Shown here piece after piece: positions 1 through 64,000 of a stretch of DNA of 64,000 nt. The notes beneath the pieces were generated by a model. That model saw nothing but the letters and a program-made list of their open reading frames with translations. It did not search any database and was not told the DNA's origin. The stretch's first letter is position 1; each line of letters opens with the position of its first letter. The DNA comes from Acorus gramineus (taxonomy: Eukaryota; Streptophyta; Magnoliopsida; Acorales; Acoraceae): assembly GCA_030737835.1 (NCBI GenBank), contig CM060849.1, positions 3,286,001 through 3,350,000 on the forward strand, in the 5' to 3' direction. The position numbers and the translations under genes were made by a program.

Positions 1-62
1 TGACATTGAAATGAAAAATGGACGATGGGATTGATATCATGTATTTTGACAGCAAGATAAAA

Positions 63-136
63 CCGCCATAAATAAATGTTATTTGTGATGGAACAACAGA
101 CCCTCCATAAATAAATGGTGTTTGCGACGGCTCCAC
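63..136. repeat. Two-copy 39-bp tandem repeat, possible DNA-transposon subterminal repeat
   Basis: The phrase CCATAAATAAATG occurs at 66-78 and again at 105-117, a 39-bp period. The first copy is followed by TTTGTGATGG and the second by TTTGCGACGG. Alternating GCGACGG/GTGATGG words and related phrases downstream (ATCACAAGATATCGTTGCAA) recall subterminal repeats of CACTA-type transposons and derived MITEs. No terminal inverted repeat or TSD is visible because the window cuts the region, so the family is only a guess. Confidence 0.3.
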
Positions 137-257
137 TCCATCAAATTATAAGCGTTTGGGACAGTTTTAGTGTACCATCACAAGATATCGTTGCAAAAAA
201 TGATTTTTCTTGTAATGACTATTTATTTAAAACTAAAAATTATAATCTTCAGTGCAT

Positions 258-310
258 AAGTTTTAGGGTTACTCTATTTGCACCCTTCTTTGTTTGTAAA
301 TAAGTCCCTT
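258..310 (-). repeat. Left arm of an inverted repeat spanning the T1 insertion
   Basis: The 18-mer CTCTATTTGCACCCTTCT at 272-289 is the exact reverse complement of 52489-52506, just beyond the right TSD of T1. Similarity continues with mismatches on both sides (a GGGACTTATTTAC-like and a CCCTAAAACTTA-like stretch). With T1 removed, the two arms lie about 1.3 kb apart in opposite orientation around the segment 311-1556. This could be the ends of an old DNA element or two copies of a dispersed repeat. Confidence 0.4.
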
Positions 311-1229
311 TAAACATTTTGTTTCTAAAGATCTATTAAAATATTCATAATATATGCCCCTAATAAGTAAGTTCACCTAATTTTTTTGTAAAATATTTAA
401 ATAACATTAATTTAATTAGTACACCCCCCAATAAATAAGCTCATTCAATTTTTTAGAAAAATATTTACTTAACATTCCTTTAATAAGTATGTCTCCCATC
501 TCATATAAATTTAAATATATATTCTTCCTTCCGTGGGAAAGAAGATGAAGGAGAAGTTTTTTTACGTAGTAGTTGGGCATGACTTCTTCTTAGTTATAAT
601 TATTTTTTTATCAAGAAATGAAAATGAAAAAAATAACCTTAATATAATATTTGTTATAATATAATTAATTAATAATAGTCTAATTAATTTCTTGTTATTT
701 TCAAATCAACCGTGAGCCATTCTCCTTGTCACTCCCTTCTCAACCTATCCTTTATTTATTTTTTTCCAATCAATTTCTAGGTTTTTTTTTATTCTTTTGT
801 CATTTTGGAATATATATGATTAGTTATTCTCAAATTAGTTTTATTTTATTTCTATTAATGTAAATATAAGGGTATTTTTGACATTTCTTCAAGGCATTAA
901 TGGTTTAAATAGAAATTTATATGGAAGTTAACTAGGATGGTATATGCATAATTTTTAAATATTTTAATGGTATACAAATAAATAAGTTATTTAGAGTGGT
1001 ATAAAAATAAATAGCATGTGTTTTACATGGTATACATGAAAAAAACTGTAAAATCAATAATTTAATATTCATACAAACCATATTTATGTATGGTTTGTAT
1101 TTACATCAAATTAACTTAAAAAATCTCTCAATTAACATATTTACCCCTACAACCTCTCAAAACGCATGGAACAATTACGTAAATAACAAGCAACAATGAG
1201 GGTATTTAAGTCAACTTCTTACCAACTCA

Positions 1230-1440
1230 ATTTGCATGTGTGGGAATCGCCTATTGAACCGCACGGCCCTCCCCAGCGGAGCTCTGCCAACAATCACCTT
1301 CTGTAGCATGTCCAAGCCACCAGAGATCCCCTCCTCCGCCTACATGAGCGCCACCAGAACCGGCAGCGCCATCGTGCAGTGCTCCTCCACTGCCGCTATG
1401 ACCGCTCACTGTGAGAATCAGAATCCAGGTAATAGGGAGA
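1230..1440 (-). other. GC-rich coding-like island, unrecognised
   Basis: About 200 bp of GC-rich, codon-like sequence stands out inside an AT-rich flank. Both strands can be read for a stretch: the forward frame is open over 1236-1466, and the reverse frame gives a plausible soluble-protein composition (segments such as EEGISGGLDMLQKVIVGRAP) but is not open throughout. I do not recognise a family. It could be a captured or decayed exon fragment, or the GC-rich core of a small mobile element. No start, splice site or promoter supports an active gene. Confidence 0.25.
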
Positions 1441-1556
1441 AAAGGAGGACTGGATCAAAAACATGAAGGGGTGTAAAAAAAAAATTGGGTTAAGAGTTTA
1501 AATATGAGGGGCTTTTAAATTACTTATCCAAAATATGATGGGCTTATTTACAAGAG

Positions 1557-1710
1557 TGTAGATACCCTAATTTTGACCATCCAAAGAAAGGAAATTTACA
1601 TCAAGTAATATTGGAAACAACCACGTTTGGGCATTCAAATAGAAAACTCCCTTGGAAACCAAAACCAGAAACCTTAGTCCAACACTTAGAAATATCTGAG
1701 AGCCTGGACA
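1557..1710 (+). repeat. T1 5' LTR, first part
   Basis: The sequence from TGTAGATACCC to GAGCCTGGACA matches the first part of the T1 3' LTR at 51181-51334, with shared phrases TTGGAAACAACCACG and CTCCCTTGGAAACC. It stops at 1710 exactly where A1 begins; its last five bases GGACA are duplicated at 19021-19025, after which the LTR resumes. Confidence 0.92.
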
Positions 1711-2020
1711 TGTTATGCCTGTGTCATTTGGAGCCATTTCGGTTAAGCCTTGGTCACATCTGGGTCATTCAGGGCCTTTTTCTTTTTCGATCGGAGTCAC
1801 TAAAATTTTAGCTTTTAACTACCTGTGGGAGTTGGAGTACTCTGATTGAAAATCTAACTGCATATTATGGGTCCTGGTACTGTTTCGTACTACCCATAAA
1901 AATTTCATCGAATTCCGGTAACATTTTGAAAAATATGCAGTTCCAAACCGTATCCAAGTTTTGAGAATTCCTGGTTGGTCGAATAGTGTGAGATATTTTG
2001 AGGATGTGGTGACCTTTGGT

Positions 2021-5000
2021 TGTCACGCCCCGGGCGTCCCCGAGACGCGGCAAGTGTATATAAAATATCAGAATCTACACAGGGGTCAACAATATATCAT
2101 ACACAAGCAACCAGAATGACACACAGACAAACAAAGAGGCTGACATGATATATACACCAAATGCGGAAGCGAAAGACTGAATCTGTAAATAAACATACTA
2201 CAGACTCGATACTCAATCATCTGTCCTGTGAGAGCCAATATACACAAATACATCCGAATATATACAAACGCGTGCGAAGCACGGAAATAAAATACATACA
2301 GTCAAGAAGGGATGCTGATAGCCTCTGGCACTCGCGGAACGTAGCGCTGCTCCGCTACTGAAGGAATCCCTCGAACGGCTCCAACTGCTCCTCCGGCTCC
2401 GGCTCAGTGACAACTGGGGAAAACATATGCGAGGGGTGAGCCACACGCTCAGTGAACAGCACAACCCATGCATCACAGACAATATTGACCACAATTCAAT
2501 CTTTATAACCCACAATCTTTTAATATCAACCACAAAATGGTAACAAATGGACAAACCAGTGGGTCGCTCAATCGCCAACCCACTACACCCTCACCCTCAC
2601 CCTTCAATGGGTGACATAGGATTTTGGGACTGATAATCATCCAATCACAAAACCGGTGGGTCGCTAATCGCCAACCCACATCACCCTCACCCTCACCCTA
2701 CCACGGGTGACATAGGATTTTGGGACTGACTAGGCTGTTGGTCACCCTTGGTCCACCGATAGTCTCTCCTCCACTCCGTAGGCCGCTTGGCTACTCCCAC
2801 ATTCAGCACAGTCCGAAACCAAATCAGGAGGTGCCTACTGATGGGAGCCCTCACCCACAACTTCAGCACAGTCCGAAACCAAAATCAGGAGGCACCTACT
2901 GATGGGAACCCTTGGAAGGGACGGCCTTTCTAACGCTGGGGCAGCCTCTACCGGATCCAACGAAGGGAACAGAACAGCCTATCCATACGCACATGATCCA
3001 CTCGGATCCGCCGACTACACACATCAACGACTCAAATGTCCTGAATTCCTCAGAATTCTTCCAGGGCGCATAACCAAGATGCGGAGAACATGTACAGCAA
3101 TAGCAAGGTTGTAATATCATTGGGGGAAAGGAACTTGGGAGGGCAGCGTGAGTTCCCAATATAGGACACCCCGACAACCAAACAAGGAACACGGTGTACC
3201 CTAGCCCGGGTCTCACCGCTGTCCTCGCGAGGCCCCTCCCCTATAATATTCACTAAGATGCTAAATGATACAAGGGGTATAACATTAATTATCAACTAGA
3301 GATATAATATTATTGGGACAAGAACCTTGGGAGGGCAGCATGAGGTCCCGATACAGGACATCCCGACAACCAAACAAGGGACACGGAGTACCCTAACCCA
3401 GGTCTCAATGTTGACCTCGCAAGGCCCCTCCCTATAATATTATCTAAAGCATGCAATTAAGCATATACTAGCATTTAATTTAATAAATAAACTAGTAGGA
3501 CACATGCATAGGCCAAGGCTTCCTAGCATGAGAACAGGGGGACATGATGCATGGCTCATACACATATCCTAAGGGTGCAAGTCCCTAACATACAAGTCTA
3601 GGGTAGCATGCATTCTACATTTAAATCATGCTCGCATGAAATACACTTTACAACAGGTTAATATAAATCCATGGTGCCCCAGGAGAGGTCGGTATACGCC
3701 CAAATGCGTATAACGCCTCTCTACTGGGTTGGATTGTCCCACTCACCAGAATCCGGGTCGTCGCGCGACCGTCCGTCAAGATCTGCAAGACAGGCATTTA
3801 TACGGTGAGTAAAATACATAAATACATCAAAATACTCTAAAATACTCAACACTCGAACAAGCGTACATACGGCCCGTACGCACGCGTATCCGAGCATCCC
3901 GACTCACTCCCGAACCCACCGGGCAGCCGCACGCACGGCCACCCGCCTCGGGCGCACAGCCGAGTCCCGGCCCGCGAGCCAAGGCGCCCTGCCGAACTCA
4001 GCCCGCACGCCCGGACAGCCTGCCGAGCCACCCGGGTGCACCGCGCGTCCACTGCGCCCCGCCGCAGCAGCCCACGCGCACCCCGCACGCCCCCGCGCGT
4101 ACCACGCGAGCACACCGCACGCCCCGCGCGCCCAGCGCCTCGCCCCGCGCGCACCACCAGCTCCGCCCCGCGCGCACTCTGCGCGCACCACCAGCTCCGC
4201 CCCGCGCGCACTCCGCACGCACCACCAGCTTCGCCCCGCGCCCAGCATCCGCGACCAGCTCCCAGCGCTCAGCGCCCAGCACCCGGGACCCTCACCCAGC
4301 GCCCACGCGCACGCCCGTGCAACTCGCGCCCAGCGCGCCTGCCAGCCTACCCGCGCTGCTGCCTGCCTGCGCGTATCGCCGAGTGGCCCGAGCACCGCTC
4401 GCCTGCACGCCTGGGTACTGCCCGCTTGATGCCCGAGCACCTCCTGCCCAGAACGCCTGTGCGCCCAGCCTGCCTGCCCGGCCTGCCAGCGCACACAGCC
4501 CAACCTACCCGCATGCCTCCCCCTGCACCCCCCGAGCGCACGCCCGCTCGCGCACCCACGCTCACGCGCTCGCGCGCCCGGCAAACTGGTGCGCCTGCTC
4601 CCAGCCTACCCGGGGCTTCTAGCCCTACCCAGCGCGCCCAGCACGCCTGCAGCACCACCCGAGCGCACGCCGCGTGCACGCCTGCGCGCACGCACTTGCG
4701 CGCCCGGCCACCTGGTGCCCCAGCCTGCTGCGCCCGCTGCCCACCTGTCCGGAACAGACCACCAACCAACCGAGCACCTCTACCACCGACCTCCGGCCAC
4801 CAATGGCCTCCGACCACCACCCCACCGCCACCAACGGCCACCCACAGCCGCCGACCACCACCCAACCTCAAATCCAACATCCTAACATACATCTAAGCAT
4901 GAAAAGAGAGGAAAAAGGGCTTACCAAGGGGAGGAAGAGAAGTCCGGTTGCTCTCCGCGCACCGAAACCTTTCCCCAAAGGCCTCCAACGCCGGGATCTA

Positions 5001-5510
5001 CTGCCACCTCCGAAATGGCCCAAATCAGAGGAGAAAAGAGGGGGGATGGAGGGGCCAAACTCGCTGGAATTCGAATTTGAAAGCACCGGGGTGTAGATCG
5101 GGACCCGATCTACACTTCCTATGCTTTAGGTTTTTGGGTTTGAAAGCTCTAGGGGGCTCAAATCAAAGAAAAGGAGAGAGGGGAGAGAGAAAAACATTTG
5201 GTAGGGATGATGAATAGTGCCCATCAAATATTAGATCTCACTTATATAGCAAGTCCCTTAAAAACACTGATACGCCCCGGAACTGTGAAATTCCAGAAAC
5301 GTTGCCGGAATTCGATGAAATTTTCGTGAGAGGCCTAAAATGGCACCAGGACACCAAATATGCAGTTAGATTTTCAATCGGAGTTCTCTAACTCAAGACG
5401 ATAGCTAACAGTCCAAAAATCAGCGGTTCCGATCGAAAACCGAAAAAAACGAAAAACTGCCAGAATGCTCCAATGGTTACCAGCAGGCTAAAAGTGACAC
5501 ATATATAACA
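2021..5510 (-). mobile_element. Solo LTR of family B, reverse orientation
   Basis: It starts TGTCACGCCCCGGGCG and ends CATATATAACA, the reverse complement of a family-B LTR. The 5-bp TSD TTGGT lies at 2016-2020 and 5511-5515. At 3490 bp it is one LTR long with no internal region, so it is a solo LTR left by recombination. A TATA-like TTATATA sits at 5242-5248 (minus strand). A very CpG-rich block spans about 3855-4760. The candidate microexon is 3747-3782 and the upstream candidate intron 3783-4924 (minus strand). Confidence 0.93.
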
Positions 5511-6004
5511 TTGGTAACCTTACCCCCACCATGCTTAGTGATGAAGAAACCTTTGGTCTTTTGGTATGTGAGTGGGTGAGCCTAACCCTAACCTCACCCC
5601 CCCTTATGGTCACCCCTAGACACTATTTGGGCATGAAAATGACATTTTTGCCCTCTCTCTCTCTCTCCCCCTCTCTCCCATTTCGTGGAACACTTTCTCT
5701 CCCTCTCTTGGTCTCTTTTTTTCTCCTCTTTGTGTGTGAAGAAGGAGGAGGAAGAAGCAATTGAAGGAAAAGATGAAGAAGAAGCACAAGAAAGAGTGAG
5801 AAAGGGTGAGTATGTGTTGTTGTTGTTGTTGTTGTTGTTTCTCTTCTCTCTATCCCCTTCTCATGCCCCTTTGCACCCCTGTTTTCTGCCATGAAGGGCT
5901 TGAGGAGATGCTGATGAGGTGGTGGTAGTGGTGGTGGTGGTGGTTGAGGTGGTCGTGGGTGTGTCGAGAACCCCGCATCTCCCCATTTCCCTCCCCCTGT
6001 TTTG

Positions 6005-8591
6005 GTAAGGCAGCACTCTGTATTTTAAAGATATCAGTGAATCTAGTATTTAGAGGCACATTTTTAGGATTATGTCTTCATATGATATGATCATCTATGT
6101 GTCTAGTTGTTATATATGAAATTTGGGGTCATTATGATATCTGTGGTGTAAGTTAGAACCTGTTTTGCATGGCCTGTCCAGATTCGCGTAGGAATTGACC
6201 TGCTTCTGGAAATAATTTATTTTGGGCTTGTAGAGGAAAAATTAGGTTCTAATGTCTTCATATCAGAGAATGTGCAGGTTTTATTTCATAATTTTTGGAA
6301 GTGTATTGGGTGCTGTGGAGATCAATTAGTAGGGTTGGTTGCAGCAGGTTTGGCAGTTTTGTTTGGTTGAGTGTCAAGGAGTTGTTTGCATGTGTCTTGT
6401 GTGATAATATGGAAGTATCAGGGGTTAGGGTCTTCATGAAGTAGGCTTATATGTGTGATAGGAGGTTCCATAATTTAATTATGGATCATTGGTTGTGTTT
6501 TGCAGATCTCGTAGACCGGATGGGCGAGGTCCCGGGTTGCGGTGAGTGGTTTGACCAATCCCCCCCCCTCGAGATGCTCTTGACACGCGCAGTCGTGCGT
6601 CACGCATCGATGGGGCATCCTAGCTATACTACTTGTGTAGATAAGTAGTATGGCCATGCTTAAACTATAATATGTTAGATATCTTGCATGCTAGGCTTAT
6701 ATTGCATGTATTGTATCCATGTATGAATGATTGTATCGCATGCGCCTCTCTAGTATGGGCATGTATTTCTGTAATGTGTATTGATGTATAGAATATGGCA
6801 TGCCTTAGGTAGTATTGTAATACTACTCCCACCATATTAATTGGAATATCCAGCATGATTAAGTCTAGGTTAATAACAGGCACCTGCCTAATATTCCCTT
6901 GCGATAAGACTCGAGGGCGTGGTGTAGTTGTTGCGCCCATGCTAATGGGGCAAAGCTATGACCAACTTCATGAGATGATGATCTCTCTCGCCCTCTCCCT
7001 CTGCACGAACTGATTATGTAGATGCGATTTTCAACTCGACTTAGGTTTGTTTGGATTATTGGCATGCACCTATTAGTGCGCAAGATTTGCGCTTGACCCT
7101 TCCTTTTTAAGTTGGCGATATCCAATGCATGCTTAAGTTAGGCCTTGTGTGCTTATGTGATTAATGGCCATGTATGCATGTTGTATGATTTATTATGATG
7201 TAAATCCATGTTAGGGAGTATCCCTATAATTATTTGATAGGTTATCGTGCATGTAGTTCATGTACATAACTAAGATATAATTCTCCTGGATATATATATG
7301 CGCATGTTAAAACTGATTAGGCCTATCTGAAATAGGCGTGGGTATGACCCGTTGTCGGGTTGTACCTTATTAGTTAGAGCGCTAGCGATGTAATCGCCCC
7401 CGTGCATCTGAGCGATGCACTCGTTTGGAATTCAGGAGAATTCATTATCTTATTGGTTTTGTTAAGCCGGTAGTTGTGGCATTAAGCTAGGCCTACCCGT
7501 GTTAGGCGTGTATATGAACCGCCTGTTGGGTTATGTGCCTTGGGATTATTTCTGCGTGAGAGCAGAGGCAACCCCCCTTGTGTCCAAGCGACGCAATCGT
7601 GTGGGAGTACAATAGTATTCGATATCATCGATATGTGATTATCGAGAGTTGGTTTTTTTCCATTGGGTTCGCTTTGCGAACATGGAGTGTTTCCTCCCAA
7701 TGTCGTCTGTGTTGAAGCGGCCCGGGTTGTAGCTGTCCTAATAGAGGGCTCCCATCCGTAGGTACGACCGATACGTTAGGAAGCGTACTGATCGTGGGAG
7801 TATACCAGGTAGAGGCTACCCGGGAGAAGGCTAACGAATGATATTGCGAGCGTGAAATCGTTCTCCCCTTCGTTGGATCTGATGTAGGAACTCCCCGGCG
7901 TTGGAAAAGCTGTCCTAACAGAGGGCTCCCATCCGTAGGTACCACCGATGCGTTCGGAAGCGTACTGATCGTGGGAGTATACCAGGTAGAGGCTATGTGG
8001 GGAAAGGGCTACCGGTGGACCAAGGGTGTAGAGCAGTCTAAGTGTCTTCCAAAAGTCCTAGTCACCTCTAAAGGGTGAGGGTGAGGATGAGGTGAAGACA
8101 CATCGCCGCGTGACCCATTCGTTGTTCGTCCGTTCCCATAGTTGTTGGGTCCGGTCTCGTATCGATGTTCAAAGACATCGTTGGGCAATTATCTCGATGT
8201 AGATGATCCAGTAGTGTTGTGTAGACCAGTAATTCCAGGTCTCTTCGACCAACGGTATGGTCTCTCCCCAAAAGTCCCAAGAGTTTCCCTCCGGGAGTGA
8301 GGGTGAGGGTGAGGGTGAGGTTGGTGATCCAGTAGAGTTGTGTAGACCAGTAATTCCGCATCTCTTTGACCAACGGTATGGTCTCTCCCGAAAAGTCCCA
8401 AGAGTCTTCCTCCGAGAGTGACGGTGAGGGCAAGGTTGGTCACGGCGCCGTGTGACCCTGTTATCCATGGGTTTCCACCCATGTTTTTCCTTGAAAGGAA
8501 ATTGCCTTAGTATTGAACTGTTGTAATGGTGATTGGTTTCCAGCCACTCACTGAGCTTGTAGCTCACCCCTCGCATACTGTTTCTTTTCAG
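6005..8591 (+). other. Candidate spliced leader in A1 LTR: intron 1, 36-nt microexon, intron 2
   Basis: A donor-like GTAAGG at 6005 is followed by TTTTGCAG ending at 6505, then 36 nt (6506-6541), then GTGAGT at 6542 and a pyrimidine-rich TTTCTTTTCAG ending at 8591. The same layout recurs in the A1 3' LTR (12552-13070, microexon 13071-13106) and in reverse in A3 (intron 44184-44701, microexon 44148-44183). Conservation of the junctions while flanking text diverges suggests splicing, but this is inference without transcript data. Confidence 0.5.
8293..8315 (+). other. G-quadruplex-type motif in A1 LTR
   Basis: Four GGG runs (8293, 8301, 8307, 8313) are separated by loops of five and three bases within a GGTGAG-repeat tract. 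An equivalent motif lies at 18357-18379 in the A1 3' LTR. It meets the usual four-run pattern; whether it folds is unknown. Confidence 0.55.
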
Positions 8592-8970
8592 GGGCAGTGT
8601 TGGGCGTGGAGCTGGAGCTTCCCTGTGTATGGTCATATGGGCGTTGAGCGTTCTTCCGGCCGGTGGCGAGTGCGAGGCTGTCAGCAGTCCTAGAGTCATT
8701 TTATGTATTGTACATTAAACAGGTTGTATTATTTGGATTAGACTTGGCTCTCACAAGAGCCAAGACAGTGATTGTGTATTCGAGTATGTAATAATGTTTT
8801 TGGTTTACAGACATTGTTGATATCTTATGCTTTCACTTTTTAGACAGTTATCATTGGTTTGCCAGCTTGTATGTTGTCTATTGGAGTCATTATTGACCTC
8901 TTGTACTTGATAGCTGATACTTCATTATTGCCACGTCTCGGGGACGGCCGCCCTGGGGCGTGACAAAAGT

Positions 8971-8982
8971 TGGTATCAGAGC
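8971..8982 (+). other. A1 primer-binding site (initiator tRNA-Met)
   Basis: TGGTATCAGAGC begins six bases after the LTR end at 8965. It is the canonical plant LTR-retrotransposon site complementary to the 3' end of initiator tRNA-Met, and it fixes the LTR/internal boundary. Confidence 0.95.
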
Positions 8983-11735
8983 CTGGTTCTGTCAGAGCCT
9001 AAGTCTAGTCGTATAGATGATGAGTCGTAGGATTGTCATCCGAGTACTCTTGTTTTAGAAGTTTATCTTAGGTTGCTGACATGCCTCCTCGCATCCGTGG
9101 ACGTGGACGTGGCCACCCCTGGACCCCCCTTAAGTTGTCGACTGGGTTGACTGAATAGGGTCAGTTGTTGGATCCCTTGTTGTGGGATTAAGGCTTGGGT
9201 AGGAGATTCCAGCCCAGTAGTATGATAGTGATGAATTGGTTACAATTTCTATGGTATGTATTTCATCTCGATAATGGAGCTTCTTTTCCGTTCATCGGTA
9301 TTGCTGGTAACCATGGAGTTCGCGTGCAGCGCCAGTTTCAAGCTTTGAGGATGCGGCGTATTGCTCATTAAGGGGTGATGTCTTCTTTCAGTCTTCCTAC
9401 TCAGGATTAAGGGGCCTTGCGGGGTCATCGTTGAGACCCGGGCTAGGGTACTCCGTGTTCCTTGTTTGGTTGTCGGGATATCCTATATCGGGACCTCATG
9501 GTGCCCTCCCAAGGTTTCTTTTCCCAGTCAAGGAATACCTTTGAAGCATCTATTGATGATTGATTTTTCCTCTCACTTGGAAGGTGCTGTAGCTAGTGGT
9601 GATGCGTATGATCGGGATTGGGTGCGTCCTATTGCAGCTTGGTGGGCAATCGCTAGTGGACAGGGTTCCATAGTGGCATCTGGAGTCGCTTCAATATATC
9701 ATTGTGTGTTGTAGCTACCCGGTTGAGGACAGAGCCCTCTGAGGTGCTCCCAGATACTATACTTGTTGGTGCGCCCATATGGCAGAGATAGTGGGCTTGG
9801 GAGGCTACCAAGTAGAGGCCACACCGGGAGAGTGCTACTAGATGATGTCGAGAGCGTGGACTCCCCGTGATGAATCTGCCCATGGAGTGCAGGATGTTGG
9901 AGTTCCAATGGTTATAGTTGAGCGACCTATCTCTGGCGGCATGTGAAGCACAGATGTGGATATTGTCGCGTTTTGCCCAACATTTGTCGCAAATGAGGAG
10001 ACGCGATGCTAACGTTCATGATGGGACTCAACCGCCTTACAAGATAGATGACGTCGCATAGGCATTGTCGAGGTTCGATGACCCCCCTTATCGCATAGGC
10101 ATTGTCGAGGTTCGACGACCCCCTTGTCTTGTGGATTAAGTGCGGTTGAGCGGCTTACCAAGCATGTAAGTGTCATCATGAGCGCCAGCCATGCTCGAGG
10201 AGCAGAATCTAGACTAAATTGTTCGAGGTGTTGTTTTTGATCTTCCCGTAAGGGTTGAAGATCCGGTACCCCTTGCTGTGAATTGATGATCTATTCGACC
10301 AGCTCTGGGAGCGAGTGTCTTCTGTTAGATCAATCTTCGCACAAGGGTAGCACAAGTTGGAGATCCGGAAGTTGGACATCCTGTAGATGGCCTTTCGTGA
10401 CCGTTTCAGGCACTACCAATTTTAAGTACTACCGTCGAGGTTGACGAATGCGCCGGATGCCTTCATGGATCTCAAAAGTTTTATTGGGGCTCCATGGACT
10501 ACTTTGAGGTAGTCTTTATTGAGATTGCTAGTGGTGCGATGAAAAGGCGATATGGGTGACCTTGTTTCCCCAGGTTGGCATGCCCTCATGCAAAGTTCGA
10601 GAATCATCATCGCGTTGGAAAGCGTCAATCCATGGAGATTCTTCAGTGGACGTGGGAATGGGTTATCAGGGATTGTTGCAGACTCGCTAATGTCACATTC
10701 GGGTCACGACGCCGTCTAGGTGATCATTGACTGACTGACTAAGTCCGCGCTTCCCTCCCTAATCCGACTGATTGAGTCTCTGGACGCCTTGACGTGGGTT
10801 TTCACCTTCGCGATTGTTCGTCTTCATGGCACTCTGGTCGGCGCTATTTTCGGTTGAGACGCGAGGGTTACTTTGAGGTTATGGCGCAGCCTTGGCAGGC
10901 TTTGGCGCGAGCCTCTATTTAAGTATAGCGTTTCATCGCCGATGGATAGCCAGACAAAGAGGACGATTCAGACCTTGGAGGACATGCTAAGTGCCTGCGT
11001 GCTCGATGATAAGGGCAGTTGGGTGAGGCACCACCCATTTGTTGGGGTATGCCTCCAAGACGACTGCCATTCGAGCATCCTGATGGTACTGTGAAAGGCA
11101 CTCTACAGGCGCAGTTTTATACCTCCCTTGTGTTGGGACGGTTGAGGAGTGCCAGTTGGAGGGGCCACAAGTTATTTATTTGACCTTGCAGTGGCCAGGT
11201 TGGTTCATGTGTGCATCTGCACCTCCCAGAACCGATAGAAGGGCTACGCAGATCATCGTCGCCAGGAGCTTACCTTCGGGATTGGCGACCATGTTTTCCT
11301 GAAGGTGTCCCAGTTTAAGGGCATCCTCCGTTTCAACGTTTGGGGCAAGCTGAGTTGGCTCTTTAATGGGACTGTTTCTCGTCACTGAGTGAATTGGGGA
11401 GGTGGCTTGTCATGTAGCCTTTCCCCCACAGCTGGCTCATGCCCACGACGTCGTCCTTGTCTCATGGCTGAGGCGTTATGTCCATGATCCTGCTCATGTC
11501 ATTCCGTTTGACCGCCTCATACTCGAGCTAGATTTATCGTTCGTGGAGCAGTGGATCGAAGTCAAGGACCATCATGAGAAGAGGCTCCACGTCCTAAGAC
11601 CGTTCCTTTGATTAGAGTGTGTCGGTAGCGCTAGTCTGGTGCATAGACCACTTGGAAGCAAAAGGTCTATGAGTGATACTTGCTACATTCGGTCTTTCCT
11701 TTGGGATTCTTTAAATTTTGAGGACTAAATTTCCT
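8983..11735 (+). pseudogene. A1 internal region: compacted gag-pol relics
   Basis: A gag-like start reading MPPRIRGRGRG lies at 9081. At 9420-9530 sits a module (words GAGACCCGGGCTAGGG and CCTTGTTTGGTTGTCGGG) also found inside family-B LTRs. Weak RT remnants lie near 10240-10530, an integrase-core remnant near 10890-11090 (TIQTLEDMLSACVLD-like) and the end of a chromovirus-type integrase near 11260-11590 (FGIGDHVFLKVSQFKG; DPAHVIPF). The order follows Tekay-type elements, but the total is far shorter than a complete gag-pol. It is broken in many places; the same compact arrangement recurs in A3. Confidence 0.75.
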
Positions 11736-11750
11736 AAGGGGGGGGGAGAA
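11736..11750 (+). other. A1 polypurine tract
   Basis: A purine run (AAGGGGGGGGGAGAA) immediately precedes the 3' LTR start TGTTATGCC at 11751. This is the expected plus-strand primer of an LTR retrotransposon. Confidence 0.93.
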
Positions 11751-14700
11751 TGTTATGCCTGTGTCATTTGGAGCCATTTCGGTTAAGCCTTGGTCACATC
11801 TGGGTCATTCAGGGCCATTTTCTTTTTCGATCGGAGTCGCTAAAATTTTGGCTTTTAGCCACATACTGAAGTTGAAGTACTCTGATTGAAAATCTACTTA
11901 CATATTATAGGTCCTGGTACTGTTTCGTACTACCCATAAAAATTTCATCGAATTCCGGTAACGTTTTGAAAAATATGCAGTTCCGAACCGTATCCGGGTT
12001 TTGAGAGTTCCTGGTTGGTCGAATAGTGTGAGATATTTTGAGGATGTGGTGACCTTTGGTAACCTTACCCCCACCATGCTTAGTGATGAAGAAACCTTTG
12101 GTCTTTTGGTATGTGAGTGGGTGAGCCTAACCCTAACCTCACCCCCCCTTATGGTCACCCCTAGACACTATTTGGGCATGAAAATGACTTTTTTGCCCTC
12201 TCTCTCTCTCTCTCTCTCTCCCCCTCTCCCATTTCGTGGAACACCTTCTCTCCCTCTCTTGGTCTCTTTTTTTCTCCTCTTTGTGTGTGAAGAAGGAGGA
12301 GGAAGAAGCAATTGAAGGAAAAGATGAAGAAGAAGCACAAGAAAGAGTGAGAAAAGGTGAGTATGTATTGTTGTTGTTGTTGTTGTTTCTCTTCTCTCTA
12401 TCCCTTTCTCATGCCCTTTGCACCCCTGTTTTCTGCCATGAAGGGCTTGAGGAGATGCTGATGAGGTGGTGGTAGTGGTGGTGGTGGTGGTTGAGGTGGT
12501 CGTGGGTGTGTCGAGAACCCCGCATCTCCCCATTTCCCTCCCCCTGTTTTGGTAAGGCAGCACTCTGTATTATAAAGATATCAGTGAATCTAGTATTTAT
12601 AGGCACATTTTTAGGATTATGTCTTCATATGATATGATCATCTATGTGTCTAGTTGTTATATATGAAATTTGGGGTCATTATGATATCTGTGGTGTAAGT
12701 TAGAACCTGTTTTGCATGGCCTATCCAGATTCGTGTAGGAATTGACCTACTTCTGGAAATAATTTATTTCGGGCTTGTAGAGGCAAAATTAGGTTCTAAT
12801 GTCTTCATGGATTATGATCGTAGAATATCAGAGAATGTGCAGGTTTTATTTCATAATTTTTGGAAGTGTATTGGGTGCTGTGGAGATCAATTAGTAGGGT
12901 TGGTTGCAGCAGGTTTGACAGTTTTGTTTGGTTGAGTGTCAAGGAGTTGTTTGCATGTGTCTTGTGTGATAATATGGAAGTATCAGGGGTTAGGGTCTTC
13001 ATGAAGTAGGCTTATATGTGTGATAGGAGGTTCCATAATTTAATTATGGATCATTGGTTGTGTTTTGCAGATCTCGTAGACCGGATGGGCGAGGTCCCGG
13101 GTTGCGGTGAGTGGTTTGATCCTATCCCCCCCCTCGAGATGCGCTCAACGCGCTTAGTCGTGCGTCGCGCATCGATGGGGCATCCTAGCTATACTACTTG
13201 TGTAGATAAGTGGTATGGCCATGCTTAAACTATAATATGTTAGATATCTTGCATGCTAGGCTTATATTGCATGTATTGTATCCATGTATGAATGATTGTA
13301 TCGCATGCGCCTCTCTAGTATGGGCATGTATTCTGTAATGTGTATGGATGTATAGAATATGGCATGCCTTAGGTAGTATTGTAATACTACTCCCACCATA
13401 TTAATTGAAATATCCAGCATTATCAAGTCTGGGTTAATAACGGGCACCTGCCTAATATTCCCTTGCGATAAGACTCGAGGGCATGGTGTAGTTGTTGCGC
13501 CCATGTTAATGAGGCAAAGCTATGACCAACTTCATGAGATGATCTCTCTCACCCTCTCCCTCTGCACGAACTGAGTAAGTAGATGCGATTTCCTACTCGA
13601 CTCAGGTTCGTTTGGAATATTGGCATGCACCTGTTAGTGCGCGAGATTTGCGCTTGACCCTTACCTTTTAAGTTGGTGATATCCAACACATGCTTAAGTT
13701 AGGCCTTGTGTGCTTATGTGATTAATGGCCATGTATGCATGTTGTATGATTTATTATGATGTAAATCCATGTTAGGGAGTATCCCTATAATTATTTGATA
13801 GGTTATCGTGCATGTAGTTCATGTACATAACTAAGATATAATTCTCCTGGATATATATATGCGCATGTTAAAACTGATTAGGCCTATCTGAAATAGGCGT
13901 GGGTATGACCCGTTGTCGGGTTGTACCTTATTAGTTAGAGCGCTAGCGATGTAATCGCCCCCGTGCATCCGAGCGATGCACTCGTTTGGAATTCAGGAGA
14001 ATTCATTATCTTATTGGTTTTGTTAAGCCGGTAGTTGTGGCATTAAGCTAGGCCTACCCGTGCTAGGCGTGTATATGAACCGCCTGTTGGGTTATGTGCC
14101 TTGGGATTATTTCTGCGTGAGAGCAGAGGCAACCCCCCCCCCTTGTGTCCGAGCGACGCAACCGTGTGGGAGTGCAATAGTATTCGATATCATCGATATG
14201 TGATTATCGAGAGTAGGTTTTTTTCCATTGGGTTCGCTTTGCGAACATGGAGTGTTTCCTCCCAATGTCGTCTGTGTTGAAGCGGCCCGGGTTGTAGCTG
14301 TCCTGACAGAGGGCTCCCATCCGTAGGTACCACCGATGCGTTCGGAAGCGTACTGATCGTGGGAGTATACCTGGGAGAAGGCTAACGAATGATATTGCGA
14401 GCGTGAAATCGTTCTCCCCTTCGTTGGATCCGATGTAGGAACTCCCCAGCGTTGGAAAAGCTGTCATGACAGAGGGCTCCCATCCGTAGGTACCACCGAT
14501 GCGTTCGGAAGCGTACTGATCGTGGGAGTATATCAGGTAGAGGCTATGTGGGGAAAGGGCTACCGGTGGACCAAGGGTGTAGAGCATTCTAAGTCTCTTC
14601 CAAAAGTCCCAGTCACCTCTAAAGGGTGTGTTGTGCCTGTGTCATTTGGAGCGCTCTGATTGAAAATTTTGGCTACATAATTTTTTTCCTCGAAGTTATG

Positions 14701-17700
14701 TATTTCCAATTTGGTATTTGGATTTGATTTTGTTAAAATCCAAGATGAAGAGGTTTAAATATGATTTTGTTATGAGATGTCCAGTTTTGAGTTAGCTTTC
14801 GTACAAAGGTGGAATTAGGTCAACTGGATTCTTGTAGTAAAAGTTATGGGTATTTTACCAAGTATACCCCGGGGATGAAAATTCTGGCAGCAGCCCTGCT
14901 CTATGTTTAGCTCTAATTTCGGAATAGCTGGAGAGATTATTTGATCTTGGCATGAACATAAAAGTTGTAGATAATCTTCTTGGCTTTCCAACGGAATTGG
15001 AATTGTGCAATTCAGAGCTATATCGAGGAAGTTATGACTGTTCTAGTGAAGCATGCGCAGAATTTCTAAGTCAAGGGGTGAATAGGTCATTTCAACCCCT
15101 CTTTTAGATATTTGTGTGCAACAAATATCATCTCTCTCTCTCTCTCTCCCTCTCATTTCCACGCCCATTTTTCTTGGGCTCTCTCTTTCTCTCTCTCAAG
15201 CCCCCCAAGTGTTTGATATAACTCCCCAAAGAGAAGAGAAGGAGAAGGTGCAAGTGCAAGTGAGTGTTTGTGTAAGTGTTGTTGTTGTTGTTTGTCCTCC
15301 TCTCTCAAGCTCCCTTTTCATGATCCTCCCCCCTGATTTGCAGCCATGAAGGAGGCTGAGGAGAGGCTGAAGGTGGTGGTGTTGATGGTGGTGATTGAGG
15401 TGGTGGCGGGTGCGTCGAGGGCCCCCGAGCCTCCCCCTTTCTTTTCCCCTCCAAAGGTGAGCCTTTCCCCTTCTTTTCTTGGTTTTTATGGCTTAGGGTT
15501 GGTTGGGAGGGTCATGCATGTTGGGTAGATGTCTTAGGGTGTGTGTGAGGGGTTGAGAAGGGTTAAAATGGTGTTAGGGTTGGCTGGGCGCGCGTGGGGA
15601 GCAGTCTGCGCGCTTGGGCGCACAGGCGGGCGCTGGCGGGCGCTCGAGCGCGTGCGCGCGAGTGCGCGGGTGCGCGCGGAGTGGGCGTACGGGTGCGCGT
15701 GGGTGCTGGCGCGAGCGAGGGTGCGCGTGCGGTGCAGTGCGCCTGGGCATGCGCTTGGGCGCGGGGTTGGGGACCAGTGCGTGCGCGTGCTGGGGCGTGC
15801 GCGCAGGGTGCTACGGGGTGCGCAGTGCGCGCGGGTACGCGCTGGGCTGGACGCGCGGTGCGCGCGAGCGCGCTCGAGCATGCGCGCGGGCGAGCGGGCA
15901 GGCGCGCGGCAGTGCGCCGAGGGTGCTGGGGTGCGTGCGTGCGTGCGCATTCGTGCGTGCGCGTGCGGGGGGCCATGCGTGTGGCTGCTCGAGGGTTCGG
16001 GTAGGTGTCGGGGCACTCAGACTCGCGTGCGTACGTGCGTGCTCACATGCGTGCGAGTCCGTATGCATGCTTGTCCGAGTATTTGGTATTTCTAATGATT
16101 TCTATGTGTAAATTGTGTTGTTACTCACCAAGTTGGATGCCCCTACCTTGCAGATCTCGTCGGATGGGATGCGCGAGGTCCCGGGTCGTATGGTGAGTGG
16201 TTCGATTCCAATCCCCCCCCTCTCTAGGGATGCGCTCGACCCGCATAGACGCGCGTCGCGCATCGATGGGGCCCCCTAGCTATGATGTGTAGATACTATG
16301 CAATGCATGATTAATATGATGTAACCATGCCATATTAGACCTTGTATGCTAGGGATATGCATCCATATATCATGTATAGAGGCCCATACATGCCTAGACA
16401 CCATGTCCCTTGATTGGAAAGCCCCGACCTACGCATGTTTCCCATTTAGTTTAATTTATTTAAATCAAATGTGAGCATATTGTGATAAGCATGCCTTAGA
16501 GAATATTATAACCTTGTTGTTATAATATATGTTTCCCCGCATCTTAGTTATGCGCCCTGGAGGAATTCTTGAGAATTCATGACATTATTAGTGTTACAAA
16601 TCGTTGTCGACGGATCCAAGAGGATCGTATACGCGCGTGAGTAGGCTGTCTTCTCCTTTTGGTTGGATCCGATGTAGGGACTCCCCGGCGTTGGAAAGCT
16701 GACCTGACAGAGGGCTCCCGTCCGTAGGTACCTCCGATGCATCGGACAGTACTGATAGTGGGAGTATACCAGGTATAGGCTACGGAGTGTGGGAGAGGCT
16801 ACCGGGTGGACCAGGGGTGGAGAGCGGTCTAGTCTGTCCCAAGAGGCCCATGTCACCCCTAAGGGGTGAGGGTGGGATGGGTCGGCGATGTTACGACCCA
16901 CTAACTTGTGTAGTTACTCCCGTATAGGGACTATGACTATTTTAAGGTTAATATGAGTGTGTTGATTGTTGTTATGCCTGTGTTTTGATATCTCGATAAG
17001 TGAGTATCGAGAGTAGTTGTTTTCCATTGGGTTCGCTTTGCGAACATGGGATCGTTCTCCCCTTCGTTGGATCCGATGTAGGAACTTCTCGGGTTTAGCT
17101 GTCCTGACAGAGGGCTCCCATCCGTAGGTACCACCGATGCATTCGGAAGAGTACTGATCGTGGGAGTATACCAGGTAGAGGCTACCCGAGGAAAGGGCTA
17201 CCTGCGGACCAAGGTGTAGAGCGGTGAGTTGAGGAGATCGGGGTTGTAGATACTACCCGGGAGAGGGTTAACGAATGATGTTACGGGCGTGGGAATCGTT
17301 CCCCCTTTTGGTGGAGAGCAGTCTAAATCTCTTCCAAAAGTCCCAAAAGTCTCCCTCCAGGAGTGAGGGTAAGGATGAGGTGAAGAATATCACCGCGTGA
17401 CCCATTCGTTGTTCGACCGTTCCCATAGTTGTTGGGTCCGGTCTTGAATCGATGTTTAAAGGCATCATTTGAGCAATTATCTAGATGTAGATGATCCAGT
17501 AGTGTTGTGTAGACTAGTAAATCCGGGTCTCTTCGACCGACGGTATGGTCTCTCCCCAAAAGTCCCAAAAGACTCCCTCTGGGAGTGAGGGTGGGGGTGA
17601 GGTTGGTCGCGCCGCCGCGTGACCCAGTTATCCATGGGTTTCCACCCATGTTTTTCCTTGAAAGGAAATTGATTATTTATTGAACTGTAGTATGGTGATT

Positions 17701-19020
17701 GGTTTCCAGCCACTCACTGAGCTTGTAGCTCACCCCTCGCATACTGTTTCTTTTCAGGGGCAGTGTTGGGCGTGGAGCTAGAGCTTTCCTGTGGCGTGGT
17801 CTTATGGGCGTGGAGCGTTCTGCCGGTGGGTGGCGAGTGCGAGGCTGTCAGCATTCCTAGAGTCATTTTATGCTTTGTAAATCGTGCATGTGGCACAGGT
17901 TGTATTTTCTTTGGTCTAGACTTGGCTTTCACAGGACATTGATTGTGTATTCTGGTCTGTAATAATGTTTTTGATTTACAGACATCGTTTATATATTATG
18001 CTTCCGCTTTTCAGTCAGTTATCATTATCTTGCTTTGTGTCCTTGTGTATTGTTGTTGGTGTCTTTATTCACCTCCGGTATTGATAGCTAATATTTATTA
18101 ATTTTTCCACGTCTCGAGGATGCCTGGGGCGTGATAGGGTGAGGGTGAGGATGAGGTGAAGACACATCGCCGCGTGACCCATTCGTTGTTCGTCCGTTCC
18201 CATAGTTGTTGGGTCCGGTCTCGTATCGATGTTCAAAGACATCGTTGGGCAGTTATCTCGATGTAGATGATCCAGTAGTGTTGTGTAGACCAGTAATTCT
18301 GGGTCTCTTCGACCAACGGTATGGTCTCTCCCCAAAAGTCCCAAGAGTCTCCCTCCGGGAGTGAGGGTGAGGGTGAGGGTGAGGTTGGTGATCCAATAGA
18401 GTTGTGTAGACCAGTAATTCCGCGTCTCTTCGACCAACGGTATGGTCTCTCCCCAAAAGTCCCAAGAGTCTTCCTCCGAGAGTGAGGGTGAGGGCGAGGT
18501 TGGTCGCGCCGCCGTGTGACCTTGTTATCCATTGGGTTTTCACCCATGTTTTTCCTTGAAAGGAAATTGCTTTAGCATTGAACTGTTGTAATGGTGATTG
18601 GTTTCCAGCCACTCACTGAGCTTGTAGCTCACCCCTCGCATACTGTTTCTTTTCAGGGGCAGTGTTGGGCGTGGAGCTAGAGCTTCCCTGTGGTGTGGTC
18701 TTATGGGCGTGGAGCGTTCTTCCGGCGGGTGGCGAGTGCGAGGCTGTCAGCAGTTCTAGAGTCATTTTATGTATTGTAAATCGTGCATGTGGCACATGTT
18801 GTATTTTATTTGGACTAGACTTGGCTCTCACAGGACAGTGATTGTGTATTCGAGTCTGTAATAATGTTTTTGGTTTACAGACATTGTTGATATCTTATGC
18901 TTCCGCTTTTTAGTCAGTTATCATTGGTTTGCCAGCTTGTATGTTGTTTATTGGAGTCATTATTGACCTCTTGTACTTGATAGCTGATACTTCCTTATTT
19001 CCACGTCTTGGGGCGTGACA
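11751..19020 (+). repeat. A1 3' LTR, interrupted by solo LTR C1
   Basis: The LTR runs 11751-14628 and 18142-19020, together about 3.76 kb, matching the 5' LTR in order and length. At 14628 the text stops within the phrase CACCTCTAAAGGGTG and resumes at 18142 with GAGGATGAGG-type sequence exactly as in the 5' LTR. The candidate microexon is 13071-13106. Confidence 0.9.
14629..18136 (+). mobile_element. C1: solo LTR of a family related to A
   Basis: It begins TGTTGTGCCTGTGTC and ends GGGGCGTGATA, with TSD GGGTG at 14624-14628 and 18137-18141. Length is 3508 bp and there is no internal region. Its U3 block differs from A1 but matches A2 and A3 (for example GATGAAGAGGTTTAAATATG). It has a CT-rich leader, a donor-like GTGAGC at 15457, a CpG-rich stretch at about 15580-16080, an acceptor-like CTTGCAG ending at 16153, a 39-nt unit (16154-16192) and GTGAGT at 16193. 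The downstream half carries the same module repeats as A1. Confidence 0.92.
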
Positions 19021-19025
19021 GGACA

Positions 19026-20177
19026 GGGGCGGCTACTTGAGAGTAGCTGCCCCATTCCAGGAGGCTAGTTCCAACTAGCCGTCCCACTGACCGACCCCAA
19101 ACCGCCTTCCTGGATGGGACATAAAGCAAGCATGATTGCGGCGGATTGTCCCTTCTAGCCGCCCCATCTCAGCCGGTTCATCCTTAGTAACCGACCCAAG
19201 CCACCGCTTGTCAGAGATAGGACATATGGCAGGTTATGATGGGGGCAGCTACCTGAGAGTAGCCGCCCCTCACTGGGCGGCTAAATACCATTAGCCGCCC
19301 CTCACCTAGACACTGTCAGAGAACAAAAATCTAAGGGGAGGTCAAATCAAGCACTTTATTACCCATTTTGATCTATTGTTCAGTGGACATTCCCATACCT
19401 CGTTTTTACTATAAATAGGAGAGGGGGGCAACCAACATCAATGGAGAAATCAATACACATTCAATACACATTCCATACCCATCAATAACACCCAACCACC
19501 CACATTCCCAACCATCAAGCCACACCACCACCCCAAACCCTTGAGAGAAAAGTGAGAGAGAAACCCCTTTCCTACACCAAACCACTCTCCAAATCCACTC
19601 TCCAAAACCCAGGTTAAATCCAGTTTAACCTCTGCCAAAGCCAAAACAAAACCCTACCCAGGTTCTGCCCAAATTGAACCAGACACCAGGTGGCTAAACC
19701 CAACTAGCCGCCCCCCACCACTCGGCTAAAACCAATAAGCCGGCCCTTCCCTAGCCCACCTCAAGTCCCAATTCTCCTTTAGTCAGGTTCCCGAAGCAGA
19801 AGAGGATCCTTGTCTTCACCTCTGTGTACGACATATCCGTGTCTCAGAGCGGAGACCCCACAAACTACCCACGAAGGCGATCAAATTCCCCCCCAACGTT
19901 TCTTTCTTTTTTGAGAAAAGCAGGTGGCGATCACAACCACCCCTGAATCCTCCTGAGGACCCGTCGGTCGCCTCAACCAGGAACGAACAACCAACCCACC
20001 ACCCCTTTCGAGAGACGATCCGATCGAGCCTGCCAAGGCGCAAGCTCTCCGGATCCAAGCCTCTGAACAACCCCCACACACGCACAACCACCGGAGGAGG
20101 AGCCGAGGAGGAAGGAAGAGAGGGCACCTACCCTTTTCTTTTCCTTTTCCCCCTTTCATCGAAATCCAATACCGACA
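19026..20177 (+). repeat. T1 5' LTR, second part
   Basis: The LTR resumes after the A1 TSD and ends CCGACA at 20177, matching 51335-52466. It is rich in short imperfect palindromes built from GGCGGCTA and TAGCCGCC (19026-19300 and around 19690-19745). AGCCGCC or its complement occurs at 19028-19034, 19157-19163, 19261-19267, 19276-19282, 19293-19299 and 19706-19712. A TATA box follows at 19410-19417, then leader sequence. Confidence 0.9.
19410..19417 (+). promoter_or_regulatory. TATA box of T1 5' LTR
   Basis: TATAAATA lies after the palindrome cluster and before the CAATACACATTC-rich leader. The equivalent in the 3' LTR is at 51716-51723. The placement suits a U3/R promoter; the transcription start is probably about 30 bases downstream. 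Confidence 0.7.
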
Positions 20178-20474
20178 GCCTGGTGATCACGGTGGGACCT
20201 CCCTCGTGAAAGACAACAAAAGGTAATCCTCTTCTGCTTCTTTCCCAATAACCTGACTAGAATGCCATCATCTCTCTAGGAAAACTGAGAATTTCCACCC
20301 CTCAAGTCTGATCCTCTTCTACTTTGCATTACATCTTTTACTGCTTTAAGCCGCACACAGCTGCGCACCACCCCTTTACTGCTTTAAGCCGCACACAGCT
20401 GCGCACCCCTTTATCGCTTTATTTACTACTTTGATCTGCATTCATTCACACCTAGGCCTTTCCATATTCACACA
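20178..20474 (+). other. T1 leader with possible primer site
   Basis: After the LTR end, TGGTGATCACGGTGGGAC begins at 20181 in the position of a primer-binding site. It starts TGG as expected, but I cannot assign the tRNA. The rest is untranslated leader with a short duplicated phrase (CTTTAAGCCGCACACAG) near 20343 and 20383. Confidence 0.5.
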
Positions 20475-22281
20475 ATGGAAGCCTATACCCAGGAGAAAAT
20501 AGTGGAGGAGAAAGACAACCAGGGAGACCAAACCGCCCAATTCCTCAGCCACCTAGAGGAGAGGATGGCTACCCTAGGATACCAGTCGGTCGAGGACATG
20601 TTCAATGACCTCACCGACTATCACCAGGCCAAGACCTTGAAATAGGAAACTCCTGTTAAGAACCCCAAGGCTTGCCCCACCCGTAATACACTACCAACAC
20701 CCGGCTTCTCGATAAATCCGGGTCCAAGCCTCTTTTCCTTTGCCCCACCTTCCCCCGCGAATCCAATATTCCCAACCGTTTCTGCCCCGAGCCCTTACTA
20801 GGCCACCCCCAACCCAGGACCACTAAACAGCCCTCCCAAGGGAGAAACATTGGATGAAACCATCCGGAGAATTCTCTCCGAGACTGGCCCTTCTGCCCCC
20901 AAACACATGTCTCTGCACAACCTGAGACAGATCCCGTCAGTCCACTTACCGGAGGGATTTAAAATCTTGAAATTTACCGGTACAACGGTCGTGGAGACCC
21001 AGACATTTATTTAACAACCTTTTATCTAGACGCCCGACCGTTTCTAGATAACCGACCTCTGCTAGTATTCCTCTTCCAAAAATCATTGGAAGGAGAAGCA
21101 CTACAATGGTTCTCCACCCTCCCTGTAGATCATTTGTCAAACTTTTCAGTTGTAAGCGAGAAGTTTCTGGGCCGCTACGGTTATCAGAGGATTAGGACCC
21201 CCTCTATTTCAGACCTAACCGTAGAAAGAATGAGGCCTAGGGAGGAATTTGAGCAGTACGTGTCCAGGTGGCGCACCCTCGTCCACCAAATTGGCCTACA
21301 ACTAACAGAATGTCAAGAAATTGACATGATGTTGCAGAGCCTGAGTCCAGAGCTCTGTACGAGTCTTTCGTACGGAGACTGTACCACGTACCAGCTTCTC
21401 ATTGACCGCCACAACAGGATTTCCCATTGTGCAGCCCCAGTAGTCCAAACCCAGTCCCCACCTATCAACCATAGGGTTGGACAACCGCCGAGAAAGGTGC
21501 ACACCCCCATGGTAGAGGGGATCACACAAATTTTGGCACTCTACCCGAACAGAGCACGAGTTCCTGATCAAGGACCAGCTCCGAGACAGTAGACACCTGG
21601 TTCATCCGGATATGTGCTGCCTCGGCAAGCCAATCAAAACTTCATTCCTCGATCAGTACTTGCCCCCGTGCCGATAAGACAAAACCCAATAGCCCGCAGT
21701 CCTTCAGTCCAAAGCCCCGTAATTCAAAGTTAAGGCCAAACTAGGACTCCCCCTGCTTATTCTGCTCCCCCAAGAGCGCAAAACCTAATCCTTAGGCAGC
21801 CTACCCAAAGCTCTTATAATGAGGTTATGCCTCCCACATCCTATGGCCCAAGATGGTTAAATAGAAGGGATTGTTATCCACCGCTCCTGGAAACCCTAGC
21901 AAACATCTTCAGGGCCTTGGTAAAGACCAATAACATTTCTTTGCCCATTGCTTAACCTTCACCTCTTGGTGCCGATATTGCTCGTTACTGCCCGTACCAT
22001 CAACATCACGGTCACACCATTGAACAGTGCTTTTTATTTAGAGACATTGTTTATGACCTCGATGAAGAGAGACGCCTGGATTGGGCCACCATTAGGGGAC
22101 TCAGAAATAGCCCAACTACGAAACCACCAGGGACCCATTTGAATTCTTTACCCAAACAAAACCAAGCCCTAGCACGTCCCAAATCTGTAATCAATGCCAA
22201 AACACAAGACCCAAAACCAACCACGCAAGCTTTCATAGAAGAACCAGAAAGCCTGAGTTTCGAAAGCATCTACACCATAGG
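20475..22281 (+). pseudogene. gag: T1 gag region
   Basis: A start-like ATG at 20475 (MEAYTQEKIVEEK) opens the region. The best-preserved stretch, 21086-21592, has the retrotransposon gag (capsid) signature with GEALQWFSTLP and a conserved alpha-helical domain (FEQYVSRWRTLVHQI). Near 21985-22040 a Cys/His cluster (CPYHQHHGHTIEQC) resembles the nucleocapsid-like zinc motif of plant Tat/Athila gag. Gag would form the particle shell in the cytoplasm. The region is interrupted at its end by A2 and resumes at 37195. It is broken, with several breaks. Confidence 0.8.
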
Positions 22282-23551
22282 TGTCACGCCCCAGGGCGGC
22301 CATCCCCGAGACGTGGCAATAATGAAATATCAGCTATCAATACCTGAGGTTAACAAAGACTGCAACAACAACACACAAGGTGGCAAAGCAAAGATAATGA
22401 TAACTGATTGAAAAGCGGAAGCATAAGATATCAACAATGTCTGTAAACCAATAACATTGTTAAAGACTCGAATACACAATCACTGTCCTGTGAGAGCAAA
22501 GTCTAGTCCAAATAAAATACAACCTGTGCCACATGCACGATTTACAATACATAAAATGACTCTAGGACTGCTGACAGCCTCGCACTCGCCACCCGCCGGA
22601 AGAACGCTCCACGCCCATAAGACCACGCCACAGGGAAGCTCCAGCTCCACGCCCAACACTGCCCCTGAAAAGAAACAGTATGCGAGGGGTGAGCTACAAG
22701 CTCAGTGAGTGGCTGGAAACCAATCACCATACAACAGTTCAATACCAAAACAATTTCCTTCCAAAGGAAAACATGGGTAGAAACCCAATGGATAACAAGG
22801 TCACGCGGCGGCGCGACCAACCTCACCCTCACCCTCACTCCCGGAGGGAGACTCTTGGGTCTCTTGGGGAGAGACCATACCGTTGGTCGAAGAGACCCAG
22901 AATTACTGGTCTACACAACGCTACTGGATCATCTACATCGAGATAACTGCCCAACGATGTCTTTGAACATCGATACGCAACTGGACCCAACAACTATGGG
23001 AACGGATGAACAACGAATGGGTCACGCGGCGACGTGTCTTCACCTTCACCCTTGGTCCACCGGTAGCCCTTTCCCCACGTAGCCTCTACCTGGTATACTC
23101 CCACGATCAGTACGCTTCTGAACGCATCGGTGGTACCTACGGATGGGAGCCCTCTGTCAGGACAGCTTTTCCAACGCCGGGGAGTTCCTACATCGGATCC
23201 AACGAAGGGGAGAACGATTTCACGCTCGCAATATCATTCGTTAGCCCTCTCCCGGGTAGCCTCTACCTGGTATACTCCCACGATCGTGTTATGTATGTGT
23301 CACTTTTAGCCTGCTGGTAACCGTTGGAGCGTTCTGGCAGTTTTTCATTTTTTTTTCGATTTTCGATCGGAACCGCTAATTTTGGACTATTAGCTATCGT
23401 CCTGAGTTAGAGGACTCCGATTGAAAATCTAACTGCATATATCGTGTCCTGGTGCCATTTTAGGTCTCTCACAAAAATTTCATCGAATTTCGGTAACGTT
23501 TCTGAAATTTCGTAGTTCCGGTGCGTATCCGGGTATTTTAAGTGATTCGGC

Positions 23552-23559
23552 TATATAAA
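23552..23559 (+). promoter_or_regulatory. TATA box of B1 5' LTR
   Basis: TATATAAA follows a conserved U3 block and lies about 30 bases before a CACTATTCATCATCCC stretch that probably holds the transcription start. The same box is at 29744-29751 in the 3' LTR. Confidence 0.75.
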
Positions 23560-23860
23560 TGAAATCTAATATTTCATTTGGCACTATTCATCATCCCTAC
23601 CAAAGCTCTCTCTCTCTCTCCCCTCTCTCCTTTTCTTCCATTTGAGCCCCTTAGAGCCCTCAAACCCAAAACCTAAAGCATAAGAAGTGTAGACCCTGGT
23701 GCTTCCAAATCCCGATTCAGACCAACCTAGCCCTCCCATCCGCCCTCTCTTCTCCTCAGATCCGAGCCAAATTGGAGGTGGGAGTAGATCCCGGTGGTAG
23801 AGACCGTTGGGGAAGCGTTTCGGTGCGTGGAGAGCAACCGGACGCCTCTTCCTCCCCTTG

Positions 23861-26183
23861 GTAAGCTCCCTTTCCTCTTCTTTTTGGCTTAGATGTATGC
23901 TAGGATGGGGGTTTTGTGTTTGGGTGGTGGTCGGCGGCTGTGGGAGGCCGTCGGAGGTGGTTGGTGGCGGTCGGAGGCCATTGGGTGGGTGGTGGAGGTG
24001 CTCGGGCATGGGGGTTGCTGGTTCGGGCAGCAGGCAGCACCGGCAGCAGCACTGGTGGCCAGCAGGGCGCGCGTGCTGGACGTGCGGGCGCGGGGCGTGC
24101 AGGGCGCTGGGCGGTGCTGGGTGCTGGCCGAGCGGAGGTGCGTGCAGGGCATCGTGCAGGGTGCGCGCGGAGCGCTGCGCAGGGGCGCAGGCACGCTGTG
24201 CGCGTGCGGGAGTCGGTGGAGCGCTGGGCGTGCTGGTTGCTGGCGTGCCGGGTGTGCTGGGCGCGCGTGCAGGGGCGCAGTGCGCGCGGGTGCACCCGGG
24301 AGGAACTGGTCGAGCCGCTGGTGCGAGGAGCTGGTCGAGCGGCTGGTGCGGAGAGCATGCGCGCGGAGGGCGCGCGGGGCGGGGCAGGGCAGGGGAGGTG
24401 CGCGCGGAGTGCGCGGGGCGAGGCAGGGGAGGTGCGCGCGGGGCGAGGCGCTGTGCGCGCGGGGCGTGCAGTGTGCTCGCGGGTCAGTGCGGGGTGCGCG
24501 CGGGCTGCTGCGGCAGGGCGCAGTGGGCGCGCGGTGCCCCGGGTGGTGCAGCTGCGGGTCCAAGCGTGCGGGCAGGGGCCGGCGGTGCGCCTGGGTGCGC
24601 GGGCTGAGGCGCGGCGGTGCACCCGGGGTCGGGAGGCCGTGCGGGTGGTCGCCGGGGGTGCAGGAGTGAGCCGGGGTGCTCGGGCTAGCATGCGTGCGGG
24701 TCGTATGCACGTTTGCCCGAGTGTTGGGTGTTTCGTTGTAGGTTTTGTATGTTTTGTGTATTTAATGGTATTTGTGGATTTATACATACCAATTAATACC
24801 CTGTCTTGCAGATCTCGACATATGGTCGCGCGTCGACCTGACTTCTGGTGAGTGGGACAATCCAACCCAGTAGAGAGGCGTTATACGCATTTGGGCGTAT
24901 ACCGACCTCTCCTGGGGCACCATGGATTTATATTAACCTGTTGTAAAGTGTATTTCATGCGAGCATGATTTTAAAATGTAGAATGCATGTTACCCTAGAC
25001 TTTGTATGTTAGGGACTTGCACCCATAGGATATGTGTATGAGCCATGCATCATGTCCCCCTGTTCTCATGCTAGGAAGCCTCGGCCTATGCATGCGTCCT
25101 ACTAGTTTATTTATTAAATTAAATGCTAGTATATGTTAATTGCATGCCTTAGATAATATTATAGAGAGGGGCCTTGCGAGGTCAACATTGAGACCCGGGT
25201 TAGGGTACTCCGTGTTCCTTGTTTGGTTGTCGGGATGTCCTGTATCGGGACCTCATGCTACCCTCCCAAGGTTCTTGTCCCAATAATATTATATCTCTAA
25301 TTGATAATTAATGATTTACCCCTTGTATGATTATTAGCATCTTAGTGAATATTATAGGGGAGGGGCCCTGCGAGGACAGCGGTGAGACCCGGGCTAGGGT
25401 GCTCCGTGTTCCTTGTTTGGCTGTCGGGGTGTCCTATATCGGGAACTCACGCTGCCCTCCCAAGTTCCTTTCCCCCAATGATATTCCAACCTTGCTATTA
25501 TTGTACATGTTCCCCGCATCTTGGTTATGCGCCCTGGAGGAATTCTGAGGAATTCAGGACATTAGAGTCGTTGAGATGTGTAGTCGGCGGATCCGAGTGG
25601 ATCATATGCGTATGGATAGGCTGTTCTGTCCCCTTCGTTGGATCCGGTAGAGGCTGCCCCAGCGTTAGAAAGGCCGCCCTTCCAAGGGTTCCCATCAGTA
25701 GGCGCCTCCTGATTTTGGTTTCGGACTGTGCTGAAGTTGTGGGTGAGGGCTCCCATCAGTAGGCACCTCCTGATTTGGTTTCGGACTGTGCTGAATGTGG
25801 GAGTAGACCAAGCGGCCTACAGAGTGGAGGAGAGACTATCGGTGGACCAAGGGTGACCAACAGCCTAGTCAGTCCCAAAATCCTATGTCACCCATTGAAG
25901 GGTGAGGGTGAGGGTGTAGTGGGTTGGCGATTAGCGACCCGCTGGTTTTGTGATTGGATGATTATCAGTCCCAAAATCCTATGTCACCCATTGAAGGGTG
26001 AGGGTGAGGGTGTAGTGGGTTGGCGATTGAGCGACCCACTGGTTTGACTATTTGTTACCATTTTGTGGTTGTTAATAAGAGATTGTGGGTTATAAAGATT
26101 GAATTGTGGTCAATATTGTCTGTGATGCATGGGTTGTGCTGTTCACTGAGCGTGTGGCTCACCCCTCGCATATTTTTCCCCAG
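23861..26183 (+). other. Candidate spliced leader in B1 5' LTR: CpG-rich intron, 36-nt microexon, intron 2
   Basis: The donor-like CTTG/GTAAGC is at 23861 and the acceptor CTTGCAG ends at 24811 (951 bp). The unit 24812-24847 is 36 nt. GTGAGT starts at 24848, and TTTTTCCCCAG ends at 26183. In the 3' LTR the matching sites are 30070, 31052, 31053-31088 and 31089. Further copies: microexons 3747-3782 (minus), 54765-54800, 61713-61748 (minus) and 63960-63995. The CpG-rich block lies inside intron 1. Splicing is inferred from conserved signals only. Confidence 0.5.
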
Positions 26184-26582
26184 TTGTCACTGAGCCGGAG
26201 CCGGAGGAGCAGTTGGAGCCGTCCGAGGGATTCCTTCAGTAGCGGAGCAGCGCTACGTTCCGCGAGTGCCAGAGGCTATCAGCATCCCTTCTTGACTGTA
26301 TGTATTTTATTTCCGTGCTTGGCACGCGTTTGTATATATTCAGTTGTATTTGTGTATATTGGCTCTCACAGGACAGATGATTGAGTATCGAGTCTGTAGT
26401 ATGTTTATTTACAGATTCAGTCTTTTGCTTCCGCATTTGGTGTATATATCATGTCAGCCTCTTTGTTGTCTGTGTGTCATTCTGGTTGCTTGTGTATGAT
26501 ATATTATTGACCTCCTGTGTAGATTCTGATATTTTATATACACTTGCCGCGTCTCGGGGACGCCCGGGGCGTGACAAAAAGT

Positions 26583-26594
26583 TGGTATCAGAGC
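26583..26594 (+). other. B1 primer-binding site (initiator tRNA-Met)
   Basis: TGGTATCAGAGC begins six bases after the 5' LTR end at 26576, the same spacing and primer as in A1, supporting a common lineage. Confidence 0.95.
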
Positions 26595-26696
26595 CTGGTC
26601 CTGTCAGAGCCAATAGTCTTCCTTTCGTAGAGATGAGTCCTAGGATTTCTATATGAGTATTCTGATCCTAGTGTCTGGTTTTCTTAGGGTGCTGAT

Positions 26697-27956
26697 ATGC
26701 CTCCTCGCAGAGGACGGCGCGGACGAGGTCCCTCTCGGTCTTTGGAGGTTTCCGGACCTACCAGAGACGAGGATGCTACCGGAGAGTCCTTGGCACAGGA
26801 GCCTCCTGCTTGGGAGCGTGCTTTCGCTCGGTTGGCTGATTTGGTGGAGACACAGACGAGGGCGCTGGAGGCCCAGACCAGAGCATTAGCAGAGCAGGCT
26901 AGAGATATTCAGGAGCTGAGGGTGGCTCGCGAGGCAGTTCCGCGGGTCCCCTTGGTGGCAGATCCGCCTGCGGTACCCGATGTACCCCCAGTTCCCGTAG
27001 CGATTCTGGCAGTAGGAGTTGAGGATCCCCTGGAGAGGGAGGAGGAGCTAGAGGCGGCGGCGCGAGTGCAGCAGAGAGGCCTCAACGCCTTTCTGAAGCT
27101 CCACCCTCCCGAGTTCCATGGTCAGTCGGCAGATCCTCTTGCGCCAGAGCATTGGTTGAGGGAGGTGGATACGATCTTCGCGGCCATGCTTTGCACTGAT
27201 CGCCAGCGAGTCCCCCTCGCCACCTTTATGCTGAAGGGTGACGCCGCCGACTGGTGGGCTACCCGAGTGGTGGACATCCCAGAGGGAGTGGAGCAGCTTT
27301 CTTGGGCGGGATTCCGGAGGTATTTCTTGGAGGAGTACTTCCCGTTCTCGACGCGCCAGATCGTGATGCGGGAGTTCGAGCAGTTGACGCAGGGCTCCAT
27401 GTCGGTTGCTGACTACTCTACGCGCTTTACGAGGCTGTCCAGATTTGCTCCAGCCTTGGTGATGGATGAGGACACACGGTGCCGCCGTTTCGAGTGGGGT
27501 CTCAGCAGCGCCATTCGGGTGCACGTCACCTCCCAGGCATTCTCGAGGTTCTCGGACTTGGTGTCTCGAGCGAAGACGGTCGAGCGAGATCTCGGGATCA
27601 TCGTGGGGGTTCCGACCCCTTCTGCAGATCAGGGTCCTTTCGGGAGCCAGGACCAGGGGCAGCGCAAGAAGAGGAGGCCCCGCTTCGATCAGTCAGCGGC
27701 TGCCTCTCCTCCAGCAGATGCGGTGCCAGTGTGGGATCCAGCACCCATTGCAGCAGTGCCCATCCAGTCCATGCAGTCGGAGAGGCGGCGCTGTTTCCAT
27801 TGTCAGCGCATCGGGCATATCAGATACCATTGCCCTGATGCTGGCCGACCCGAGTGCTACCTCAGCAGCCGCAGTTCTTACAGCAGCAGCTTCCGCGCCA
27901 GCAGTAGCAGCCTCAGCGTCAGCAGCAGCCACAGGGTGGTCGAGTTGACCAGTTGA
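26697..27956 (+). CDS. gag: B1 Gag polyprotein, Tekay-type
   Basis: An open frame of 419 codons begins at the ATG of a basic N-terminus (MPPRRGRRGRG), the same start type seen in A1. Residues 40-80 are heptad-like and Ala/Gln/Leu-rich, probably coiled coil. Residues 132-300 form the retrotransposon gag (capsid) domain, with PPEFHGQ, a WL helix, AADWW and the FEQLTQGSMSVADY stretch. A zinc knuckle C-X2-C-X4-H-X4-C lies at residues 366-379 and would bind packaged RNA. A Ser-rich tail follows. Gag assembles the cytoplasmic particle. It is GC-rich and uninterrupted, unlike the rest of the internal region. A protease-RT reading region does not follow directly, so B1 encodes structural protein at most. 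It is treated as part of a fossil element whose gag looks whole. Confidence 0.88.
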   Translation: MPPRRGRRGRGPSRSLEVSGPTRDEDATGESLAQEPPAWERAFARLADLVETQTRALEAQTRALAEQARDIQELRVAREAVPRVPLVADPPAVPDVPPVPVAILAVGVEDPLEREEELEAAARVQQRGLNAFLKLHPPEFHGQSADPLAPEHWLREVDTIFAAMLCTDRQRVPLATFMLKGDAADWWATRVVDIPEGVEQLSWAGFRRYFLEEYFPFSTRQIVMREFEQLTQGSMSVADYSTRFTRLSRFAPALVMDEDTRCRRFEWGLSSAIRVHVTSQAFSRFSDLVSRAKTVERDLGIIVGVPTPSADQGPFGSQDQGQRKKRRPRFDQSAAASPPADAVPVWDPAPIAAVPIQSMQSERRRCFHCQRIGHIRYHCPDAGRPECYLSSRSSYSSSFRASSSSLSVSSSHRVVELTS

Positions 27957-29464
27957 GGCAGCCAGTGCAGCCGGCGAGGCGTGCCCCTGCTCCTCAGCCG
28001 CGGTTGGTCCAGGGCAGAGTTGCAGCGCTTACGGCCGAGGAGGCGCAGTCTTCGGGTATCATGGTTCGAGGTATTATCTTGTGTTCCCAGCTCTCTAGTA
28101 ATAGGATATATGTGTGGGTGTGTGTTTGGTTGCTGTTATGCAAGTGTGTGTGGTATTTTGGTGAGCGAGTGTCAAGAGCGGTTGTTCGGGTTGAGGAAGC
28201 TGGGTTATAGCCGTCCTGGCAGAGAGTTTCCACCAGTAGGTACCACCGATGCAGTCGGAGGGGTACTGAATTTGGGAGTATACCAGGTAGGGGCTACCCG
28301 GGAAGAGATTTTTGAATGGTGCCGCGAGCGTGGAATCGCTCTCCCCTTCGTGGGATCCGCGCAGTACAGCCCTGGTGTTAGACAGGCTCCCGGTCAGAGG
28401 ACCAGGCGAGCTACGGAGCGGGGAGAGGCTACCGGTGGACCAGGGGTGTAGAGCAGTCTAAGTCTCTCCCAAAGTCCCAAAATGTCTCCTTTCGGGAGTG
28501 AGGGTGTGGATGAGGCGAAGACAGGTCGCTCGTGACCAAATTGTTGATTCGACCATTCCCGATGATGTTGGGTTCGGTCTTGTAAATGATGTTGAAGGAC
28601 ATCGTTGGGTGATCACCTAGAGATAGATGATCCGGAGGGGTTAGTAGTGTTCTTTAAAATGATGTCTTCTTCTAGTGTTCCTTTCTGGATTAAGGGGCCT
28701 TGTGAGGTCAGCGTTGAAACCCGGGCTAGGGTACTTCGTGTTCCTTGTTTGGTTGTCGGGGTATCCTATATCGGGATTTCATGGTGCCCTCTCGAGGTTT
28801 CTTTTCCCAGGCAAGGGATACCATGGAAGCATCAAATGGATGGAAGATCAGGTGTGAGTTTTGGTGGGGGTTAAGGCCTTTTGGGCCGAGTGATTTCTGG
28901 TGAAGGCATATCTGTGGACCCGGGCAAGACGCTCGTCGCGTCAAATTGGCGTCGACCGTCGAACCCTGCTAGGATTCGGGGCTTCCCAAGGTTGGCGAGT
29001 TACTGCAGGAAGCTTGACGAGGGTCTCTCGAAGATAGCTGTCCCTCTTAACCGCCTTACTCGGAAGGATGTCCGGTTCAAGTGGTCCCCGTCTTGCAAGG
29101 AGAGCTTCCTGGAGTTTACTCGGAGGCTCACCTCAGCGCCAATTCTTACCCTTCCGTCTTGGAGGGGTGGGTTCGCAGTTGGGTAAGGGTGTGTCCACGA
29201 TCCTGCTCACGTCATCCCGTTCGAGCCGCTCGTCTCTGAGCCGGACAGTCATTCGTGGAGCAGTCGATTGTGATCATGGACCGCCGCGTGAGGAGGCTCT
29301 GCACCAAGACCGTCCAGTTGGTCGAGGTGTGATGGCAGCACCATTCTGGTGTCGAGGACACTTGAAAGCTCAAGGATGCCAGGTGTGACGCGTATCCGCA
29401 TCTTTTTCCCCTCCTAGATGTTTTTGCATATTTTGAGGACAAAATTTTGAGGACAAAATTTCCT
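27957..29464 (+). pseudogene. B1 pol relics and captured LTR-like modules
   Basis: A short stretch after gag (about 27957-28080) resembles the gag-protease linker of Tekay elements. The block 28205-28620 is colinear with LTR sequence of family A (words GTAGGTACCACCGATGC, GTATACCAGGTAG, CGGTGGACCA). The GAGACCCGGGCTAGGG module recurs at about 28690-28810. Relics of the RT thumb/connection region lie at 28900-29180 (LNRLTRKDVRFKWS), and of the chromointegrase end at about 29190-29370 (AHVIPFEPLV-like). Most of pol is absent. It is broken, with several breaks. Confidence 0.72.
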
Positions 29465-29477
29465 AAGGGGGGAAGAA
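29465..29477 (+). other. B1 polypurine tract
   Basis: AAGGGGGGAAGAA abuts the 3' LTR start at 29478 and parallels the A1 tract. Confidence 0.92.
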
Positions 29478-32400
29478 TGTTATGTATGTGTCACTTTTAA
29501 CCTGCTGGTAACCGTTGGAGCGTTCTGGCAGTTTTTCGTTTTTTTTTCGGTTTTCGATCGGAACCGCTAATTTTTGGACTGTTAGCTATCGTCCTGAGTT
29601 AGAGGACTCCGATTGGAAATCTAACTGCATATTTCGTGTCCTGGTGCCATTTTAGGTCTCTCACAAAAATTTCATCGAATTCCGGTAACGTTTCTGAAAT
29701 TTCGCAGTTCGGGTGCGTATCCGGGTATTTTAAGTGATTCGGCTATATAAATGAAATCTAATATTTCATTTGGCACTATTCATCATCCCTACCAAAGTGC
29801 TCCCTCTCTCCCCTTCTCCATTTTTCTTCCATTTGAGCCCCTTAGAGCCCTCAAACCCAAAAACCTAAAGCATAGGAAGTGTAGATCGGGTCCCGATCTA
29901 CACCCCGGTGCTTTCAAATCCCGATTCCGACCAACCTAGCCCTCCCATACGCCCTCTCTTCTCCTCAGATCCGAGCCAAATCGGAGGTGGGAGTAGATCC
30001 CGGTGGTAGAGACCATTGGGGAAGCGTTTCGGTGCGTGGAGAGCAACCGGACGCCTCTTCCTCCCCTTGGTAAGCTCATTTTCCTCTTCTTTTTGGTTTA
30101 GATGTATGCTAGGATGGGGGTTTTGTGTTTGGGTGGTGGTCGGCGGCTGTGGGAGGCCGTCGGAGGTGGTTGGGGGCTGTCGGAGGCCGTCGGAGGCCAT
30201 TGGGTGGGTGGTGGAGGTGCTCGAGCATGGGGGTTGCTGGTTCGGGCAGCAGGCAGCACCGGCAGCAGCACTGGTGGCCAGCAGGGCGCGCGTGCTGGAC
30301 GTGCGGGCGCGGGGCGTGCAGGGCGCTGGGCGATGCTGGCCAAGCGGAGGTGCGTGCAGGGCATCGTGCAGGGTGCGCGCGGAGCGCTGCGCAGGGGCGC
30401 AGGCACGCTGTGCGCGCACGGGAGTTGATGGAGCGCTGGGCGTGCTGGTTGCTGGCGTGCTGGGTGTGCTGGGCGCGCGTGCAGGGGCGCAGTGCGCGCG
30501 GGTGCACCCGAGAGGAACTGGTCGAGCGACTGGTGCGAGGAGCTGGTCGAGCGGCTAGTGCGGAGAGCTGTGCGCGCGGAGGGCGCGCGGGGCGGGGCAG
30601 GGGAGGTGCGCGCGGAGTGCGCGTGGGGCGAGGCAGGGGAGGTGAGCGCGGGGCGAGGCGCTGTGCGCGCGGGGTGCGCGCGGGGCGAGGCGCTGTGCGC
30701 GCGGGGCGTGCAGTGTGCTCGCGGGCCGGTGCGGGGTGCGCGCGGGCTGCTGCGGCAGGGCGCAGTGGGCGCGCGGTGCCCCGGGTGGTGCGGCTGCGGG
30801 TCCAAGCGCGCGGGCAGGGGCCGGCGGTGCGCTGGGTGCCTGGCTGAGGCGCGGCGGTGCACCCGGGCGGTCGGGTGGCCGTGCGGGTGGTTGCCGGGGG
30901 TGCGGGAGTGAGCCGGGGTGCTCGGGCTAGCGTGCGTGCGGGTCGTATGCACGTTTGCCCGAGTGTTGGGTGTTTGATTTTGGGATTTTTGTTTTTTGTG
31001 TATTTTGGGGTATTTGTGGATTATACTCACCAGTTGATACCCTGTCTTGCAGATCTCGACGGACGGTCGCGCGTCGACCCGACTTCCGGTGAGTGGGACA
31101 ATCCAACCCAGTAGAGAGGCGTTATACGCATTTGGGCGTATACCGACCTCTCCTGAGGCACCATGGATTTATATTAACCGGTTGTAAAGTGTATTTCATG
31201 CGAGCATTATTTTAAAATGTAGAATGCATGTTACCCTAGACTTTGCATGTTAGGGACTTGCACCCTTAGGATATGTGTATGAGCCATGCATCATGTCCCC
31301 CTGTTCTCATGCTAGGAAGCCTTGGCCTATGCATGCGTCCTACTAGTTTATTTATTAAATTAAATGCTAGTATATGTTAATTGCATGCTTTAGATAATAT
31401 TATAGAGAGGGGCCTTGCGAGGTCAACATTGAGACCCGGGTTAGGGTGCTCCGTGTTCCTTGTTTGGTTGTCGGAATGTCCTGTATCGGGACCTCATGCT
31501 GCCCTCCCAAGGTTCTTGTCCCAATAATATTATACCTCTAATTGATAAATAATGATTTACCCCTTGTATGATTATTAGCATCTTAGTGAATATTATAGGG
31601 GAGGGGCCTCGCGAGGACAGCGGTGAGACCCGGGCTAGGGTACACCGTGTTCCTTGTTTGGTTGTCGGGGTGTCCTATATCGGGAACTCACGCTGCCCTC
31701 CCAAGTTCCTTTCCTCCAATGATATTACAACCTTGCTATTATTGTACATGTTCCCCGCATCTTGGTTATGCGCCCTGGAGGAATTCTGAGGAATTCAGGA
31801 CATTAGAGTCGTTGAGATGTGTAGTTGGCGGATCCGAGTGGATCATATGCGTATGGATAGGCTGTTCTGTCCCCTTCGTTGGATCCGGTAGAGGCTGCCC
31901 CAGCGTTAGAAAGGCCGTCCCTTCCAAGGGTTCCCATCAGTAGGCGCCTCCTGATTTTGGTTTCGGACTGTGCTGAAGTTGTGGGTGAGGGCTCCCATCA
32001 GTAGGCACCTCCTGATTTGGTTTCGGACTGTGCTGAATGTGGGAGTAGACCAAGCGGCCTACAGAGTGGAGGAGAGACTATCGGTGGACCAAGGGTGACC
32101 AACAGCCTAGTCAGTCCCAAAATCCTATGTCACCCATTGAAGGGTGAGGGTGAGGGTGTAGTGGGTTGGCGATGAGCGACCCGCTGGTTTTGTGATTGGA
32201 TGATTATCAGTCCCAAAATCCTATGTCACCCATTGAAGGGTGAGGGTGAGGGTGTAGTGGGTTGGCGATTGAGCGACCCACTGGTTTGACTATTTGTTAC
32301 CATTTTGTGGTTGTTAATAAGAGATTGTGGGTTATAAAGATTGAATTGTGGTCAATATTGTCTGTGATGCATGGGTTGTGCTGTTCATTGAGCGTGTGGC

Positions 32401-32818
32401 TCACCCCTCGCATATTTTTCCCCAGTTGTCACTGAGCCGGAGCCGGAGCAGCAGTTGGAGCCTTCCGAGGGATTCCTTCAGTAGCGGAGCAGCGCTACGT
32501 TCCGCAAGTGCCAGAGGCTATCAGCATCCCTTCTTGACTGTATGTATTTTATTTCCGTGCTTGGCACGCGTTTGTATATATTCAGTTGTATTTGTGTATA
32601 TTGGCTCTCACAGGACAGATGATTGAGTATCGAGTCTGTAGTATGTTTATTTACAGATTCAGTCTTTTGCTTCCGCATTTGGTGTATATATCATGTCAGC
32701 CTCTTTGTTGTCTGTGTGTCATTCTGGTTGCTTGTGTATGATATATTATTGACCTCCTGTATAGATTCTGATATTTTATATACACTTGCCGCGTCTCGGG
32801 GACGCCCGGGGCGTGACA
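29478..32818 (+). repeat. B1 3' LTR
   Basis: It is colinear with 23287-26576. TATA is at 29744-29751, the CpG-rich block at about 30285-30960, and the microexon candidate at 31053-31088. Differences from the 5' LTR are scattered substitutions and a few small length changes in the CpG-rich block. Confidence 0.92.
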
Positions 32819-33899
32819 CGATCGGTACGCTTCCGAACGCATCTATGGTACCTACGGATGGGAGCCCTCTATCATGACAGCTACAACCCGGGCCGTTTCA
32901 ACACAGACGACATTGGGAGGAAACACTCCATGTTCGCAAAGCGAACCCAATGGAAAAACAACTACTCTCGATAATCACATATCGATGATATCGAATACTA
33001 TTGCACTCCCACACGGTTGCGTTGCTCGGACACAAGGGGGGGTTTCCTCTGCTCTCACGCAGAAATAATCCCAAGGCACATAACCCAACGGCGGTTCATA
33101 TACACGCCTAGCACGGGTAGGCCTAGCTTAATGCCACAACTACCGGCTTAACAAAACTGATAAGATAATGAATTCTCCTGAATTCCAAATGAGTGCATCG
33201 CTCGGATGCACGGGGGCGATTACATCGCTAGCGCTCTAACTAATAAGGTACAACCCGACAACTGGTCATACCCACGCCTACTTCAGATAGGCCTAATCAG
33301 TTTTAACATGCGCATATATATCGAGGAGAATTATATCTTGGTTATATACATGAACTACATGCACGATAACCTATCAAATAATTATAGGGATACTCCCTAA
33401 CATGGATTTACATCATAAACAACAAATCATACAACATGCATACTTGGCCATTACTTAAGCATGCGTTGGATATCACCAACTTAAAAGGTAAGGGTCAAGC
33501 GCAAATCTCGCGCACTAACAGGTGCATGCCAATATTCCAAACGAATCTGAGTCGAGTAGGAAATCGCATCTACTTACTCAGTTCATGCAGAGGGAGAGGG
33601 CGAGAGAGATCATCATCTCATGAGGTTGGTCATAGCTTTGCCCCATTAGCATGGGCGCAACAACTACACCACGCCCTCGAGTCTTATCGCAAGGGAATAT
33701 TAGGCAGGTGCCCGTTATTAACCCAGACTTAATCATGCTGGATATTCCAATTAATATGGTGGGAGTAGTATTACAATACTACCTAAGGCATGCCTATTCT
33801 ATACATCCATGCACATTACAGAAATACATGCCCATACTAGAGGGACGCATGCAATACAATCATTCACACATGGATACAATACATGTATATAAGCCTAGG

Positions 33900-35423
33900 T
33901 GTCACACCCTAAAACTCATGGCACGTGGAGGGGACACGTGCCAGGCATGTTTGTGTGCAAGTGCACAATGGCTTGCGGACATGCCGAGAAGAGTGGGACG
34001 TGTATGTTGCTCGGAGGCATGTGGCGATGGCTGGAACGGACTCTAGTCATACACGGAGATGTGATCGAGAAGCGTGATCCAAATGAGCTGGCACCACGGG
34101 CGCAATGACGTGGGCTTGCCGGGCAACAGACCGAGAGCATCGGAAGCCCTGAACGGGAGTATCAGGCAATTCATTCGGGAATCTCAGATAACTCGACCGG
34201 GAGTGTCGGGTAACATGTCTGGAGTGCCGGACATCTGGTCCGGGCACTCTCATGGGATCTGCCGGACGGACTCGGGGAAACCAATGCAGCATGGCCAGTT
34301 GTGTCCTGAGATGTGCACCGAGTGCGCGATGACTCGGGGGACACATGGACACTCAGAAGGGATCTGACCTTGCAAGAAACGTGGGGGAGATGCGTGGTGG
34401 TTGACACGTGCATGGGAAACTGACGTGGGCAAACACGAGGGTGCATGAACCAGGCGTGGGCAAGGACTGGACTGCATAAGCCAGACGTGGGCACGTGGGG
34501 ACGTGCAGGAGTGATGCGCAATGATCACTCCATCAGAAGGGGAATCCGCACAGTACGTGGCGTACAAGTCGGAGAACCATTGGGCATCCGGGCAGGGTGA
34601 CCGGAGGCGCTCAAGGTGTGCACTAGGTGCATGGGTTCACAAGGGGCTCGTGGCACAACCACAAGGTGCGGAAGCGTGAGCGATGCGTGGTGCATGACAC
34701 AACGTGGGACACGTGGAGACGCAATCGGAAAGTGGGCGAGCGGTTGCACGAAACTTGCGGGAACGTGGGTTACATGGTGCAGGACGTGACGTAGCACACG
34801 CGGGCTCACCACGAATGCAGGCAGTTGCAAGGAATGCGAGAGTAGGCAATTAGACGTGCCGGTTACGCGGTCTAATGCGCTACGAGGGCAGACGGTTGCA
34901 CTGGACGTGGAAGTTGGTGAGATGCGCGCGTGGGCAACGGTGTGGCATGCATCATCCACACTGGCCGGACCACTTAGCACGTGAGCGAGAACAAGCAGAG
35001 TCTCGGACGCGTGAAGCAGGATCGTGGGCAACTCGTTGGGCGATGTGGCACACGATGCACGCAAAGTGGGCAAGGTGTGGTCGGTTATGTAACTGCCGCA
35101 ACTGTGGGCAGAGTGTGTCGGTTATGTAACCGCCGTAACTAACCCATGATTGGGAACATGGGTAGTTGCTGGCAAGTGAGCTCCTGCGTGGGCTAAGTTT
35201 TTGTAACTGTAGACTGAGGCAGTCTATATAAGGGTGTAAGTGTGATCCTTCTGGACACACAAGTCCTTGAGGCATTTCCTTTGTATTCCGGGAGTTGAAT
35301 AAAAGGTTGGGAAAAGAGTTTCCTGTAAATCTCTGAGTGTCTAAGGGTTGTGTCAGGGCTGACCGGTGTGGGCATCGATGCCGCACGGGAAAAATTTCTA
35401 GTACGGAATTTGACCCCGTGACA
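33900..35423 (+). mobile_element. D: 1.5-kb solo LTR rich in ACGTG motifs
   Basis: It begins TGTCACACCC and ends CCCCGTGACA. The duplication CCTAG is at 33894-33898 and 35424-35428, with one extra G (33899) between the left copy and the TG end. The uninterrupted phrase AGCCTAGCATGC in A3 (around 43991) confirms the insertion. Orientation is inferred from a TATA box at 35225, an AATAAA-like GAATAAAAGG near 35295 and U5-like sequence after it. No internal region is present. The family is unrelated to A, B, C and T. ACGTG occurs about 18 times on the plus strand, at least six of them as CACGTG. Confidence 0.85.
35225..35231 (+). promoter_or_regulatory. TATA box of solo LTR D
   Basis: TATATAA lies after the ACGTG-rich U3 and about 70 bases before a polyadenylation-like GAATAAAAGG, a compact U3-R layout. 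Confidence 0.65.
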
Positions 35424-35599
35424 CCTAGCATGCAAGATATCTAACATATTATAGTTTAAGCATGGCCATACTACTTATCTACACAAGTAGTATAGCTAGG
35501 ATGCCCCATCGATGCGCGACGCACGACTACGCGCGTCGAGCGCATCTCAAGGGGGGGGGGGGATTGGATCAAACCACTCACCGCAACCCGGGTCATCGG

Positions 35600-36160
35600 G
35601 CATCACGAGGCAGCAAGCGAGCAGGGCAAGCGGGGCAGCACGCATGTCGAGGGAGGCACGCACAAGCGGGGGAGCACTCGGGTTGCACAGGCTGGGCAAG
35701 GTGCACTGGGCACAGTCGCAGGGAACGTCGCAGAACGCACTGGGCACAGTCGCTGGGCGTGCTGGGCACAGTCGCAGGGAACGTCGCAGGATGCACTGGG
35801 CACAGGCGCAGGACGCGCTGGGCACAGACGCAGAGCACGCCGCAGGGCACGCTGGGCACAGGCGCAGGACGCGCTGAGCACAGACGCAGGGCACGCTTAG
35901 GCACAGGCGTAGGGCGCGCTGGGCACAGCGCAGGGCACGCCGCAAGACGCGCTGGGCACAGGCGCAGGGCGCGCTGGGCACAGACGCAGGGCACGCCGCA
36001 GGACGCGCTGGGCACAGACGCAGGGCATGCCTGGCACAGACGCAGGTGCTGGCAGGGCAGCAGGCAGGGCATGCTGGGCACAGCCGCTGGGCACGCTGGG
36101 CACAGCTGCTGGGCATGAGTGCTGGTGCTGGCAGGGCAGCAGACAGAGCATGCTGGGCAC
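35600..36160. repeat. GC-rich minisatellite inside A2
   Basis: Units of about 30 bp built from GCTGGGCACAG, CGCAGGGCACGC and CGCAGGACGC repeat with variation, most regularly over 35690-36050. The array sits where A1 has its AT-rich first-intron candidate and B has its CpG-rich block. Both strands give long Ala/Cys/Pro- or Gly/Arg-rich frames that are artefacts of the repeat. Confidence 0.8.
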
Positions 36161-37194
36161 TGGCAGCACACACAGGGCAGCAGACACACGGGCACGCCGA
36201 CACCCCTACTCCCAAGCAACCAAGCACACACAAACCAAAACACAAACACTTAGCATGCACCACCTCCCAACACACCCAATGAGCTGAAAAACTAGAAAAA
36301 AAGAAGAGGGGAAAGCTTACCAAGAGAAGGGGAAAGGGAAGGGGGAGGTGTGGGAGCTCGCAAGCACGCCCATGACCACCTCGACCACCACCACCACTAC
36401 CACCACTTCAGCCTTCATTCCTCTTCTTCTTGCTGAACCAGAGGGGAGGGGGGATTCATAGATAACATTAGGGGGAGCAATAGGAGGAGGAGAGGGAAGA
36501 GACAACAACAATGGCACACACCTTCTCTTCTTTGCTCTTCCAAGCACTTCTTCCTCATCTTCCCCTTCTAAAACTCTACCAAGCACACTCAAGAGGGCTG
36601 GACCAAAGAGAGTGAGAGAGGAGACATTTGGGTGGGAGGGCATTATATAGACAAGGTGGGGTTCAAAGGACAAAAATCGTCCATGACCTGAAATTCTGTA
36701 CATGCTTCACTAGAACAGCCCTAACTTCCTCCATATAGCTCCGAATTGCAAAATGCAAAGTCCACTGGAAAGCCAAGAAGATTATCTACAACTTTCATGT
36801 TTATGCTCAGATTAAATAACCCCTCCAGCTATTCCGAAATGAGAGCTAAACATCGAACAGGGCTGCTGCCAGGATTTTCTCATCCATGGGGTATACTTGG
36901 AAAAATACCCATAACTTTTTCTACATGAATCCAGTTGATCTAATTCCACTTTTGTATGAAAGCTAACTCAAAACTGAGCATCTCATGATAAAATCATATT
37001 TAAACCTCTTCATCTTGGATTTTAACAAAATTAAATCCAAATACCAAATCGGAAATGCATAACTTCTAGGAGAAAAAATTATGTAGCCAAATTTTAAATC
37101 AGAGCACTCCAACTCCTGTAGGTGGCTAAAACCCAAAATTTTAGCGACTCCGATCGAAAAATAAGGCTCCAAATGACACAGGCATAACAATAGG

Positions 37195-38701
37195 GGCCAC
37201 AAACCATGAAGAACTGCCCAGGATCATTCCGGGTGGCCTAATTCTTCCAGCACCTTCCCCCATCCTCCCAAGCCCCATAGAGTCTCTCCCCTCTCATACA
37301 AGACCATCCCCTAGGCTTAGCCCCATCCTGCCAATTAACAAAAACCTAAGCCTATTAAAAAACCAATTTCTCCAGACCACGGTTGATACCCTAAACCATC
37401 ATACAACCAGGGCCGGAAGGATCTTTAATGCTGTTCCCACCTATAGACGTCCCATACCCGAAACAGAAACTGAGGAAACAAGTATTGGGGATAGGATCAA
37501 CATCCTCGACCAGCTCTAAAAAATCCCCACAAAAATCTCCATCCTAGAATTGATCGAAACTTCGGAACACCACCAACAGGCCCTAAGAATGTTTCTAGAA
37601 AGAGTCCAAGTTGACCCTCAAATCTCCACCTTAAACATACCAGTAGCCTTGGCCTCCGCAGGGCTGGGGCCTATGATAACATTTAGGCCCAAAGAAGAAG
37701 TCCACGATAAAGTTATCAGCACCTCAACCTTATGCATCACAGTTGATATCGACGGGTATCCCGTAGATAAAGTACTAATCGATACCGGTGCAGGAGTAAA
37801 CCTCATGTCACTACGCACCTTTGAACACATTGGCGGACATATCACCACGCTCTTGGAAACAGATACTCGGATATTCGCCTATGACAAGACGGCTCGCCCA
37901 GTTCTTGGTTTTAAAGACTTCCCACTAAAAATAGGGTCCTTAGAGACAATTGTTGAGGCATATGTTTTAGAAATGGACTCTGACTATAACATGATCCTAG
38001 GACGTAAATGGTTAGCCTCAATCAAAGGGGTCTCTTCCCCCCTACACCAGTGTTTAAAATTCCCCTTAGGAAATCAAATAATCAAAATACGGGGGGACGC
38101 AATCAAAGAACCCAAATCAGGGTCCACCAGTAGCGAGACTATCGCCATAAAGATCATCGACTTAAAACCAAAAGAAGCCACTATTCACATCCTGGACTTC
38201 CCAGCCAATTGGCTGAACCCTCAAGACACCCTCACCAGTGCTATAAAGATAAATCGTCCTAAGCCTAAAAACCCAGGTTGGCACATGATGAAAGCCATGG
38301 GTCACATCCCGGGAAAAACATTAGGGCTGAAAGGTGGGATCCTAGAGCCCATCAAGCTCCCAGCCTGGTTTGGTAAGAGAGGCCTTGGCTCATCCAACAA
38401 ACACACTGATTTAAAAGGGAAATGTAATTGGGGACTATACGAACATTTCATAAAAGGAAAAATCATAAAACAAGTCAAACAAACCACGTGTCCTCGTCCC
38501 TTAAACTCTATCCAGGAAGGAGAGCCGGACTATCTCTCGGGCTCCCTCCACTGGTTGTTTCCACACCCCGATAAACCCTTAAAAACACCACCAGTCAGTA
38601 ATACTCCAACTAACAAAGCGCTCTTCCCTTGTAGTGCGCAAGCATCGCAACACAAAGGAGCGCCAGTTGTCGGAGGAAGGTCGGTTGAAGCACCTAAGTG
38701 A
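37195..38701 (+). pseudogene. T1 gag end and protease, with a G-patch-like segment
   Basis: T1 resumes after the A2 TSD. The region 37195-37549 is the gag-protease linker. The open frame 37550-38701 (383 codons) has an aspartic protease with the active-site motif DTGAG at residues 78-82 and a second conserved segment (MILGRKWL, residues 148-155). Residues about 244-281 (GWHMMKAMGHIPGKTLGL...KRGLG) look like a G-patch, a glycine-rich RNA-binding motif. The protease would process the polyprotein in the particle. The frame is long but belongs to a broken element. Confidence 0.8.
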
Positions 38702-40460
38702 ATCCAGTAAGTTGTAAATATTAATTGTCTTTTCCTTCCAAAAAAAAACAAAAAACAAAGAAACACAAAAATGGAAACTAAAACCTTAGGGTCCTTATTT
38801 GACAAAGATGACTTCACCCCAGCATGGCATCCCTTCAGTACTGACTCTGATCTCTTGAATAACTCGCGGCATCTAGCCAGCCAAAAATAAACATTCCAGC
38901 CCCAGTACCTCACTTAAAACAGCCAAGCCCTCTAGAAGTCAGATACGTGACCATATCATTAACCACATAAAAGGACATAGTGGGAGCCTTTTTGGCCTAG
39001 AGAAATTTGAATCTATAACAGTTATAGAAGAACTAGACCTAGATAATATAGAAAACCTAGATGGCGGTCTGGGAGTCTTCAAAATCTGCGATGAAGACAG
39101 CAAAGAAGAAGAAGACATCTCCAAGGAATTTGAGTAGAGCCTCCAGAGGTTTGATGAGAGGACAGAAGAAGCAGACCAGAAGGTAGAAGAACTAAACCTA
39201 GGAACTGAAGTCAACCCCAAGATCATTCTAATTAATGCGGAGCTAAAACACGATGAAGAGGAAAGTCTAGTCAAAATACTACGTGAGTATATTGATGTCT
39301 TCGCCAGGTTTTACAAAGACATGCCCGGGCTCGATACCTCTTTGGTCGAGCATCGATTAATCCTAGAGCCTAACACAAAACCAATGAAACAAAAACTGAG
39401 GCGCCTTCATCCGGAGGTGGCTTTGAAAATTAAAGATGAGGTGGACAAACTCCACCAGGCTAAATTTATCTGGGTAGTCTTATACCCGAAATGGGTGGCT
39501 AATATTGTTCCGGTATCCAAAAAAGACGGCAAGATCCGAGTATGCATTGACTTCAGGGACCTCAACCGAGCGTGCCCGAAGGACGATTTCCCACTTCCAC
39601 ATATTGATCTCCTTGTCGATAACACGGCAGGATATGAAATGCTCTCTTTTATGGATGGCTTTTACGGGCTTAAAAATGCTGGTGCAACATATCAAAGAGC
39701 AATGACTTCAATATTTCACGATATGATGCACAAACTAGTAGAGGTGTACGTATATGACATCCTAGTTAAATCCAAGACTCGAATAGGACATGCGGATATA
39801 CTCAAGCAAGTACTACAAAGATGTAGGGAATTCTCACTTAAGATGAACCCAAAAAAATGTCGCTTCGGTGTCTCTTCCGGGAAGCTCTTGGGATTCATGG
39901 TGAGCAGAAGAGGGATTGAAGTTGATCCAACTAAAGCAAGGGCCATTTCCCAAATGCCCCCACCCAAGAACTTAAAAGAATTAAGAGGACCTATCAGTCG
40001 GCTGCAATTCATTAGGAGATTTATCTCACAACATGCCAAACGATGTCGCCCCTTTTATAAACTGCTAAAAGGAGGAGTCAAATTTAACTGGGATGGCGAA
40101 TGCCAAAAGGCCTTCGATAGCTTAAAAAAATATCTCCTTAATCCCCCAGTCCTCTCATCCCCGGTACCCGGACGACCCCTACTTCTTTATGTAGCAGCAA
40201 CCGAGGAGGCCATTGGTGCTGTGCTTGCACAACACGATAACACGGGAAGGAAAGAAAAGGTTGTTTACTACCTAAGTAAGACACTAATTGAATATGAGCA
40301 AACCTACCCTCCCATAGAAAAGACTTGCTTAGCTTTAGTATGGGCTTCCCAGAAGCTACGCCATTATTTTCTCGCCCACAAAGTCAAGTACTTTGCCAAA
40401 ATAGACCCGGTAAGGTTCCTATTCGAGAAAGCTGTATTAACTGGTCGCTTGGCCCGATAG
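38702..40460 (+). pseudogene. T1 reverse transcriptase and first RNase H
   Basis: The region 38702-39320 is a Glu/Asp-rich linker (around 39010-39250 in the forward sense). The frame 39321-40460 (379 codons) carries RT signatures: KKDGKIRVCIDFRDLNRACP, the DDFPLPHID segment, a palm-domain region, KMNPKKCRFG, and the thumb/connection TKARAISQMPPP. It continues into the Ty3-type RNase H (LLLYVAATEEAIGAVL...YPPIEKTCLALVWA). RT would copy element RNA to DNA in the particle. It is broken, with a few breaks. Confidence 0.85.
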
Positions 40461-41159
40461 CAAGTCTAGTTAAATGAGTTTGACATCACTTATGCCACTC
40501 AAAAGTCCATCAAAGGTCAAGCCATTGCTGACCATCTCGCCCAGCTCCCTCTCCCTGATTACGAACCAGTAAAGACCGACTTCCCAGATGAAGAAATATT
40601 TGCCCTCATCGAAGAAAAAGATAGGAGGACATGGACACTGTACTTCGACGGAGCAATTAATCAACAAGGAAGAGGGATAGGAATAGCATTAATCTCCCCC
40701 GAAGGCATCATTATCCCGCGGGTGTTTCAGCTCACATTCAACGCCACCAACAATATTGCCGAATATGAAGCTCTGATAGCAGGTTTGAAGACAGCTCTAG
40801 CCCTGGGGGTCAAAAATCTAGACATTATTGGAGACTCACTTTTAGTAATTCGCCAGACCTTGAAAAAGTGTCAAACTAGGGACCCAAAATTAAAACCATA
40901 TAGGGAACTAGCTATAATCCTATTAAAATAGTTTTGTAAGGTCACCCACATCTTTATACCTAGAACAGGAAATATCCTTGCGGACTCTTTAGCCTCATTA
41001 GCTTCATCACTTGCCTTCCCCATATCCAAGAAGTCCGAAACAGTCACTATCCAAAGGCTAGAAGCACCTGCCACCGAACTTCGAGATTCTGAAACTCAAA
41101 GCCTCCTAAATCAACAAAACTGAACAAAAGGAATCACTAGTACCACAGAGATCCTAGCT
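40461..41159 (+). pseudogene. T1 second (archaeal-type) RNase H
   Basis: After a linker, about 40618-41060 reads as an additional RNase H: WTLYFDGAI, ATNNIAEYEALIAGL, IIGDSLLVI and a downstream NILADSLASLAS. A second RNase H of this kind between the Ty3 RNase H and integrase is a recognised hallmark of plant Tat elements. It is broken, with a small number of breaks. Confidence 0.82.
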
Positions 41160-41831
41160 CTTGATCTGGAAGATATGGATGATGGAAATCCATGGTACTT
41201 TGATATCAAAAACTACCTCGAAGACGGTTCATTTCCAGAATACGCTACTGACGGCGATCAGAAGATAGTTAAAAGGATAGCAATCAAATACTGCCTCCGA
41301 GGGGGAATACTCTTTCGAGCATCCTTTAACGGGGAGTTACTCAGATGCCTAGATGATGAGGAAGCATACGCCGTTGTGGAAGAAGCCCACTCGGGAGTCT
41401 GCAGAGGTCATGTCAACGCTCAAATGCTAGCAAAAAAGATACTAAGAATGGGCTATTACTGGCCCACACTCGAAGGGGATTGCAACAAATATGTTCGACG
41501 CTGTGTCCAATGCTAGACTCATGCCAACAAAATACATGCACCAGCATCTTCCTTGCATTCCATGACTTCACCGTGGCCATTTTCTATGTGGGCATTAGAT
41601 GTAGTAGGACAATTCTAAGACACAGTAGAAAACACCACCAAGAAAGCTTTCATCCTCACTGCCACAGAATATTTTACCAAATGGGCCGAGGCCGAGTCCT
41701 ATGTATTGATCAAAAGCTCCACCCTGGCCCGTTTCGTTCGTACCCATATCCTTGCACGGTTCGGCATCCCCAGAATGATCATAACTGATAATGGCCCCCA
41801 ATTCATTTCCCAAGAATTCCAGGATCTGTGC
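41160..41831 (+). pseudogene. T1 integrase, N-terminal part
   Basis: The frame 41175-41516 includes the zinc-binding H2C2 region (HSGVCRGHVNAQ ... YVRRCVQC). From about 41540 the catalytic-core region follows, with ARFGIPRMIITDNGPQF near 41745-41808. The text ends at the insertion of A3 at 41832. Integrase would insert the cDNA into the genome. The remainder is not found to the right of A3. It is broken. Confidence 0.82.
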
Positions 41832-44800
41832 TGTCACGCCCCAGGGCGGCCGTCCCCGAGATGTGGCAATAATGAAGTATCAGCTATCAATACCTGAGGT
41901 CAACAAAGACTCCAACAACAACACACAAGGTGGCAAAGCAAAGATAATGATAACTGACAGAAAAGCGGAAGCATAAGATATCAACAATGTCTGTAAAACA
42001 AAAACATTATTACAGACTCGAATACACAATCACTGTCCTGTGAGAGCCAAGTCTAGTCAAAATAAAATACAACCTGTGCCACATGCACGATTTACAATAC
42101 ATAAAATGACTCTAGGACTGTCGACAGCCTCACACTCGCCACATTTCGGAAGAACGCTTCACACCCATAAGACCACGCCACAGGGAAGCTCCAGCTCCAC
42201 GCCCAACACTGCCCTTGAAAAGAAACAGTATGCGAGGGGTGAGCTACAAGCTTAGTGAGTGGCTGGAAACCAATCACCATTACAACAGTTCAATACTAAA
42301 GCAATTTCCTTTCAAGGAAAACATGGGTGGAAACCCAATGGATAACAAGGTCACGCGGCGGCGCGACCAACCTCACCCTCACCCTCACTCCTGGAGGAAG
42401 ACTCTTGAGACTTTTGGGGAGAGACCATACCGTTGGTCAAAGAGACGCGGAATTACTGGTCTACACAATACTTCTGGATCATCTACATCGAGATAACTGC
42501 CCAACGATGTCTTTGAACATCGATACGCAATCGAACCCAACAACTATGGGAACGGACGAACAACGAATGGGTCACGCGGCGATGTGTCTTCACCTCATCC
42601 TCACCCTCACCCTTTAGAGGTGACATAGGACTTTTGGAGAGATTAGACTCCTCTACACCCTTGGTCCACCAGTAGCCCTTTCCCCGGGTAGTCTCTACCT
42701 GGTATACTCCCACGATCAGTACGCTTCCGAACGCATCGGTGGTACCTACGGATGGGAGCCCTCTATCAGGACAGCTTTTCCAACGCCAGGAAGTTCCTAC
42801 ATCGGATCCAACGAAGGGGAGAACGATTCCACGCTCGCAATATCATTCGTTAGCCCTCTCCCGGGTAGCCTCTACCTGGTATACCCCCATGATCAGTACA
42901 TCTTGCCGCATGCATCGATAGTACCTTTAGGTGGGGGCCCTCTGTCAGGACAGCTACAACCTGGGCCGCTTCAACACGGACGACATTGGGAGGAAACACT
43001 CCATGTTCGCAAAGCGAACCCAATGGAAAAACAACTACTCTCGATAATCACATATCGATGATATCGAATACTATTGTACTCCCACACGGTTGCGTCGCTC
43101 GGACACAAGGGGGGTTGCCTCTGCTCTCACGCAGAAATAATCCCAAGGCACATAACCCAACAGGCGGTTCATATACACGCCTAGCACGGGTAGGCCTAGC
43201 TTAATGCCACAACTACCGGCTTAACAAAACCGATAGATAATGAATTCTCCTGAATTCCAAACGAGTGCATCGCTCGGATGCACGGGGGTGATTACATCGC
43301 TAGCGCTCTAACTAATAAGGTACAACCCGACAACGGGTCATACCCACGCCTATTTCAGATAGGCCTAATCAGTTTTAACATGCGCATATATATATCCAGG
43401 AGAATTATATCTTAGTTATGTACATGAACTACATGCACGATAACCTATCAAATAATTATAGGGATACTCCCTAACATGGATTTACATCATAAACAATAAA
43501 TCATACAACATGCATACATGGCCATTAATCACATAAGCACACAAGGCATAACTTAAGCATGCGTTGGATATCACCAACTTAAAAGGGAAGGGTCAAGCGC
43601 GATCTCGCGCACTAACAAGTGAATGCCAATATTCCAAACGAACCCGAGTCGAGTAGGAAATTGCCTCTACTTACTCAGTTCGTGCAGAGGGAGAGGGCGA
43701 GAGAGATCATCATCTCATGAAGTTGGTCATAGCTTTGCCCCATTAGCATGGGCGCAACAACTACACCACGCCCTCAAGTCTTATCTCAAGGGAATATTAG
43801 GCAGGTGCCCGTTATTAACCCAGACTTAATCATGCTGGATATTCTAATTAATATGGTGGGAGTAATATTACAATACTACCTAAGGCATGCCATATTCTAT
43901 ACATCCATACACATTACAGAATACATGCCCATACTAGAGGGGCGCATGCGATACAATCATTCATACATGGATACAATACATGCAATATAAGCCTAGCATG
44001 CAAGATATCTAACATATTATAGTTTAAGCATGGCCATACTACTTATCTACACAAGTAGTATAGCTGGGATGCCCCATCGATGCACGACGCACGATTACGC
44101 GCGTCGAGCGCATCTCGAGGGGGGGGGGATTGGATCAAACCACTCACAGATACCCGGATCGCCGCGCGTCCGGTCTACGAGATCTGCAAAACACAACCAA
44201 TGATCCACAATTAAATATGGACCTCCTATCACACATATAAGCCTACTTCATGAAGACCCTAACTCCTGATACTTTCATATTATCACACAAGACACATGCA
44301 AACAACTCCTTGACACACAACTGAGCAAAACTGCCAAACTTGCTGCAACCAGCCCTACTAATTTTATCTCCACAGCACCCAATACACTTCCCAAAACTAT
44401 GAAATAAATCATGCGCATTCTATGGCATGCTGGGATCATAATCCATGAAGACATTAGAACCTAATTTTGCCTCTACAAGCCCGAAATAAATTATTTCCAG
44501 AAGCAGGTTGATTCCTACGCGAATCTGGACAGGCCATGCAAAACAGGTTCTAACTTACACCACAGATATCATAATGACCCTAAATTTCATATATGACAAC
44601 TAGACACATAGATGATCATATCATATGAAGACATAATCCTAAAAATGTGCCTCTAAATACTAGATTCACTGAGATCTTTAAAATGCAGAGTGCTGCCTTA
44701 CCAAAACAGGGGGAGGGAAATGGGGAGATGCGGGGTTCTCGACACACCCACGACCACCTCAACCACCACCACCACTACCACCACCTCATCAGCATCTCCT

Positions 44801-47800
44801 CAAGCCCTTCATGGCAAAAAAACAGGGGTGCAAAGGGCATGAGAAGGGGATAGAGAGAAGAGAAACAACAACAACTACAACACATACTCACCCTTTCTCC
44901 CCCTTTCTCACTCTTTCTTGAGCTTCTTCTTCATCCTTTCCTCCATTAACAACACACACACAACCAAAAAAACAGAGAGGGAGAGGGAGACGAGAGTGAG
45001 AGAGAGTGAGAGGTTTCCACAAAAAGGGGGGCTTTAAATGGAATTAAAGTGAGTTGGTGGGCGGGGACAAGATCAAATAATCCCTCCAGCTATTCCGAAA
45101 TGAGAGCTAAACATTGAACAGGGCTGCTGCCAGAATTTTCTCATCCCCGGGGTATACTTGGAAAAATACCCATAACTTTTACTACATGAATCCAGTTGAT
45201 CTAATTCCACTTTTGTATGAAAGCTAACTCAAAACTGAGCATCTCATGATAAAATCATATTTAAACCTCTTCATCTTGGATTTTAACAAAATTAAATCCA
45301 AATACCAAATCGAAAATACATAACTTCTAGGAGAAAATTATGTAGCCAAATTTTCAATCAGAGCACTCAAACTCTTATAGGTGGCTAAAAGCTAAAATTT
45401 TAGCGACTCCGATCAAAAAAGAAAAAGGCCCTAAATGACCCAGATGTGACCAAGGCTTAACCGAAATGGCTCTAAATGACACAGGCCTAACATTCTCCCC
45501 CCCTTAGGAAATTTAGTCCTCAAAATTTAAGGAAACCCAAAGGGAAGACCGAATATAGCAAGTATCACGCATAGACCTTTTGCTCCCAAGTGGACCATGC
45601 ACCAGACTGGCGCTACCGACACACTATAATCAAAGAAACGGTCTTAGCGTGGAGCCACTTCTCATGCTGGTCCTTGACCTCGATCCACTGCTCCACGAAT
45701 GACAAATCCAGCTCGAGGATGAGGCAGTCAAACAGAATGACATGAGCAGGATCGTGGACATAACGCCACAGCCATGAAACAAGGACGACGTCGTGGGCAT
45801 GAGCCAGTTGTGGGGGAAAGGATACATGACAAGCCACCTCCGCAATCCACTCAATGACGAGAAACAGTCCCATTGAGGAGCCAACTCAGCTTGCCCCGAA
45901 CGTCGAAACAGAGGATGCCCTTAAACTGGGACACCTTCAGGAAAACATGGTCGCCAAACCCGAAGGTAAGCTCCTGGCGACGATGACCTGTGTAGCCCTT
46001 CTGTTGATTCTGGGAGGTGTGGATGCACACATGAACCACTGCAAGGTTAAATAAATAACTTGTGACCCCTCCAACTGGCGCTCCTCAACCGTCCCAACAC
46101 AAGGGAGGTATAAAACTGCGCCTGTAGAGTGCCTTTCACAGTACCATCAGGATGCTCGAATGGCAGTCGTCTTGCAGGCATACCCCAACAAATGGGTGGT
46201 GCCTCACCCAACTGCCCTTATCATCGAGCACGCAGGCACTTAGCATGTCCTCCAAGGTCTGAATCGTCCTCTTTGTCTGGTTGTCCATCGGCGATGAAAC
46301 GCTATACTTAAATGGAGGCTCGCGCCAAAGCCTGCCAAGGCTGCGCCACAACCTCAAAGTAACCCTCGCGTCTCAACCGAAAATAGCGCCGACCGGAGTG
46401 CCATGAAGATGAACAATCGCGAATGTGGAAACCCACGTCAAGGTGTTTCGAGACTCAATCAGTCGGATTAGGGAGGGAAGTGCAGACTTAGTTACTCGGT
46501 CAATGATCACCTAGACGGCGTCGTGAACCGAACGTGACATTAGCGAGTCCGCAACAATCCCTCATAACCCACTCCCACGTCCACTGAGGAATCTCTATGG
46601 GCTGACGCTTTCCAAAGCGATGATGATTCTCGAACTTTGCCTGAGGGCATGCCAACCTGGGGAAACAAGGTCACCCATATCGCCTTTTCATCGCACCACT
46701 AGCAATCTCAATGAAGACTACCCCAAAGTAGTCCACAGAGGCCCAATAAAACTTTTGAGATCCACGAAGGCATCCGGCGCATTCGTCAACCCCGACGGCA
46801 GTACTTAAAACTCGTAGTGCCTGAAATAGTCACGAAAGGCCATCTACGGGATGTCCAACTCCCGGATCTCCAACTTGTGGTACCCTTGTGCGAAGATTGA
46901 TCTAACAGAAGACACTCGCTCCCAGAGCTGGTCAAACAGATCATCAATTCACAGCAAGGGGTACCTGATCTTCGACCCTTACTAGAAGATCAAAGCAACA
47001 ACACCTCGAACGATTAAGTCTAGATTCTGCTCCTCGAGCATGGCTGGCGCTCATGATGACACTTACATGCTTGGTAAGCCGCTCAACCGCACTTAATCCA
47101 CAAGACACGCAATAAGGGGGGTCGTCGAACCTCGACAATGCCTATGCGATGTCATCTATCTGATAAGGCGGTTGAGTCCCATCATGAACGTTAGCATCGC
47201 GTCTCCTTATTTGCGACCAATGTGGGGCAAAACGCGACAGTATCCACAACTGTGCTTCACATGCCGCTAGAGATAGGTCGCTCAACTATAACCATTGGAA
47301 CTCCAGCATCCTGCACTCCATGGGCAGATTCATTACGAGGAGTCCACGCTCTCGACATGATCCAGTAGCACTCTCCCGGTGTGGCCTCTACCTGGTAGCC
47401 TCCCAAGCCCACTATCTCTGCCATATGGGCGCACCAACAAGCATAGTATCTGGGAGCACCTCACAGGGCTCTGGCCTCAATCGGGCAGCTACAACACACA
47501 ATGATATATCGAAGCGACTCCAGATGCCACTATGGAACCCTATTCACAAGCGATCACCCACCAAGCTGCAATAGGATGCACCCAATCCTGATCGTACGCA
47601 TCACCACTCGCTATAGCACCTTCCATGTGAGAAGAAAAATCAATCATCAAATAGATGCTTCAAAGGTATTCCTTGACTGGGAAAAGAACCCCTTGGGAGG
47701 GCACCATGAGGTCCCGATATAGGATATCCCGACAACCAAACAAGGAACATGGAGTACCCTAGCCCGGGTCTCAACGATGACCCCGCAAGGCCCCTTAATC

Positions 47801-47812
47801 CTGAGTAGGAAG
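41832..47812 (-). mobile_element. A3: partial family-A element, reverse orientation
   Basis: One LTR (41832-45492, 3661 bp) runs from TGTCACGCCCC to GGCCTAACA. It is followed by the reverse of the polypurine tract (TTCTCCCCCCCTTAGG) and internal sequence to about 47812 that matches A1 9400-11750 in reverse: chromointegrase end, integrase, RT relics and the GAGACCCGGGCTAGGG module. The second LTR is not present, so no TSD pair can be shown. The microexon candidate is 44148-44183. Its U3 (about 45050-45370) is C-type although its LTR ends are A-type. The internal region is broken in many places. Confidence 0.85.
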
Positions 47813-48389
47813 CCCGGGCCCAACCTGCACTGTCAATCCAATTTTAAATCAACTCTTCAAACCTTTGAGACCTATTAGGAATATTTCTTCCCAAAACTTG
47901 CATACACGCATTTCATATACATATACGTTCATAAAACCTGTATAAAAATGAGTCAACCAACAACAGAAACCAAAACCACATACCAACCCATGCATCCATA
48001 CACCAATCCATCCACACACTAACACATTCATTCATCTACTCTCATACCAGAACCATATTAAAACCATTCTATACATAAACCCACTAATTCAAATCAAACA
48101 AAAACTTTCAAACCAAACCAGACCATCCACATCTATCCATAAACCCAAAAGAAAGGATAAATTGTTCATAAAACAAGAAGAAAACCTAAAGTAGAACCAA
48201 AGACTATAAAAGAGGGATAGGTCCACCAAAAGAGCTCCAACTCCAATGTCTTGGGCCATCCATCATCAAAACAATCACCTAAGCCACAAGAAAAGAAGAA
48301 ATGCATGAATTCCTTGCATATATACGTTTCTTCTACCAAAACCAAGACACAAAAGACATTACCTCGGTGTATCATCATCCGCGGGAGGC
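47813..48389. other. T1 spacer after A3
   Basis: This is AT-rich non-coding sequence (for example TTCATATACATATACG) between the A3 breakpoint and the antisense reading region. I see no gene in it. The change from A-family to T1-type sequence falls near 47812. Confidence 0.5.
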
Positions 48390-50338
48390 TAAGTCAAAGA
48401 AGGAGCATCCTAGCCTGGCTGAGAAGGTGGTAGCTGAGGAGAAGACTGAACTTCTGGAGCATCTGGAGCAGCAGGAGTTTCCCTCATCGAAGAAGCAGCC
48501 CTCGCGTATCTCCCATGGCTCTGTGTCGCCGAAGGACAAGAGGCCCGACTGAAGGCCGCCCCCATAGCAAAGGAAGCAAAGACCGAGTGATCAGGCTCGA
48601 GAGGGAGAAGGTCGAGGTCCACCTCCGTCATGGACCCTTCGCCAACCAGCTTCCCCCTCATAGTGGCCTCTCAGAGGTGGACTTGCTGCATATCCCGATC
48701 TCTTCTCTCCAGCCTCTGGCGAAGACGACCCTCCATACTCCTGGATCGGTCCTCGGCTACCCTCAACCTTTCTTCCAACTCCCGTGCCCTCACCTCCGAA
48801 ATCCTGAGAGCCTCCCGATCCCTGTCCCCGGCCACCTAAAGGGAACGAACCAGGTCTCCCATCAATCAACCAGGCACGCCAACCGACGCTTCCAACTCTG
48901 ACACTCTGGCCTTGAGGAAGTCCCTCTCACGGCCTAGAATGGAAAATTCCTCCTCCCTCCGTATCATACGGGAATGCAGCTGGTCCATCTCCTCCTCTCT
49001 CAAGGCTCTCTCGGACCGCAACTGGTCCACCTCGTCCTCGGCCCTCGCAGCCCTCTCCCTCGCCTGATCAAACTCCATCCGAGTGGCCAGAAGCTTGCTA
49101 CGGACCATGCCCAGCTCGTTCATCAGCTCAAGCACTCGATCGGAGGCACTGGACGGAGGAGGAGCAGAGGAGGAAGAAGCACCATCGGCTCTTGCTCGTG
49201 ATAGAGCATCCACCTGAGCCTCAAGGACCCGAACCTGGTCCTGCAAGCGTTGCCTCTGCGTCATATAAAGCATTCTTATAACACTCCCACCATGATCATC
49301 AACACATGCTTACTTGCCTTTCCATGCCATTATCACATTGAAGCATATCTATTTCAAAAGTCGTCACTCCCCTAAAAACTCACATACTCATGCATATGCA
49401 AACCCACCACCATCCCTTGTACTAGAACAGACGCCATACTTATATAGGCAAAACCCACTATGCAAGCATGTTAAAACGTTCTATAGACTATGAAATAGCA
49501 TGCTTATGAAACTCCCACCGTGATCATTTTTTTTCATACAAAACATACATTTAAAAGACACGTATATATATACTTACACACTTCATGCTTACCACCAATA
49601 CATTTAGAACATAAATAGGCAAAAGGAAATAGAAGCATACCATGGCTCGTGTAGCCCCGGAAACCTCCACCTCGGCCTCATCGGGATTGCCCATCCCGTC
49701 GTTGTCTCCCTCCTCATCATCCCCCTCCTTCTCAGCCATGGCCTCCTCGGCCTCAATCCCCGCACCGGCCCTCGTGGCCCCTGCGTCCACACCCACAGCC
49801 TCTTCGGCCCCAACCTCAACATGGACATTGCCGGCCCCCGTGGCCTCGGTCCCTACACCCTCGCCTTCTTCCACGCCCACCGCGCCGGAGGCTAAAGCCT
49901 CAAAGGCACTCATAGCCCTCCTCTCCTCCTCCTCAGCCCTTGCCTCTGTGGCCTCCCTGTCCAACATCCCCACTATAGCGTCCAAAAATGCCCTCACCTC
50001 CTCGCTAACTCCCTTAGCCCCCACCCCTCAATCGCGCCTTCGGCCGACCCTCTGGCCTCCAAACCAACACCCTCGGCCACCACCGATTGACCCGCACGCC
50101 TTCGCTTGCGTGTATAACCTATCACACCGCTCCCTACCACCGGGACAGCCCCCAAGGATGCACCCACACCTCCACCCATGCCCACCAACGGCGTCTCCGC
50201 CGTTTGGGTCGCCTCCTCCGTGGCCCTCCTCTCTGACCCATCGCTCTTCGATGAGCTAGACCCCGAGGCAGCACCCCTCTACCCTCGGGAAGACCGGAGA
50301 CGCTTCATCATTGAAGCCGTCTTCTTCCCCTTCGTCAT
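48390..50338 (-). pseudogene. T1 antisense reading region (Tat aORF type)
   Basis: Downstream of integrase and opposite to gag-pol lie several antisense frames. 48866-49273 (135 codons) is coiled-coil-like, Glu/Arg/Leu-rich (QRLQDQVRVLEAQVDAL; REEEMDQLHSRM). 48591-48869 is Gly-rich. 49551-50024 (157 codons) is Ala/Glu-rich (MLDREATEARAEEEERRA). The region 49994-50338 adds a basic segment (GYTRKRRRAGQ). Plant Tat elements are known to carry antisense ORFs here with unknown function. The AT-rich gap 49280-49640 between two GC-rich coding-like blocks could be an intron (GTATGC near 49638, CGCAG near 49268, minus strand). It is probably decayed. Confidence 0.6.
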
Positions 50339-51167
50339 CTCCTCCGATTTCGTGAAGAAAGCAAAGCCCCAAGGGAATCTAGGGCTTCGAAATCAAGAAG
50401 AAAGGAGTGATCTAGGGCGAATCAAAGTAAAGGAAATCAAGATTTTTCGGTTTCAAACAGAGAAGAAGAAGAAGAGAGGGAAGAAGAACCGTTTTGAAAA
50501 AAAGTGGGAAGAGAGAGGGTCCCTTTTTCAATTATAAGATGCCCAGATGGGCGGCGGCTAGTCGCGTCTAGTCTCCCCCTACCCGCCGGCTAAACACAAC
50601 ATGCCGCCTCCCCCCCCTGCCAGCTTCTCAAAAACACTTCTTTTCCAAGTTTTTCTAAAAACAAACAGCCATGTATTGGTTTATTTCCAAGTTTTACTTG
50701 ATCAAACACAACTTTCTCAAAGTTTTACCACAATTTCCAATACCGTTCAGTTCAAATTTCTTATGTTCTAGTTTTTTTCTGGAATCTTTGTCTTTTGAAT
50801 GACCCAATTCACCAAATCAAACACACCTTTTCTTTCTTTCTGTTGGCAATATCCCCTCTTTGCTGAGCTACCCAAGCACGGGTACGGTAGGCATGAGGAA
50901 ACTAACGCTGGGCTGCTCCATGCACGATGGCTAAGAACCCCGACCGAGGGTTGGATCACTCGCTTCTTTACTTTTACTCACTCTCCCACCTGGATCACTC
51001 CTTAGATAACCATTCTAGTCAAAATCCAGCCTCTGATGACCTAAATTACCTCCCTGAATGGTATTGGTCATGTGTCCTAAACTTTGTAAAGGTTGGGCCA
51101 GCCAAAATAAGGGTCTCTTTCCTTATCATCGATCAAAGTCTTTCTGTTTCACACAAAGACTCCGTCC
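50339..51167. other. T1 spacer before the 3' LTR
   Basis: Non-coding sequence: AAG-rich up to 50520, then a GCCGCC/GGCGGC-containing patch (50545-50600) recalling the LTR palindromes, then an AT-rich stretch to the purine tract. This is the upstream region of the antisense frames and would hold their promoter if they are transcribed. No gene is seen. Confidence 0.5.
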
Positions 51168-51180
51168 GATGAGGGACAAT
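51168..51180 (+). other. T1 polypurine tract (weak)
   Basis: GATGAGGGACAAT directly precedes the 3' LTR start. It is short, but it ends in ACAAT, a form common in Tat-type elements. Confidence 0.6.
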
Positions 51181-52466
51181 TGTAGATACCCTAATTTTGA
51201 CCGTCCAAAGAAAGGAAATTTACTTCAAGTAATATTGGAAACAACCACGTTTGGGCATCCAAATACAAAACTCCCTTGGAAACCGAAACCAGAAACCCTA
51301 GTTCAAACTTAGAAAAATCTAAGAGCCTGGAAAGGGGTGTCTACTTGAGAGTAGCCACCCCATTCCAGGTGGCTAGTTCCAACTAGCCGCCCCACTGACC
51401 GACCCAAAATTGCCTTTCTGGATGGGACATAAAGCAAGCATGATTGCGACGGATTGTCCCTTCTAGCCGCCCTATCTCAGCCGGTTCATCCTTAGTAACC
51501 GACCCAAGCCACCGCTTGTTAGAGATGGGACATATGACAGGTTATGATGGGTGGCTCCCTGAGAGTAGCCGCCCCTCACTGGGTGGCTAAATACCATTAG
51601 CCGCCCTTCACCTAGACACTGTCAGAGAACAAAGATCTAAGGGGAGGTCAAATCAAGCACCTTATTACCCATTTTGATCTATTGTCCAGTGGACATTCCC
51701 ATACCTCATTTTTACTATAAATAGGGGGGGCAACCAACATCAATGGAGAAATCAATACACATTCAATACCCATCAATAACACTCAACCACCCACATTCCC
51801 AACCATCAAGCCACACCACCACCCCAAACCCTTGAGAAAAAGTGAGAGAGAAACCCCTTTCCTACACCAAATCACTCTCCAAATCCACTCTCCAAAACAC
51901 AGGTTAAATCCAGTTTAACCTCTGCCAAAGCCAAAACCAAACCCTACCCAGGTTCTGCCCAAATTGAACCAGACACCAAGCGGCTAAACCCAACTAGACG
52001 CCCCCACCAGGCGGCTAAAACCAATTAGCTGGCCCTTCCCTAGCCCACCTCAAGTCCCAATTCTCCTTTAGTTAGGTTCCCGAAACAGAAAAGGATCCCT
52101 GTCTTCACCTCTGCGTATGGCATATCCGTATCTCAGAGCGGAGATTCCACAAACTCCCTACGAAAGCGATCAAATTCCCCCCAACTTTTCCTGCTTTTTT
52201 TGAGAAAAGCAGGTGGCGATCACAACCCCCCCTGAATCCTCTTGAGGACTAGTCGGTCGCCTCAGCTAGGAACGAACGACCAACCCACCATCCCTTCCAA
52301 GAGACGATCCGATCGAGCCTGCCAAGGCGCAAGCTCTCCGGATCCGAGCCTCCGAAGAACCCCCACACACGCACAACCACCGGAGGAGGAGCCGAGGAGG
52401 AAGGAAGAGAGGGCGCCTACCCTTTTCTTTTCCTTTCCCCCCTTTCATCGAAATCCGATGCCGACA
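51181..52466 (+). repeat. T1 3' LTR
   Basis: An uninterrupted copy from TGTAGATACCC to CCGACA, 1286 bp. It carries the same GGCGGCTA/TAGCCGCC palindromes, somewhat more degenerate than in the 5' copy, and TATA at 51716-51723. It is followed directly by TSD AAGAG. Confidence 0.93.
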
Positions 52467-52471
52467 AAGAG

Positions 52472-53030
52472 GGGCTTACTTAAAAATTAGAAGGGTGCAA
52501 ATAGAGCCACCCTAAGTTTTAACGAACATCTAATGTATCAAAACTCACAGAAAAATGTTGATACACACAGTCCGTTTTGCAACCCCATACACTATGATAA
52601 CGTAGTATATACTGAATTGCACTATCACAGTGTATGAAGTTCTATAATAGTGTTTGACGCAAATTTTTTTGTTATTTTTTCAACATGAAAAAATGCACTA
52701 ATGTAACTCAATATATACATCATTTCATATAACTGTATATACTTCAATGAGAGAGTATATGACATTTTTTTAAAAAATTGATGTGACCGGCAATTGATGC
52801 TGTATAGGGTGCTGGTCTGCTGGACATATCATTTTTCTTCATGAAACGCTTTTGGTTCAGATTTTTAGTTGGGCCCCAAATTTGACTATCCTATATGGTG
52901 GTCAGATTGGCCCATATAATCCAGCCCAACCCAGCTCCTGCATTGAGTCCCCAAACCCCGAACACACCGGAATCAAATGCGGGCATGTTCGTAAATTACT
53001 ACCAATGCGTATGTAGGGTTTAGGGTTTCT
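52472..53030 (+). other. AT-rich flank right of T1 with promoter-like end
   Basis: The first part continues the left flank and contains the inverted-repeat arm at 52489-52506. From about 52860 the character changes: GGGCCC/GGCCCA words (52869-52880 and 52906-52917) and AGCCCAACCC precede a telo-box at 53014-53028. This combination is typical of plant promoters of ribosomal-protein and other growth genes. No gene follows: T2 sequence begins at about 53031. Confidence 0.5.
53014..53028 (+). promoter_or_regulatory. Telo-box with upstream site II-like elements
   Basis: TAGGGTTTAGGGTTT is two telomere-like units. With GGCCCA motifs about 100-145 bases upstream, it resembles the telo-box/site II pair known from plant translation-related gene promoters. 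It is orphaned here; whether it is functional is unknown. Confidence 0.5.
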
Positions 53031-53356
53031 TCACACAACGAAGCTGAATATGAGGCCCCGATTGTGGGTTTGGAATCCGATGTAGATCTCTCCGTGCATA
53101 AATTGGTGATCTACAGTGATTCTCACCTCGTGGTATGCCAGAGTACTGGAGATTGTCAGACAAAAGACGAGCTCATGGCTGCCTATCAGAGCTATGCGCG
53201 AACCCTGCTCGCACAAATAGGTGATTGGAAGATCCACTCGATCAATTGTGAGCAGAACACCCAAGCTGATGCCCTAGAAAATTTGGTCAGTGCTCTAGAA
53301 GGTGAACCATCTCATGAGATTCAGGTCGAGTTTTTGGGAGAACGGAACATCGTTCG
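53031..53356 (+). pseudogene. T2 second RNase H, part
   Basis: The frame from 53064 reads YSDSHLVVCQSTGDCQTKDE and later EQNTQADALENLVSAL, matching the second half of the Tat-type additional RNase H. NEAEYEA lies just upstream at about 53040. It ends at the B2 insertion. Confidence 0.78.
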
Positions 53357-56012
53357 TGTTATATATGTGTCACTTTTATCCTTCTGGTCACCTTTAGGAA
53401 ATTCTGGCAGTTTTTCAACTTTTTCTTTTTTCGATCGGAACCGCTAAAATTTTGGACTTTTGCCAATCATCATGAGCTTGAGAACTCCGATTGAAAATCC
53501 AACTGCACATTATGTGTCCTGGTGCCATTTCAAGCCACTCACGAAAATTTCATCGAATTCCGGTAACGTTTCAGAATTTGGCAGTTCTGAATCGTATCCA
53601 GGTTTTGACCAAGCAGAAAGTCAGGGGAGACTTGACCAAGTCAAAGATGACTTTGACCAAGTCAAGTTTGACCATTGACTTGGTCAAATCATTTTGTTTG
53701 TTAGTGTGGTTAGGTTGACCCAAAGTCAATCTCACCAAAAACCCTAAATACCCTAAGTGTGTGAGTGTGTGAGTGTGTGTGTGTGTGAGCCTAAGTGGGC
53801 GTCCCCTTCTCCCTTCCCTTCTCTTCTCTTCATCTCTCTCTCACACACAAAGCTCCACCTCTTCCTCTTCTCTCTTTTTCCACCATTAGAGGTAGTAGAA
53901 GGCAAAGAACAAGGAAGCCCTAGAAGGGAAAAAGATTGGTAAGGGCTTGATCTATCTTCCTATGGTTTTTGTTTTTGCTTTCCCCTTTGTTTACCTCCCT
54001 CTCATGGCTCCCCTTCTCCCCTGTTTTCAGCCTTTGTAAGGGCTGAGGGTGGTCTTGGTGGTGGTGGTCTTGGTGGTGGCGATTCGGTGCGCGAAGGGCA
54101 CCCGAGTTTCCTCCCTTTCCTTTCCTCTCTTTGGGTAAGCTTTTCTCCTCCCTATGCTTGTTTAAATGCTTGATTAGGGTATCTGATTGGGTGTGCATGC
54201 TATGCATGGGTGATAGGGGCTGTGGGAGGGCTGAGGAGGGGGTGGAAGGGGATCGGACGCGCATGCGGGGTCATCCGCGCGCGTGCGCGCGAGTCTGCGC
54301 GCGCAGGCAGGCGCTGGCGCGCGCAGACGGGCGCGCTGGCGGGCGCGCGCGCGTACACGCAGACGCGCGGGCGTGCGCGCGGAGTGCTGCGCGGGGGCGT
54401 AGTGCGCGCGGGTACGCCAGGGCTGGACGCGCGGTGCTCGCGGGCGCGCGTGCACGCAGCGTGTCTGGGCGCGCGGGCAGGGGCACAGCAGCGTGTCTGG
54501 GCGCACGGGCAAGGGCACGGCAGTGCGCTCGGGGCGCAGGGGTGCGTGCGGGCGTGCGCGTTCGTGCGTGCTCGTGCGGGTGGCCGTGCGTATGGCTGCC
54601 CGTGGGTTCGGGAGGGTGTCAGGGCACTCGGACTCGCGTGCGTACGCGCGTGCTTGCGTGCGTGCGGGCCCGTATGCATGCTTGTCCGAGTATTGGGTAT
54701 TTCTAGTGTATTTCTTATGTATTTGTGCAGTTTACTCACCATATTAAATGCCTATGTCTTGCAAATCTTGACGGACAGTCACGCAACGACCCGGGCTTCG
54801 GTGAGTGGGACAATCCAATCCAGTAGAGAGGCGTTCAATGCACGTAGGCGTGCATTGCCCTCCCCTGGGGCACCATAATTGTATATTAACATGTAATAAA
54901 TGTAAAGCTATGCATGCATGATTAATATGATATATCCATGCCACCTTAGACTTTGTATGCTAGGGATATGCACCCTTATATCATGTATAGCGGCCTATGC
55001 ATGTTTAGTCACCTTGTCCTTTAATTGGAAAGCCCCGAACTATGCATGTTCCCATCTAGTTTAATCTAATTAAATCAAAATGTGAGCATGCCTTAGAGAA
55101 TATTATAACCTTGTTGTTATAATATATGATTCCCCACATCTTAGTTATGCGCCCTGGAGGAATTCTTGAGAATTCATGACATTAGTAGAGTTACAATCGG
55201 TGTTGACGGATCCAAGAGGATCGTATCCGTGTGAGTAGGCTGTCTTCTCCTTTTGGTTGGATCCGATGTAGGAACTCCCCGGCGTTAGCTGGCCTGACAG
55301 AGGGCTCCCGTCCGTAGGTACCTCCGATGCGTCGGACTGTACTGATAGTGGGAGTATACCAGGTGGAGGCTACGAGGGTGGGAGAGGCTACCGGGTGGAC
55401 CAGGGGTGGAGAGCGGTCTAGTATGCCCCAAGAGGCCCATGTCACCCCCCGAAAAGGGTGAGGGTGAGGGGGGAGGTGGGTTGGCGATGAAACGACCCAT
55501 TAGAATGTGTGGTTGCTCCCGTTTTAGGGACTATAAATTATTTAAGGTTAATATGAATTGTGATGCATGGGTTGTGCTATTCACTGAGCGTGTGGCTCAC
55601 CCCTCGCATATATTTTTCTCTAGTGATATCTGAGTCGGATCTGAAGGAGGAGCTCCCCGAGGCACATCAGCAGTAGTGGAGCAGCGTCACATTCTGCGAG
55701 TGAGGACCATCAGCATCCCCTTTTGATTGTATGTATTGTTATCCGTGCTTGGGCACATACTTGTATTTGGATGTCATTGTATATATATTGGCTCTCACAG
55801 GACAGTTGATTATGTATCGGGTCTGTAATATGTCTTTGAATTACAGACTCAGTCGTTTGAGCTTCCGCTATTTGTATATATTATGTCAGCTACATTATTG
55901 TCTATGTTGTCATTTTCGATGTTGTTTAGAGTATTTTATTGATCTGTTGTATAGACTACTGATATTATATATACTTGCCACGTCTCGGGGACGACCGCCC
56001 TTGGGCGTGACA
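53357..56012 (+). mobile_element. B2: solo LTR of family B
   Basis: It begins TGTTATATATGTGTC and ends GGGCGTGACA, with TSD GTTCG at 53352-53356 and 56013-56017. Length is 2656 bp, shorter than the B1 LTRs because one module of the second-intron region is absent. U3 carries a W-box cluster (53604-53730). The donor-like GTAAGC is at 54135, the CpG-rich block at about 54240-54690, the microexon candidate at 54765-54800 and GTGAGT at 54801. Confidence 0.93.
53604..53730 (+). promoter_or_regulatory. W-box cluster in U3 of B2
   Basis: TTGACC or TTGACT cores, on either strand, occur about ten times in 130 bases just upstream of the leader, partly as back-to-back TTGACC/AAGTCAA pairs. TTGAC[CT] is the core bound by WRKY factors. 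A similar cluster lies at 62616-62725 in B4, while B1 has none at this position. Confidence 0.6.
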
Positions 56013-56017
56013 GTTCG

Positions 56018-57300
56018 GTTTGAATCCGTCATGGCAATAGATTCGGAGCCCCAAACAGAAACTTGGATGGATCCCATCTAGTCATACCTAAAAGACGACA
56101 TCCTCCCGCCAGACAAGGAGGAATCCAGAAAAATTAAGAATCTATCCACTCTGTTCTAGAATTCTGATCAAGGCATTTTGTACAAGCAGAGCTTTAGCGG
56201 CCCGCTCTTACGATGCATTACCCACGACGAAGCCAAGGAAGTGCTAGAGGAGATGCATTGAGGAATATGTGGGAGCCATACTGTCTCGAGGTCCCTGGCT
56301 CACCGCATATTGACTGCAGGTTATTTTTGGCCGACCCTCGCTAAAGATTCACTCGATTTTGTGAGATGATGCAACAAGTGTTAGCAATTCGGAATGCTGA
56401 TCCATCGATTTACCGAGGACTTGAATACACTTCAAAGTCCTTGGCCGTTTGCTCAATGGGAGTTCGATGTAGTCGGACTCATGCCCATGGCACCATCTTA
56501 GAAGTGGTTTCCACTGGTCGCCACTGACTATTTCACCAAGTGGGTGGAAGCTGTGGCCTTGGCCAGAATTCGCGATGTCGAAGTGTGAAGCTTCCTGTGG
56601 AAGGAGATTGTATGCAGGTTCGGAGTGCCGAACACTATAATCTCTGACAACGGGACGTATTTTGATAACGCTACCATAAGGGAGTTTTGCGAGGAGTTGG
56701 GAATAAAACATTTGTTCTCTTCTCCTCGTTATCCCCAAGGTAACGGGCAGGCAGAGATCACCAACCGCACCATCTTGGACGGGATCAAAAAGCGCCTCGA
56801 CGCAGCCAAAGGAAACTGGGTGGACGAACTCCCCTCGGTATTATGGGCATACCGCACAACGGCGCAGAGGGCTACAGGCGAAACCCCATTTTCCCTGGCT
56901 TTTGGTGTAGAAGCGGTAATTCCTATAGAGCTCGGGATCCCAACCTTTAGGACCAAGAACTTTGAGCCACGCGCTAATGAAGAAGTTCTCGCATCTGACC
57001 TAGACCTAAGGGACGAGCGGAGGGAAGCTGCTTACATCAGAATGGCGAACTACCAGAACCAAATCTCCCGAAGCTACAACAAAAGAGTTTCATGACGAAG
57101 CTTTGGGATCGGAGACCGGGTCTTACAAGAGGTATTCCCCGAATCCCAAAAATGATATGATGGTAAACTCGGACCCAGTTGAGAGGGACCATATAAATTC
57201 GCCGGGCTGGGTCCAAAAGGAGCTTACTATTTAGAATGAGTGAATGGAGAGGCACTTATTAGACCTCGAAATGTAATGCATTTGAAAAAGTACTACTTTT
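56018..57300 (+). pseudogene. T2 integrase
   Basis: The zinc-binding H2C2 region is recognisable around 56160-56390. The best-preserved frame, 56625-57095 (156 codons), covers the catalytic core second half and beyond: IISDNGTYFDNATIREFCEE, SPRYPQGNGQAE with the catalytic-type Glu following, and LPSVLWAYRTTAQRATGETP. The C-terminal domain follows to about 57300 (GKLGPS...HLKKYY-type ending of Tat integrases). It is broken, with a number of breaks, mainly in the first half. Confidence 0.82.
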
Positions 57301-57795
57301 GAAATAAACGTTGTTCGCTTGGTTTTTATTCATCTCGCCATGCAAATTGTATGTGAATAAAAGCCCGTTTGAGGTCGCGCGTGAACTTGGTTCTAGAAAG
57401 CACTCTAAGAAAAAGAGGTCGCAAATAGGCATGAGCACTCTTTGTGAAAGAGGTCGCGCAGGGTACGCCCCATCCATCGATTAAGCACTCGAGTAAAAGG
57501 CATGAAAATGTGGAACGCATAGAACTCCCAAGATGAGGTCGTTGGGAAGTACAAGCTTCCCCTATGCCCACTAGGGTCTCAAAGGGCCAAGGCTCTACGA
57601 CCAACCTCTGAAGGTCACGATGAGAGGATAAACAGAATTAGTTCATTGAATGGGATTAAATTCTGAAAGGGCGCGTCCCTATTATCCCAGCGAATAGCAC
57701 TCCATCCACAAGCATACACATCATGCAGACAAACGAAAAAACAAACAGGCATTGAAAAGATAAGTCGTGCAAGAAAACGTTGTCTTTACAAAATG
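57301..57795. other. T2 spacer between integrase and antisense region
   Basis: Non-coding sequence with the word GAGGTCGC repeated irregularly (around 57368, 57414, 57449 and 57533). No gene is seen. Confidence 0.45.
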
Positions 57796-60145
57796 TCAGT
57801 CATTCTGAGACCCATCATCAGGATTAGATCCTAAACCAGGAGAAAGAGCACTAGCGATGCGAGGGGAGACATTGTTGGATCTATCTTCATATCCTTGACG
57901 ATATCCACAATTGTAGTTCTTGTCGACACAAGTCGTCAAAGATTCTGAAATCTTCTGCATCTGATCTTTCACCATCGCGAAGGCTTCATCTCGACCCTTC
58001 GTCAGACCATCCTCATAAGCTTGAGCAACATCAGCTCGAAGGCCACAAATAACATCTTGTTGATCTCGTGACTCCTGAGTCAAAGCCTCAACTCGCTTCT
58101 CCGCATTTTTCGCTCGCAAGGAAAGCTTGGCCTGGTCAAAAGACTGAGAAAGTTTCAAGTCAAGAAGCTCTCTCAATCACTCGTCAGCAGCCACGGCGCG
58201 AGATTGGGCAGCGGCCAACTCATGACGGGTAGAAGATTCAGCCAGTTCCGCAGCAAGGCGAGCTCGATCCGTAATCACAGTTTGTTCCTCAACAACCCTC
58301 AGCTGCGCTTCTCTGCGATGGGCAAGCTCTTGCGCTGTCTTCAAAAGGCATTCAGCCTTCCTCACACCGAGCTCTCGTTCACCGAGCTCTTGAAGAAGAA
58401 CGGAGTTCTGAAAAACAAATCGTCAGGACTCTGAGAAAGGAATGTAAAAATAAAAGGGGGGGTGAGCAGCTTACATTGTAAATGCTCCAACCAATCCGAT
58501 TAAAGAGCGCCTCAGTTGTAGCCTGGCGAGCACATTCCAGGTCGTCATCGAGAAGACAACCCCTGAGTTGGGCACAGGCAATTTCCTTGTTAATGGGTCC
58601 AGCCAAAGGACGGCCAGAAGGAGCACGAGTTGGCGCCACCGTTGTAGGAGCCTTCATAGAAGAAGCACCAACACCCGTGACTAAAGGAGCCTCTACTAGG
58701 GCCAAGCGAGGAACATCAGCTGCTACGGCAGGAGATGCCTCCGACACTTAGGCAAGGAGTACGCCGGGGGGAGCAGGAACCGGAGAAACGATTCCAGTCG
58801 AGACAACTGGGGACGTCTCCAGGGAAAACTCGGTGGGGAATATATTCTCCACTACAACGGCTGGGGGCACCCCCGGAGAAATCACTGGATGGGGTGTAAC
58901 CCCCATCGCCGTGACTGGGATCCTCCCAGGTGTAGCAACTGAAGGAGGTGCGGTCTCTACCGCTTCGATTGATGACAACTTCGCACGTGCCAAGTCAACT
59001 GTCTGGATGGCAGGACTTGAGTCCTTGATCACTTTGACTTCTGAGAAGAGGGAACCACTACCGCATCTAGCAACGAGCTAACAGTAAGACTTGGTAGGTA
59101 TCCCTTTTTGATAGAAGCCGGAGCAAAACACGGCTCTTGATCGCTGGCAGCATTCACAGGAGGTTCACTTGGACCCTTGGAAGAAAGAATCAGAGGTGCG
59201 CCAGATGTGGTGGTCGCCATTTCTCCTGTATCATTCTCCTGGACCGATGACGCTGGGCGAGGTCCTTTGGACCTTTGTTTCGAAGGAAGCGATAATCTGG
59301 GCCTCTTCTTTGAAGCAGAGGCAGATTTGGCTTTAAGGGCAATGAGCTGCCCAGCCTCTCCTCGTTTATAACGGGGGAAGAAGCAGAAGGTGCGCCAGTC
59401 TTTGACGATGTACCAGAGGCCGCTGAAGAAGAGCCACCGGACCTTGGAACGGGGAGATTAAGGATTTTGCGGAAATCTTTCTCCTCCAGTTCTTGGGCAC
59501 GAGCGATTTGATCAAACTTCACCACCGAAGGATCCGGGGTCTCTCGCTCGGAGTCATCTAACAAGAAATGGAGAAATTCGTCAGTTGTGATGAAGAAGGG
59601 AAAAGTTTAAAAGGACAATCGCTTTTATGCTTACCTAGTCTTATCGAACGGAGGCGCCGAGGCACCTTCGGCCCACCATGTGGTCCGGGGGTGGAAAACT
59701 CCCATAGACCAGTCAGCTGCACGAGACACTCATCTCTCCACCCACTGTCAGAGGAAGGGTGCTTTTTCGCAAGAGGAATCATGTCTTTTCTGGCCCGAAG
59801 GTAGAAATCATGCTCTGCTTTCCTCAGGTCATACAGGTGGTAGATGTCATCTACTCCAAGATCAAGCTCCAGCAAGCGGTTGATGGTGACGACGCACATC
59901 AGGACCCTCAACAGGTTAGGAGAACATTGTGTCGGGTGAAGCTTAAACTGACACATGAAATCCTTGACTAGTTGGGGAAGAGGAAAAGAAAGAGAGCTTC
60001 TCAGCATTTGAGAAGGATACATGTAAAGCGCATCAGGGTTCTAATGCTTCATGAGATCAAAAAACTTCTTTGTAGTAGGCGTGATGGCGATGGAATCAGG
60101 GATAGATAACGAGGATCTCAATCTCTGAACAATGTCCATCGACAT
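57796..60145 (-). pseudogene. T2 antisense reading region (Tat aORF type)
   Basis: Reading from a likely ATG at 60145 down to 57796, antisense frames follow each other. 59558-60022 has the composition of the 'putative gypsy type transposon' domain found in plant Tat antisense ORFs (PLPQLVKDFMCQFKLHPTQ; PNLLRVLMCVV). 59190-59564 is Ser/Pro-rich. 58379-59220 is Pro/Val/Thr-rich. 57796-58365 is coiled-coil-like (AEKRVEALTQESRDQQDVI; LAAELAESSTRHELAAAQ). Two AT-rich gaps carry clean minus-strand splice-like ends: 59558-59634 (GTAAGC to TTAG) and 58408-58474 (GTAAGC to TTTCAG). The function is unknown. Confidence 0.6.
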
Positions 60146-60263
60146 GGTGATGCGAAAAGAAAAACGAGAAGAGGCAAGGTTTGAAAACGAAGAGGGGATT
60201 TGATTTTTGAATTCTCACTCCTCTTCTCAGCGAATGACGACCACATTAAGGGGACGGTTCTTC

Positions 60264-62368
60264 TGTCACGCCCCAGGGCGGCCGTCCCCGGGACGCGGCA
60301 AGTGTATACATGATATCAGCAGTCTATACAGGAGATCAATAAAATACTCTAAACAACAACTAAAATGACAACACAGACGAAAGCAAGGCTGACATGATAT
60401 ATACACAGATAGCGGAAGCTAAAAGACTGAGTCTGTAATTCAAAACATACTACGAACTCGATACATAATCATCTGTCCTGTGAGAGCCAATATACACACA
60501 TACATCCAAATAATATACAAACGGTGCCCAAGCACGGAAATATATACATACAATCAAAAGAAAGGATGCTGATGGCCTCTAATACTCACGGGACGTGGCG
60601 CTGCTCCGCTACTGATGAAGTCTCTCGGGGAGCTCCTCCTTCTGGTCCGACTCAGTGATAACTGAAGAAAATATTATGCGAGGGGTGAGCCACACGCTCA
60701 GTGAACAGCACAACCTATGCATCACAGTTTATATTAACCACAAATAAATAATCAAGCCTCAAAGTGGCAGGAACTACACAATCCAGTGGGTCGCTACATC
60801 GCCGACCCACCACACCCTCACCCTCACCCCTCAATATGGTGACATAGGATATTGGGACTGACTAGGCTGTTAATCATCCTTGAACTACACAAATCCAGTG
60901 GGTCGCTACATCGTCGACCCACCACACCCTCACCCTCACCCCTCAATAGGTGACATAGGATATTGGGACTGACTAGGCTGTTGGTCACCCTTGGTCCACC
61001 GATAGTCTCTCCTCCACTTCGTAGGCCGCTTGGCCACTCCCACATTCAGCACAGTCCGTCCCAAATCAGGAGGTGCCTACTGATGGGAGCCCTCTCACGG
61101 GACGGCCTTTCTAACGCTGGGGCAGTCTCTACACGGATCCAACGAAGGGAACAGAACAGCCTATCCATACGCATATGATCCACTTGGATCCGCCGACAAC
61201 ACATCTCAACAACTCTAATGTCTTGAATTCTTCAGAATTCCTCCAGGGCGCATAACCAAGATGCGGGGAAAATATAAGATAATAATGAGGAAAAGAAACC
61301 TTGGGAGGGCAACCTGAGGTCCCGATATAGGACATCCCGACAACCAAACAAGGAACACGGAGTACCCTAGCCCGGGTCTCAATGTTCGCAAGGCCCCCTT
61401 AATATTCCCCAAGGCATACTAATAGACATACGCTCGCATTTAATTTAATCAATTAAACTAGTAGGACGCATGCATAGGCTGAGGCTTCCAAGCATGAGAA
61501 CAGGGTGACAGGATACATGGCTCTTACACATATCCTAAGGGTGCAAGTCCCTAACATACAAAGTCTAGGGTAGCATGCATACTACATATTAATCATGCTT
61601 GCATGGATTACATATTAAACGGGTTAAGATTAAACCACGGTGCCCCAGGGGAGGACGGTATACGCCCAAGTGCATATAGCGCCTCCCTACTGGGTTGGGT
61701 TGTACCACTCACCGATAACCGAGTCGTCGCGCGACCGTCCGTCAAGATCTGCAAGACAGGCTAATCAACTTGGTGAGTAAAATACACAAATATACACAAA
61801 AATACACTAAAATACCCAACACTCGGACAAGCGTACATACGGCCTGTACGCACGCGAGTCCGAGCACCCCGACTCACTCCCGAACCCCCGGGCAGCCGTA
61901 TGGGCGGCCACCCAACCCAGGCACACAGCCGCGCCTCAGCCCGCGCACCCAGGCGCACTGCCGAGCCCCTGCCCGCATGCCCGGACACGCTGCCGAGCCC
62001 CCCGGGTGCACCGCGCGCTCCCTGCGCCCCAGCGCAGCAACCCGCGCGCACAACCGCACGCCCTGCGCCCTAGCACCTCACCCCGCGCGCACCCCGCGCG
62101 CACCACCAGCTCGCCTCACCGCGCGCGCACAGCACGCCTGCGCCTCTGCGCAGCGCTCCGCACACACGCCCCCGCACGGCGCCCTGCGCGCAGCACCCAC
62201 ACACGGCCCCGCGCGCACGGCACGCACTGCGCCTTTGCGCAGCGCTTCGCGCGCATGCCCTCGCACGGCGCCCAGCGCGCAGCACCTGCACACCCTGCAC
62301 AACCCGAGCGCACGCTCGCGCGCACGCGCGCGTGCCCTGCCTGCATGCCCGACAGCGCCCTGCCCTGC
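60264..62368 (-). mobile_element. B3: family-B LTR, reverse orientation, partial
   Basis: It starts TGTCACGCCCCAGGG within T2 and proceeds like a reversed family-B LTR: the GAGACCCGGGCTAGGG module in reverse at about 61290-61400, the microexon candidate at 61713-61748 with CTGCAA at 61749-61754, then a CpG-rich block from about 61835. It is cut at 62368 by B4 inside the CpG block; the rest would lie right of the window. Solo or full-length status is unknown. Confidence 0.85.
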
Positions 62369-64000
62369 TGTTATATATGTGTCACTTTTAACCTTCTGGT
62401 CACCATTGGAACATTCTGGCAGTTTTTCAGTTTTTTTCGTTTTTCGATCGGAACCGCTAAAATTTCAGGCTTTTAGCTATCAGCCTGTGTTTGAGGGCTC
62501 CGATTGAAAATATAACTGCATATTATGTGTCCTGGTGCCATTCCAAGCCGCTCACAAAAATTTCATCGAATTCCGGTAACGTTTCAGAATTTCGCAGTTC
62601 CGAAGCGTATCCAGGTTTTGACCGAGCGAAAAGTCATTGGGTGACTTGACTTGGTCAAAGTTGACCTTTGACTTGGTCAAATGAATTTGGATTTTTGTGT
62701 GGTTGGGTTGACTAGGGTCAAACCACACTTAAACCTAATCTAATCTAGCCTAAACCTAATTAGGGCTAATCTAAGGGGTGTGAGAGTGTGTGATGTATGT
62801 GTGAGGATAAATAAATCCCACGGCCAAGACAAAATCCTCCACTATTCATCATCTTCTCGGAAATTTCTCTCTCTCCCTCTCTTTAATCCTCCCTTTTGAC
62901 CTAGTTCTTGAGGTTGAAACCGAAAACCCTAAGAAGAGAAAAGATAGGTGAGCTCCCGATCTACCTTCCGGTGGTCTCGGATTCGAGTTCCCACGTGTGT
63001 GACCCCTTCTCACACCCTCTTTTCTCCTCTGTTTTCAGCCTTGCTTTGGCTGGGGGGAGGTCTTGGTGGTGGTGGTCTTGGAGGTGGCAAATCGGTGCGC
63101 GAGGAGCACCCGTTCTTCCTCCCCTTCTCTTCCTCTCCTAGGGTAAGCTTCCTTTCCTTCCATTTCTTGTTTAGATGTATGTTAGGGTGTGTTTTTGGGA
63201 GTGAAAGAGGTGCTTGGTGGTTTGGGAGTGGTTGTGGTGGCTGTTGGTGGCGGTTGGAGTGGTGGAGCTCGGCTCGAGCGCATGCGGGCAGCGGCGCGCG
63301 CAGGCAGGCAGGCGCAGGCGGGCGAGCTGCGGGCAGGCGCACTGGGCGCGTGCTGTCGGGCTCACTGGGCGCGTGCGGTCGGGCGCGTAGGGCGCAGTGC
63401 GCGGCGTGCGCGCGGAGCGCTACGTAGGGGCGCGTGGTGAGCAGGTGGTGTGCGGGGTGCTGCGCAGGGGGCGCAATGCGCGCAGGGTGAGCGGGGAGTG
63501 TGTGCGGGGCACTACGCTGGAGTGCAGTGCGGGCGGGTGCGCGTGCGGGGCGCTGCGTTGGGGCGCAGTGCGCGCGGGTGCACCCGGGGCTGGACGAGCG
63601 AGTGGTGCGCGCGGGGTGCGTGCGGGGTGCGGCGTTGCGGCGCTGGGCGTGCGGGTGTGCGCGCGGGTTGCTGCGCTGGGGCGCAGTGAGCGCGCGGTGC
63701 ACCCGGGGAGTTTCGGCAGGGTGTCCGGGCGTGCAGGCTGGGCTCGGCAGTGCGCCTGGGCGCGCGGGCTGGAGCGCGGCGGTGCGCCCGGGGCGGGTGG
63801 CCGTGCGGATGATTGGCCGGGGGTCCGGGAGTGAGTCAACGTGCTCGGACTCGCGTGCGTACGGGCCGTATGTACGCTTGTCCGAGTATTGTGTATTTTT
63901 AGTGTATTTTTGTGGTATTTGTGTATTTTACTCACCAAGTTGGTTACCCTATTTTGCAGATCTTGACGGACGGTCGCGCGACGACCCGGCTATCTGTGAG
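62369..64000 (+). mobile_element. B4: family-B LTR, 5' part, running off the window
   Basis: It begins TGTTATATATGTGTC inside B3. U3 has a W-box cluster (62616-62725) as in B2. A CT-rich leader follows, then a donor-like GTAAGC at 63143, a CpG-rich block (about 63265-63860), an acceptor-like TTTTGCAG ending at 63959, the microexon candidate 63960-63995 and GTGAG at the window end. The bases before it are CCTGC (62364-62368), the expected left TSD copy; the right one lies outside. Confidence 0.88.

Follow-up and report, generated by a model that had tools for sequence, protein, structure and literature searches.

According to a 2025 review, introns are generally absent from plant LTR retrotransposons, Ogre and EVADE being among the exceptions (PMC12786077). 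Ogre, EVADE and CRR share with the elements described here the production of spliced transcripts. However, in the passages of two reports that describe them, Ogre splices between ORFs, EVADE loses the protease domain and CRR loses rt, and none of these events is placed in an LTR (PMC12786077, PMC3735527). BARE1 of barley uses a spliced RNA for Gag and a separate RNA for replication, but its 104-nt intron, as described there, lies by the end of gag and outside the LTR (PMC3735527). Foamy viruses have their major splice donor within R of the LTR, ahead of the poly(A) signal, and RNA structure governs its use; that donor sits in a 193-nt R, whereas the Acorus LTRs hold a whole intron and a short exon (PMC3694450). 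Retrosat2 of rice, which is treated together with RIRE3 and RIRE8, resembles the Acorus elements in LTR length (more than 3.2 kb) and in a TATA box close to where the LTR begins, and its predicted R region is very long (2,023 bp). However, the word "intron" occurs 0 times in the main text of that report, and the likeness to the Acorus elements is one of layout (PMC3485330).

The window analysed here is a 64-kb stretch (64,000 nucleotides) of the Acorus gramineus genome; features lie on the plus strand unless stated. Its reference element, B1, was assigned to the Ty3/Gypsy LTR retrotransposons by its TG...CA direct terminal repeats with a flanking duplication and by its primer binding site and gag domains. 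The 5' LTR (TGTTATGTATG...GGGGCGTGACA, 23287..26576) and 3' LTR (29478..32818) were paired by self-BLAST and their ends read; they are about 3.3 kb long and 94.7% identical, and CGATCG stands at both outer flanks. The primer binding site TTGGTATCAGAGC (26582..26594) is followed by gag (26697..27953), which matched Retrotrans_gag (E 1.3e-17) and Ty3_capsid (E 1.8e-8). The internal region is 2.9 kb and holds gag, and its second half gave no Pfam match in three frames. The lineage may be Tekay-like. Rfam and tRNA scans of the 64-kb window found nothing. A solo B-type LTR, also delimited by self-BLAST, lies on the minus strand (2021-5510).

The initial annotation had listed ten copies of a short unit inside such LTRs, and the coordinates and strands of all ten proved correct. 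Units of 36 nt were found in the 5' and 3' LTRs of A1 (6506..6541 and 13071..13106), in those of B1 (24812..24847 and 31053..31088), in a D-type copy (54765..54800) and at the window edge (63960..63995), and on the minus strand in the solo B-type LTR (3747..3782), A2 (44148..44183) and E (61713..61748). C1 carries one of 39 nt (16154..16192). GTGAGT directly follows all ten units, the last being cut at GTGAG by the window edge, and TTGCAG directly precedes nine, the exception being the 54765 copy with TTGCAA. Across the 398.6-Mb genome, the motif TTGCAGATCTYG-N25..34-GTGAGTGG gave 5,736 + 5,841 = 11,577 exact matches, while the reversed control gave 0.

We assembled 38 units from the window and from twenty 10-kb loci, removing one of 39 candidates for mismatches and leaving out the cut copy at 63960. 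The twenty loci were picked by the motif, so the sample is biased towards intact signals. Three units outside the motif pattern (L036p1553, L044p2978 and L050p2931) nevertheless keep TTGCAG and GTGAGTGG. Two generalizations had to be given up: the units fall into several groups by downstream sequence rather than into two families, and their length is not always a multiple of three, being 36 nt in 31/38, 39 nt in 3/38, 37 nt in 3/38 and 35 nt in 1/38.

Upstream of the unit, B1 has a TATA-like box CTATATAA (23551..23558), with transcription probably starting near 23581. Exon 1 (23581..23860, its start predicted) is CT-rich, contains no ATG and ends in TTCCTCCCCTTG; its last 12 nt are those fused to the unit in L051-L057. 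Intron 1 of B1 (GTAAGC...TTGCAG, 951 nt, 23861..24811) corresponds to a stretch that is exactly absent in 14 fetched fusions. The intron of A1 (GTAAGG...TTGCAG, 501 nt) occupies 6005..6505. The upstream donor had been placed 0.5-1.1 kb from the unit; the distance in fact ranges over 413-1,372 nt. The donor proposed for A1 (6005) is of the type found fused to the unit by the A junction pattern. An alternative A donor at about -700 (GAAARG joined to ATCT) was rejected, and the one at -501 retained, because a genome-wide pattern search gave 0 fusions for the former.

The evidence for splicing at this intron comes from copies that lack it. Among B-type units, 49 have YYNNG and not TTGCAG before ATCT, and 25 of these have exon-like ends; the comparison class comprises 4,861 B units with TTGCAG and the same core. 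In all 14 fusions fetched from the 25, the exon 1 end joins ATCT exactly and the GT...AG stretch is gone. The last 12 exon letters match those before the donor of intron-bearing copies in 8/14, and the last 100 are 79-100% like an intron-bearing copy. Explicit-junction patterns gave 22 matches in A and 13 in C, counted without viewing the letters. Intron 1 thus combines conserved GT-AG sites with exact removal in RNA-derived copies, as read in the letters for B and by pattern only for A and C. Splicing into the unit is strongly supported by these genomic DNA copies with intron 1 exactly removed.

We then asked of the tree how often such copies arose. Rows from L037 and L009 were removed for an apparently misassigned donor, and merging of identical rows reduced the intron rows from 42 to 29. 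The fusion label changed 9 times on the tree, with at least 5 changes forced by the starred branches, and a single origin of the 14 fusions was rejected (AU p 0.00014). The fusions clustered beyond shuffled labels (9 changes vs 12.1), and therefore some share descent. Three same-strand fusion pairs were spaced 5,088-5,123 nt apart, the kind of spacing expected between both LTRs of a single element; for B1 and five intron-bearing pairs the distance was 5,930-6,510 nt and for three other pairs 7.9-8.0 kb, all pairs having been chosen by eye from the first listed places. When the spliced RNA of such a repeat is copied, both LTRs should lose the intron. The exact fusions, repeated origins and LTR-like pair spacing together show, at the level of genomic copies, that new LTRs have arisen more than once by reverse transcription of spliced RNA. 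The fusions make up about 0.5% of B copies (25 vs 4,861): replicating RNA may seldom be spliced, or intronless copies may amplify poorly. In this group, whose motif occurs in more than eleven thousand copies, an intron lies within the LTRs and its splicing is documented in genomic DNA. The losses are a natural count of spliced RNA entering replication and bear on how RNA is divided between translation and replication. Annotators should also note that transcripts starting in such LTRs may be spliced.

Downstream of the unit, the B1 5' LTR has a conserved putative donor, GTGAGTGG (24848..24855), and two predicted acceptors follow. The first, before exon 3, consists of the block TTCACTGAGCGTGTGGCTCACCCCTCGCATA and a pyrimidine tract ending in CAG (26142..26183), and leads into a purine-rich exon start (26184..26293, the end coordinate approximate); its A1 equivalent is GCTCACCCCTCGCATA...CAG (8562..8591). 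A candidate third-intron donor at exon 3 (GTATGT) is missing from most A copies. The second acceptor-like site, before gag, is common to A and B: in B1 the AG of TTTTCTTAG (26686..26687) stands 9 nt upstream of the gag ATG, and in A1 that of TATCTTAG is at 9070..9071 with the gag ATG at 9081. Pattern searches of the genome found no fusion of the unit to exon 3 and none to the gag acceptor. Microexons are exons of about 50 nt or less that are spliced at both ends, and the unit had been called one. The 5' splice into it is backed by the copies without intron 1, and the 3' donor is conserved, but no copy with that donor used was found, so the term is established on one side only.

The best reading, and in our judgement a probable one, is that these long LTRs hold a spliced leader for gag mRNA. 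Transcription would start downstream of the TATA box, some 0.3 kb from the LTR start, and a CT-rich, ATG-poor exon 1 would end at a GTRAG donor. The spliceosome removes intron 1 (0.4-1.4 kb) up to the boundary of TTGCAG and ATCT, as the genomic copies show, and the unit would form exon 2, its 3' boundary at GTGAGTGG being suggested by conservation. Splicing from this donor would probably use the acceptor immediately upstream of the gag ATG, removing the primer binding site, the hairpin described below and dozens of upstream ATGs; the product would be a Gag messenger unable to be reverse transcribed. Alternatively, and chiefly in the 3' LTR, GTGAGTGG may be joined to the exon 3 acceptor, upstream of the predicted poly(A) region, exon 3 then being terminal. 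RNAs that have lost intron 1 alone would retain the hairpin and primer site and so could replicate; such RNAs have repeatedly founded the intronless LTR copies seen in the genome. Speculatively, the hairpin may mark unspliced RNA for packaging, or may modulate the binding of U1 and the choice of poly(A) site in the manner of foamy viruses, where U1 bound at the donor suppresses polyadenylation in the 5' LTR. The model predicts the absence of intron 2 fusions, as would a donor that is never used. More broadly, and with rather less than even confidence, we suggest a retrovirus-like splice switch in the LTRs. It would consist of a leader intron that is neutral for replication, a short leader exon, and a donor that takes out the hairpin and primer site when used. 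In thousands of copies, one splicing step would then set the Gag messenger apart from the genome RNA, and intron loss through spliced RNA would be recurrent but rare.

The strongest competing explanation, which we consider unlikely but worth weighing, accepts intron 1 and denies that GTGAGTGG is a splice donor. The unit would then be the start of a long exon, and conservation of the unit and the next 80 nt would reflect an RNA element that extends across the site and acts in packaging or dimerisation or as a U1 decoy. In all 14 fetched fusions the unit does continue into intron 2 sequence, no intron 2 fusions were found, and both conservation and covariation persist beyond GTGAGTGG. The covarying hairpin lies in B1 at 24866..24916, downstream of the donor. 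Folding gave z below -2 in 29/38 rows; these come from a first alignment of 38 of 46 distinct rows, six near-copies having been thinned and a further two left out. In a second alignment, of 27 rows, a hand-given hairpin had 16 cells changed on both sides vs 4.9 in shuffles; this alignment omits ten A- and C-type rows and L048p5006, whose stems are shifted in register or form a different fold. Automatic prediction of a consensus structure over the 151 columns performed poorly. The structure is conserved, and may be a packaging signal of the kind that follows retroviral splice donors. The initial annotation had described intron-like flanks that diverge in sequence and length; free divergence does not apply to the opening ~80 nt of the downstream intron, where most families keep the hairpin. 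Within the unit, RNAalifold placed a 4-bp stem, one pair of which is changed on both sides in 8/38 rows. A unit-internal hairpin was rejected as the cause of unit conservation, four units folded alone giving z of -0.33 to 0.91, though a small stem may still form there.

Evidence against this explanation is that 15 of the 16 units retrieved with no donor requirement carry GTGAGTGG, that this sequence resembles a strong plant donor and is followed by the two acceptor-like sites, and that an unspliced B1 leader would carry 50 ATGs before gag. ATG counts elsewhere were 21 observed vs 118.9 expected in exon 1 (43 rows) and 940 vs 461 in part of intron 2 (38 rows), and the unit was not depleted (18 vs 15.7). 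Between-family identity was 65% in exon 1, 62% in exon 3, 66-71% in the intron flanks and 52-58% in the mid-intron blocks; the 97% seen for the pre-acceptor block is an overestimate, half of that block being the anchor. The earlier suggestion of a selected architecture is therefore borne out by shared signals in diverged families, exon 1 ATG depletion and the covarying hairpin, but not by block identity, which sets only the mid-intron blocks apart and does not distinguish exons 1 and 3 from the intron flanks.

It is highly improbable that the unit is a protein-coding microexon, with exon 1, unit and exon 3 together encoding an LTR-borne peptide. In many B copies a single frame runs open through the unit and exon 3 to a TAG that the copies share, but differences by codon position showed no favour for the third, either in the unit (1237, 1482 and 1548; 31 units) or in exon 3 (198, 146 and 204; 11 distinct rows). 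Exon 1 is poor in ATG, units of 35 and 37 nt break the frame, as does the loss of 11 nt from exon 3 in L035 and L038, and conservation continues beyond the TAG. We therefore rejected a protein-coding exon. Least credible of all is that no splicing occurs, the fusions having arisen by deletion of DNA between short repeats, and the signals being promoter motifs of the LTR or due to chance: CTTG or TTTTG does precede both the donor and acceptor sites of intron 1, but recombination there would retain CAG, which is absent from the 14 read copies with their exact ATCT end, the tree forces at least five changes, A and C show like fusions by pattern, and the endpoints are not scattered, all 14 read copies ending at one place.

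All ten units that the initial annotation had placed in the window, each a short stretch inside an LTR that starts with ATCT and is usually preceded by TTGCAG, were found at their coordinates. Across the genome (398.6 Mb, 137 contigs), the exact motif matched 11,577 times and the reversed control 0 times. The lengths of 38 units, from the window and from twenty 10-kb loci picked by means of the motif, were 36 nt (31 units), 39 nt (3), 37 nt (3) and 35 nt (1). The elements were of the Ty3/Gypsy type, judged from gag. Element B1 carried LTRs at 23287-26576 (5') and 29478-32818 (3'); its primer site lay at 26582 and its gag ORF started at 26697. The distance between its LTRs was 2.9 kb, and it looks non-autonomous.

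Most B-type units had a CT-rich exon end (exon 1) abutting a GTRAG donor 565-1,372 nt upstream (42 rows, 29 distinct, with loci L037 and L009 left out). Comparable donors lay 413-722 nt upstream of the unit in the A and C types. Downstream of the unit, TTCACTGAGCNTGTNGCTCACCCCTCGCATA or a near form with a pyrimidine tract was common to 31 of 38 LTRs. AG followed this block in 29 of the 31, and AA stood in its place in L044p5011 (locus, strand and unit position) and in the A2 copy at 44148. The block was not found in the stretch searched in the other seven (L031, L033p5006, L033p7401, L045m1628, L048p5006, L050m4956 and the plus-strand window copy at 13070); other LTRs interrupt two of these, L048p5006 and L050m4956. 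Between the B families (B1, 26142-26172) and the A families (A1, ~8562) the block was near-identical despite widely differing introns, and its conservation looks greater than what a pyrimidine tract plus a branch point would require. An acceptor-like TTAG immediately 5' of the gag ATG was common to A and B.

Splicing of the leader, combined with occasional reverse transcription of the spliced RNA, would leave some LTRs exactly without intron 1. We searched the genome for B-type units with YYNNG ahead of ATCT, a pattern that rules out TTGCAG. The 49 matches comprised 25 exon-1-like ends (CCTTG 16, CTTGG 4, TTTGG 3, TCTTG 1, TTCGG 1) and 24 acceptor variants (TCCAG 12, TTCAG 9, TCTAG 2, CTCAG 1), all of which kept AG. 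Sequence was read for 14 and 2 of these, respectively. All 14 exon-like copies showed the exon-1 end joined directly to ATCT and a 36-nt unit (fusions), followed by GTGAGTGG in 13 and ATGAGTGG in one, and the intron was still present in both AG-ending cases. The final 12 exon letters in 8 of the 14 fusions were those ahead of a donor in intron-bearing copies read, and the final 100 letters of the 14 were 79-100% like intron-bearing exon 1, with L056 identical to L045. Two fusions were less clean: in L064 some letters near the exon end are seemingly absent, and in L061 the likeness to exon 1 was confined to the later part of 220 nt. Units of the same core preceded by TTGCAG numbered 4,861 genome-wide, which puts fusions at ~0.5% of B copies. 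In the A family, the junction predicted from the B-like donor proposed earlier for A1 (6005) matched 22 times as a pattern count; another candidate A donor gave 0 matches and was rejected. The junction predicted for the C family matched 13 times, likewise as a pattern count.

Pattern searches found no fusion of the unit to a predicted exon 3 (B and A) and none of a B-type unit to the gag acceptor. One explanation is that GTGAGTGG is never used as a donor. The lack of downstream fusions also fits donor use that deletes what replication needs. Joining GTGAGTGG to the gag acceptor would remove the primer site, and joining it to exon 3 within the 5' LTR would lead into the inferred poly(A) region. 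The same joining in the 3' LTR would go unrecorded, since it is the 5' end that serves as template for the new LTR. Judged from sequence, the GTGAGTGG donor is likely to be used, with loss of what replication needs. The initial annotation had suggested splicing around a microexon; an intron 1 ending at the unit stands on the 14 fusions read, while fusions marking use of the donor at the unit's 3' end were not found. The best reading of these sequences is that the unit may be a two-sided microexon with a role in making the Gag messenger.

The stretch absent from fusions was GT...AG. Recombination at short repeats adjoining the junctions would leave CAG, but CAG was gone at the fusion junctions. 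A 43-row tree built from 14 fusions and 29 intron-bearing copies required 9 changes of fusion state, at least 5 of them forced by starred branches, and a single origin was rejected (AU p 0.00014). Shuffled labels gave a mean of 12.1 changes, and fusions therefore cluster somewhat, some by common descent. In LTR replication the RNA's 5' end is the source of both R copies, so copying of spliced RNA is expected to remove the intron from both LTRs. Three same-strand fusion pairs were spaced 5,088, 5,115 and 5,123 nt apart; among intron-bearing pairs, chosen by eye from the motif places listed, five and B1 were spaced 5,930-6,510 nt and three 7.9-8.0 kb. Sequence was read for two of the fusion pairs. 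L052 and L053 were sisters on the tree. L065 clustered with L058, 9.3 kb distant, and not with L059, which leaves the L065/L059 pairing unsure. There is a true intron inside these LTRs, ending at the unit, and spliced RNA returned to the genome on more than one occasion.

In the 220 nt that directly precede the junction or donor there were 21 ATGs versus 118.9 expected (43 rows, 31 with none), and a 660-nt part of intron 2 held 940 versus 461 expected (38 rows). This low and high content points to a leader. Between the inferred start of B1 and its gag ATG, exon 1 had 0 ATGs, intron 1 had 9 and the unit had 1, and another 40 came after the unit. The unit itself showed no ATG depletion (18 versus 15.7 expected, 36 distinct units), and no codon pattern was seen in substitutions in the unit or exon 3. 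Block identity across 19 LTRs was 75% for the unit, 66-71% for intron flanks, 65% for the exon 1 end, 62% for the exon 3 start and 52-58% for mid-introns, and does not set exons 1 and 3 apart.

Folding gave a long hairpin from ~18 nt 3' of the unit in most copies, starting later in A and C, at 24866-24916 and the corresponding place in other LTRs. Its z-score averaged -3.05 over 38 rows (range -6.06 to -0.74; 29 rows below -2) and was -5.30 to -1.21 in ten rows tested apart. L048p5006 had a different fold there. Covariation was counted in 27 rows, with A and C left out. Pair cells paired in 93.4%, versus 37-58% when slid and 90.8% in letter shuffles. Cells changed on both sides numbered 16 versus 4.9 in shuffles, a count that overstates events because the rows are related; further pair types numbered 18 versus 16.5, a value reached by 38 of 500 shuffles of these related rows. 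Most of the diverged families shared a like shape with differing sequences. Retroviral packaging signals sit just after a splice donor, and the position of the hairpin may resemble theirs. In foamy viruses, as excerpted, the R-region donor is structured; U1 at this donor keeps 5' polyadenylation down, and at the 3' end it is the structure that acts (PMC3694450). The place of the hairpin here, just after the predicted donor, is analogous.

Plant LTR elements are generally without introns, with exceptions that include Ogre and EVADE, according to excerpts of a 2025 review (PMC12786077). Partial texts describe a spliced Gag RNA of BARE1, DNA copies of which the authors were unable to amplify (PMC3735527), spliced isoforms of sunflower elements (PMC7730604) and back-spliced RNA of maize CRM1 (PMC7010299). 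An excerpt on Retrosat2 gives LTRs >3.2 kb and a predicted 2-kb R, with an intron unmentioned there (PMC3485330). Among the matches listed in the open-licence literature, no title or abstract start dealt with plant LTRs that contain an intron or a microexon, which does not prove novelty.

D-type families appear to carry, inside the leader, one more donor (e.g. GATTG|GTAAGG) together with an acceptor, TTTTCAG (53939-54030 and the upstream regions of L032, L033p7401 and L049), possibly an additional leader intron. The B-type intron 1 (23861-24811 and homologues) was very GC-rich, with several frames open on both strands and stop-to-stop ORFs of 200-350 aa, perhaps only an effect of composition. 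On the minus strand, a solo B-type LTR at 2021-5510 was inserted in the A1 5' LTR (1710-2020, resuming at 5511). In the C1 LTR, 17484-18114 and 18381-19008 duplicated each other (88% alike), and the acceptor block is present twice because of this repeat.
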